DNA of 64,000 nt from Halichondria panicea (taxonomy: Eukaryota; Porifera; Demospongiae; Suberitida; Halichondriidae). The stretch spans positions 3,410,001 through 3,474,000 of the forward strand of contig NC_087381.1 of assembly GCF_963675165.1 (NCBI RefSeq), in the 5' to 3' direction. The notes beneath the pieces are model-generated. The model did no database searches. It worked only from the letters and a program-made list of their open reading frames with translations, and was not told where the DNA came from. A program made the translations under genes and the position numbers. Of this stretch, positions 1 to 64,000 are shown piece after piece; within the stretch, counting starts at the first letter, position 1; each line of letters begins with the position of its first letter.

Positions 1-1434
1 TGCAATCACCGTAATGGTTGTATATCACTGTAAATCACATGCAGTAAGGAGTGTAATCACGTTAATGTACGTATAATCACAGTAATTATATAGTTAACTT
101 ATTGCCCTCCCTTCCGTACAACGGTCGATGCCAGCAGCCCAGCACGATTGCAACATGCCAAATATTGCACTGGAGTAACGGAATGCCCGAGTGCAACATG
201 TGGCCCTGAGGGCATTATGTCAACCAGTGATCAATGAGGACTGCTCCTATAACAGTGGGCCTTGGTCAATGGCTATCTTCCGGTCTTCATGCAATTGTCT
301 TTAGAATTACATCCTGGCCGCTGGATATATACTGTACATCTGAGATCAGTGATCCAGTATCATCCTTCACTACATTTTTTCTTTCCGAAACCCTGTCAGG
401 TTTTACCACTGAAGCTTGAAGCTTATTGTGTCAGGTCCCCCCCGGGACCTCCGGCTTTACATCCCATCCGTCAGGATGCGGTGGACAGTGATGAACACCT
501 ACTCATTTTTTCAGGGCAAAGCTGAGTAAACTCCTTAGAAAATGTTTCTGCTACTGATGGGACTCGAACTCTCAACCTTCCCATCTTGAATCGAGTGCTT
601 TACCCACTGGCCACGTGACAGCAGAGAATATTACCGTGTGGATCGCTGCTGTTTTGGCTGCTTGAAGATTGAAGATCCAAATTTTTCATGGCACATGTGA
701 TGCGTGTCCTTACTTCTGCCGGCAGAGGAGGTTGGACACACGTCATAATGTTTTACAGATGAATGTGTGTGCATGGAGAGATATACGGAAACTTGCAAAG
801 AACAGTAGCTATTCAGCCAAGTCAAAAGCCTGCAAGCGATTTTAGCACTCCATACTATAGTAGTAATAATGATGCTAAAAATACCCAGTGACGAAACTAG
901 AAACTGAGTAGCATAGTCTAGCCTCGACTCCAGCCCCTTCAATAGTGGCCTTTCCCTGCGGCCTGAGTAAGCATACTAGAAGCAATGAGCACTAGATTAG
1001 TCACAACCATGAGTTGTTGCTGCACTTGCCTCTGTTTTGTCTTGGTGTAGCAGGTATAGCATCATAATTATTGTGAAACTACTACGACTCATTAACTAAC
1101 AGGAGATATTACAAGAGAGATAGACCATGTAAAATGCTGACTCAGCAGGATCGACGATTTCACGAGATTATTGATGACTAGATCTACGGATGACGTGTGT
1201 GTCCAGCCTCCTCTGATCTGCTCTGCCGCCGGTCTGTCGCCTCGCCGATTCTTCTTACCGTTCCATTAAAACAAATTCGTAGGGAACCTATAGCGCCTAG
1301 GGCTAGTCTACATTTTTGAGGGTTACTATGCAGCAACCAACAACAGTTTCTGTACATAAATTATACATATATGTGCATCTAAACTTAACAGAAGCCAGGA
1401 GAAGGGCCCTCTATCCCCTGAAACAGAAATAAGG
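1..1434. other. Left-edge stretch without a protein gene
   Basis: No coding exon could be supported here. The first 100 bases hold loosely repeated TAATCAC/GTAAT words. A degenerate tRNA-like sequence lies at 550-622 and is listed separately. The longest open frame, 631-942 on the minus strand, has no recognisable domain and lacks the splice context of the other genes. The 5' UTR and promoter of the first NIDO gene probably lie in the last few hundred bases. Confidence 0.5.
550..622 (-). repeat. Degenerate tRNA-like sequence (pseudo-tRNA or SINE head)
   Basis: The minus strand has a Pol III A-box-like TGGCCAGTGGG and, at normal tRNA spacing, a good B-box (AGTTCGAGTCC). Total length is 73 nt with roughly complementary ends. 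The acceptor, D and anticodon stems contain several mismatches and no anticodon can be assigned with confidence. It is either a decayed tRNA gene or the head of a tRNA-derived SINE. No second copy was seen in the window. Confidence 0.5.
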
Positions 1435-4400
1435 ATGAGAAACTCAAAACTGCTCACTGTCCTCTATATGATGTGCCATCTATGTGGTCAGTATAAAACA
1501 ACAGTGAATAAAGTCAAAACCCTAGAAATGATGTGACGTATTCATAATTAATCCTGTAGCACAAGTGAATTAAAATTATTGTTGCTCATTAATCAGGTCA
1601 TGGATTTGAAGCCCAACTATCCTTTCAGGATTTAGGAGTAACTGGAGCTCTAAGTTTATCACTTCCAAGCAACAACGATATCTCAGATGGTCCATTCACT
1701 GTTCCTGGTGGCGGTATCCCTTACCTTATAACGGAAAATGCAACAGATATCTATGTACGTTACTTTTAGCAGATACAGAGGCCCTTCATTCTTTATAATT
1801 ATATCTCAGCCCTACTTTCTCCACCATGGCATGCAATTAAGCATTTCACTTTAATTATTCTCACACGTATATACACCTATAGATCTCAGACAACGGATTA
1901 ATCTCACTGAATGGTCCATTTGTCGATCCCCCCGAACAAGGAAGTGACTTCTCTGCAGTAGATGGGGAAGGAGTAGTTATAATTGCTCCATACTGGTCTG
2001 ACAATGACATACGATTGTCGGGTTTTATCACATATGAAGAGTATACGTCTACGCACCAACTTCTAGCTGTGCGTGACAAGTTAGCAGAAGTCAGTGCATT
2101 ACTTTCAAGTGTGACAGGGACAGCATTTAGTGGAGCTTGGATGTTTCTGGTGGAGTGGGAAAATTGTTCATCTTTTCCAGCTGGTTCTAACCCAATCGAT
2201 CCTTCTATAAATACTACTTTCCTGTCTTATGTAAGTTTTATCTCACACAGTGCATGTAATATATATCTACATGTATGATTAGCCTCGATCCCAGGCCGAG
2301 TTTTCGCTTTTATAACGGTTAGGCGAACAACTGGGCCTGGTACTAGTTGTCTGCGCATGCGTCAAATTTTCATTGTATATTTGTGGTCGGCAAAAATATT
2401 TAATAAATCAATAATAGAAATTTGTACACAGAAAATGCACAGAGTGAGTACACAAAAGATGCACATAGGGAGCTGCTTCACAAAGGCCTGGGGAGTTGCC
2501 AGTTGTGCTGCAGCACAATTACAGTGACCCAGGGCAACTTCAGGATGATTGAATGCCTTCAAATTACGTTTCAAAAAGATTTAGCAGGCTGCTGGACTTC
2601 TCTGATTCTAGGCCCCAACTCGTAACTCATTGCTTGAGAAAACGTAGATTCTCTTGATGTCTCTGAGCTACCCAGCAACGCTCAAATGAGCAGGTCATAC
2701 TCCAGTCCTGTGTCTGTGAGTATAGGACAATATTAAAAGAAACCAAAGACGGTTAAACCCTTACCTCAAACTGTCCAGTCTCGTCCGTTAGTATAGCCAC
2801 GAGGAGCACTGTTGGGATAGTTGGATATTAGCCATTGCTCCTGTACAGAGAAGTAGACATTTTAAATACGTGTAGATCTATACATATTAAATTTCTCGGT
2901 TATAGTGTCATTGTCGACGAGCTGATGATGGCAGCACCAAGTTCTCTAGCTCACACTCTTCACTTGATCCACCATATTAATGATGAAACTATAGTCTACC
3001 TACATTCTTGCCAAACATGAACAAGACTTGATAGCATAGCCGGCCATAGGGCCCACACAAAAATATCTGACCTTAACAAGCTTGACAAAGCTTTATACCT
3101 CTTCCCTTGTTGTTCAGTCTTCAGAATAAGCTTCAGAGAAGAGAGAAGCTTCAGCTAAGAGCCATTCCAATCGATTCCAATAATGATAAAACGGGAACTG
3201 ACTTCTAGTACACGATAGTACACGAATATAAATGTCACGAAAGTGAACGAGAATATCCATTCGTCAGAATCTGACGAACGACTGACGCATGCGCAGACAA
3301 CTAGTACCAGGCCCAGTTGTTCGCCTAACCGTTATAAAAGCGAAAACTCGGCCTGGGATCGAGGCTACATGTATGATTATATATATAGGTGCAGTGCATG
3401 TAATAATAATTATTATATACAAACCGAATAGTAAACATTGTTTTGCTTTAATGTATTATACATGCAGACAAATAAATATCAAGCGATTGTGATAACTGAC
3501 TCAGTGTCTCAATCATATGCCATCTTCATTTATGAGTGCAATGAAATCGAATGGAGTGGACTTAACTCAACTTTTCCTCGTGTCGGAATTTCCAATGGAA
3601 TGGGCAGGTCATATACCCACCCTTCAAGTGGCAGTGCATCAATTGCTGATATTGACTGCGAAAACGTAAATCCAGGATCTAACATTGTCAATATCGGGCT
3701 GGACTTGACCACCTTTGCACCATTAGTAAGAGTCTCAGCTATAAATTCAAGCATATCACTCTCTTCAGTAGTGTCTGATTCAGTCAGTTCTAGCGATATT
3801 GCAGTCTTGTCAACTCCATCGCAAACGCAATCTCCTCTGGTGCCGATTTCGGTCAGTTCTAGCAATATTGCAGTCTTGTCAACTCCATCGCCAACGCTAG
3901 CTCAGTTATCAGCAAGTTCTACCACAAGCATGGCGATAACTCAAGGTGCGAAGTTATATAAACCGTATACGCTTGATCAGAGACTACTTTTGTATAAAGG
4001 CCATGCATGTATGTATGTATACATTCCTCGCGCATGAATTCAATTCAGTTGTGTTCCAGTAATAAAATCATTGTACATGTCCTTGTTACAGGAAACCAAT
4101 TGCAAGCAACAGTTTCAGTATTTCCATTACCCTCAAGCATACAAAATGGTAAGTATACATGGCTATAAATTATATGCATGAGTGCAACAAGCTGTTTATT
4201 GGCACGGTAGTACAGTAGACTCTCGTCAATCCGGTCACCCTTGGGACAATGCAGCTTGGCCGGAATAGCGAGGTGGCTGCAGCTCAGGAAATAGCCGTGG
4301 CTTAAAAACGACCTTACCTCGAATCTAATGACTACTTTTGCGGTTCTTGTCTCGAGGATAATGAATCATTCTGTTCTCTATTTAAGTGTAATCCAATTTT

Positions 4401-6292
4401 ATTTGCTAAACCACACCCAAAACATCATATCCGGCTGTAATACACGTATAAAATTACATTGAAAACCTTGTTTGGGACAGCCAGCACTGTCCGGTAAACG
4501 GAATAGCGAGTGGCCGTACTTCAGGGTGAGTTTTGTGCAGTAAACATATAGCTAGCATTCCGTGCCAAGCCAAATGGCCGGTATATCGAGGTGGCCGTAC
4601 TTCAGAGAGCCGGAATAACGAGAGTCTATACTGTATATAGATTGTGGTCAAGGGCCTTTAGGCCCGAGATCATTATCTACTATACAAGGGGACAGTTTGG
4701 GTGAGAGTTAGGAACTTCACTCAAAGGTCATATTTCTGTACAGGGCCGTAAGAAGATGTTTTAGGTGAGGGGGCAGAAAAAGGAATTGGCGCCGCAGGGG
4801 CTTGGTCCGGGAGGGGCCCCGCCAGAGGCAAAATTGTATATGTTCTCATGCAGAGATTCAAAGTTTATAAACAAGAGAAAGATACATAAATGAAATAATC
4901 TGCATGCATGAGAGCTAGAAAGGTCCAAAATAGTTTATTCGACGTGTGTTAGTGGAAGCAAAGTCACAAGCAACTGCCTCAAGGTCAAGCAAATCAGTTA
5001 GCGACTTGTTTAAAAAAATAGCCTCTAAAAACCAGGGGGGGGTCTGCATGCCCCCCAGTCCCCCTGGTTCTTACGGCCCTGCTGTATGCCATAATTGTTT
5101 CTGCAGTGTTTTTTTCATGTATGCCATATATACAGCTTATAGACTGCATGACCACAGTTCAATATGCCATATATTAATTAATTGGCACTGCTATAATTAT
5201 TCCTTTGATCTCAGAGGTCAAAAGGCAACAAGCAACAAGCAACAAACTATGTTCTAACTGATTTAGATCCCAAAACCTATTGGCTACTAGAAATGCACTA
5301 GCTTAGCAACAGTCAACCTATATAAACAGCCAACCTAGCAACTGCATCATTATTCTCAGTTTTGAAAACTAATATCTGAATTTGGCATCTCTGTGTCTCT
5401 ACTAAATCTGTGGTCTCTACCGTATAGCGGGTATAAGTTTCGTGGGGTAAAAAATTCGCTCAACTTGAGAAATGTAGTTTTCGTGAGTAAAAATTTTGTT
5501 TAGTCTCGTGGCTGCACGGCATTCCTACGTTCAGATAAGCCACGCCTACGATAAAATTTCATGGAGGTCAGCCTGCCCACGAAAATAACGAATATTTTAC
5601 CCCACGAAAATTACCCGCTATACGGTATTCAGGTCAACCCTGTTCCTCCACCTCAGTTTGATTGACAAAATTATACTACTATTGAACAAAGCGATCTATA
5701 GTACCGGTACTATAGCTCATAGTTCCCTGCTAAATACACTCAAATGGGATCTAATATAATTATACTACAATAATTATGTGCAATTTTGTCTGCAGATACT
5801 CCTACTGTTGTTGGAATCGTTAATAACCTCGTACCTGTTCATGTGATTGTTGTTCCTATTGTTGTTCTTCTTCTGACACTCATCGCCTCTCTAATCGTAA
5901 TCTTCGTATGTTTCTACATGTAAGTTTTGTCCTGACCATGCATGCACCTTTATGTATTCATACATGCATACCGGCGTTAATTACAAATTCGCTAAAATTC
6001 GCTAAAATTACTATAATTATAATAAGCAAATGGTTTACTGTAACTTTAATCCATAACACCCTGAAATCTATGCCCTTGGCCCTGGCTGCATGTATATTGT
6101 TCTTCTATATAAATTATCCTACAGCTGTTGGTTGACCATGCAATGAAATCAATTAGTGGTGCAATCATGCATGCATGCATTTATCATCTCTGGCCGCATC
6201 AGCTCAATCGTATTGTATACTCATACAGGTATCACAAGAAGACAGAAAAAGTTGGACCAGAGGACACCCAAACTGCAGCTATAGTTGAGTAA
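1435..6292 (+). CDS. NIDO-domain type I membrane protein, copy 1 (7 exons)
   Basis: Exons: 1435-1486, 1597-1754, 1883-2230, 3468-3945, 4092-4148, 5796-5919, 6229-6292, giving 426 aa with consistent phases. Residues 1-17 form a signal peptide (MRNSKLLTVLYMMC...). Residues about 80-310 form a NIDO-like (nidogen/alpha-tectorin) ectodomain; key pieces are IIAPYWSDNDIR, an FxGAWMFLVEW strand and QAIVITDSVSQSYAIFIYE. Residues about 305-345 are an S/T/P-rich stalk with two imperfect copies of a unit containing IAVLSTPS. Exon 6 encodes one transmembrane helix (VHVIVVPIVVLLLTLIASLI), followed by a 20-residue charged tail ending AAIVE. The first exon was chosen because its ATG opens a hydrophobic leader, its phase-1 donor is GTCAGT (also used elsewhere in the window), and it matches copy 2. 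An AATAAA lies at 6513-6518. NIDO domains are extracellular adhesion/matrix modules; the ligand is unknown. Tandem paralogue of the gene at 7671. Confidence 0.8.
2280..3367. mobile_element. MULE-like non-autonomous DNA transposon, 10-bp TSD
   Basis: The ends are about 85-bp, nearly perfect inverted repeats beginning TAGCCTCGATCCCAGGCC (2280-2365 and 3284-3367). The element is flanked by identical 10-bp repeats CATGTATGAT at 2270-2279 and 3368-3377. Long terminal inverted repeats with a 9-11 bp duplication are typical of Mutator-like elements. The 0.9-kb interior has no transposase-like frame. It sits in intron 3 of the first NIDO gene. Related termini occur near 7390-7480, 10354-10440 and 63391-63961. 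Confidence 0.85.
4213..4633. mobile_element. pogo/Tigger-like MITE
   Basis: The termini read CAGTAGACTCTCGTCAATCCGG on the left and the inverse of CAGTATAGACTCTCGTTATTCC on the right, flanked by TA dinucleotides. CAGT...ACTCTCG...CCGG ends with a TA target are characteristic of pogo/Tigger elements of the Tc1/mariner superfamily. There is no transposase frame. Located in intron 5 of the first NIDO gene; a related, interrupted copy is at 10082-10506. Confidence 0.7.
4741..5081. mobile_element. hAT-like MITE
   Basis: Terminal inverted repeats are CAGGGCCGTAAGAA at 4741 and TTCTTACGGCCCTG ending at 5081. The interior is short and contains G-rich runs near both ends. The shape of the ends suggests hAT. 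The flanks share only CTGTA, so an 8-bp target duplication is not clean. Non-coding; located in intron 5 of the first NIDO gene. Confidence 0.6.
5418..5627. mobile_element. Palindromic MITE, ACCGTATAGCGGG family
   Basis: A 210-bp element with inverted ends: TACCGTATAGCGGGTATAAG at the left and its near-inverse, ...ATTACCCGCTATACGGTA, at the right, with CGTGGGGTAAAA/TTTTACCCCACG continuing inward. It has no coding capacity. Other copies or fragments of the family occur at about 16698-16905, 26065-26220, 51905-52073 and 57672-57720. Confidence 0.75.
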
Positions 6293-7670
6293 AGGCTATA
6301 TATAATCGTGGAAAGACTATAATTATAATTATGTATCATGATAATATTACTATTATGCGAGTTAAAACTTGTTGTAATGAAAGTACCACAGGTGCTGATG
6401 CCTCGGTGAGGTGCCAAAGCTTTATAATAATGAAAGCACCGCGGGTGCTGATGGGTATAGAGATGCCAAAGCTACATAACATAAGTTCATACATAACATA
6501 AGTTTATCGGCTAATAAAAATTTGCCAATAACCTTCCCTCCTAAACAATAATTATTAGGGTCTTAATTAAGAGCGGGATAACCTTAATTAGAAAGCGTAC
6601 ATAAATTATACCTATCAATCTGCTCGGGCCATATCTAAGGGCATTTCGTATGATTTCTCAAGGTTAACAATATCCGGGGATCAAAAGCCCCCAGACGCTA
6701 ACTGCATACATGTATAGCCCTTGCATGGTTGGCATATTACAAAGTATAGGGCAATGCCATACAATCTAGTATCACAGCATGATTTACCATATCTAGTGCA
6801 GAAGTGAACCTGTTAAATTGAACTCAGTTCATCAGAAGGATTTAATGTGGTTAACATGCAGGGGACATGCAGTGACCAACCACGGGCACCGCATGCGCAA
6901 TCAGTACAAGTTCCATGTGGTCTGGCAGTCGTTAACTATAGCTAAACAGAGCAGAAAACTTCTCGACTCTTTCCCTCCCTTTCCCTTCCCTAAGTCACGG
7001 GATGGGGTACGTTGATCAAACGGTTCTAGCGATGTGTATACCCGGTAGAAAGATGTAGAGTGTGTGATGTGTATGTTTTTTTAAGGGCGTGATATTTACA
7101 AGGGCTTAATATTCCGGCTCGGCCCCGGATCACCAGACGGAGCAGGTCATCCCCCCCATTCCTTCCCTCAGAGTAGGCTCCAAACCCTTCAGAAAGAGCG
7201 TACATTGATATCTATCAATCTGGCCGGGTCTGTCATAACTAAGGGCATTTTCATATGATTTCTCAGGGTTAACAACATCCTGGGATCAAAAGCCCCCAGA
7301 CGCTAATTGCATATAGCCCTTGCATGGTTGGCATGCATGCACTAGCCTCCTTCACAAGAAGGCCTCAAAAAGGAGGCCTCTCTTCGAGGAAGAGCGGCCT
7401 GGGATCGAGGCTAGGCATGCACATGCAATATAGCCTCGACCCTAGCCTAGATTAAATTAATCGGCCTGGTCTCGAGGCTACCTCGAGGCCGAGAGACCAA
7501 GGGAAATGATCGACAATGATTATAATCCGTTATCTATTATCTAGAGAAAAATCGGCCTGGGAACAAACTAATGAGCCCTGCCCACTTTTCTGTAAGGCCA
7601 TATAGGAGGGGGGCGTGATTTGTGTACCCTAGCCTCCTATAGCTATATAGAGCTAGAGCTAGCTAGAGAC
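6293..7670. repeat. Spacer between the NIDO genes: direct repeats and TIR debris
   Basis: A roughly 143-bp sequence occurs twice in direct orientation, at 6591-6735 and 7192-7334. The copies share GATCAAAAGCCCCCAGACGC and CCCTTGCATGGTTGGCAT. A short imperfect tandem repeat (TAATGAAAG.ACC.C.GGTGCTGATG) lies at 6374-6476. Fragments of the TAGCCTCGAYCC transposon terminus lie at about 7390-7480. No coding exon is visible. The second gene's promoter should lie in the last 200-300 bp. Confidence 0.6.
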
Positions 7671-10600
7671 ATGAGGGTGAACCGGCTCAGTGTAGGTCTA
7701 TTGTGTATGATTTGCTATAGATCTATATGTGGTAAGTTAGCTATAGCAATCAGACGATATATTGTATTCCTGTTCATAAACTGCAACTCAGTGTAGATCT
7801 ATAATTAATTAAGTGGCCGGATTGCAAATTGCTGTACTTTGTGTTTCTATTAGGTTACGGACTTGGAGCTAAGCTCTCCTTTCAGGAGTTTGGAGTGTCT
7901 GGACCTGCAGAAATATTGCTACCACTCGGTAACGATTTCTCAGATGGTCCAATCTCTGTTTCTGGCGGAGGTATTCCTTACCTTGAAATGGAAATGGCAA
8001 CAGATCTCTATGTATGTTACTTTACAACAGAGGCTTTTCTTCGTGTGTGTGTGTGTGTGTGCGTGTGTGTGTGGACACAAAAATTAGCTGTTTCAGCGAA
8101 CAAGACACGTTTATGGTGTTAACTGCTAATGAGACATGCAATAGTTGGCAAAATAATTGGCTAGTTTATAATTATAGTTGAAACTTCTTCGAAGGCAACA
8201 AAAAACACTGTTTCCTAAGCGAGCTAACCGTTGCCAATAGCTTATAGATTCACTCATTCCCGGTCATTACAGTAAAAACTTATTGTATCCGTTTAGCCGC
8301 TGTAATAAATCAACGCACGGGATGAATGGCTTTCTTAGACTATGAGCATGCATCTAAATTGTTTTTCTCTCTCTCAGTTACTATACGTGTTATAACTGTT
8401 GACCTTGAACTCTAGTCTATAATGTATCTCTGCATAAGATTATATATGATAATTGTATTCATCACAAGTCAACCTATAATTATGTAGATCTCAGACAACG
8501 GATTAATCTCACTGAATGCTGAGTTTGTGGATCCCCCCCAACAGGGAAGTGACTTTTCTGCAGCAGATGGGGAAGGAGTAGTTATAATTGCTCCATACTG
8601 GTCTGACAATGACATACGATTGTCAGGCCACGGTTTTGTCAGATATGAAGAGTATCCGTCTACACATCCACATCCATCTGTGGGTGCCAAGTTAAAAGAA
8701 GTCAGTGAGTTTGTTTCGAATGAGACGGGGACAGTGTTTAGTGGAGTTTGGATGTTACTGGTGGAGTGGAATAATTGCCCACCGTTTCCAGCTGGTTTTA
8801 GTGGACCAATTGATCCCTCTATCGATGCTAACTTCCTGTCTTCTGTAAGTTTAGATTGTTGCGCATGTACATAATACAGATTCTAAAGCTTGTATACTAA
8901 ATCCTTGCAACTATAATTATGTGCAACAATTTTGAAATATGCCTACAGAACAACAGTTATCAAGCAATTGTGATAACTGACTCAGTATCACAATCTTATG
9001 TCATCTTCATTTACGAGTGCGACCAAATAAAATGGAGTGGACGTGACTCAAATCATTCTCGTGTTGGAATTTCTGATGGAATGGGCACGTCATACATATA
9101 CCCTATGAGCGGAAATGCATCGATTGTTGATATTGACTGCTTGAATAGTCCAAGATCTATGATTGTCAATATACTTCTGGATTTAAATACTTTTACACTA
9201 GTAGAGCCAGTCATTCCCTCGGTTATCAGTTCAAGAATGACACTACCGTCTTCACTGGATATTGATTTAGTCAGTCCTAGCGTAATCGCAATGTTATCAA
9301 CTCCAACACAAACATTAAATCCTTCAGTGTCTGACTCAGTCAATCTCAGCATTATGTCAAATCCATCGCAAACACCAACTCCTTCGGTGCTTGATTCAGT
9401 CAATCCTAGCATGATTGCAATCATGCCAACTCCATCACAAATGCTAGTACCGGTATCGACAGTTACGGTGGATGTGACTCTAGGTGCGTTAAACTACGTA
9501 TATACTATACTCGAGCAATCTTGCACAATGATAATGTATATCACTATAATATTATCCTTGTTACAGGAAACCAAGAAACAAGTAACAATGTAGCTACAGT
9601 TACTGTAACTCCAGCCCCTACAAATGTTCAAAATGGTATAAGCAGTATAATTATATCTTTACAAGCTATAGTTAATCGTACGATGTGCTATTACTGCATG
9701 ACTGGAGAGTGTACAGAAATTTAATCCCGCGTCACATCTTTATATGTAGTCTAGTAATTGTACGTCGTCATTGACAGTGTGCTATTACCTGTCAAGTAAT
9801 TGCACGCTGTCAATGCCAACGTATTGTAACGGCCGCGGCTGAATCAAAGTGCAGAGAACCTCATCATATAGAAATCACAAGAATAGTATAGTAATTCGTG
9901 CAGTAAGGGATTAATAGCACTTATAGCAAGCACTGGCAAGGTTAATAGCACTTGGCTATAATAATTATTATGCCTATATAATACATAATAATAGTGCAAT
10001 TATAAGCCTTGCCATGGTTGTTACTCGTGCTATTACTCCCATAATTATTGCACTTTTACTTACTATACCAGTACATATATAGGCTCTCGCTATTCTGGCT
10101 CTCTGGAGTACGGCCACCTTGATATACCGGCCATTTGGTTTGGCACGTATTGCTAGCTAGATGGATAAACACAAAACTCCCCCTCAAATGCGGCCACTCG
10201 CCATTCCGTATATATAAATACTTCATGGCCAGTATACTGGCTGCCCAAACTAGGTTTTCAAAAGTAGTTTATTACGGCCGGATATGACGTTTTGAGTGTG
10301 GTTTGGCAGATGAAATAGGATTTATACGTACACTTAAATACAAGGCCGTAGCTAGCCTCGTTCCCAGGCCGATCCGTCTCCAATTGAACGCTAGGTCGAC
10401 TCCTAGGCCTGGTATTGTCAATTGTATCTGGGCGTGGTTGGAATTCGCTCAAATGAGCTAGCATAATTTGCCAAGCCCTAGAGGTCGGAGAGTCTATTAT
10501 ACTGTATACTAATTACAGCATCTTATACGCATCTATTGCACGCGTACGATTAATTAATATAAGCGTGCAATTTCGTTTACAGATACTGCTGGATCCATGA

Positions 10601-10859
10601 ACACTCCTGTTTATGTGATTATAATTCCTGTTGCTGTTGCTGTTATGATGATTATCATCGGCACACTAATCTTCATCTTCGTGTGTATGTACATGTAAGT
10701 ATAATGACAGTTGCATGATGCTCTATATTTGGTATTGAGACACAATGACATGCATGCATGCATACCAAAATTAATTATTGCAGGCATTTCAAGAAAGCGA
10801 ATGTTACGAAAGTCAGACCAGCAGGAAATCTAGAGGTGAAGTTAGTTCAACTGAACTAA
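7671..10859 (+). CDS. NIDO-domain type I membrane protein, copy 2 (7 exons)
   Basis: Exons: 7671-7731, 7854-8011, 8488-8844, 8949-9483, 9567-9635, 10583-10694, 10784-10859, giving 455 aa. Every junction keeps phase with GT..AG borders. Residues 1-20 are a signal peptide (MRVNRLSVGLLCMICY...). Residues about 80-310 match the NIDO region of copy 1, including IIAPYWSDNDIRLSG, FSGVWMLLVEW and YQAIVITDSVSQSYVIFIYE. A Ser/Thr/Pro stalk of about 60 residues follows, with degenerate repeats (SVSDSVN..., SVLDSVN...), longer than in copy 1. Then come a helix (IIIPVAVAVMMIIIGTLIFI) and a 25-residue basic tail. Exon order, phases and the 158-nt exon 2 are identical to copy 1, so this is a tandem duplication that diverged mainly in the stalk and tail. 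It converges on the minus-strand gene at 11077, with about 220 bp between stops. Confidence 0.82.
8042..8073. repeat. (TG)n microsatellite
   Basis: About 16 TG units with one interruption (GTGC), in intron 2 of the second NIDO gene, 30 bp after the donor. Confidence 0.9.
10082..10506. mobile_element. pogo/Tigger-like MITE copy with a nested insertion
   Basis: The ends (TATAGGCTCTCGCTATTCTGG... and ...AGAGTCTATTATACTGTA) and interior match the element at 4213-4633 in inverse orientation, including CCGGCCATTTGG and a TTTGGCACG block. About 85 bp at 10354-10440 resembles the TAGCCTCG...CCAGGCC transposon terminus and interrupts the copy. Located in intron 5 of the second NIDO gene. Confidence 0.6.
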
Positions 10860-11076
10860 TTAAAACTGAAGTAACACTACATATACTTATTTTTTTTATT
10901 GTGTTATCAACAATTTTTTTATGTTGTCATAATTAATTTTTCACCCACATGCATCATTATTTATTTTAGTATACACAAATTGAGAGCATAATTATAATTA
11001 AAAAAACCTGAAACATTACGATAGCTGATTAAATAATAATTTTAAAGTGAACTCAAAAGAGGCCGTATAATTATAA

Positions 11077-13081
11077 TCAGTCTGCGACAGCTAGTTTGTC
11101 CTTTAGAGTCTCTTGACCATGCCGAACGGGTGACGCTACTTGAGCCGCCCTTGGGGAAACCTTCGATACAGTGATGGTGTCCACTCCCACCTTGGCAGCT
11201 TTATTGGATAATACACTGCAAGGGTGCATGGAGATAAAGAGAGGAAAGTTTTCATTCTTGAAGTGTCGGTAAAAGCGACTTGACTACCGCTCGTATATAT
11301 ATAAATACATAGAGTTACTTTATTTTATATACACTCTTGATTTAAACTTTATAGCTCTTAAATGCTGCCGAATGTTCCTAGAGAGTTTCTAAAGCTTGTG
11401 ACGTAATCCTTAACTGTTTATCTAGAGCGAAGTGTGCATAGACTAAACAAGCCTAACATTTTTATTCGTTTAAATTTACCTGAAAATGACCAGAACAGTA
11501 CTCAGCACTCCAACCAGAACAAGAGTAACAGTCACACCCAAGACAATCCCAACAATCTGGTCTGTTGTCAAGCCAGTGTCTACAGGAATCCCTGTACTAG
11601 ATGTGGGGGTGGCTGTTGACGCCTCCTGTTTTGGTTTCTGTGCTATTACAGAGTACATTGAAAAGTTTCCTTGCATAAGCAGGACGTTAATAGCTACTAT
11701 TGCTGAGTCGGCAGTGACTGTAGAGCCATTCAACACATAGACCAGGACAAGGGTAATAGTGCTGCCATTGGAGCATGTGTATACGTTGGTGAGGCCATCA
11801 TCCATTGTTGTAGAGAGTAACCTATATAGAGGATGTACAAAAGGTTTTATCAGAGCAGCAAATTTGTATGGAATGCAGATTAAATGAATTGCGAACACAA
11901 ATTTACAGTAGCATATCCTACGCACTGAGAAGAATTCTATTAAGTAATACAGTGTATGCGTTACATAAACAGGAGGATGATTTCATTGCCATAATAGTGA
12001 TAGACACAGACTCACGTGATATTTGTCGCAATACAGCTGTCAGCTATACAATAGTTGTCAAGGCCATCAGCTAGCTCCATAAGGAACGTATCCAAATAAT
12101 CCCTGTTAATGTCCATTGAGCCCAAACCAACTTGAACTTCAAACAAGATCTCTAATGATAGAGTACTATTACGTACATAGGACCCGTCACCTGTTGGGGT
12201 GAATTTGAATTTGGTGGAATTATTCATAAAATTAAGGTACACAAGCAGATCTCAAAACTATATTATGCAAACAGATACTAAAACCATAATCATACTAGTA
12301 TGAGCCCCACACAAGGTGCATATATAACATACATTATAAGCTTTTTAGGGTACTAACTTATTAGCTTCTGCTATTTTATTGTATTCTGGCTTTGCCGAAT
12401 TGTTAAAAATAAATAAATAAATAAATAAGCAGCATGTGACTATACGTTAAGTATCTATATAATTATATACGCTCGCATATTTTTAAGACTGAGAACTTAA
12501 TTATTAATAATACGTGCGCATTACCATGGTATAAGGCAAATAACTGAAGATAGGGGAAAGATATCAACATTGTATCAACATTGTATTAACTTTACATTGA
12601 TCATAGAATGGTTGTGGTGCTGGAGTTGGTGATGGGGTGGACGAGGGTGTGGGAGTTATGACTACTTCGGCGCTACTAGAGGTAGTTAAAACTGATGTCA
12701 TAGTTACATCAGGAAAACCACTTAAGGTTTGCCCTACAGGATCAAGGAATAGAGTATGAGACACGCCCACTAAATAATTACGATCCGGTACGTATATAAT
12801 TAACATAGTACGAGTTGCTATTGCAATGACACATAATTTAAGCTGCTAGATTTATACAGACTATTTATATACGGTGATCAGATCATGTAGACACATCTAG
12901 ACTAATATAAATTCCATTACATGAACATCATGACCTATTAAAAAATAGCCTCCTGTGATTGATTCTAACACAACACACACTCACCTTTTACTAGGGAAGT
13001 TGACAATGCCCCCAGTGTGATCAGACATGCTAAAGAAATGGTAGATCTACATGTACTATATGCCACTCTTGACTTCTCCAT
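11077..13081 (-). CDS. Orphan type I membrane protein, 344 aa (5 exons)
   Basis: Exons in transcript order: 13081-12985, 12817-12596, 12250-12016, 11821-11480, 11215-11077. All have GT..AG borders and consistent phases. Residues 1-33 form a signal peptide (MEKSRVAYSTCRSTISLACL...). Residues about 60-100 are a Thr/Ser/Pro stalk with TPTPSSTPSPTPAP. Residues about 105-265 form an ectodomain I do not recognise; it has few Cys (NYCIADSC, VYTCSNG) and several N-glycosylation sequons. A helix at about 272-297 (IVGIVLGVTVTLVLVGVLST) is followed by a 47-residue cytoplasmic tail. A stop directly after the helix could also end the protein, but it overlaps a CAG/GTAAAT donor, and an in-phase acceptor at 11215 opens a full tail exon, so I prefer the spliced form. 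A likely AATAAA is at 10960-10965 (minus). The start codon lies only 166 bp downstream of the giant CCP gene's stop on the same strand. Confidence 0.7.
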
Positions 13082-13247
13082 GATCATTATTATGTATAAT
13101 GATCGCCAAGGTTACTAATGATATTCATGGATTAACATTACTAAAAATTCTTTAACGATTTTTACCAATACAACAGTAACCGCCGCGGGGTAGGGAAACT
13201 TTTTCTACATAATTAGCTAAGAACACTGTCTGTCCATTTGTCACTAG
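13082..13247. promoter_or_regulatory. 166-bp same-strand intergenic gap
   Basis: Between the giant CCP gene's stop and the next gene's start codon, both on the minus strand, there are only 166 bp. No minus-strand AATAAA or ATTAAA was seen here. The gap must hold the 3' end of one transcript and the promoter of the next, unless the transcripts overlap or are joined. Confidence 0.4.
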
Positions 13248-13756
13248 TTACATTACAGGTTGCATAGTTTCATAATGGTCTTCGTCATCTCCAGTTGCAT
13301 GTTGAAGAGTATCGTAATGGTCTTCATCATTTCCAGCTGCAGACAGCATAGTTTCATAATCTGGGGGTGTATCACAAGAACCATTTTTGATTGGTTCTTT
13401 CTTTATGCTTGACTCCATGAGTGTCGAGTATACACCATCATCCAGTGGTGGTTTTTCTATGCTGGATTCCGGCTCAAAATGGTGTAACGGTGCACCGTTA
13501 TACACTGGGTTGTCGTACATCATGTTTTCAGCATACGGTTGTGCAATTGGTAGACTTTTCTGATGGTGCTTTCTTTTTTTGTACCCCGAAGTGCTGGAGG
13601 ATTGTGAAATTACACAATTAGGAATTATAGAGTTGCAATGGTAATTGACTCACTAGCTTGCAATGATGATGATGGAACAGATCAGCAGGAGCAGACAAAC
13701 CACAAGGATGGTGTAGACTATAATCAACCAGTCACGAGGATTGTATACAAAACTTC
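13248..13756 (-). CDS. Transmembrane and cytoplasmic-tail exons of the giant CCP gene
   Basis: Exon 13756-13654 encodes a membrane-proximal SFVYNPRDW, a helix (LIIVYTILVVCLLLLICSII) and the start of the cytoplasmic side. Exon 13593-13248 begins with a stop-transfer cluster (YKKRKHHQK) and encodes 115 residues of tail. It contains YDNPVY (an NPxY motif, about 13500-13511), VYSTL, and three tyrosine repeats: YETM (13347-13358), YDTL (13305-13316) and YETM (13263-13274). Exactly ten residues separate successive repeats, and DEDHY precedes the last two. YxxM is the PI3K-p85 SH2 consensus. Paired YxxL/I with 6-12 spacing is the ITAM layout, so this is ITAM-like but with Met. Kinase or adaptor use is inference. 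Confidence 0.85.
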
Positions 13757-16700
13757 CTGCATTAATATTTAAGGATACATGTATAACAAGTATAATTATT
13801 ATATCAAGAGTAGATATCAGAAGAAGAATGTTGAACTACGATAGCTATACATAAAAACTGTTCACAAAGTAACGTGACATCTTTTCAATTCCAGGTGAGT
13901 AACTCGATGTTTGCGCAAGCTTGCACATTCTTTTGTGAAGAGTCAATGTCTCCAAGTACTATCAGTGTGCAGTGAGCAGCTCTGAACACTCAGAACACGA
14001 ACGACTATAGCTATAATAATCATGATGTCATGCCACACTCTAAAAACGTCACGATTAACATTATTATTATATAAGTTAATTGTGACGTTTTTTTAAGTAT
14101 ATAACGATACTATTATAGTATAATGTTATACGGTATATGTAGCATAATTATAACTCACTTATGCAAGTTGATTCAAATCCACTCCAACTGCCCACAGAGC
14201 TAGAATAGTTTCCGAAACAAGTTCGAACATAAAAATCCTCATCAGAAATATTCAACCGATAGCCCCCTTTACAGGTGTAGGTAGCATTGGTGCCTAGTTC
14301 ATGTGGGGCTGTTTGATCAGTGGTGAAGTTGACGAATCCAAACACAGGAGCCGTCAGATTAGGACACATTATGGCTGCATGGATTCAGATGATCTTAATT
14401 AATGAAAATATTACAACTTGGGAAGGCTAGTAAATGTTAAGTTTATTTCCTCACATAATTAATAGTATGGCTAAGAGTGCAATATATACCCTTATTGCAC
14501 GAGTAGCCATATACTATTGATTGTTAATCGTTTGTGATGCAGTTTTAAGAACATTTTTAGCTGCAGTTTCAGTAAAAAAAATTTAGCCGCGGCCGTTATT
14601 CGAACGTGCGGTCGTCAAGGCAGTAATTGCACGTCGTTAATGACGACGTGCAATTACTGATACGCGATTAATCACTGTACGAATCACAGTGAATAATAGG
14701 GCATGATACGAAATTCCTGCATAAGTTCTATATTTATATAATTATTCTGATTATACGAGGAGGATATACTGAGTGTATGGTGCATATAATTATATCCTCA
14801 GAGTATATAGGTGCATGTGGATTATACCACATGACTGCAGCACTGTGACTATATAATTATATATAAAAAGTCCTCCACACAACAATCCAATGCTGCAAAA
14901 AGAGCAATGCTAATGATGTCAGGATTTTACAGCCGTTAAGGAGCAAGTTGAGCAACATGTTGTCTCCTACAATGCTCATGCAAGAGCTTCTTTGGTCTAA
15001 GTGTTGTGCATTTGATGTCCCTTGCTGCAGATACAAGTTCTTCTTAGGGCAAAAACGTACATGCATGACCACCGCGCCGCACCCATTTACATATACATAA
15101 TTAGCCTATAGCCGTTATAGAAATAGTTTCAAACACTCACATTATTTAACAGAAGTTCTGCTATAGGCTAGTGGACATAGTTCTCACCTTCACAAGCAGG
15201 GGCAGCTCCAGCCCACTCGGCAGTAAAATTCCCCCCACAAACTCGAACTGGGTCCCCTCCTGTTAGTCCTAGTCCAACTTCACAGCTGTAGGTGGCATTG
15301 GTGAGGTAACTGAACGAAGAAGTAGCATCGGAGGATAAAACAACCGAGCCGTTGGTAGGAGCAGGCAGACTTGAACAGAAAATAGCTGTGGAGATCATTG
15401 GTTGTATTAGTGCATGAATATGAGGAGTACATAAATTATGAGGAGTACACATAGTCCTCAGTTTTTGACAGTACATGCATGCATGCATGTATATTCTCGG
15501 CAATTCATTTAATACATTTGCCTTAAACGTATTAGGATTATGGTTACAGTTTTTCACACAACTTGCACGCATGCATGCCATATGAAAACTATCAGACGTA
15601 CCAGCACACACAGGATAAGAGCCATTCCAGTCACCTATCACACCAGTCGAGTTGTCGCTGCAATACTGCATCGTTTCTCCAATTAAATAGAACCCATCGT
15701 TGCAGTAATGAGTGGCCACTGTTCCGTAGTCATATGGCTCTGTTGTGTCTGGACTGTACAGCGTTAAGACATTCTCAATTTGACCCAGGGACATGCAGTA
15801 GATAGCTGTGAACAATGAGAAAAGATTGATGTATATGAAAGAATACATACACAGATGATAGTTTAACGTCAAGATATCGACCTTGAAACTCTGATAGGCA
15901 TGCACTTATCACTTATAATTATGGTCAGCTGCTACGTATATCTGTAAATGCATATACATTCATATACATTGACACCAATCAAGGCATGCAATGTACATGT
16001 ATATATGTACATTACTCACGAGAGCAGACAGGGTCTGTGCCTTCCCACTGTCCATTATCACTGCCTCCATTCTCACGACACACTCTCCTCCCAACACCCT
16101 CTCGAAAAAATCCCTCACGGCAAGAGTAGGTCGCCATAGTGCCATAGACAAACGAGGAGGTGCTGTTAGCATTGTACTCAATATCTCCATTCATGATTTC
16201 AGCAAGAGCAAAGCATTGAATCACTGCAAGGAAATCATCTAATTTGTGTACACTATAGAACTCTTGGAAATAAGCCCTTAATTGCATGCATGGCTTAATA
16301 ACTGACAAAACAAACTAACATGTGCAGACAGGATTAGGGCCAGTCCAGTATCCAATGGGACTAGTGTTATCACCATCACACGTTCTTGTTGGCTCCCCTC
16401 CGATCAGTGCAAAACCAGTATCACAGGTGTAGGTGACCTCGGTACCGAATGCATACGGCATGGTCCGGTTGAAAGAGAAAGCAATACTACCATTCTCAAG
16501 AGTAGGAGGAGAGTCACACATATGGCCTGAATTATGAGTATGATTACAGTAGGTTGTATATAGGATGGATAGTGCTATTGTGTGTGTTTTCAATTATAAA
16601 GGAAGCAACGATGCAGCTTCCTTAGTGAACGTACGTATACAGTTATATATAATTATAGGCTTGCATGCGCAATACTTTGATCATGGACTTTAGACTATAC

Positions 16701-19700
16701 CGTATAGCGGGTAATTTTCTGGGGCAAAATATTCGTGGTTGAGCAATATAGTCAGTTCGTGGATCTTATTTTGTGGTTGCTGCTTTTACTGCAGGTAAAG
16801 GTAGTCAAGGTCGCTTCATTCGTGGGTAAAGTCTTTGTGATCCAGTGTTCAACCCACAAAAATCACGAATATTTTGCCCCCCCCGGAAATTACCAGCTAT
16901 AAATAGCATTTCATATAATTATTATGCAAATAACTATTCTCACTGTCGCAAATTGGAGCAGTTCCACTCCATTCTCCAGGCCCTTGACTAGAGCCGACGC
17001 AAGTCCTCACTCTGTCCCCACCCAGGAGTCCGTAACCAGAATCACAGCTGTATGTCACAGTTGTTTCGTATTCAAAGGAAGTTGTCGTGAGGGTATTGTA
17101 TGTGATTGATCCATTGGAGGGAGCAGTAACATAGGAGCAAGTAATTGCTGTAGAGAATTTCAGACAGGACATATAATAATAAACGACACAGATGTATGGT
17201 GAGACACAAATTATACATCTTAAGCAATAATACTATTATTATGCTGAGTGCAATGTGGTACCCGACCACATGCATACATGCTAGTCTCATGGATCAACCG
17301 GACCTGAAGGACCGTCTGAGCACTCTTGATGTATAGTTTTGTTGCACACGCTGGAATTCCAGCGGCTCAATCAGATTGACTTATTCTAGTCAGGTGATAT
17401 TATAGGAGGCAGAACTGCACGTTGCTCAACGCATTTGGATAATCATTAACGCATGCATTACGCATGGTAAACGCTTCATACATAGACGCTGCTACGAAGC
17501 ATAAGCAAGCCAAGCAGGGGTCCTTGGGCACAGAGTTAGCACCACAGGCAAAAGACATACATGTAATAGATTGAAGCACCTTCTTCAGAGAGAGAGAGAG
17601 ATGCCTGCGCTTGACGCTTTGTACAATTAACAAATACGCGGGGGCGTAAGGTCAGGAATTGATTACATTCCATTGGTCTGGCACATTCCATTGTGAAATG
17701 ACCTCAAGACAAGAGTGCTCAGACCCCTTCTTAGGAGGGGGCTGATCCATGAGACTACATACATGCATGCATACAAACTATATACATGTCAAGTATAACA
17801 ATATTTGTCCTCCCTCACCTAGGCAGTCAGATTCAGTCCCATTCCACAGTCCACTATCAAGTGTGTACCCCTCTCCACCACATGTCCTGACTCTATTACC
17901 CACCAGATAATACCCGTCATCACAATAGTACATGGCCACAGTGCTAAACTCAAATGGAAACGCTTCAGCATCAGGGGAATAGCCTAATGATCCATTTCCG
18001 ACTGAGAGCCGATTGCAATAAATACCTATACAAGTGGAGATACGATGACATGCAGTTGATGGTATAGCTTTATTCGCATTAAATGTACCGAGTAAGCTCA
18101 AGTTTGCGATTAAGTACAACCGTGGTAGCCCCATCTCATGTATCAATTAATGGTGAGTGTATTTTCGCACGTATCAGTGAATATACTCATTGTATAATGC
18201 ATGGCAAGTCACTTGGCATTATGAGTTGGCTAAGCAGAAAAATAGGCATTTAGTCACCGAATTTTCAAAATTATATGTATGCATGATAGCTACTGACTTA
18301 GTATCGAAATGCATATAAGCACACGATACCTTCACAAGTTGGAGCAGTTCCACTCCATTCTCCAGGTCCTTCTGTTGAGCCAATACATGTCCTCACTCTG
18401 TTTCCACTGGACAATCTGAATCCCACTTCACAGCTGTAGGTGGCATTGGCCTGATAACTGAATGGAGGGAGTGTGAAGACTGAGGAGAAGGTGATGAAGG
18501 CGTCCAAAGGAGCAGACAATTCTTCATCACATTCAATTACTGCGGTGGAGAGGATATTATAGGAAAATAATAATACTGAATACCGTATATGCTTGATCAG
18601 GAGCCGCGGCTACTAAATGTTTCATTTTGCTGGAAGAGGAGGCTACAATTCAAGAGGGGCCACTGTTCAAGAGCGGCTTTTATTAGCTCCAGCTAATTTA
18701 GTTTGTCATCAAAAGTTGTTTTCACCTGCATAAACTTGAACTCTGCCATGAGAAAGTCTTTGTGAAGCACTAACAAGCTGCTACTCATAGCTACGTACAT
18801 GTAGCTAGCTGTGCTGCTAGTAATAATTTTTTTGGCTGCCACGTGCAGAAATGCTAGAGTCAAAGTTCACTGAGGCTACTATTTGAGAGCGGCTACTAAA
18901 TGTTTCATTTTGTTAGCAAGGGAGGCTACTATTTGAGTGCGGCCTTTATACAAGAGCGGCCTCTGATCGAGCATATACGGTATACTCACTTACAGTGGTT
19001 ACGATTAGGAAAAAACTAGAACAGCAGTTAAAATAAAAGCCAATACGTTTGTAACAACATCATAAGTAGACTATTGTGTGACAATCCATGCACCAACGGT
19101 TTCAAACAGTTGAGGCTCATACATACCTTCACAAGAGGCTTGAGTTCCATCCCACACTCCAGCTGGTGATGAGCCATCCCCACTGCAGCTCCTAGTCATG
19201 TTACCTCTCAGGAAGAAACCTTCTTGACAGCTGTGGGTGACCGTGGTGCCATATGCAAATGGCTCTATGGTGTTCGGATCGTAGACTGTTGCTCCATTGG
19301 TCAGGGCCGTGATAATGGAGCATGTGATAGCTGCAAATTGGGGAAAAAATGGTACTTATAAAGTCACAGAGTCAGGTGTATGAACAGAAAACTTCCAACT
19401 TTGAAGTCTTACGCATGCACCATGTACCAATCAGAAGAGGTACTCACATATGCAAGTTGGGTTATCCCCAGTCCACATTCCAATTGGACTGGAATCATCA
19501 CCAGTACATGTCCTGGTCCCATTCCCATTTAAAGAGAATCCAAGGTCACAGATGTATGTGGCGATAGTGCCAAAATCAAACGGAGAGATGGCATTGCTTG
19601 TGAAGACAATTTGTCCATTCGTGAACATTGGAGGATCAGAACAAATGTGATCTAAAGAAGTTATTTCAGCATTAAATCTAGAACCTGAACTAAAAGATGC

Positions 19701-22700
19701 ATACATGCATGCATGCACACTCACCATCACAAACTGGAGCTGTTCCGTTCCACTCCCCACCACCATCACCGGACTGCACACAGCTCCTCGTAGTATCCCC
19801 TCCAAGCAGTCCATATCCAATGTTGCAGCCATAGGTGGCCGTGCTGAGGTAGGGTAATGGTGTAGAAGCGCCAACAGAGAAGGTAATGATTCCATTGGTA
19901 GGAGGAGGCAGGTTAGAACAGGCAATTGCTGCGGAATTAAATACAATGTTGTATTTACACAGATGGTATACACAGATGATAGCATGATATTTATATGCAA
20001 AATGAAAATAATACAATAATAAATTTGCATGATTGCCATCGGGTGAAATTGACAAGAGTTTTAAATTTAGCCACTTGGCAAATTCAAGTAGAATTGGTTA
20101 CCACAATAAGTTTTCATTGTCATCCTCACCTTCACAAGTCGGAGGTGTTCCAGTCCAATTTGCTCTAGGGCTTGATTCATCACCCAAACACAATCTCGTC
20201 TCATTGCCATCAACCGGTTCAAACCCTGGCTCACAAGAGTAAGTGGCTTTTCTAACTAACTCCACAAGAGACACTCTCATCAGGGAGAATGATATCCGAC
20301 CATTGTCAATAGAGAGGTCAGGGCAGACATAAGCTGTACGGTTAGAATGCAAATCAGTTCCAACGGGCAAAAACAAAGGCTTAAGCAGATAGTTCATAAA
20401 AAGGTGAATCTTAGCATCAATTTTAAATGATTGAGACACAAACCTTCACAAGATGGAGTAGTTCCATTCCATACTGGGCCTGTACTAGAACCAACACATG
20501 TCCTGAATCTATTCCCACCAAAGCGTCCAAAACCAGGATTGCACCGATAACTGGCCACACTGAGATAAGGGTATGGATCACTAGAGCTGGAGATGTACTC
20601 AATGTATCCGCTGGTTGGTTTTTGCAGACTTTGACAGACAATTTCTGCCAGAGAAAATGCAAAGTTAATGTATAAGCTCGTCATGCTGGTAGGATAATTA
20701 TGCCATAAAACTCGTCCTCAGGGATCACTGGTAGACCAACCAACTGAACTACAGTGAAACATGCATAGAGTCTGTTGATTTGGCTGCATTTAAGAGGGTA
20801 TAACGCACGACTGTAATAAATAGGGTAACCACAACGGACAGGTTTCGCTCTTATCAGTACACCACTTGACTCTTATACATACGTATCTACCTGTGCATAT
20901 CGGTGTCTCGCCATTCCAGTTCCCAATGGTGCTCAATCCATCCCCAGAGCAGCTTCTTACTTGGTTACCCTCCAGAAAGTAGCCTTCTTCACAAACATGA
21001 GAAGCTCTAGAGTTGAACTCAAACGGATCAGTCATGTCTGGACTGTAGTCAATCTGTCCACTCTCGAGCGGAGGCAGCATTAGGCAGAAGATTTCTGTAT
21101 AGAACAAAGTGCACGATGTAATAGTGCGTGATGTAATATGTACACTCAATAGCTGGCTACCATAATTATAACCAGTTAATGCAAGGAATTCGGTAAAGAT
21201 TGCAACCAGTATACAGGGCAATGTAGGGGCAATGATGCATGCACCAGCCATTTGAATCTTGGCAAAGTTAGCCTTATAACTGTATAGTACAATGTGAACG
21301 TCCTATATAAACAGTGTGTTCTTTTTACCTCCACACATTGCATTGGCCCCGGTCCATGTTCCATTGGGAGTTGAACCATCACCACCACAAGTTCTGATTA
21401 TAGTCCCTTCACTAATACCAAATCCGACATCACAGAAGTAGGTAGCAGAAGTTTGATATTCATAGAATAGGCTCACAGCAGTTGAGTAAACAATTCTTCC
21501 ATTGTCGGGAGTAGAGAGACCAGGACATGTAAGAGCTGTATACAATTCAATTGCATTATTAATAATTACGATTGGCCAGTGAGAAAAAACTTTTTGCCGT
21601 ACTTTGGAAGGGAATATATGACCACATTATTTTTATCAGTAACAAAAACTACTTACCTTCACAAATTGGAGCAGTTCCGCTCCATTCTCCAGGACCTGAG
21701 CTAGAGCCTACACAACTTCTTAGTAGATCACCCCCCAAAAGTCCGAAACCACCATCACAGGAGTAGGTGGCAGAGGTTTGGTAGTCAAAGGGAGCAATAG
21801 TGTCAGTGGTGTAAGTGATGACTCCATTATAGGGATCAGTCAAATCAGAACATACGATTTCTACAGTAAGAAGATAAGAACACACTCACGTGCTTAAACA
21901 AATTAATAAATGTATTGTCAAACACTAGCCAAGCTTACCTATACAAATTGGAGCAGTCGTATCCCATGTACCAAATATACTGGTTCCGCTCTCACTACAC
22001 ATGCGAGTATCGTTCCCATAGAGATAAAACCCATTATTGCAGGAATGGGTGGCAATTGTGCCAAACATTAGAGTGGACGTGGCAACACTACTGTAGACGA
22101 TGACTCCATCATCCATCTCATCCAGAATGGGGCAAGTAACAACTGTAATTTAAAAAGTATAGAGGAGTATAGATATATTAGAGTATTTAGAGTGCATGCT
22201 ATTTGGCATGACCTGCATAAATTAACGAGTATTGTCGTTGAATGGTTCTCAACCACACCTATATATCACATTGGTGCATAAATTGTACGGTCCATGTAAT
22301 AATTTGTTTAATTCACAGTTAGAGCAACAGTGCATGGCTTTACGCTTGAAGCTAATAGCTACCTTCTTACAGACACGGTTGTGGCAAGGGTGAAATTATA
22401 TACTGAGTATCAAGAGCTCTCAGCTTAAATGAACAATTTCGATACATAGCTACGTATATGGACATAAATTGACTGACCATCACACATTGGAGATCGCCCA
22501 CTCCACACTCCGTTGGGACTTGAGTCATCACCATCACATAATTGAGTAGCCTCCTCCCCAATCAGTCCAAATCCAGTATTACAAACATAGGTGGCCACAG
22601 TGCCGAAGTCAAATGGTGAGGTGATGTCAGTAGAGTAAATGATTACCCCATTGTCCGGAGCAGGGAGACTAGTGCACATAAGAGCTGGAAAAAATGTATC

Positions 22701-25700
22701 AACCGTTAAAGTTTAGCTATAACATTACAACCATGCACATATAATTGTTGCTAAAATTCCCCATGTAAGTACTGTAAACATGGTGTGTATTCAAATACAG
22801 ACGGCATTTACTAACCTTCACACGTTAGATTAGCTCCACTCCATACTCCAGGACCTGAGGTAGATCCGACACAAGTTCTCAATCTGTCTCCATCAGACAG
22901 TCCAAAGCCAGCATTGCATTCGTAGGTGGCATTAGTCATGAACTGAACTAAGCTAGTGGACCCCTCGGTAAACGTGATGAATCCATTATCGGGGTTGTCG
23001 AGGGTGGGACACAAGATACCTAAAGTAGCAAAAACCCACAGGTTAAACACAGCAATAATTATAATGTTACGCTATAATTATATGGTGTTATGTTGAGCTA
23101 ATCTTAATAGTTAGCACGGCATTACCTCTCTAGTTGAAATTGAGACCATACAGATACACCTTTCATGAGTAAGTTGTTAATACTCACCTGAGCAAACAGG
23201 AGCAGTTTCAGTCCATCCACCGGTTGTACTGGAGCCATCTCCACCACAAGTCCTGTTCTCCACTCCGTCTAGAAAGAATCCTTCATTGCAGATATAAGTA
23301 GCAACTGTAGCATAGTTAAATGCACCAGTAGTATCAGGACTGTATCTGATTACTCCATTGTTGATTATTGGCAGTGATGAACAAATAATAGCTGCATGTG
23401 CATGAGAAAGAAAACAAGCACTAACACTGTCATTTATATTCAGACATGCATAAATTGTATCCACTATTTTTGTGTTTTATCACTGCAAGATGTGTCGTTG
23501 ATTTAACTTAGCTAGAAATTGAAACGAGTGACTAGCATTATATCAATACAAAATTTTATTGTACTAGAAAGTGAACTTACGTTCACAGGTAGTTGCTGCA
23601 CCGCTCCATGTTCCCTGTGTGACTGACCCCACTCCACCACATGTTCTGCTCATGTCTCCTCCACTGAGCCCAAACCCAAGCTCACAGCTATAGGTGGCCA
23701 CAGTGCCAAAATCATATCGAGAAGTACTATTTATAGAGAACGATATTTGTCCGTTGTCAGGGGCAGGTAGATTTTCACATGTGATGACTAAAATAATTAT
23801 AGGTGATAAATACATTTGTAGCTCGTATACATTGTTTGTAGCACTTTGACAAATTGATTATTACCCAAATTAGCGTTACATTGCTTACGTTCACAAGTGG
23901 GCGGAATTCTGGTCCACCGTCCCATGGCTTCATTGTCATCATCACTACACACTGTATTCACATCGCCTCTTGCAATACCAAACCCAGTGTTGCAGATGTA
24001 GGTGGCCACAGTGCCGTGGTTGTAGGGTGCGGTGGAGTCAAAGTACAATATCTGTCCATTAGTAAGAGGAGGTAGACTAGCACATATCACAGCTGCAGAA
24101 TAATATAGGACTATGAGTACACAAGTGCAATTAAAGAAAATACACAGCAAGTACTTGTAGTTTCTCAGCAGCTCTAAGAACCACAGATCAAATCCATCCT
24201 CTATATATGAGTAAATTTTAGTGAAATGCTCACTGTCACAAAAGGACCAATTTTGATTCTTTTTCTTTTTACTTATCTCACAATATTCGCTGGCTAGCAA
24301 TCCCACAATTCACATACCTCCACATGACGGTATCTGTCCACTCCACATTCCCACAGCAGTGGAGCCGTCACCATCACATGTTCTGGTCTCATTTCCCTGC
24401 ACCACATCGTACCCCAAAGCACAAGAGTAGGTGGCCCTAGTCTCAAACTCATATGAAATAGCCGTGCCAGTAGTGAAGTCAATTGCTCCATTGAATGGAA
24501 CAGATAGTGCAGAGCATGTGATAGCTGTGTGGGTGAAGTATTATGTTTAACTGACAATATAGACTTTCTAGTTGAACTAAGGTAATGAAACTGCAGTAAC
24601 TCAAAGTCAAAGTCAAGTCCAACTTAGATATAACTGAGAATAGCATATTGGGCAGTATACTACTATCTTATATAAAAGCCTGTGGTAAGTGTAAACGTTG
24701 GTATTGAGAGCCAGACCCGGGCCCAGAGGAGAGGGTGGAGGAGAAGCATGGGGGAGAATAGGAAGAGCGTATAGGGAGCTACTTAAACAATTTCGGAATA
24801 CTGACCTTGACAAGATGGAGCAGTTCCTCTCCATTCACCAGGACCTTGACTAGACCCAACACACATTCTCACTCTATCTCCACCAGACAATCCATAGCCG
24901 GTAGTACAGATATAAGTTGCAGCAGTTTGATAGTCAAACGGTTGAGTGGTGTCAGTAGCATACACAATGATTCCATTCACAGGGAGTGCTAAGCCAGAGC
25001 AAACAATTTCTGCGTGTAGAGAGTTAAAAACGAGAAATTGATTCAGAATAAGTGTATATGCTTTTAATTGCGTGCAATGTTCGTTATTGAAAGTGAGGGC
25101 ACAAAATTAATAGTACGTATATCATTACCTGTGCACATTGGAGGCACACCACTCCATTGCCCAAGAATAGTAGAACCATCTCCCACACAAGTTCTTATAC
25201 CTCTCCCAACCAGATAGTAGCCCTCATTACATGAATGAGCAGCAACAGTGTCAAAGGTGAAGCGCTGAGGAGAGTCTGGACTGTACGCAATGCTACCATT
25301 ACTGATGGAGTTCAGTGGAGGGCAGGTCACAGCTACAGGATTAGAGAGATGACAAGTTATACTAACAGAGGACTGCACTGTAAAGGTCATCATGTAGTTG
25401 CATGCTATACCTTAATTTACAACCTTTCTTCCAAAATTTAACCAGCTCCCAAACAAACACTCGTTTTTTAGGAACATGCACGAGTGCATCTCCGTAAAGA
25501 AAACATTTGTGAAACACCCTTATAAAAATCTGGAAGCCTTACCATCACAGATTGGAGCTGTCCCAGTCCATGTGCCATTGGGAGACAAACCACTACCTCT
25601 GCAAATCCTCAGCACATTACCTCCGCTAATACCGAATCCAGTATCGCACATATAAGTAGCAGTGGTCCCAAAGTCATAAAATGTCGTTATGCCAGTGGAG

Positions 25701-28700
25701 TAGATAATACTTCCATTGCCAGGAGCAGGAAGATCAAAACACATGAGGGCTGTATGTAAATGAGTGAAATAAATTGCTGTGAAGTATATTTGGTGTGCCT
25801 ACCTTCACAAGTTGGAGCAATTCCACTCCATTCTCCAGGACCCGAACTAGAGCTGACACAAGTTCGCACTCTGTTTCCACCAGATAGTCCAAAGCCAGCG
25901 TCACAAGAGTAGGAAGCAGTGGTTTGGTAGTTGAATGGAGAAGTGGTATCAGCAGCATAGGTGATGACTCCATTAGTTGGTGCAGGCAAGCTTCTGCACT
26001 CCACGCCTGTAGCACAATTACAATGATCTCTGCTGCTAATGTGAAGTTTACCAAGAATTTAAATTCGTATACCAAGTTATTTTCGTATATTTCGTATTGA
26101 AGAGCTTCATAAAAAGTATTCTGCAATAGATTCAACGTCACTATCTAAGCTGTACGAATATTTAAAATACAAATGGGTCGTTCATACGAAAATTTGCACC
26201 AACAAAAATTACCCGCTATATGCATTATAATTATAACAAAATACGTATAACGGGGGGAAATTGTTGAACATTTTAATTAGCCAATTTGGCTGAAACTGCC
26301 AATATTAACTAAGCGGTGGATGCAACGTCATTGATGTAATAGCCATGCCCAAGACTCCAAATTAAAAAACACAAAGGACTATATTCGTTAAATTTTTCCC
26401 TATAATAATACGGTATGAAAGAAGTCTTACCTGAGCAAGAGGGTGCTGTACTGTTCCACACTCCACTAGTACTTAAACCATCTCCATCACACCATCGTGT
26501 GTCATAATTGGCATTTCCCAGTAAGAAGAAACCTTCATTGCAGCCGTAGGTGGCAGTAGTTTGAAAGTCGAATGGTTCGGTGTTATCAGGAGCGAATATG
26601 ATGACTCCATTTATGTCTGGTGCGAGTGATGTACACAGAATAGCTATAGAGTGGGAAAACAGTAAAAGTCCATACGAATTATATATACTGTACCACAATT
26701 AAATTTGATACTGCTATAAATGCCATTCATATTACTTTTTAGCTATAGCTGCTAAAAGGGACACATGTGTATCGTACCTTCACAAGTTGGTACGGTTCCT
26801 GTCCAGGTACCGTCCACTGTTGAACTGTTACCACTGCAGGATCGAGTTGCTCCTCCAACTAGCCCAAACCCAGAGTCACATGTGTAAGTAGCTGCAGTCC
26901 CAAAGTCATATGGTACAGTTGTGCCGGTAGAGTAGGAAACACGTCCATTGTCAGGAGCAAGAAGATCGGAGCATACAATAGCTGTGTATAAATGGCAAGA
27001 AAATGATCAACAATACTTATTGTCAGTAAACACCCAATTTGATATTGTGAGGATTATGACACGCTTGCAAATATCTGGAATAGAGTATACTTGATACAGA
27101 ATAATTATGCGTGCAATAATTATATACATGCAAGAAAGGATATACAGTTACTATATACAAAGCGTCCTACCTTCACATGTTGCATCTGTACCGCTCCATC
27201 CTCCAATTCCAGGTGTAGCCGACTCTTGGCAGGTCCTAGTAACGTCACCGCTAGCCACTCCAAACCCGGGCTCACAACCGTATGTGGCAGTAGTCTTGAA
27301 TTGTGTAGAGGCACTGGCTGAGCTCTCAGTGAATGTGATGAATCCATTGGTGGGTGATTGAAGCATTGGACAGCTAATTCCTGTGGTGAATGGTAAGCAG
27401 CTAAAGAATTTTGCTATTTATACATGTGCACATGTAGAGGAGAGTCTATATGTCTATAGCTATAGGCAAGAGCGTAACAAAGGCAATGCTATCTCCAGAT
27501 AGGTAAATTTACGTATATAACAATCAGAAATCCAATCACGTATATTTACCAGAGCATACTGGTGTTCCTTCACTCCATAATCCAGTCACACTCCGCCCAT
27601 CTCCCATGCACATTTTTGTCATATCTCCCTCCAGAAAGAATCCCTCATCACATGAGTAAATTACCGTTGTATTAAACTCGTAGGGAGCAGGTGTACTGTA
27701 GAATAGCGACCCATTGTTGATAGGCCTCAGGAATTCACAAATTATTACTGTAGGGATAAAAACAAAACACCTTGTGAAAGAAATGTCATTGCTTACTTAA
27801 AATACAAATAAAAAGATACATTTTAGCATATTGAGTGGGTTATAAGTGGGTTACAAGCAAACACAAAAATGCATCGTAGTGGACCTTGTAGAATAGTGTT
27901 AGCACTATTATCACAGTGTAACAAAAAAGGATTACATACCAGTGCAAGTTGGTGTGGTTCCACTCCAAACTCCAATGGCACTGGAATCATCACCACTGCA
28001 AATGTTTGGTTCCAGAACACTCACTCCAAATCCACTGTCACAGACATACATAGCAGTCGTTCCAAATCCATAGGGTGAAGTGGTTTCAGGAGAGTAGTCA
28101 ATGCTCCCATTAGTAGGAGCAGAAAGATCCATACAAGTGATGGCTATAGGAAGTAATCAGTACATTTGATACACTTGGTACAAATGAAGTACACACAAAT
28201 TATTGTGAAGGTTAGTACCTTCACAAGTTGGAGCTGTTCCACTCCATTCTCCAGGACCTGAACTGGAGCCGACACAAGTTCTCATTCTGTCTCCACCGAA
28301 TAGTCCATAACCAGTATCACAGCCATAGGTGGCAGTGGTTTGATACTCGAATGGAGAAGTGATGTCAGTGGCAAAAGTTATGACTCCATTAGTCAGTGAG
28401 GGTAGGTTGGTGCAAACAATTTCTAGGAGGATATAATTATATGTTATGCTGAAAAGAACTTATTTAGCAGAGAATAATCAATTTGTCTCATAGTAATGAC
28501 CAACAGGGAAAGAACAATGGAGAATGGGATTGTGATAAGTGCTCAAAACTTGTGTTCCTCAAATAGTATATCTTGCATACGGTGAATGACAATAGCGGAC
28601 GACTCACCTGAGCAGACAGGAGCCACACCATTCCAATTGCCGCTACTGCCAGAGCCATCTCCGATGCAAGTCCTAGTCGAGGTTCCCTCAAGGAAATAGC

Positions 28701-31700
28701 CCTCAAGACATGTGTAAGTGGCTGTTGTGCCAAAGTCAAGGGAGTCAGGGCTGTAAGCTACCATTCCATTGCTTATAGTGTTCAAGCTGGTACAGGAAAT
28801 CACTGCAATATACAAAAACAGCATAAGATGTTATAATTATTTTCATGCATCCATGTTGAACTATATTCTCTACATTATGTCAACGATCAATGCACAGCAT
28901 AGAAAAGGGGTCAAGACATAATATAATTTTATGTCTACTGCATGTATATATCACACCCCTATATCATCTAAACTTTGCATAATGACAGTATACGTAACAG
29001 GTGTCACCTTCACAAGTGGGAGCTCTCCCAGTCCATGACCCACTAGTGGTAGGTCCACCACCCCCACAAGACCTTGTGTTGTCACCTCCTCTCAGTCCAA
29101 ACCCAGTGTCACATACATAGGTGGCCACAGTGCCAAAGTCGTATGGTGAGGTGACGCCAGTGGAGTAGACAATACGTCCATTATCAGGAGTAGGGAGATC
29201 AGAACACATGACAGCTGAGTAGAAAAATTAATGGTGAAGTACTTCAACACAAATGCATTAGTTATTAAGGTAGAAGTTGCTGCAAGCTTTCATAATCTCC
29301 TGCTCACCCAAATTTGTGATCTATATTTAATTACCATTTTCCAGCACATACAAAACAACTTACGTTCACAAGTTGGAGCAGTTCCACTCCACTGCTCCCC
29401 TCCCTGATTGGCAGCTCCACAAGTTCTCACAGTGTCTCCACGAGACAGTCCAAAACCATTGTTACAACCATACCTGGCTGTGGTTCGAAACTCAAATGGT
29501 TCACTGGTGTCAGGTGCATACGTGATGAATCCATTGTCCGGAGCATTCAAGCTGGTACAAGTGATAGCTGTAGAAATATACGAAATCATTGTTTTTAGTA
29601 GTTGGCTTGCAATAAGTATCAGGGAGTATTTATAAACTTCCTATGATCTCTTACGTTCACAAGATGGAGCACTTCCGCTCCATGCTCCTTGAAGACCGAG
29701 ACCACCTCTACCACACATCCTCACACCATTGCCCACAAGGTAGTAGCCGATTTCACAGGAATAAATGGCATCAGTGTTGAAGTCAAATGGATCAGTGGTG
29801 TCACTGACGTACACGATTCCTCCATTACTAATTGAATTTAGTGTCGAACAGGTAATGGCTGTAAGAGACAACAGTTTGTATCAATTTTTGCAACGCCACC
29901 CAGATTGAAAAAAGTCATTATGGCTAAAAAAATTACACTCTAGAATTTAAATGTTACTTCATAAGCGCCGTTTACACGAGGACTAATCCAGGTCAAATCC
30001 GGGCCAGAAGTAGTAGCATAGTAAAAACGATGCATTTGCACAAACAGTGGGCTGATAGGAAAGCTTACGTAATCTACGAACACTCTCAAACATGCACATG
30101 CACCTCAAAATTATCGCTTTGTGTTTACTCACAACTACACCACTTCTGACCAAAGCTAACCCATCTCAGGCCCATTTACATGAACACTGTGAGATTCCAA
30201 CCCGGATTAAAGGCTTCGTGTAAATGGAGCTATAGTAATCACCTGAGCAGGATAGTGCTTCTCCACTCCACGAAGCAGATAGACTCATAGCATCAGCTTC
30301 ACACGTTCTGGTGACTTGTGACCCATTAAGTCCATACCCAGTGTTGCAGGAGTAAGAGGCAGTGGTGCTCAACTCAAAAGTTGGTGCACTGATTGCACTG
30401 TACATGATCACTCCATTGTCGGGTGTCGTTAGTAAAGAACATGTGAGAGCTGTAACAAGGTGATTAGCCATTAATTTTAATGAATTACTTTATTTACGTT
30501 CACAAAACGGAGCAGCTCCAGTCCATTCTCCAGGACCAGCATTTGTCCTTACACAAGTTCTAACATTGCTACCGACTGTAGACAGTCTAAACCCAAAGTT
30601 ACAACTGTAGGTAGCAGTGGTTTGATCATCAAACGGAGCAGTGGTGTCAGTTGTGTAAGTGATGATTCCATTGGCTAGAACAAGTAAGCTCGAACAAGTA
30701 ATATCTGCAAGACAATTATAACGAAGGTAAACTTAACTGCATGTGTGATACTTGTATTTTTGTGTGCAAAATTGAAATGTAGATTATACGTACTTAGTGG
30801 TTTTATAATTATGATACAACAGCTATAATATACTGCAAGTGTACATAATTATGTACCTCGGCAAGTTGGCATGATTCCACTCCACAATCCACTAGTACTA
30901 GTCCCATCTCCACTGCACAATCTAGTTTGTACTCCATCCAAATAGGATCCATCAGCGCAGAAGAAAGACGCAGTGGTTCCATGAGAAAATGGAGCAGTTG
31001 TGTCAGGAGTGTAACTGATCATCTGAGCACTCCCCGGACTCAAAGACGGACAAGTGATGGCTGTCAGTGTGTGTAAATAATTCTTATCAAGCCTATGTAC
31101 AATATCAATCAAGATTCGAAAAAACACAACAATTTATTTTATGCTTACACTTATTATATACATAGCCATCTTTGCAAGCACAACTAATCAAGTGCTTTGT
31201 ACGAAAAGAAGATTCTATAAAAGATTCTGAAGAGACTGCAACAGCTTTCACTGTGCACTAACCTTCGCAGGTTGGAGCAGTCTCACTCCAACTTCCACTA
31301 GGACTGGTATCATCACCGGCACACAACCTACTACCACCTCCAACTAGTCCAAACCTAGTGTTACACACATACGTAGCCACAGTACCAAAGTCGTAAGGTG
31401 AGGTTGTATCAGTGGAGTAGGTAATACGTCCATTGTCAGGAGCAGGGAGATCAGAACACACAATAGCTATAATTGTGGGAAAAGAAAACATGGTTTGTAA
31501 TCACTTTCCGATAATGTTATATGCAGTGATTTGTACATACGTTCACAAGCTGGGGCAGTTCCACTCCATTCTCCAGGACCGGAGCTCGAGCTGCCACAAG
31601 TGCTCACTCTGTCTCCACCTAATAGTCCGAACCCCATGTCACAACCATAGGTGGCTGTGGCCATGAACCCAAGGGAAGTGGTATCCTCAGTAAATGTTAT

Positions 31701-34700
31701 GAATCCATTCATTGGGTTGGGGAGAGGATCACACATGATATCTGCAGGGAATAATTTAGAAGAGACGTAACTAAAACTACTATGGTAGGTGAGAGTTAAA
31801 TGCATGCAGGGTTATAAATCATTATTAGGAAATTCAAACTAACGAAGATGTCTGCAATAAATGAATAAATGACTTCAAATCTTACTGATCCCGCATAGAC
31901 TTAATTCGGTAACATAATACAATTTTGTACCTGAGCAAATAGGAGCGATGCCATCCCATGATCCAGTCACACTCAGTCCATCACCAGAACATATTCTCAC
32001 TGCATTTCCTTCCAAGAAGAACTCTTCAGAGCAAGTGTGGGTGGCAGATGTTCCAAATGAAAACGCAACAGAACCAGCTGGGTCGTATGTTATCACTCCA
32101 TTGTTAATCATAGTCAGAGTAGAACAGGTAATGCCTGCAGGGAAAGATTGTCTAACTGTTTATGTTTCAGTAGGACCAAGGTAAGTGTCTAACACTGATA
32201 AAATGGGGTAAAATGCACGAACTTGGTATTCAACCGAGACATGTTCGTTAGTAACTTACGTTCACAAAATGGAGCAACTCCATTCCAGACTCCAGCATTT
32301 GTCAGTCCATCTCCATCCTCACAAGTTCTAGTGCTAGCTCCAGTTAGCCCAAACCCAGTGTCACAGACATAGGTGGCCACAGTGTTGAAGTCATATGGTG
32401 AGGTGACGCCAGTGGAGTAGACAATACGTCCATTGTCAGGAGCAGGTAGATCAGAACACATGACAACTGAGTAGAAGAATGAATCAGAGTTCTTTAGGTT
32501 TAAAATCAGGATTACAAAATATAATAACTGAATGTGTTTGGCTTTTGCTGATGTGTAGTTCATGTAGGCATGACAGATCAACTTACGGTCGCAGGTCACA
32601 TCAGACCCAGTCCATTCTCCTATTGTGCCACATGTCCTCATGAAACCCATCGGAGCCACACCTAGTCCATACCCTGAGTCACAGCTGTAAGTAGCCATGG
32701 TGAGGTAATCAAACGGAGCAGTAGTGTCTGATCCATAGGTGATGGCTCCATTAGCAGGATCAGGCAGCAGTGAGCAGAAGACGGCTAAAGGTTGAGAGAT
32801 GAAAGACTCAGTAAATGTACTATACATCCAAATAACTGAAATGCTTGAAACTTTTACCGATATAGTTAATTTTTATGCAATAAAAAAGGCTTGACTAGTG
32901 CTGACACACTAAGGGCCCATCCATATAACCAACATGCAAAAGCCACTCACCAATACAAGTAGGAGAAGGGTCACCCCATGATCCTATGGTGACAGAATCA
33001 TCTCCTGTACAAGTTCTGAGATTGCTGCCATCCAGCTGGAAGCCATCATTACAAGAGAATGTGGCCAATGTTCCGTAACTAAATGGTTCACTAAGGTCAG
33101 GACTGTAAACAATCATCCCATTTGTTAGTGATGGCAGTGAGACACAATTGATAGCTGTAGAACGTAGATATGAAATCGTAAAAATCACAAACATGCATCA
33201 TTCAACAGAGACAAAAAATATTAGGACTGAAGTATGTCACGCATAATATAGACTTCAGGTGAATTGAAAGTGTATAGAGATACCTTGACAGATAGGAGCG
33301 GTTCCAATCCACACTCCAGGGCCTGCAGAGGAGCTACTACACTGTCTGGTTCTGTCCCCACCAGTGAGCCCAAAGCCGGGATTGCAGCCATAAGTGACCG
33401 TAGTAAGGAAACTATACGGAGCGGTTATATCGAGATCAAATGATATGAAACCATTGGCTGGGGAAGCCAGGACAGGACACTCGATTGCTGCAAAAGGTTT
33501 ATGAGAAAATAATTATAAACACTTAATTACAGGTTTTAATTTATGACTATATTCTTCACCTCGACATCTAGGTTCCAATCCGTCCCATAATCCAAGCATT
33601 GTAGTTCCATCTCCAGTACATGTTCTAATCACATTACCATCCAAATAATACCCATTCATACAGGAGTGCCTTGCAACTGCTCCATAGTCCAAGGAGCTGG
33701 AAGAACCAGCTGCTGGGGTGATAGTGACGTCTCCGTTGCTAATGGAGTCCAGCACAGGGCACTGAATAACTGAGAGAGTAAAGAAAAGATAACTAACAAT
33801 ACTAGTTCTGATTATCTTATCCAATGGTTAAGAAAACAATCTTACAAGATGAAACTTAATGATACTTGAATTATGCTTATGTTTTCTAAGAAACTCACTA
33901 CTGCACGTGGCCACAGTTCCGCTCCACACTCCAACAGGACTCAGTCCATCACCACTACACACCCTTGATATGGTGTGACTAGGTGAGTAGCCAGTATCAC
34001 AAACGTAAGACGCCACATCTCCAAATGGTCGCGGAGTGGCTGCTCCGGAAGCGTAGGCCACATAGCCATTGTCAATGTCCACAAGGTCAGCACATGTAGT
34101 TGCTAAGGATACAAGGAGTAGTGAATGAAGTGACAAAGGTATTAGTTTTTACCTTCACAAATTGGAGCTGTTCCACTCCATTCTCCAGGACCTGAGCTAG
34201 AGCCGACACAAGTTCTCATTCTGTCTCCACCAGATAGTCCATAACCAATATCACAGCCATAGGTGGCAGCAGTTTGAAAACTAAATGGAGAAGTGGTGTC
34301 AGGAGTGTAGGTAATGAATCCATTGGTTGGGATTGCCAAACTGGAACAAATAACCTCTGCAGTAAAGATTTCAATGAAAAATGTTTCTTGCTGCCATCAT
34401 CTGGATATTATTATTGTTGTGTAAAACATAACTATATAATAGTTAGACACTGTTTAGGAAGTTTCTACGTGATTTAGAAGCCCAAAGGGCGTTCTGTAGA
34501 ATCCCGAACGCAGTGAGGGTTCTACTAGCCCTGAGGGCTTCTAAATCACGTGGAAACTTCCTAAACAGTGTCTAAGCATTTTAGATCATAGCAACAACGC
34601 TCATACGCCTGACAACAATGGTTTGAACGCACAAACAATGGATTCTGAGCCTTCTCCTGTGCCGAACGCTTTCTTGAGTTCCCCTATTACACGGTTTCGA

Positions 34701-37700
34701 ACTACTGAAACCCAGCCCACCCTTCCCTGCTTCCTTCCAAACCAGCCACACCTCCAGCTCTGTCTTTGCAGCAACCAGCCCCACCTCCATATCTGCTGCA
34801 GCAACCAGCCCCACCTTCCTATCTGCTCTCTGCTCTCTCTGACCTGCAAGACGAAGGTTCGTAGACTATTTGCTCTCCTCCACAGCCAGTGAGAACCTAC
34901 TTACTGCTCCAGTGGCAAAGAAAGCAAGAAAATTCGCTCCCCCAAAGTCAAGTAAAGAAGTAGAACAAGCAAGAAAGGAAACAATACCAAAGAAACACTC
35001 ATTGACGTCAAGTATTGCTTATTATTATTATTATTTGTACTTTTATTATGATTATTATCTTATCTTGATCAAATCTTTGCTACATGATTTTCTATTGAAG
35101 TACATGATTTTCTATTGAAGTACATGATTTTCTAAATTGGATAGAACATTTCCTCTAACCAATCAGATTGCAGTATTTATGACAAACATGATCTAAATAC
35201 TGTTAGACTGCTTGTCTTGTGCTCTGATTGCATACGTACCTAGACAGCTTGGCTCGTTTCTATCCCAGACCCCAACACTAGTTGCCCCGTCACTGATGCA
35301 GTTTCTGATAGCAGATCCCTGAAGGTAGTAACCGTCGTTACAAGAGTGAAAGACTTGTGTTCCAAAAATGGGGATGGTGGCCAGAGCAGGATACTGGAAT
35401 GTGATTGCTCCATTTGCAAGTCCAAGGAGATTAGGGCATAAAATATCTGTACAAAATGTGTTAGTGTACATGCTGTTCATTTTACAACTTACAGTCACAA
35501 GTTGGAGCGTCTTCGTTCCACATTCCAACATTTGTTAACCCATCTCCATCCACACAAGCTCTAGTACTTGATCCAGTAAGCCCATACCCAAAGTCGGTAT
35601 TGCAAGAGTAAGTGGCCACAGTCCCAACATCATATGGTTCACTCGTGTCCAAAGAGTAGGAAACTCGTCCAAAATTATCCGGAACAGTTAGTGCAGTGCA
35701 AACAACACCTATACAAATGTATAGACATGCTTATCAAAGATCCCACTTGAAATCAGTTATAACACGGCACGCAAAAATGCTGTATACAGACCACGCGGTA
35801 TATTATTGAGGAAATAACATTTTCACCAAAATTAATACCTGGAGAACTAGACTACTATGCATGTCTAACCTTCACAAATTGGGACAGTTCCACTCCATTC
35901 TCCAGGCCCACCGAGCGAGCCAATACATGTCCTCACTCTGTCTCCACCAGACAATCCAAAACCAGTGTTACACACATAAGTGGCAGCAGTTTGGTAATTA
36001 AACAAATCTGCTGTACTCTCAGAAAATTCGATGAATCCATTGACAGGGTTCAACAAAGTTGGACACAAAATAGCTGTAAAAATTGACAACTAAATTTGAG
36101 ACAAGCATATTAATAATGAACAGTGCTTTTAGTATAGTACAGTGCTAGCAAATGTCGTTTACTGTCTCCATTAATTGTACCTGAGCAGATTGGACTAGAT
36201 TCATTCCATAAGCCAATAGATGCAGTTCCACCACAAGTACTGGTCATTGATCCATCCAGAAAGAATCCATCGTCACACACAAAAGTAGCAATAGTACCGA
36301 AGTCAAAAGGGTTAGTGGTGCCACGACTATAGCTGATCATTCCATTGCTGATGGGGCTCAGAGATGTGCAGGTGATGGCTGCAATGGAGAAGCAAAGCAA
36401 ATCAAGCACACAATTACACATGACAACATGTATAATTATGTATATAATTATATGTATGACATTGCTACAAACTTGTACTCAAAGATGAAATAGCAATCTT
36501 TTTTAGATGAATATACTCCAGATCTGATATTTATATATTTTGGAGACCAGATATACATAAATTCTCACCAACACATGTAGGATTGCTTCCGTCCCACACC
36601 CCAATGAGTCCGCCACAAGTCCTCTCCACATTCCCAACCAATCCATATCCGACATTGCAAGCGTAGTTGGCAACTGTGCCGAAAACATGTGGGGCGATGG
36701 GGTTGATGTAACTGATCACGCCATTAGTAGGAGGAGCCAGACCAGAGCATGTGATAACTATAAGGGAAAAACATACATGTATATATATACCATCTCTATC
36801 CACACATAATTGGGAAAATCAGAATATTTAATTGTTAGCTTACAATACCCAATCGCTATAGTGTGCTCTACAATAATCCTGATTGTAAGATACCTTCACA
36901 AGTCGGAGTTTCTCCACTCCATTCTCCAGGACCTGCATTTGAGCCTACACAAATTCTCACTCTGTCTCCAACTGTTAACAAAAGTTTATATCCTGTGTTG
37001 CAACTATACGCAGCTGTGGTTTGGTAGTTGAATGGTTCAGTTGTGTCAGTAGCAAACACAATGTCACCATTGGAAGGAGCACTTAGACTGGTGCAAGTAA
37101 TAGCTGTGAAAGGTAAAATAGAATTAAAGTCACATAATTATACAGTGAGACCTGCCCCTTGATGCAGGGTATCCTTTATAAACAAAGAAAACTCTCTCCG
37201 TGCTCACCTAGGCAAACAGGAGCAGCTCCATTCCATGATCCAATTGTGTTTAGACCATCACCACCACAAGTCCTGACGTCACTACCACTAGTTAAGTAAA
37301 ATCCCTCATCACAGGTGTATGAGGCAATAGTTCCAAAGTTGAATGGATTAGTGCTATCAGGACCGTATGCAAGAAATCCATTGCTGATGGAACTGAGGGA
37401 CGTACAGGTGATAGCTGTAGGAAGTAGTATCAGCTGTTTAATTCACGTAACACAGATTAACGTGCATATAACACACTAGCTAGGATATAATATACAAATG
37501 AAAAGAAGTTTGTCTATATCGAAGACAACTTGCATCATCTGACTGCCTATTTCATATTAATTATCTTACGGAGGCAAGATGGAGCAGTTCCACTCCAAGT
37601 TCCTACAGAATCTGAGTCATCTCCACCACATGTACTGCTGATCACACCCCCACTCAGCCCAAATCCAGAGTCACAAACATAGGTGGCCACAGTGCCAAAC

Positions 37701-40700
37701 TCATACAGTGAAGTAGAGTCAATAGAGTAGATGATTCTTCCATTATCAGGAGTAGGCAGAGAATTACAAATTAGAGCTGTAGTATAGGGCAAATAACATT
37801 TTAACCATAAACATACAACAGCGTCGAAAAACACGACAGACAGCTCACGCTAAATGTAGTAGTATTATTTTACCTTCACAAGTTGGAGCAGTTCCACTCC
37901 ATTCTCCAGGACCTGCACTTGAGCTGAGACATGTTCGTATTCTGTTTCCACCGGACAGTCCAAAACCATTAGCACAGCTGTAGGTGACAGTGGTGGTGAA
38001 GCTATATGGTGCAGCAGTACCCAGAGAGAATATTGTGAATCCATTGTCTGGAGCATTTAGCTGGGAGCACTCTATCACTGAAAAGATAAATTAAATATCT
38101 TCATTGAGCATTATACAAAAATGTTATGATCAATGTTTCTTTCAGCTGTGTTGCATCCTGATTATACATGCGTAATATTGAAATCAACTAACATTCGCAG
38201 GAGGGCGGAGCTCCATCCCAGATTCCCACCACCCCATCGGGTCCTCCTCCAATGCAATTCCTTTGCTGATTCCCGCTGAGATAGTAACCAGTGTCACAAG
38301 CATGATTGGCCAACGAGCCATAGTCACTGGTAGTGGTACCGGGAGGAGGGATGATAGTGATGACACCATTGTCGAGAGTATCAAGTGTAGGACACATGAC
38401 AACTACAAGCAAAGAGAAGTACTAGTGTGAGCAAAGTAAAACAGTATAAGCATGTTTACAATAGTGATTCTAGTAATGGACTGAGTTTGGATTATAGAAG
38501 AAAAGAATCCTATATGAAGTACGTACCACCACAAGTCGTAGTAGTGCTGGACCATACTCCTACAGGACTGGAGCCATCACCACTACAAATCCGGTCTACA
38601 TCTCCTTCTATCCCATACCCAGTATTGCACAAGTGTGAAGCCACAGTATTAAAGTCAAGTGGAGGAGTTGTGTCCGTGAAGTAGTTGATGCGTCCATTTA
38701 CAATAGACGTAAGCGGTGAACATGTGATAGCTGCAGAATGAGCCAATGACAAAACAAGGACGTTCTATTATTAGCAATATAATTATAATGTGTACAACAG
38801 TATGGCAATGCTGAGTATAAGAGCTACACCAATATGCACACTTGAGCAAGCGTTAGTCGTGTACAGTCAGCATGTATTGTTACCATACAAACAATAGACC
38901 CACATTGTTACTTAATAATTATTATGCAGTCATCAGAAGTATTGTATAATCAGTATGATTGCAGTATAGGGTGCTAAGAAGATCAAAAATGTATGTGTTT
39001 AGCAACACGTTACTGCTGTAGTAAATAATTGAGACGTTGAGTGAAATCTATTTAGAGAACTAAAACACCCCACCCCCTTGGACGCCCCTCCGTATAACTA
39101 GTTTTGGCGGATTTGACTGTTAAAATACGGTGGACACAACGTCAATGCTGTAGTAGCCACACCTGAGACACCAAATTAAAAAATACCATGTCGGTTCAAA
39201 TGGCTCATTGACCAAATACAATACCCGCCAAATTTTTGAGAGAAATCGCTGAGCTGTGATAGAAACATCATGAAGACATGTGAGCAAGTGTTGGTGGTGT
39301 AACGGCCATATAATTATTGGAGCCTCTTAGTACCGTTGAAAAAACTACGGGGATAGTACCCCGTCTCCCATAATGACGTCCATAATAAGTAAGGATAATC
39401 CTTTCTTAAAAAGGAAGATTGCATAGAGGTTTCACTGTAATACGCACATACCTTCACAGGTTGGAGCAGTTCCACTCCAGTCTCCACCTATTGAGCTAGT
39501 TCGCGAAAAAACACAAATCCTCACAACGTCTCCACTAGTCAATCCCAATCCACTATCACAGGAGTAGGTGGCAGTGGTTTGGTAGTCAAATGGAGCAGTA
39601 GTATCAGATGCATAAGTGATCATTCCATTAATGGGTGGAGTTAGACTTGAGCATGTTATGGCTGCACTCGGAAAAAAGTTAGTAATAGGTTGATTATTGC
39701 ATGTGGAAAAAATTCACAATGTTAGAGTGACTTGAAACTATGCAACAGCAGTTATAAATAATTCCTACAAAAAAATTATTGTGAAAGTTAACGTCATTCA
39801 TGTTATCATACCCGAGCAAACTGGTGCACTGCCACTCCATTCGCCAACAGTATCAGCTGAATCTCCTGTGCACTCCCTACGATCAGAGCCTTGAAGGAAG
39901 AAGCCGTCATTGCAGGAGTAAGTGGCAGTTGTGGTGAAGTCATATGAAGCGGTGGTAGCAGCACTGTAAGAAATCACTCCATTGCTGATTAAAGGCAGAA
40001 CGGAGCACGTGATGCCTGAAATTAATGAAGATGTGTCGATGATGACCATAGCAATTCCAGATGTGTGCATTTTCTTAATTAGTCTAACAAGAATTACAGT
40101 GAAAATTACTGTGTAGTTGCATAAGCACATGTACATAATTATGTATATACACTCAGTAATAAACTGCAGCTCATCTTACGGTCGCAGCCAGGATCCACTC
40201 CATTCCAGACTCCTACAGTTGACGAGCTGTCACCATTACAAGTTCTGGTATTAGTAGCAACAATCAGACCATAGCCCGAGTTGCACTGATAGGTGGCCAC
40301 AGTCCCAAAATCATATGGTAAGGTGGTGTCAGTGTTGTAGACGAGTACTCCATTATTAGGAGTTGGAAGACCACTGCACATGATGGCTGCACAAACGTAA
40401 ATTAATTTGATGATTTGAAGAATTTATGGCAGGCTTTTCATGTCTATGAACTGAAATCATCAAGCATGATGTACTATGGGTGCATGTCTAGGGTAAATTT
40501 CATTCTATAGCAAGGGTTCTAGACATGACATTTACTCCACTCGTACAGTGTACCACCAAAACACAACTCACGTTCACAGGTATATCTGCCTCCAACCCAC
40601 TCTCCGCCATTCAAATCTTCACAGACAGCCAGGGTACGAGGAATGCTACCAGAGAGTGCAAACCCAGTATTGCAGTCATAGGTGGCAGTGGTGAGGTAAT

Positions 40701-43700
40701 CAAAGGGAGGGGTGGTGTCAGGAGAGTATGAAATAAGTCCATTATCAGGAACAGACAGGGCAGTGCAGTCGATAGCTGTGATAGGGAATAGTAAACTTTG
40801 TAAACTGTCATCTATTCGTATCACATGCATGTATTGTACTGACAGTGATGCATAAGTAACATTGTAGAAAGTGTGGACATGATCAGTTTGAATTTAAGGC
40901 AATAGTTGTAGACGTGCAGAACCTACCTGAGGTCAAACTAAGCCTTAGCAAACTTACGAGAGCATACAGGTGCAGGGTTGTTCCATATGCCAGTAATGGT
41001 ACCAGATCTATCAATGACACATGTTCTCATTGCATCTCCCACCAGATCAAACCCATCAATGCACTCATGTGTAGCAACAGTGCCGAAATCATACGGTTCA
41101 GCAGTGTCAGGTCCATAGATCAAGATTGCATTAGCTGGTGGACTCAGTGCATCACACAGGACAGCTGAAATATGCATGGAAATAGTATACAGCTTTTGAA
41201 TACAGAGTAAATCCGTAATTATGGTGTGACCTATACGTTGAAAGTACTGTATTGAAATCACATGCCAAAACAAATTTAATTCTCATATTGTAGTCATCAC
41301 CTGAACAGAAGAGTTCCTGTCCAGTCCACACTCCATTGAGACTGTCATCATCGCTCTCACACAGCCTAATGGGGTCCACCCCACTGGGAGTTAGGCCAAA
41401 ACCAGAGTTACACACGTAGGTGGCTGTTGTACCCAGCTCAAACGGAGGGAAGTCCATCTCTAATGTGGAGAACCTCACTAGGCCGTTAGCAGGGTTGGAC
41501 AATTGCGGACACATTAGCGCTGTAAAAAAGACAATGATATCAGCTCAACTATGTTAATCAGAAATACCAACCTTCACAGATAGGATCTGTTCCAGTCCAT
41601 TCTCCAGGTCCAGAACTGGAACCAACACAAGTCCTAACAGTGTTCCCACCAGCCAGTCGGTATCCAAATCTGCATCGGAATGTGCCCGTGGTGAGATAGT
41701 CGAATGGAAAAGTGTCAGAGGTTGGAGTGTAGTCAACAAATCCATTAGTTGGAGCTGTCAGTCTGGGACATTCAATAGCTGTAAGGGAAATTATGATAAC
41801 TCCGCATTCTGATATTATTATTACCCTTCTGAAATTTGAATGTGTAGTATATATAGAAAATATACAGTAATAGCAGGGTGTCATTCTGTCTAAGGTCATG
41901 CAGGTATGTTGCCATGAAATACTACTCCAGTTGTGAAACATAACATTATATAGATTACCCATGCAAGTTGGTGCACTCCTCCCATTCCAGCTTCCAAATG
42001 AAGAGGAAATGTCTCCTGTACACTCTCTAGTAATGGCTCCAGATAGATAGAACCCTTCATTGCAGGAGTGTGTAGCTATCGTAGCCAGGTCATAGGAACC
42101 AACAACACTGTCTGGATTATACGAGATTATCCCATTTGATATTGGATCCAGTTGAGAACATTTAATAGCTGTGTGTGTGTACAAAAGCATGGCATTGATC
42201 ACTTACAATAATATAATGCTCTTCGTATGTTAATGAATGCAGAATGTATGCATGCATATACAGATTCTTGTTCAATAATGGTAGATGTCAAACGTACGAT
42301 CACATAATGATGGTGTCCCAAGCCAGTATCCAGTGGTACTGGACCCATCTCCATAGCAAGACCTTGTTCCTCCTACCCTTAGCCCAAAACCAGGGTTACA
42401 CATAGTTGTAGCATCAGTACCATAGTCGTGAGGTGCAGTAACGTCAGTGGAGTAGAAAATCTCTCCGTTAGTAACGGATGGCAATGCTGAGCACATAATC
42501 ACTGCAATAGTGTATTAGAATAGGTGTCAGTTGATCGATCAATTATTAATTATTAAATGCAAAGGACAATTATACTCGCTCAATTTCAAGTGACCAAATT
42601 GATCCTTTCCAGTCCATTTTCACACAAAATAATTACTTAGAAGTTACTGGCTGGAAAATGGTGCAATAAAGCCACTACGGACCCATTTTGGTAATGTAAG
42701 TCTGTTGACTTAAACTTGAACTAAATTATTATCTCTGTTTAAGCGCTTTCCGTACTAATTCAGATTGCAAAAAATAAACAGCCTATACTTACGTTCACAG
42801 GTTGGAGGGATTCCAGTCCATTCCCCAGCACCTGAGCTAGAGGCACCACAAGTACTCACACTATCTCCACCGGACAGTGCATAACCTGTGTTACAGTTGT
42901 AGGTGGCAGTGGCCATGAATCCCAGTGAAGTTACTGATTCACTGTATTCTATTATGCCGTTCGTCAGTGGGGGTAGAATTGGACACATGATGTCTGTATA
43001 GGGTCAAAAGTAAACTCTTAGTTCACAAACGCAAGTGGCTATGGCTCACGAACAAATGTATTGTACTCAGTCACTCGAAGTTTGCACATTCCAAACCTCA
43101 CCTGAACAAACTGGATTTGTGCCATCCCAAGATCCGATTGTAACATCTCCCCCGCAAGTTCTCATTTCATTGCCCTCCAAGAAGAACCCTTCATTGCAAA
43201 AGTAACTGGCTGTCGTTCCATACCCGTATGGACTCCCTCCCATACTGTACTCTATTCGTCCATTGTTGATTGCATCCAGAGACGAGCATACCACATCTGC
43301 ATAATGGTGAAAAGTAATATAAACAGTTATCTAGATGCACATGGACAGAAAAAAATGCATACCGTCTGACTCCGATCATAAATGTCACACAAATGCAGAT
43401 TCTTGTGAGATATTGAGCCACAGTGTTTGCACTGTTTTTCTTACCGTCACAGGTGGCTCCATTACCAGACCATTCCCCGGCATTAGGGTCATCTCCTCCA
43501 CAGAGTCTCTCAGTTACTCCCACTGGCCCAAACCCATCATTGCAGCTGTAAGTTGCTGTAGTCTCATAATCAAAAGGAGCAGTGGTATCGGGAGAATATT
43601 GGATCTCGCCATTATCAGGAGCAGGCAAAGAGGTGCACATGACACCTAAAAACAGAATATAATCTGAGAAGCCAATAATTGTTATAATACAAACCTTCAC

Positions 43701-46700
43701 AAATGGGAGCAATTCCTCTCCATTCTCCAGGACCTAAACTGGAGCCAATACAATTTCTCACTCTGTCTCCACCAGAGAGTTCAAAGCCAGCATCACAACC
43801 GTAGGTGGCAGTGGTTTGATAGTCAAAAGGAGATGTTGTGTCAGATACGTATGTTATGAACCCATTAGTTGGTACAGTCAAGCTTGTACAAGTGATATCT
43901 GAAATAGATGATTTTTGCTATTTACATATATACGCAACTTGAAATGTGATAGGTATACATACCTAGACAGCTTGGCTCGTTTCTATCCCAGACCCCAACA
44001 CTAGTTGCCCCGTCACTGGTGCAGTTTCTGATAGCAGATCCTTGGAGATAGTAACCATTGTTACAAGAGTGGAATGCTTGTGTTTCGAAAACTAGGGAGG
44101 TCGCTAGAGCAGGATACTGGAATGTAATCACTCCGTTGGTTAGTTCAGAGAGATCAGGGCATACAATATCTAAAGTAGAGAACATCGATGTTATTATTTA
44201 TTGGAAATAGGACATAGCACAAAACATAAACAGGATATAGCACAAATCATGCCAAATATTAGTTTGGACTAAGAAAATTAACTGCATTGAGGTAACTTTG
44301 CATGTGGTAATTATTTTTCGAAATGGAAAGCTGTTTACACAAACTCACAGTCGCAGGTTGGAGAGACTCCATTCCACACTCCCACAATGGTCAATCTATC
44401 TCCATCCACACAAGTTCTAGTACTTGATCCAGTAAGCCCATACCCAAAGTTGATATTGCAAGAGTAAGTGGCCACAGTCCCAACATCATATGGTTCAATC
44501 GTGTCCGGAGAGTAGGAAACTTTTCCAAAATTATCCGGAGAAGTTAGTGCATCACAAACAATACCTGCGCAAATAACCAATCTGGAATTAAATCCATGCA
44601 TATATAGAATCTTTGTGCTGAAACAAAATTCCCGTCAACCGTTTGACAGAATTTATAAGCTTATATTCTAACCTTCACAAGTTGGAGCACTTCCACTCCA
44701 TTCTCCAGGACCTGCACTTGAGCTGACACATGTTCTCACTCTATCTCCACCAAACAGTCCATAGCCATTGTTACAAGAGTACGTGACAGTGGTTTGGTAG
44801 TTAAAGGGAGCTGTAGTGTCACCTTGGTAGCCAATCTGGCCATTGCTCGGACTTGACAAACTCGGACAAGTCACAGCTGCACAGTGAGGGAGTTAAAAAT
44901 TAGAGAGTCAAATTAATGTACAAATGTATAATTATACACTATAGCTGTATGTTTGAGGTTCATCAACAATTTGTCAAAAGGACTTAATTGAGTTTGGATG
45001 TACGTAGCTCTTTAGAAGCGGACTGCTAAATAAATGCAGTCTCCCTAGAACTTACTTCCACAGAAAGGTATGCTTCCACTCCATAGACCACTGTTAGTGA
45101 ATCCATTAGTACTAAGCCCATCTCCCAAGCAGGTCCTAGTCATGCCACCAATCAGATAATAACCTTCGTTGCAGGTGTACATTGCCACACTGTTATAATC
45201 ATATGGTGAAGTGGCATCCGGAGAAATGGATATAAGCACATTGCTGATAAGGAGATCAGTCTGGGTGCACTGAATGGCTGTGAAATGAATTAGTACCAAT
45301 TTTATGTAGTGCCACTTGGTATGAAGTGTTCTCTAATTAAGTAAGTGAGACTATGAGAGGATAAGTAATTTTAACGCATCATACGTAGCATAAGAACACT
45401 CACGTGAGCAAGTTAACTGAGCACCGACCCACTCTCCATTGAGACTCTGAGCATCACTCTGACAGATGGCCGACACTGGTACTACTCCACTGACTGGGAA
45501 CCCATAGCCAATGTCACATGTGTATTCAGCTATAGTGCCCAGCTCATAGGGAGGGGAGTCAGATTCTAATGTGACGTAACGAATGGCACCATTGGTCGGC
45601 TCAGGCAGGGGAGAGCACATTAGAGCTGAAATAAGAATGAAGAATTCTTGATTTGCTATAATTGACACATATATGCCCCAGTATAGACATTTTCTTATCT
45701 GATAGACTTTACTGTGCACAGTAATTTTTTTATGATGGCAGTTGCAGAGGTGTTATAGTGGGAACACAAGCAACCAGTAGAAATACCTTCACAAATCGGA
45801 GCAGCTCCACTCCATTCTCCAGGACCAGCATTTGACCCAACACAATTTCTAATAGTGTTTCCAACAGCAGACAGTCTAAAACCATTGTCACAGCTATAGG
45901 TGGCAGTAGTTTGGTAGTCAAACGGAGCAGTGGTGTCAGTGGTGTAGGTGATGACTCCATTAGAGGGATCAGTCAATCTTGAACAAGTGATGTCTGCATA
46001 GAAAATAATGAAGTGAGATTTGAGAAAGCTTACAAGAACAAACAATAATACTCTTTGCACATTCACGTATACTATATAATTATACATGCAGAAAGCTTGC
46101 AACATCATTGCTAGAAGAGTAGTTTTGGTTCCATACCTGAACAGCGTGGATCGGTTCCATCCCAGTTCCCAACAATACTGGCCTCACTCCCACCACACGA
46201 TCTCATCATGTTACCCTCAAGAAAGAATCCAGTGTTACATGTGTATACAGCAGCTGTTCCAAAGTCAAACGGAGCAGTGATGTCAGGACTGTAACTGATC
46301 ATTCCATTATCGATCGAATTAAGAGCTATGCAAGTGATGGCTGAGGGAAAAGAACAACCAAAACTCAATACATTTGAAGTAAAACTATGCATGGTTCCAA
46401 CTTACAATTGCAGACTGGGGCAGTTCCACTCCACACCCCACGGATGCTGGAGTCATCTCCCCCACAAGTCCTGGCCGGGTGTCCTCCAGTGAGCCCAAAC
46501 CCAGCATTACAGGTGTAAGTGGCCACAGTATTGTAGTCATGAGGAGAGGTAGTGTCGGTAGTGAAGAATATTCCACCATTTTGTGGGGCAGGGAGACTGG
46601 TACATGTCAGTGCTGTACGAATGCGACACAGTCATACCTCCTCAATATAAAAAGAATTCACTCGAGCATAGCAAACTATAATTTATAGTGAGGTGGAAGT

Positions 46701-49700
46701 TTCCAACAACTAATCAAACAAGAATCAAACATGGGTATATTCCACATAACAGACGGAAGGAAATATTAGCTACCATCAACGAAAAGGACAACTACAGAAC
46801 TACCAAAATATATTTTTAGCAAACATGCATATAATTATAAGTTATAACTGGATGTTGAAGGAACTTTGAACACAAAGTAAATGTGAAGTATAGGGCCTTA
46901 CAGAAGAGAACTATATACTTCCACCTCGTACTTTAATACATAATACACCTCAGGATAATTGTTTACCTTCACATGTTGGACCAGATCCACTCCATTCCCC
47001 GGGACCTGAGCTAGAGCTGCCACATGTTCTCAGCCTGACTCCATCAGACAGTCCAAAGCCAGTATGACAACTATAGCTAGCAGTAGTTCGGAAATTAAAG
47101 GGAGGACAGGTGGAGTAACTTATGACCCCGTTACCAGGAGTCACTAACGTAGAGCATGTAACAGCTGCATGTAGTATAAGAATTAAAGTTTGTAGTAAAA
47201 TAAGTGTGTTATATATTGCTACTTAGATCCCACCTGGGAGTATTTAGGGAGTTACAGTTCCCGGTAGTTATTAGATAATATTGCTCGGCAATGAAAATTG
47301 GGATCTAGATCTAGATCATGTGCATTCAGTATCTACATAGTGTCACTCAGCCCTCGGGATTTGGGTATTATAAACATAATTATAGATACCTCATGCCTTA
47401 TGATGTAACTATTACATGATGGGAAACAACCTATACCTATTTCCAACTCAACAACAAAAAACTCCCCATTTGACCCAAGATGTTTTCCATGTGACACAAA
47501 TTGATACCCATGCGCCACACATTAGCAGCTATAGCCAATTACGGTATAATAAAAATACTGCTCCCCGACCGGGAATCGAACCCGGGTCTTCCGCATGACA
47601 GGCGGAGATACTCACCACTATATTATCGAGGACTGCACACAAACATATTTAAAAGAGCTGGATTCGTCTCACGGTGTGCATGCAAATCGGAAGTTCCCTT
47701 GATATCCCCACAGAATATGAAAACCATTGCTTTTACTCACCTACGCAGCTGGGATCCCTATCACTCCATACTCCTACTGTACTCAGTCCATTGCCACCGC
47801 ATGATCGTGCATCATTGCCTTGCAAGTAGTACCCAGTATCACAAGAGTATTGAGCCACAGTGTTGTAGTCATAGTTAGGTACTTGGTCAGGTCCATAGGT
47901 GATGATACCATTAGGAATAACGAGAATATTGGCACACTGGATAGCTACAAGTGAACAGGAATTAACGTATCATTTATCTATACTATGCACCCGATACTAT
48001 ATCGCTCATCTATCTCATCTATTTCATCTAAAAAATGTAATTACCACCTAAAGATTATTTTTCGATACAGAGAAAATTATACTTACGTTCACAAATTGGC
48101 GAAGTTCCACTCCACTCTCCCAGTCGATTAGATCCACCACAATTTCTTTGTCGATTTCCACTGGACAGCCCAAACCCTGGATCACACACATAAGTGGCTG
48201 TGGTACCAAAGTCAAATGGAACCAAAGTGTCAAGTGAGTAGGTGATGATTCCGTTTGCAGGAGAAGTTAAACTAGAGCATTCAATTGCTGCATGGACAAA
48301 AGTTACACATGCTGTATTATGAAGACTAGAGTTACACAATAAGTATAGTCAGCATCTTATAGGTAACAGAGCAACAGAGAGGATTGTGCAAGTACATAGA
48401 AACATGAACACTGCATGGTGTACCCGTGAATAAAATATTGTAACTATAATTATAATGGCCCCAACAAGGAAACTCAACACATGAATGTCATTCTACACAT
48501 GGTATAGGACATTCATTGCCATTCATTTGAAGTCAACAGCTTAAAAGAAACAACAGCTTAAAACTACTCTATATATAGCAGTATTATGATCAGTCATTTG
48601 AACAGACAACACTTATGAGATGTATAAGCTCACGCGCACTCATACTTACCTTCACAACTTGGATTGCTTCCAGTCCACGTTCCAGTTATGGTTAACCCAT
48701 TCCCAGTGCATGTTCTGGTTCCACTTCCAACCAAGTAGTAGCCATCCAGACACACGAATGATGCCACTGTGCTATGTACAAACTCACCAGAGGAGTCATA
48801 CGACAGTTCACTGTTGCTCACGTCAGCCAGAGCAGGACAAATGATCACTGTAAAGTAGGAAGTAGGAATTGCATGGTCAAATATTGGATACAAGCGAACT
48901 TCACAATAATTATATGCATAATCTTCTCAGGTAGAACCTATAGTAGTATGGAGATATCTATAAATCATTCAGCACCATTAACATGAACCAAGTATACTAT
49001 CCGAATGAGTGATGAAGTTATATCTCTTACCATTACAAGCTGGGGCAACTCCAGACCAGAATCCACCCCCAAGAGGAGAAAGCATACACGTCCTGACTCT
49101 ATCTCCACCACTCAGACCAAACCCATTGTTACAGCGGTATGTGGCAATAGTCTCAAAGTCAAACGGTGCAGAAGTATCAGCTGCGTAACTGATGTCCCCA
49201 TTGGTGAGAGCAGTCAAACTGGAGCAGGTTACAGCTGTAGACATTGTAAGCATTAATATTAGGAAATGCATGACCGTTTGCATCAGTTTTAGTAAGGCTG
49301 TCATTACGGCGTAGTAGTGTAGCTAGAGCACGCACGTATGCACATTGGAGCCAATCCTCTCCAAGTTCCCGATACACTGGAACCTTCACACACTCTACTA
49401 GAGTCTCCCTGGAGGTAGAATCCCGGATTGCAAGAGTATGTGGCAGTAGTACCATATGGGTATGGGACCGTTCCTTGATTGTACGATATGGCACCATCGG
49501 CTATTGAGCTTAGGGTAGAGCAGGTGATTGCTGTATAAAGAAGTACAATCTCACCGCTTAAAACAAGGCTGTACATCATACTTCAATTGTGATTGACTAT
49601 CGTTCTTACCCACACAGGTGACATCACTACCACTCCAGATTCCAGCTGAGAGGCTGTCATCTCCTTCACAAGTCCTCACCATGTTACCTACCAGAGCATA

Positions 49701-52700
49701 TCCAGTATTGCAGTTGTAAGTGGCAGTGGTTCCATGTAAGAACGGAGCAGTAGTGCCAGTGTCGTATGTGATGATACCATTAGCAGGATCAGACAGACCA
49801 GAGCACAGGAGAGCTGGAGAGAATACAATATCTACTGTGAATTTGTGCCATAGATTACTGATAAGGTACTAGTGGAGTGCTGCATGTCTAATAGTCACAC
49901 AACTGTGATTTACCTCATAATTTATTTAACTCATAGAAGAGAACCTATCACAACACAACATGCCAGATAAATCATCGTTATAAGAGTAACAGCAATATAC
50001 AACCAAGCAAGAGTGAGATACTTACGTAGGCAAGTTGGTTCCGGTCCGGTCCACTCTCCACTTCCTGAACTAGAGCCAACACAAGTCCTTGATCGGTCTC
50101 CTACTACACGATAACCAATGTCACACATATAGTTGGCCATGGTCAGATATCCAAAGCCACTGCCAGTGTAGCTAATACCACCATTAGCCAGTGGTGGTAG
50201 GGAGGGGCACATGATAGCTGTGAAGAAAAAACTAATTGTCATAATTTGTGCTGGATCAGACGTATGTATACCATTCCATTTTACATACACTATACAGCCC
50301 TACGGTGGCTTTATGCAAAACTGACAGTGAGAAATGTGATGCACACCTGAGCAAGCTGCCTGTGATCCACTCCAAGCACCCACAATATCGATCCCATTTC
50401 CCTGACACACCCTCTCACTATTGCCCTCCAGGAAGAAACCTTCATTGCACGTGATGGTGGCAGTGGTACCATGATCCAAGGAGCTAGCGAGGCCAGTACT
50501 GTATGTGATGTCTCCATTGGCAACAGAAGGAAGTTGAGTGCAGAACACAGCTGGAGGAAGTATATAATGCAATATGTCAAACTAACACATCTGTCAGATG
50601 ATGACTATGAATGTAATCTTGAAGCAGTGAATTTGAATGATAATCTCATTCTTGCAAAGGTCACTTAGACAAATGGTCTCCAATGTAGACCACCAATTTT
50701 ATTTTCTAGATATTGCTGTTAAGCTTACAACCAATTGAAATCAAGGGTTTTCACGTATGCTCTTAGAATAATTATAAGAGAAGCTGGAGGAAGTACAATG
50801 CAACATGTCAAACTAACACATCTGTCAGAGAGGATGACTATGAATTCAATTGATATGAATACAATCTTGAAGCATAATGAATGATAGTCTCATTCTTACA
50901 AAGGTCACTCAGACAAAATTAATTATGGTCTCCAATGTAGACCACCAATTCTTTTCTAGATTGCTGTTAAGCTTACAACTAGACACATCGATTGAAATCA
51001 AGGGTTCACGTATGCTCTTAAAATAATTATGGAAAGAACTAGACTATTGTGTAATAGGATGTTTTCAGTGTTTCATTAAAGTACCACAGCAACTACTTAC
51101 TAGCACACTCAGGATCTGTATTTGTACCACTCCACTGGCCACTGATGACTGCTGAGTTTACGCAACTCCTCGTAGTAGCTCCATTTCTCAATCCGAAGCC
51201 ATCGTTGCATCTATAACTTGCAATGGTCTCAAAATTAAAAGGGGGTGTGGTGTCAGGCGAGTAGATGATGAGCCCATTGGTCGGGATCGTCAGTGGGTCA
51301 CACATCACAGCTAAACCGAATATACACTTCAGTGATAACAATTATTTATAGTGACTCATCAGACAATCTAATTGAGTTACCAGCAGCTACATAATTATGT
51401 GATCACTTAATGCTGTGACATGCTTAAAGCTTTAAGTTACTATCCATTCCAGGACCTTGCCCAAATAGTACTAAACTTTCCTATCGTAAGCACTAAAATA
51501 ATTATGACTCACGGAGGCAATTAGCAGGATTGCCATTCCAGAAACCAGCCACAGTGTTTCCATTTCCCAGACACTGCCTGGTCCGTGCTCCATCTCTGTA
51601 CCAGCCCACATTGCATAGGTAGGTGACCACTGTAAAGTAGTCATGAGGTGGGAAGTTATCGGGGAAGAAAGAGAGGCCTCCATTTAAGGGTGGGTCTAGA
51701 CGGTCACACTGGATCACTGAGGGAGTAAATACCATTATCGTAGTTATAATTATCGGATACGTAGTAATCCAAATGAAGACACTATAATTATAGTTAGCAT
51801 GAATCCTATGGAGATCTAATAGCAAAGAATTGGTATAATCCATTAAGAAATCTGTCGGCAAAGTGTATAATAGAGATTATTTGGTTGTCGCAGAGATTAC
51901 CAAACTGTATAGCGAGTTATTTTCATATGGTGGAAATTTTCGTATATTTCGTATCGAAAAGCATCATACGAAAATTAAAACTATGAAATTATTCTACCGC
52001 AATAGATTCAACGTCATTATCCTGAGCTGTACGAATATTTAAATGGGTATATAGAAATTACCTGCTCTACGGTACATGAATACTTACCATCACAAGAAAT
52101 GGCAGGTGTACTCCAGACTCCAGTGGTGCTGGATCCGTCTCCTTCACAAGTCCTCGTAGTTCCTCCATTGAGACCAAACCCGGAATCACAATTGAATGTG
52201 GCCACTATACCATACCTATATGGGGAGTCACTTGAGTAGGAGATGCGTCCGTTAGAAGGGTCAGTTAGTGGAGGGCAGTTCAGAACTGAATGGAATGAAA
52301 GTTGAATTGTTTACAATACAGGATACAGTTTTCTCATAAGTTCTTTCTACACTATTTTATGACACCCCAAAACTATTGAAAAGTATACAGATGAAATACT
52401 TTGTGCACAGCAGAAATTTTAATGGGCTTGGCTGGACTAGCAACATATCAGAGCTTAAATTATATTGGACTCAAGCACCTTTAGCTGCATGCAAGATAAT
52501 TGAGGTGTACGTATATAAACACGCATCTGTGAAACTACATAATTATTTGGTTATCGTTGTTCTTACCTTCACAATCTGGAGCAACTCCATTCCACTCCCC
52601 AGGACCTGTGCTAGAGCCGACACATGTTCTCACTGTGTTCCCTCCTGACAGTCCATAAGCGGTATTACAACCATAGGTGGCAGTGGTGAGGTAGTCATAT

Positions 52701-54914
52701 GGAGCAATGGTGTCGATAGCAAATGTGATAAATCCATTAGTTGGTGCATTGAGCTGCTCACAGGTGATTGCTATGAGAAAAAAAAACATCAATGTGAGTA
52801 GCATCCTATCTTTTTCAGATGGATTAATTACACTGGTGAATTTGAAAGCTTGTATAAATCTAGAGTGTCTTTGATTACTATTTAGGTGCATGCAATTTGC
52901 AAAACGATGAGAAAAGTTATAAACTAGGGTTGACAGAAATTCAATCACCTGGGCAAGAGGGAGGTGACCCGTTCCAATCCTCAATGAGCGGATTCCCACC
53001 ACATACTTGAGCAAAGAAGAGGCCTTGCAAGTAAAACCCATTATTGCATGTGTAAGTGGCAATGGTACCAAATGCAAATGGATCGGTATTGTCGGGACTG
53101 TAAGTGACCACTCCATTGCTGATTGAGCTCAAGGATGAGCACATGATAGCTGTTATGTGAGAGTGAATGTTGACAGACATAATTCACACAACGGGAAATT
53201 GCAATTATAAATTTAATTTGGCATAATAATAGAGCATAAGTATTACTAGAATGTTTTGGAGCATCAAACATTTGAAATTTGTGATGGTTGAACAATTCGC
53301 AACAATAAAATCCGCAAAACCTAAATTATTACTAGTAAATACACACGATTCTTGCCAGAACGCAATAGTTAGGGTCAACATTTCTACTTATTTGGCTCAT
53401 TTGCAAAGGTTTTCACCTGCAAAATATTCTAGTAATACGGTAACTGGTTTCTCATTTTGAGCCCTATACACAAAGAGCTGATTCTGTGTGAATATAATTA
53501 TAAATACCTCTGCATATAGTCCCCATCACATTAGTATCCCAGGATGCATCCTGGCCATTTTCTGTGGCAGTACATCTGGCTGAATTTGACGGTCCATCAA
53601 TTATATAGCCAGTATTACAAACTAGTGTTGCTACTGTGCCCACGGTGAAGGAAGAAGTGGAGCTGTAACCCCATAACCCGTCTGACGGGTTGACCAACAA
53701 GTCACATGTGAGAGCTGTATGGGGAGTGAAGTCAATTCGATTATGCAGTGACTATATAGTTTACACTAGCCAACTACAATCATGTAAGTCAGGAGTGCAT
53801 AGAAATTGAATAGAAAAAAGCTTTTGAGGCAGCCAATGTACGTATTGTAAATCTCAAGTCAATTTTAGTCCTAATGAATATTATTGTACCTTCACAAGTT
53901 GGAGCAGAACCACTCCAGAACCCTGGCCCGATATTTGACTTCTCACATAATCTGACGGTGGTGCCACCTAATAATCGGTGAGTACCAAAGTTACATATGT
54001 ACGTTGCCGTGGAATTGAAGTCATGAGGGGTGTTGGAGTCAGAATAGTCAATCAATCCGTTTAACAGGACAGGAAGATCATCACAGGTTACTCCTACAGA
54101 AGAAATCGAGCCACATGACAAGAGAGATCTTTAAATGCAAGTGAAAAGAAAACTCTGTATTACCGGCACAATACTAGCTTTGTACCTAAAATGTACGTAA
54201 CTTACTCAGACAAGTTGATAAACTACCATCCCAGTTTCCATTCACAGACGACCCATGTCCTCCGCAGTGACGAATGAATTGACCCACTAAGTAGTAGCCA
54301 CGCATACAGATATGGATCACTGCAGTGCCAAAGTCATGAGGAGGGGTAAAATCAGGGACGTAGACAAAGAGTGTGTTGTCCGTGGGCACTAGGGCCTGGC
54401 AGATGATAACTAGAAGAGAAAGATACAAGTGTACAGTTAATAATATAAAAGCCACTACAGGCCCCTTGAATGTCTAAGATCTAGACCTATACCATCGTTT
54501 GATTACCATTGCATTCTGGAGCAGTACCACTCCATGTGGTCCCATCACACACTCTTATTTGATCTCCACCATCTATACCATTCCCAGCTGTGCAGATGTA
54601 GGTGGCCACAGCTCCCAGCTGGTTGGTGCCCCCAGGGTAGAAGATACTTCCATCAGAAGGTCTAGAAAGAGTTGGGCACTGACCTGGAGGGAGTGTCAAG
54701 AAATTTGTCATTATAATTTTGCATCTCTCAACAAAGGGGGGTGGGGCTGCTCTTGTTCTAGCAGTGCAGCATTTGTTTGTCTTCCCAGCCAAAGGTGAGG
54801 TCTCAGATTTTGAGCAGTTAATAGAGACCAGATCTTACCATTGACAAAATTGGTTGTCACTGTGCAACTTGTCCATAACAGCATTAGGAGCAGCTTGCAT
54901 ATTGTTGATTTCAT
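13248..54914 (-). CDS. Giant cell-surface receptor: signal peptide, 100 CCP/Sushi, TM, Tyr-motif tail
   Basis: I can follow 103 exons on the minus strand: signal-peptide exon 54914-54839, 100 Sushi/CCP exons (listed in the ten block entries), transmembrane exon 13756-13654 and tail exon 13593-13248. All CCP exons are phase 1-1 and multiples of three in length, so the frame stays open for 20,991 nt (about 6,996 aa, roughly 770 kDa before glycosylation). Each CCP has the expected four Cys, a Trp before Cys4 and the N-G-x-I start. CCPs are beta-sandwich modules of complement regulators, selectins and adhesion proteins. There is one leader exon and one TM exon on this strand and no internal stop, which favours a single gene. 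Alternative splicing or a split into several genes cannot be excluded without RNA. The first 25 residues (MKSTICKLLLMLLWT...) are nearly the same as the leader of the divergent gene at 55632. Confidence 0.75.
14041..14095. repeat. Short inverted repeat with TGACGT cores
   Basis: TAAAAACGTCACGATTAAC is mirrored by GTTAATTGTGACGTTTTTTTA around an AT-rich loop. It lies in the intron before the TM exon. It is probably a small hairpin element; each arm contains a CRE-like TGACGT core, whose relevance is unknown. Confidence 0.6.
14159..19330 (-). CDS. CCP exons 92-100 (membrane-proximal)
   Basis: Exons: CCP92 19127-19330, 93 18330-18539, 94 17819-18025, 95 16944-17147, 96 16320-16526, 97 16020-16223, 98 15602-15805, 99 15188-15385, 100 14159-14374. 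In this part the three-class order is broken (B-A-B-A-C-B-B-A). CCP100 is the most divergent: its Cys2-Cys3 loop is long and its last codon is completed by the TM exon. Introns here are longer than average and carry hairpins and MITEs (14621, 16698, 17282, 18580). Confidence 0.88.
14621..14659. repeat. 17-bp-arm hairpin, dispersed repeat
   Basis: CAGTAATTGCACGTCGT and its exact inverse surround a 5-nt loop. A nearby CCGCGGCCGTTA also occurs inverted at 9752-9845 beside GTAATTGCACGCTGTCAATG, so both belong to one dispersed repeat family. Located in the intron between CCP99 and CCP100. Confidence 0.65.
16698..16905. mobile_element. Palindromic MITE copy (ACCGTATAGCGGG family)
   Basis: Starts TACCGTATAGCGGGTAATTT and ends with the degenerate inverse ...AAATTACCAGCTAT, with TATTCGTG/CACGAATA inside. 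It lies in the intron between CCP95 and CCP96. More decayed than the copy at 5418. Confidence 0.65.
17282..17757. mobile_element. 476-bp MITE with 9-bp target duplication
   Basis: Terminal inverted repeats of about 48 bp begin TAGTCTCATGGATCA and share GTCTGAGCACTCTTG further in. Identical 9-mers CATACATGC flank both ends (17273-17281 and 17758-17766). A 9-bp duplication with long inverted repeats again suggests a Mutator-like origin, though CATG-rich flanks weaken the duplication call. No coding capacity. Located between CCP94 and CCP95. Confidence 0.75.
18580..18984. mobile_element. MITE with ATACCGTATATGCTYGATCAG termini
   Basis: The left end is ATACCGTATATGCTTGATCA and the right end is the inverse, ...GATCGAGCATATACGGTAT. 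The interior repeats GAGCGGCTACTAAATG and GAGGCTACTATTTGAG words in both arms. Located in the intron between CCP92 and CCP93. Confidence 0.7.
19448..23019 (-). CDS. CCP exons 82-91
   Basis: Exons: CCP82 22816-23019, 83 22478-22684, 84 21939-22142, 85 21657-21860, 86 21329-21535, 87 20891-21094, 88 20444-20644, 89 20130-20333, 90 19725-19928, 91 19448-19651. Domains 82-87 are two clean A-C-B triplets; 88-91 run A-C-A-C with no B class. CCP85 has the consensus class A ending (GPGEWSGTAPICEG). CCP83 uses a GTCAGT donor. Confidence 0.9.
23188..26981 (-). CDS. CCP exons 72-81
   Basis: Exons: CCP72 26778-26981, 73 26431-26643, 74 25803-26006, 75 25543-25749, 76 25129-25332, 77 24806-25009, 78 24318-24524, 79 23889-24092, 80 23581-23787, 81 23188-23391. 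CCP78, 79 and 80 are three consecutive class C domains. CCP73 has a three-residue insertion (LLGNANYDTRWC) before Cys3. The 424-bp intron between CCP73 and CCP74 holds a palindromic MITE and a second dispersed repeat (about 26300-26365) that also occurs near 39120-39190. Confidence 0.9.
26065..26220. mobile_element. Decayed palindromic MITE copy
   Basis: Ends in ...AAAATTACCCGCTATA and shares GCAATAGATTCAACGTCA and AGCTGTACGAATATTTAAA with the copy at 51905-52073, so both descend from one subfamily of the ACCGTATAGCGGG element. The left terminus is degraded. Confidence 0.55.
27171..30704 (-). CDS. CCP exons 62-71
   Basis: Exons: CCP62 30498-30704, 63 30243-30449, 64 29655-29858, 65 29364-29567, 66 29008-29214, 67 28608-28802, 68 28219-28422, 69 27940-28143, 70 27550-27747, 71 27171-27380. 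The order A-C-B is perfect through the block. CCP68 is a consensus class A domain (GGDRMRTCVGSSSGPGEWSG). CCP62 has an extra residue in the Cys2-Cys3 loop (FRLSTVGSNVR), like CCP21 and the + strand domain at 59467. CCP67 and CCP70 are shorter class B domains. Confidence 0.9.
29961..30232. mobile_element. Small MITE with TTTACACGA termini
   Basis: GCGCCGTTTACACGAGGACTAATCC at the left is mirrored by GGATTAAAGGCTTCGTGTAAATGGAGC at the right, about 20 of 27 positions matching. No clean target duplication and no coding capacity. Located in the intron between CCP63 and CCP64; its right end lies 10 bp from the CCP63 donor. Confidence 0.55.
30857..34102 (-). CDS. CCP exons 52-61
   Basis: Exons: CCP52 33899-34102, 53 33560-33769, 54 33284-33487, 55 32951-33154, 56 32587-32784, 57 32260-32466, 58 31931-32134, 59 31541-31741, 60 31263-31466, 61 30857-31060. 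The triplet order holds except that the class C domain is missing between CCP54 (A) and CCP55 (B). CCP56 is a shortened class A domain with the loop GVAPMGFMRTCGTIGEW. CCP57, 60 and 66 are close class C copies sharing SDLPAPDNGRI. Confidence 0.9.
34153..37414 (-). CDS. CCP exons 44-51
   Basis: Exons: CCP44 37208-37414, 45 36894-37103, 46 36569-36757, 47 36181-36378, 48 35870-36073, 49 35493-35708, 50 35240-35446, 51 34153-34356. CCP48-51 are a four-exon duplicate of CCP24-27. CCP49 has the insertion FGYGLTGSSTR also seen in CCP25, and CCP50 shares FQYPALA and DGATSVGVWDRNEPSCLG with CCP26. CCP46 is the shortest internal domain (63 aa). The intron between CCP50 and CCP51 (883 bp) carries a hairpin and a transposon remnant. 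Confidence 0.9.
34443..34575. repeat. Hairpin with 41-bp arms
   Basis: TTAGACACTGTTTAGGAAGT... (34443-34483) is mirrored at 34535-34575 with one mismatch. The 51-bp interior contains partly complementary GGGCGTTCTG/GGTTCTACTAGCCC segments. It lies in the CCP50-CCP51 intron directly before a Crypton-like remnant and is probably part of the same insertion. Confidence 0.85.
34623..35001 (+). pseudogene. Crypton-like (DUF3504/QRICH1-type) N-terminal remnant
   Basis: An open frame starts MNAQTMDSEPSPVPNAF and includes a short tandem repeat of the SNQPHLxIC type. After a possible acceptor (CTCCACAG at about 34885), a second frame reads ASENLLTAPVAKKARKF and FAPPKSSKEVEQARKETIPK. The last segment resembles the N-terminal start of Crypton-derived tyrosine-recombinase-like proteins abundant in marine invertebrates (family recall, not searched). 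The catalytic part is absent and the frame degenerates into AT-rich DNA. The orientation is opposite to the host gene. Imperfect 24-bp tandem repeats (GATTTTCTATTGAAGTACAT) follow at about 35086-35131. Confidence 0.35.
37570..40775 (-). CDS. CCP exons 36-43
   Basis: Exons: CCP36 40572-40775, 37 40180-40386, 38 39812-40015, 39 39452-39661, 40 38527-38730, 41 38193-38402, 42 37874-38077, 43 37570-37776. The A-C-B order is perfect. CCP36 is a divergent class A domain (LNGGEWVGGRYTCER). CCP39 has a two-residue insertion in the last loop (VFSRTSSIGGDW). CCP42 is a consensus class A domain. Confidence 0.9.
38731..39451. other. Long intron between CCP39 and CCP40
   Basis: No exon or RNA gene was seen in these 721 bp. 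About 39120-39190 is a dispersed repeat shared with 26300-26365 (ACGTCA, then GTAGTAGCCA and ACACCAAATTAAAAAA). The rest is unremarkable AT-rich DNA. Confidence 0.5.
40958..44876 (-). CDS. CCP exons 24-35
   Basis: Exons: CCP24 44673-44876, 25 44349-44564, 26 43963-44169, 27 43695-43898, 28 43445-43645, 29 43102-43296, 30 42793-42993, 31 42298-42501, 32 41959-42168, 33 41572-41778, 34 41301-41519, 35 40958-41164. Four perfect A-C-B triplets. CCP34 is long (73 aa) with a Pro-rich FPPFELGT and LTPSGVDPIRLC loop, closely like CCP22 twelve domains earlier. CCP24-27 are the duplicate of CCP48-51. Confidence 0.92.
45056..47944 (-). CDS. CCP exons 17-23
   Basis: Exons: CCP17 47741-47944, 18 46967-47164, 19 46406-46612, 20 46137-46340, 21 45787-45993, 22 45404-45625, 23 45056-45277. 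The uninterrupted A-C-B series begins at CCP18. CCP22 and CCP23 are the longest domains (74 aa). CCP19-21 are near-copies of the + strand domains at 58619, 59161 and 59467. CCP20 and CCP21 each differ from theirs by about three residues. The CCP17-18 intron holds the tRNA-Asp gene. Confidence 0.92.
47561..47632 (-). tRNA. tRNA-Asp (anticodon GTC)
   Basis: The 72-nt minus-strand sequence folds as a canonical cloverleaf. The acceptor is TCCTCGA/TCGGGGA (one G-T pair) with discriminator G. The anticodon arm is TCCGC-CTGTCAT-GCGGA with anticodon GTC at 47597-47599. The T arm is CCCGG-GTTCGAT-style with B-box GGTTCGATTCC, and the A-box is TATAGTGGTGAG. No intron and no encoded CCA, as expected for a eukaryotic nuclear gene. 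It lies in the CCP17-CCP18 intron on the same strand as the host gene. A short T-run terminator was not obvious directly downstream. Confidence 0.96.
48087..54683 (-). CDS. CCP exons 1-16 (N-terminal)
   Basis: Exons: CCP1 54507-54683, 2 54206-54409, 3 53890-54093, 4 53508-53714, 5 52949-53149, 6 52567-52770, 7 52088-52285, 8 51513-51716, 9 51101-51310, 10 50347-50550, 11 50026-50217, 12 49610-49813, 13 49336-49530, 14 49031-49234, 15 48650-48847, 16 48087-48287. CCP1 is short (59 aa, GQCPTLSRPSDG) and matches the first domain of the divergent gene. Domains 8-14 also have counterparts there. The three-class order is only partly kept here. CCP4 is unusual, with VTCDL-like start ALTCDLLVNPSDG and a 14-residue Cys3-Trp spacing (TATENGQDASW). 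CCP9 and CCP13 use donors after ECA and CI. Confidence 0.9.
50551..51035. repeat. Intronic tandem duplication, about 235 bp x 2
   Basis: Two copies (50551-50782 and 50783-51030) share CTGGAGGAAGTA, GTCAAACTAACACATCTGTC and TGGTCTCCAATGTAGACCAC in order. The copies differ by several indels. The unit includes the first bases after the CCP10 acceptor, so an acceptor-like CTGGAGG is repeated. It explains the long intron between CCP9 and CCP10. Confidence 0.8.
51905..52073. mobile_element. Decayed palindromic MITE copy
   Basis: The left end AAACTGTATAGCGAGTTATT and right end AAATTACCTGCTCTACGGTA are degenerate versions of the ACCGTATAGCGGG terminus. The interior matches the copy at 26065-26220. 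Located in the intron between CCP7 and CCP8. Confidence 0.6.
54839..54914 (-). CDS. Signal-peptide exon of the giant CCP gene
   Basis: ATG at 54914 opens MKSTICKLLLMLLWTSCTVT and continues to a phase-1 donor (AATG/GTAAGA). The hydrophobic core LLLMLLW and small residues after it fit a cleavable signal peptide. The sequence around the start (TAGCCATGAAATC) is identical to that of the divergent gene at 55632, which supports the choice of start. Confidence 0.85.
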
Positions 54915-55631
54915 GGCTAGAACTACTTGGCAGCCTGCACATCAACTAACTAGATCATCAGCATCTAGCTAATTTTTTCTGCTATAGCTGCACAAGTTTT
55001 CTGTCTTTTCAATAGGTCTAGCCTCTATACGTCAGTATGGCTAGATATTTAGCTCAGTGGGTGTGGTTGATGTCTGATCATGTTTGTAGGAATAACAATC
55101 TAGATCTACAATCCCCAGGTTGGGAAGTGAATTCACAATGTGCAATAGATATTCACAATGCTACGTGACAAATAGAATTTCAAATGAATAAAATGTCTAG
55201 ATCTATATGAAAAATCCCACCTTGCACCATTCATATCAGTGCATGGTAACATGAGGGTGTAGATAGGTTTTTTTTGCGATTCTATTTTGCGAAACGATCA
55301 ACACTCACAAAATTCACTTAAGCTGATGCTAGCAAAACATTCTAGAGGAGAGATAGATCTACTGACTTTTCACTATTCATCTAGAGCAATTCCACATGGT
55401 GAAAAGGTCATTCCAGTAGATCTAGATTCCCATGCATGCAGTGAATATGCATGCAGTGAATATTAATAGAAACACCCATCCATCCAACAGGCATTTTAGA
55501 TCTAGTGACTAAACTAGAAACATTGAGAATTACAATTGGCTTCCACCACACACACCCACAATTAGATTGATTGTGAAAAGAGACACCTAGATCTAGCTAG
55601 TCTAGCCGTCAAGTTGCTTAGCACTATAGCC
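54915..55631. promoter_or_regulatory. Divergent promoter region between the two CCP genes
   Basis: These 717 bp separate two start codons pointing away from each other, so both promoters must lie here or in unseen upstream exons. The bases next to both starts are similar (both end TAGCC before ATG), so the region began as an inverted duplication. The centre has AGATCTAGAT-type words and a direct repeat ATGCATGCAGTGAATAT at 55432-55465. No clear TATA box was identified. Confidence 0.6.
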
Positions 55632-58600
55632 ATGAAATCACCAACATTTAAACTGCTCCTAATAGTGTTATGGACTTGCACAGTGAACACCAATCACGTC
55701 AATGGTAAGCTCTATTTTAATAATCTAGACTGACTCACTACTTTCATAGATCTCTAGATTGAATAGACTCTATATTATGATAAATTATTCAATCTAGATG
55801 TGGAGACTAGCTAGCTCTAGTCTATATAGATTGTATAGGCTGAACGTCCAATTTCGAAACTAGACATTTAATAGCTGCATGTTTGATTGAGCTCTAATTA
55901 ACTATTTTATATTGAAATCTTGATCAATTTAGGTCAGTGCCCAATACTTTCCGATCCTGCCAATGGCCGTGTTATACAGCAGAGAGACTTGGCTACTTAC
56001 ATCTGCAATATTGGGTTTACCCCAGATGGTGATGTGGAGAGGAGGTGTGAGGGGACTAGGTGGAGTGGGACTGCTCCAGAATGCAATTGTAAGCTAAAGC
56101 AATAATTAAAACTAGATCTATAGATCTAGCTGCTAAACATGAAAGCAATGCTCAGTAAAAATAACATTACTAGAAAACTAGTGAGCAATTATAGCCTTAT
56201 GGTCGGTTTGATTGTAGTTTGACTATACCGTATATACACCAGCTTCTTATGATCATTATATTCACCACACGTGCAGCAGTGATTCTGAATCAATGTGAAA
56301 GTCTGGACCCACCCACAAATGGACGTCTCTCTTTTATTCCCGACACCTTCCCAACCTATAACGCTGGGACAGTGGTCACATACATGTGCAATGAAGGATG
56401 GTACGTAAGTGGACCACGGACCAGGGAGTGTCAGTCCAATGGTTTATGGGATGGATCTCCCACCAATTGTCTTCGTGAGTTATGTTAAAACGTACAACCT
56501 TCGCTGTTCATTTAACTTATGTATATTTCAGAGTATTATAGAAAAGGTAATAATATTAGTTGTTTTTTGTAATGTTGTGTTACAAAATAATAATTAAGAG
56601 ATGCAATTGTTGACAATCAACGATGCAATCTTCAGAGGCATAGCCTGTAAGTAAGAAAAGTTGGAAAAATACAGACACAAACTGTGCAGTATAGGTTTGG
56701 ATTTCATGAAAGAAGAAATTGATTTTGCCAAAAGCGAAAAAGATCCACGTAGAGTTGAGTGCGCATGCGTAAACTAAAAAGGGGATGGATCTGCAAAAAT
56801 GTTGAAGGTAACAATGGCTGTTCTTCTGGAAAGCTAACAAAAATGGGAGGTTGAGTAGTAACCTTGTGCGCATTGTGAAGAGCCATATAACACTAGCCAT
56901 AACTCGAGAAAGAAGCTTTATATCAAATCCACGAGAATATGAAGCTAGAAGAAGCCTATAGAACCTGTTAGTTGTCGTCGCATTGCAACCGTTGAGCATG
57001 TACACTGAAATAGACATGCACACATGACCAATGCTCCACTAGGTATTAGTCTGCATTGTTATTGGAAGTGTGCAGTTGGATGGATTACTCAGTGCTAAAA
57101 TTAATGAAATGCTGACAATTTGGTAGAAGGGTGCAGTGGATAATCTTTCCTCAATGCAGCTCTCCAGTGTTCCGGTCTGTCTGTTCCTGCCAATGGTCTC
57201 ATCACGTATACTACTGAAACCATAGCTCCATTCTCATATGGAACATCTGCCTCGTACAGCTGTGACCCTGGGTTTGCTCTAGTAGGTAACATGGTGAGGA
57301 CTTGTGAGGGAGATGACAGCCTCTCAGCTGGAATATGGAGTGGCATTGCCGTCACCTGTGTGGGTAAGAATGGTAGTCAAGTACTATTAAATTTAGTTAT
57401 GCAACAACAAGTTTGAGCACAGAAGCACTCAATTTTATGGGTGTCTCTATTCACAGAAGACTGAATTACTGAAATGGACTACTGGAATGACTCAAATGTG
57501 GTTAAAATTGCATTGCTCTATGATTGAATGGAAATTCAGTACCGTATTACTAACATGTTTTGCGAGCATGAAACGGTTTGAATATTGATTGTTTCGCATT
57601 CAGAATCTAGTAATACGAAATATCAAAGAGCAATTTTTGATGGTGAAAGGTCATTCCAGTAATCCACTCCAGCACCGTATAGCGGGTTATTTTTTGTTGT
57701 CATTTGCATTGACAAGCTGACCTCAACGGCCAATTGCAAATAAGTCACTAAGTTGAGTAAAATAAAAATGGTGGTTGCAAGGTCACAAAAGTATACAAAC
57801 ATAAACAGTGGTTAAGTAACTTCATCATGTACATGCTCAAAATATCTTATGCAGCAATCACCTGTTCTGCCCTAAGCTTGATAGCAGATGGCAGAATATC
57901 ATACAACCAGAGAGGGGCCCCATTTCCGTTTGGCACCAGTGCGACCTACTTCTGTAATGTGGGATTCACTCTTAAGGGAGATTCTAATAGAGAGTGTGGG
58001 AGGTCGGGAGTTTGGAGTGGATCTGATCCTATGTGCATAGGTATACATAGTAACCAGGGAATTTGACAAATAGTCATAAATTATCATGATTATAATTGAC
58101 TAAAGTACATTTAATATCTCATTGCCACGATAAGCAGTTACAAAATTAATTGTGCTGCACTAATGTTCAATAATTATGTATGTCCTGCAGCTTCAACCTG
58201 CTCCAGTTTGGCTTCTCTTCTCAATGGTGACATCGCTTATGCCCCTGACACCACTGCCCCATTTGACCCTGAAACTACTGCCACCTACCGGTGCAATAAT
58301 GGGTTTGGCCTTAGTGGTGGAGATAGAGTCAGGACGTGCTCTAGTGCTCCTCTGGGGGTTGGAGTCTGGTCTGGAATAGCCCTGACTTGTGATGGTGAGA
58401 AGACTATGTTACATTTTTAATAGTTTTTGATCCATGTCAGAGGTGCTGAGTGCACGACACTACAACAAGCTGGAAGTTTGTGTGATTGCGCATGTTAGTT
58501 GTACATATTGTATGAGTTCCCTGAGTATAAACCTGTAGTGTCTTTAACCATGCAGCGTATACACTGTTTGTGCAAATACATACACGTAGTGTTCATACAA

Positions 58601-61600
58601 TTACATACATTACAACAGCACTGACATGTTCTCGTCTCTCTACTCTGGAAAATGGCAGAATTTTGTTCACTCCTGATATCTTTCCTTATACCAACTACAA
58701 CACTGTGGCCACTTACACTTGTAACCCTGGGTTTGGGCTCACTGGAGGAGACCCGACCAGGACTTGTGGGGGAGATGACTCCAGCATCAGTGGGATGTGG
58801 AGTGGAATTGCCCCTGTCTGCAATTGTGAGTTTAGTTGCTTAAACAGTCTGAGTATAACTTGCACAGAGGCACATTAATGATAATAGCATAGAATAATAA
58901 CTAACCCGAGGTGCGTGCGCGGCCACGAATTATAGTAGTCGTCTGGTCTGTCTATCGTCAGTTTGTGTATTATGAGTCTGCTCACTGGATAGCCTCCACA
59001 CACAACAAGTTAATAGTGACATGCAGATTTGTGTCGAACAAAGCGAGCAAAACCAAACCGTGCAAGAGAGTAAATTTTTAGCCACTGATTATTCTAACTG
59101 TTCCAACCCTGACATCAGGTGTTCATATTGGTGTTAATTTGGATGTTCTTTTCTCATCAGCCATCACTTGCATAGCTCTAAACTCAATCGATAATGGAAT
59201 GATCAGCTACAGTCCAGACATTACTGCTCCGTTTGACTTGGGAACAGCTGCTGTATACACATGCAACACTAGGTTCTTTCTTGAGGGTAACATGATGAGA
59301 TCGTGTGGTGGGAGTGAGGCCAGTATTGTTGGAGCCTGGGATGGAACTGATCCGCGCTGTTCAGGTATCGAACTGAAGACAATCTTATCATTTTTTGCAG
59401 TCCAGTTGAAGTATAATATTGCCATTCTCTATAAATTCCACTGTGTCAATTGATATTTTCATGCAGCCATCACTTGTTCGAGATTGACTGATCCCTCTAA
59501 TGGAGTCATCACCTACACCACTGACACTACTGCTCCGTTTAACTACCAAACTACTGCCACCTATAGCTGTGACAATGGTTTTAGACTGTCTGCTGTTGGA
59601 AACACTATTAGAAATTGTGTTGGGTCAACTGCTGGTCCTGGAGAATGGAGTGGAGCTGCTCCTTTTTGTGAAGGTATTCTCACACTAATTAAATTACTGT
59701 ACAGTCATTTATATAGACTCAGAAAATAATTTGAAGAGTGACTATTCTAATTCTAAGTTAAAATTAAAGAGCCCAAATCATTTGGCCAGCCAATGCAGCC
59801 TTGAAGTGTTCATGCAGTCCTTTACTTATATATACATGGCTCAGAGGTTTTTGGTCCATTATTGTTATTATTGTTCAGTGTAAAGGTAACCGCTGTTGAA
59901 ATACGATTGGTCTCTACCCACAATTTATTGTAAGGGTGTCCATTGATTTTGATACATTTTGGCCTTTTCGTTCACGCTTCTACATGCAACGTATTAGTAA
60001 ACTACAAGATCCTTGCGGTTATATACATACAGCTGTGATATGTGATCCCCTGTCCAACCCGACCAATGGACTCATCACATACTCTCCTGACACCACACCC
60101 CCGTATGAGTTTGAGACCATGGCAAGCTACCACTGTAACGAAGGATTTGGGCTGACAGTTGGAGACACAACAAGGATTTGTGTCAACTCAGTAACTGTCA
60201 GTGAACAGTGGAGTGGGATAGAACCTGAATGTTCTGGTAAGGTTTTTCAGTCCTGAGTCTCATTAGTCTCGCAAGCATGACGTATTTTGGGGAGGGAACG
60301 TTTGTATTGATTCTGTTGCACTGAGAAATTTAGTCACGTGCAAGATACTTGTTAATTTACCAAAGTCACGTAGACACCTGTGTGGGTATATAAGAACATG
60401 AGTTGAGTATTATTATAATGCAATGGTGTTAGCAATTTTTGCTGCAACAATTTGAGTGCTCAGTTTTTTTGTTAAACGTATTACCAATGCATGCAGTGGA
60501 CATTTAAATGTACTTTCACTTTCTACAGCAATCACCTGTTCTACACTAAGCTTTATAGTTAATGGTGTTATATCGTACAACCAAAGAGGGACGCCATACC
60601 CCTTTGGTACCAGTGCAGTCTACTCGTGCACTGAGGGGTTTTACCTTCAAGGAGACTCTAGTAGAGAGTGTGGGGGTTCCAGTGTGTCAGGAATATGGAG
60701 TGGATCTGCTCCTGTGTGCATAGGTATGCTTTCCTTGTTGTATTAGTATATGTCACTGTTACAAAGAGTCTTAAACTCTAACCTGTGGGAAATATCTCCA
60801 TGCGATGCAATTGTGATTATTTTGCATGCAAAATATGCTGTTACACGATTCATTTTACCACACTGATAATTCCCTTCTAACATGATTGTTTTCTAGCTTC
60901 AACCTGCTCCAGTTTGACTTCTCTTCTCAATGGTGACATCGTTTATGCCCCCGACACCACTGCCCCATTTGACCCTGAGACTACTGCCACCTATCGCTGC
61001 AACAATGGGTTTGGCCTTAGTGGTAGAGATAGAGTCAGGACGTGCTCTAGTGCTCCTCTGGGGGGTGGAGTCTGGTCTGGAATGGCCCTGACTTGTGATG
61101 GTGAGAAGACTATGTTATGTTTTTTGATCCATGTGTCGGAGGTGCTGAGTGCACGACACTACATGGTTTGTATGATTGCGCATGTTAGTTGTACATAATT
61201 ATGTTGTGTGAGTTTCCAGAGTATAAACTGTTGGCGCAGCCAGTCAGTTTATATTCAAGGTAATAGCGATTAGCAACAGAATTTAGAACAACAGCTCAGC
61301 TTTAACAAAAAGGAATAAAATGGAGATACTAACAGTACATGGCACAAATCATAAATATATACCTATATACGCCTACACACAATCTAGAATGTTCTAGATC
61401 CTTACAGTTCAGGTCATTCGAGCTACGAGTGCTCTTTTCCCACATAAACCTGTATATAGTGTCTTTACCAGCCTATACACTGTTCGTGCAAATACATACG
61501 CATAGTGTTCATACAATAATATTGTACATACATTACAATAGCACTGACATGTTCTCGTCTCTCTACTCCGGAAAATGGCAGAATTTTGTTCACTCCTGAC

Positions 61601-63319
61601 ATCTTTCCTTATACTGACTACAACACTGTGGCCACTTACACCTGTAATGCTGGGTTTGGGCTCACTGGAGTGTTCATGCAGTCCTTTACGTATTATTTAT
61701 GTCCTTATATACATAGCTCAGAGTTTTTTGGTCATTATTGTTTAGTATAAAGGTAACCGCTGTTGAAATGCGATTGGTTTCTACCATGATTTATTGTAAG
61801 GATGTCCATTGATGTTGATACATTTTGCCTTTCATTCATGCTTCTATACATGCAACGCATTAGTAAACTAATTATAACAAGATCATTGTGGTTATACACA
61901 TACAGCTGTGATATGTGATCCCCTATCCAACCCGACCAATGGACTCATCACATACTCTCCTGACACCACACCCCCATATGAGTTCGAGACCATGGCAAGC
62001 TATCGCTGTAACGAAGGATTTGGGCTGACAGTTGGAGACACAACAAGGATTTGTGTCAACTCAGCAACTGTCAGTGAACAGTGGAGTGGGATAGAACCTG
62101 AATGTTCTGGTAATGTTTTTTGATACTGGAGTATCACCGTATAGTATTCATACAATAATTCATTATTATTCTGGTTATACCCTTTATAATTGCCTAGAAA
62201 ACAAAAAAGACAGTATACCACTCCCTTCTACATTATAGTTATTGTCCCTAGTATAGTGATCCTGGACAATAAGTGTTACACATTGGATTTGCTACCTAAG
62301 CTGTACCTCACCTTGGATACAACTATATATAGCTATACCAGTCTCGAGAAATTAATGACAAGCTTGTACGCAGGTTTATAGCTCTACGTACTGACTTCTC
62401 CATGCATGTCCAAGCAGTGAGCCCTGTCCTTTTTCCTGGTGTTTAGCGAGCCCCCCATCTGTTCTTTCCTTGCCAACCATGCAGTATCTCTGCCAGTGTC
62501 TCTTTTGCAAGTAGTTTTGCTAGTAAGTAGTGCGCCCTCATTAGGGCAAGCTAGATAGTAGTTTATCTAGGGCTGTAGTTTATGGTAGTTAAAAAAATCC
62601 CACCCATATGCTATGATACATGCAGACCTCAAGTGGTCATACTAAGAATACATGTTGTTTAACTCTATAATAATGAGCGTTATCTTGCAATTAAATTCCC
62701 TCCAGCTGTGTTTTGCACTCAACTTCTTAATGTTGCCAATGGAGCTATCACATACAGTACCGGTCTTGCCATCTCATTTGAGTATGGTTCTACTGCTACC
62801 ATCACGTGCAATGAAGGTTTTTTCCTGGAAGGAAATAGTGAGAGGGTGTGTCAGGGAAATGGGATAGGCATGGTGGGCAATTGGAGTGGATCACAGGCAG
62901 CATGCTCAGGTACATATGCAAGAATTCAGTAACATTTTCTCCACCAACTTTATACCATCTGTTCATTCTTCATACCACCATGAAGAGTTCTTGTAACAAT
63001 GTAATGATACTGTACACAACTGATATACATGGCATGTACAAGACGGTAGTGCACATGCATGATGGATATGGATTATTTGTTGGCTGTTACCTATACGCAC
63101 TTATATGAATTATCATTTTCCTCGCAGCCATCATGTGTCCCTCCCTGCTAACCCCTGCTAACGGTGGTATCAGCTACACTAGCGGTAGCTTAGGATATCT
63201 TACCATGGCCACATATATGTGTGACATTGGTTACCGTCTAGTGGGAGACCGATCAAGGACTTGTGTCGCCCATACTTCAGGTGGTGGAGAGTGGACTGGA
63301 CCTGAACCAACTTGCACAG
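55632..63319 (+). CDS. Second CCP/Sushi gene, 5' part; continues past the right edge
   Basis: Exons: leader 55632-55704; CCPs 55933-56088, 56280-56474 (acceptor may be 56277), 57160-57363, 57855-58040, 58191-58394, 58619-58825, 59161-59364, 59467-59673, 60033-60236, 60529-60723, 60897-61100, 61906-62109, 62706-62909, 63128-63319. That is a signal peptide (MKSPTFKLLLIVLWTCTV...) plus 14 intact CCPs, about 946 aa in phase; no stop or TM exon before the edge. Each CCP has a counterpart in the giant gene, in order: CCP1, 8, 12, 13, 14, 19, 20, 21, 9, 13, 14, 9, 10, 11. A fifteenth, broken CCP exon lies at 61542. By homology it should end in a TM and tail, but that is not visible here. Confidence 0.8.
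56475..57159. other. Long intron with a probable old repeat
   Basis: This 685-bp intron has no CCP exon. A 147-codon minus-strand open frame (56580-57023) exists but is low-complexity, hydrophobic and lacks any recognisable domain. The segment with AAAAAGGGGATGGATCTGCA and GCGCATGCGT reads like a dispersed repeat rather than a gene. Confidence 0.4.
57672..57720. mobile_element. Fragment of the palindromic MITE family
   Basis: AGCACCGTATAGCGGGTTATTTTTTG matches the left terminus of the elements at 5418 and 16698. The opposite end was not found nearby, so only a fragment remains, in the intron before the CCP at 57855. Confidence 0.5.
60493..62110 (+). repeat. Tandem duplicate of 57826-60260 with an internal deletion
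   Basis: Exons and introns match the upstream block in order: 60529 with 57855, 60897 with 58191, broken 61542 with 58619, and 61906 with 60033. Intron words such as GTGAGAAGACTATGTTA, TGCTGAGTGCACGACACTAC and GGTAACCGCTGTTGAAAT are shared. The CCPs at 60033 and 61906 differ by about two residues. The segment equivalent to 58748-59806 is missing from this copy; the join is at 61670/61671. Confidence 0.9.
61542..61670 (+). pseudogene. Truncated CCP exon
   Basis: The acceptor and first 43 codons (LTCSRLSTPENGRILFTPD... to GFGLTG) match the CCP at 58619. The exon then joins at a deletion to intron sequence (TGTTCATGCAGTCC) of the downstream unit. Cys3, the Trp, Cys4 and the donor are lost. If included, the frame would run to a stop at 61748-61750, so the exon must be skipped for the gene to stay open. 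Confidence 0.85.
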
Positions 63320-63390
63320 GTAAGAGTTTAATTAGGGTTTGGTTTTGCTGGCTTCTTATTGCAATTGCTCTGCTATTGATGAGTAACAAA

Positions 63391-63961
63391 ATACGGCCTG
63401 GTACCTATTGCATGGTGATAATGCGCATGCGTTAGTTTATTCTCCAGAATCTGGGGAATCCCCTTTTTTCTTTCTCTCATTTACTATGTACATCAGCTTA
63501 GCTCTCTACTGCGTTGTTCCAGAAGGCTTTCACACTAGTCTGAATCCAGAAGAGGCTCTCATCTATACCTCTATGACGGTTGTATGGTCAGGATGTCTTA
63601 TCTTGGATCTGTACAGGCTATGGGAAGTGTATGGTGCCTCAAGCTGCTATGCGAAGACAACCCTGATATAGGACGATCCTAGACGTAGATGCATGAGAGC
63701 CTCTTCTATCTTAAAACTAGTGTTCAAGCCTTCTAGACCAACGCAATAGACGGCATAAGCCACAGCTTCACGGAACTCAGTCATGGAGATAAAGTATTAC
63801 GGAACATATTCTTAGTAGACGGACTAATTTCCGGTATAATTTACTAAAGTTTTACGTTCGTAGTACGATTACCCATATTTTGGGTAATTTGAAGCGCATG
63901 CGCACTATCACCCATGCAATAGGTACCAGGCCGTATTTAATCGGCCTTGAATCGAGGCTAG
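63391..63961. mobile_element. MITE related to the TAGCCTCG/GGCCTGGTAC family
   Basis: TACGGCCTGGTACCTATTGC near 63391 is mirrored by GCAATAGGTACCAGGCCGTA near 63920. The right side continues to ...CGAGGCTA, the inverse of the TAGCCTCG terminus of the element at 2280, while the left side lacks that outer part. GCGCATGCG occurs in both arms. It lies in the intron after the last visible CCP exon. Confidence 0.65.
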
Positions 63962-64000
63962 TGGGGAACCGGCATGATGAATTTAATTCTCAGTACTGAG

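Follow-up and report, generated by a model that had tools for sequence, protein, structure and literature searches.

We recovered two divergently transcribed genes, M and P, from the sponge Halichondria panicea. They probably encode a pair of giant adhesion or recognition receptors that arose by inverted duplication. The window, which is the whole 64,000-nucleotide stretch of DNA that was analysed, contains gene M and the start of gene P. Each gene is predicted to encode one single-pass type I surface protein, in which a signal peptide precedes an acidic chain of CCP domains with almost no lysine; a single TM helix and a tail rich in tyrosine follow. The exons and frames, the domain identity, the twin, the purifying selection, and the relatives in the genome are read from the sequence. 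The single transcript, rod shape, signalling, and ligand are inferred parts of this explanation; there are no RNA, protein, or binding data. If made as predicted, M and P would be exceptionally long receptors of the CCP type. Bare coordinates are window positions, and coordinates with a C label are positions on contigs of the 131.5-Mb genome.

Table 1. Features of genes M and P and of related CCP genes
Feature	Position	Strand	Details
Gene M leader exon	54839..54914	-	76 nt, end phase 1; MKSTICKLLLMLLWTSCTVTTNFVN
Gene M 100 CCP/Sushi exons	14159..54683	-	Profile hits, exon table, Pfam Sushi
Gene M TM exon	13654..13756	-	103 nt; best 19-aa hydropathy 3.2; WLIIVYTILVVCLLLLICSIIIIA
Gene M cytoplasmic tail exon with stop codon	13248..13593	-	DNPVY, VYSTL, DYETM, HYDTL, HYETM
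Hinge between start codons	54915..55631		717 bp
Gene P leader exon	55632..55704	+	MKSPTFKLLLIVLWTCTVNTNHVN
Gene P CCP exons 1-15 of 97	55933..64000	+	Remainder continues to C5:3509692
Gene P CCP exon 12 (P12)	61542..61700	+	Truncated mid-domain, 2/4 Cys, second half lost
Gene P TM exon	C5:3509825-3509936	+	Beyond window
Gene P tail exon	C5:3510496-3510934	+	Beyond window
EGF-like (by eye) + 14-CCP gene	C5:3545274-3551452	+	CCPs of same long type; ~34 kb beyond twin
C3 array 1: SRCR + 59 CCP + FN3-like + TM + NPxY-tail gene	C3:6398001-6428000	-	
Second C3 gene: 21 CCPs, many SRCR motif ORFs	C3:6458001-6478000	-	

Structure of genes M and P

Gene M (54914-13248, minus strand) contains 103 exons: one for the leader, 100 for CCP (Sushi) domains, and one each for the TM segment and the tail. 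Its frame begins with an ATG at 54914, runs for 6,996 aa without a break, and closes with a stop codon whose last base is 13248. This matches a sequence-only reading of the window, which had proposed a product of about 7,000 residues from 103 exons at these coordinates. That reading had also placed one leader at the start and the TM segment and tail together in one exon at the end. The leader stands; the TM segment and tail are two exons separated by a 60-bp phase-2 intron. This is the only one of the 102 introns that is not in phase 1, so the proposal that every exon is in phase holds for the CCP exons and not for the TM/tail junction. The CCP-to-CCP introns have a median length of 161 bp (range, 46-883 bp).

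The frame depends on the splice sites chosen. The final model has no internal stop, as had been claimed, whereas a model with the simplest choice of splice sites meets a stop codon where CCP41 joins CCP42, 2,819 aa into the chain. That stop results from a CCP42 acceptor set six bases too far in, and an upstream CAG is used instead. The frame was opened by moving 5 of the 100 exon ends (CCPs 3, 9, 40, 42, and 52) with phase unchanged. The moved ends were judged against the nearest-site picks, and the new sites are better sites. The splicing of gene M is a prediction without RNA evidence.

A CCP profile, seeded from regular-expression hits within the window, was searched over six frames; on the minus strand from 54683 to 14159, exactly 100 hits scored above 30 bits. 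When the two-gene locus was dinucleotide-shuffled, none of the five trials yielded a profile hit that exceeded 12 bits. All 100 exons have a GT donor, are 177-222 nt long, are divisible by 3, are phase 1-1, and lack a stop, in line with the earlier reading. The first-pass acceptors carry a pyrimidine (C or T) at -3 in 99 of 100 cases. Pfam Sushi (PF00084) matched all 100 exons at E <= 0.01, with a weak additional cEGF match in two. Exactly four Cys are present in 99 of the CCPs, and CCP18 contains five. Trp and three Cys are invariant columns, and the fourth Cys is present in >= 90%. The exons thus belong to the CCP/Sushi domain, a module of ~60 aa with four Cys and a conserved Trp.

The fold of CCP51 was predicted with AlphaFold (AF2) as a single CCP, using 64 others as the alignment, and had a mean pLDDT of 94.9. 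The best Foldseek matches of this model were CCPs of DAF, CD46, and CR2. The best E value was 1.5e-3, and there was no match at E <= 0.001. The TM-score over the query was 0.67-0.84 among the 50 matches listed, where CR1 stood lower down.

The mean similarity score between M CCPs was 140, 139, and 137 at lags 3, 6, and 9, versus 115 at lag 1 and 119 at lag 2. At lags up to 12, none of 5,000 permutations matched this three-CCP period in M, and none did in P. Over all lags, one or more of 2,000 permutations exceeded the observed value in both genes. In our opinion, the all-lag test is weaker because single-CCP insertions shift the phase. Judging by these repeats, the arrays appear to have grown largely by three-CCP units, with single-CCP changes later. 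Average-linkage clustering of the CCPs into types gave no useful classes.

Gene P has its own leader, TM exon, and tail around 97 CCP exons, one of them truncated. Its 6,793-aa model reads through the truncated exon, P12, which is a decayed or skippable copy. Exactly four Cys are present in 95 of the 97 exons. The hinge between the genes is likely a shared promoter region, which is an inference; the longest inverted match inside it is 13 bp. When the 131.5-Mb genome was searched with the M tail peptide, the only other locus found was the P tail (C5, 3510.5 kb). A search with the M leader DNA matched only the P leader, on the plus strand and with 82% identity. Based on sequence and hydropathy alone, gene M and its twin meet the layout of a type I single-pass receptor. 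Such a receptor has an N-terminal leader, one TM segment near the C terminus, a basic stop-transfer, and a cytoplasmic tail; the leader, TM segment, and tail were checked in both twins.

The P tail contains the motifs DNPLY, DNPTY, NNPTY, VYSTP, HYETI, and HYETM. The NPxY and YxxΦ tyrosines are kept in both twins, and the M tail matched no Pfam family at E <= 0.1. NPxY is a PTB/endocytosis motif and YxxM/L is an SH2 motif. The last YxxΦ pair (HYDTL..HYETM in M and HYETI..HYETM in P) has 10 residues between its two members, and its second hydrophobic residue is Met. The ITAM consensus is YxxL/I-x6-12-YxxL/I. The spacing of the pair is ITAM-like, and Met stands where the consensus has Leu or Ile.

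The CCP exons contain 9 Lys codons among 6,722, versus 151.5 expected from positional base composition. Lys makes up 0.13% of the gene M ectodomain and Arg 2.98%; the M tail has 8 Lys in 114 residues. The Lys content of CCPs in other arrays is 1.38% on C9, 6.28% on C2, and 0.06% in two C3 arrays taken together. The computed ectodomain pI is 4.05 for both M and P and is thus acidic. This value is believed to be the floor of the program, and the true pI may be lower. An ectodomain with so little lysine offers a specific clue from chemistry.

Collinearity and selection between the twins

The twins share 84 reciprocal best CCP pairs, 3 of which break the order, and dynamic programming gave 85 collinear pairs. 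In M, 15 of the 100 CCPs have no partner: 7 lie at the hinge end, 7 at the TM end, and 1 inside. In P, this is true of 12 of the 97 CCPs, 11 of which are at the hinge end and 1 inside. Given the unpaired CCPs, the order breaks, and the broken P12, the number 100 itself is not conserved.

The 85 concatenated pairs had a dS of 0.151 and a dN of 0.053, with a ratio of 0.35. By stretch, dS was 0.64 in M CCPs 1-14 near the hinge (7 pairs), 0.20 in CCPs 15-24 (9 pairs), 0.083 in the middle (CCPs 25-60; 36 pairs), 0.126 in CCPs 61-84 (24 pairs), and 0.19 at the TM end (CCPs 85-100; 9 pairs). The dN/dS ratio was 0.26-0.39 in these five stretches. Purifying selection acts on the twins and is similar along the array. 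Intron identity was 0.845 over 80 matched introns and 0.898 in the middle. In the simplest reading, the array was duplicated in inverted orientation and gene conversion then acted on its interior; the gene conversion is inferred solely from the dS and intron profile. One long array would have grown largely by copying three-CCP units before it was duplicated, and the interior would have been homogenised later. The mirror pair is a natural experiment in which both ends and the tails change and the middle does not.

The giant form is in frame in two largely collinear copies, and its great length therefore looks maintained by selection; the exact CCP number, unlike the length, is not. It is also possible that each locus makes mostly shorter products, through block skipping or internal starts or termination, and that the 100-CCP chain is rare or absent. 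Because 101 of the 102 M introns are in phase 1 and the CCP exons are all phase 1-1, any CCP could be skipped without loss of frame. The broken P12 requires either skipping or read-through at a weak donor, and P introns reach 2,088 bp. In contrast, all 100 M exons are in frame and nearly all keep exactly four Cys, dN/dS differs little from stretch to stretch, and TM-like ORFs are not shared between orthologous introns. We consider mostly shorter products unlikely, with a real chance of being right, and prefer the full-length chain.

Related CCP genes and possible function

The Pfam search of the genome scored the best 150 of 4,112 candidates, and a search with CCP22 scored the best 150 of 834. 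Since only the best candidates were scored, genome-wide array counts are lower bounds and other 100-CCP arrays are not excluded. A 70-kb region on C9 contained 111 CCP hits and a 30-kb region on C2 contained 59, in shorter runs with gaps of 0.9 to 10.9 kb. In C9:5620000-5682500, a block of CCP arrays on the minus strand is followed by one on the plus strand, a further pair in this orientation, with ~10.7 kb between the two. At C15:3860755-3869688, Pfam Sushi hits are spaced regularly, ~1,100 bp apart, which points to a tandem array of recent origin. A COX1 search of the genome found only a nuclear fragment of 192 bp that contains two TGA codons, and it did not separate genetic code tables 4 and 5.

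Two CCP genes on C3 were read as ORFs and not as spliced models. SRCR motifs lie upstream of both arrays. Pfam SRCR was found in all 4 ORFs tested beside the 59-CCP array; those beside the 21-CCP array are motif matches. The ORFs downstream appear FN3-like by eye, with Pfam fn3 in 1 of 4 tested and below the cut-off. ORFs for a TM segment and for a tail with NPxY lie beside array 1. The three-CCP period is absent from the C3 arrays, and the family as a whole therefore does not share the three-CCP unit. CCPs of array 1 are most alike at lag 7, which equals the repeat length of human CR1.

The mean best score to M CCPs was 205 for M itself, 194 for C3, 138 for the EGF-CCP gene on C5, 114 for C9, and 94 for C2. 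The C3 SRCR-CCP genes were thus the nearest of the four other CCP loci compared. This comparison favours the larger set (80 CCPs on C3 versus 14 on C5). Among the best 150 of 834 candidates, the best match of CCP22 outside the twins was the C5 EGF-CCP gene and not C3. No SRCR was detected in the twins: in tblastn searches of the whole M/P locus, 23 queries derived from C3 (18 SRCR and 5 FN3-like or TM ORFs) found nothing at E <= 0.01. The control on C3 gave 479 hit lines, not split by query type. Without a tree, the twins seem to form a branch with CCPs only within an SRCR-CCP receptor family. This gene style by itself suggests a sponge.

SRCR-CCP receptors have long been proposed to act in sponge cell recognition. 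Blumbach is said to have described a putative aggregation receptor of Geodia cydonium in 1998. In the available part of a review, that receptor is an SRCR/short consensus repeat protein on the cell membrane (PMC4557014). The twins resemble it in having CCP (SCR) repeats on a membrane receptor, and their nearest CCPs are in SRCR-CCP genes. They differ in their ~100 CCPs and in lacking a detectable SRCR, and thus fall outside the Geodia type, which combines SRCR domains with CCPs. Sponge transcriptomes contain many SRCR genes, some with Sushi repeats, and sponge Sushi genes respond to microbial signals, as far as the accessible portions of two reports go (PMC8242945, PMC6208332). The link between the giant pure-CCP receptors and the SRCR-CCP receptors would make the proposed recognition role testable with one gene pair.

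Human CR1 has 30 CCPs (PMC5845983) built of 7-CCP repeats (PMC6683126), both taken from partial texts. The twins resemble CR1 as predicted type I receptors made almost only of CCPs in long homologous repeats. They differ in that M has 100 CCPs in three-CCP units. The earlier proposal that M exceeds CR1 in CCP number is thus borne out, and the predicted count on one membrane chain is ~3x that of CR1. C4BP is a soluble multi-chain complex, in contrast to M, for which 100 CCPs are predicted on one membrane chain. It has the most CCPs, 59, in the range of 4 to 59 given for human RCA proteins in the part of the study available, which also describes a regulatory motif pattern in consecutive CCPs (PMC6683126).

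CSMD1-3 resemble M as large single-pass proteins with an uninterrupted Sushi array, as stated in the available text (PMC9778380). They differ in their alternating CUB and Sushi domains; CUB was matched by 0 of the 100 M exons (Pfam, exons only). The earlier reading had also proposed that M far exceeds the CSMD proteins in CCP number. According to the same partial source, Sushi domains lie between the 14 CUB domains of the CSMDs, which also have the uninterrupted array (PMC9778380). The literature searched, which was covered in part, does not mention a CCP array of this size.

A very long CCP chain would reach far from the cell and could bind ligand at several sites. Clustering of the receptors may lead kinases to phosphorylate the tail. 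The NPxY sites would then serve PTB proteins or endocytosis, and the YxxΦ sites would recruit SH2 proteins. Other cells and microbes are candidate ligands, as are an aggregation factor and an opsonin. Adhesion or recognition is favoured because of the SRCR-CCP relatives; confidence in the ligand class is low.

The twins might instead be complement receptors or regulators similar to CR1, with CCPs that bind a thioester-protein opsonin. The CCP51 model is nearest to DAF, CD46, and CR2, with CR1 lower among the matches listed, and the genome search found one TED_complement locus, in two pieces, on C13. However, CCPs are present in many non-complement proteins. A search for ANATO found nothing; the controls likewise gave no match, and the result is uninformative. 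A complement role is distinctly unlikely.

We also put forward, tentatively and as an improbable option, that the twins are a matched recognition pair of Lys-poor rods under one promoter, serving as a cell-cell or self/non-self reader. The ends would have diverged, the outer tip most, while gene conversion kept the interior alike. With 3.5-4 nm per CCP, rods of ~100 CCPs would perhaps measure 0.3-0.4 micrometre when fully stretched. The near absence of Lys would prevent covalent fixing by lysyl oxidase or thioester proteins. Lysyl-oxidase matches were found on C4, and together with the TED_complement locus they make an escape from amine-directed fixing possible, which is speculation. If true, a reader of this type is undescribed in the literature searched, which was available in part. 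The wider reading as adhesion or recognition receptors remains the preferred one.

Gene boundaries, assembly, and neighbouring genes

Each array appears to be one gene, with strong genomic support and no transcript data. The collinear twin with its own leader, TM exon, and tail makes a pile-up of several genes unlikely. Introns were scanned with criteria that recover 4 of 4 real leader and TM exons of the twins. Leader-like ORFs were present in 10 of 99 M introns (shuffles, 11.4 +- 3.2) and 14 of 96 P introns (13.5 +- 3.7). TM-like ORFs were present in 4 of 99 M introns, slightly more than in shuffles (1.8 +- 1.2), and in 2 of 96 P introns (2.2 +- 1.3). The scan found no TM-like ORF common to matching M and P introns. 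One pair of leader-like ORFs lies in matching introns (after M99/P96), and the peptides are unrelated. No convincing second leader or TM exon was thus found inside M, in line with the single leader of the sequence-only reading.

Two or more neighbouring genes read as one array are very unlikely on this evidence. Genes on the same strand can sit close, as the next minus-strand start, at 13081, is ~170 bp past the M stop, and some introns do hold leader-like or TM-like ORFs. Four introns, after M9, M39, M63, and M99, are long in both twins (384-813 bp in M), and a hidden gene boundary would fit best there. Other long introns are long in only one twin (883 versus 107 bp; 189 versus 2,088 bp), and each twin has just one recognisable leader and one such tail. 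Separate genes were rejected, since the leader-like ORFs are at shuffle level, the TM-like ORFs are at that level or slightly above it, and none is convincingly common to the twins.

Head-to-head mirror copies are a known shape of assembly artefact, and a hairpin or haplotype fold-back, or expanded tandem repeats, is barely credible here and was rejected on the basis of the divergent arms (dS 0.64 near the hinge) and of flanks (13.2 and 12.0 kb compared) that are unmirrored except for scattered matches of <=210 bp, with unequal CCP numbers, no N in the stretch, and a best within-array match of <=82% identity for every M CCP also against it.

The minus-strand region from 13081 to ~11476, ~170 bp past the M stop, appears to contain a gene for a small single-pass protein, with a leader, an S/T/P-rich stalk, and a hydrophobic ORF. 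Two of its ORFs were scanned, and no Pfam family was above the cut-off. Two similar genes lie on the plus strand at 1883-4037 and 8488-9593, each encoding a NIDO (nidogen-like) domain that is spread across ORFs. Four ORFs were scanned for NIDO with Pfam, with one at the cut-off, two above it, and one below it. Both genes contain Ser/Thr/Pro-rich repeats after the NIDO domain.
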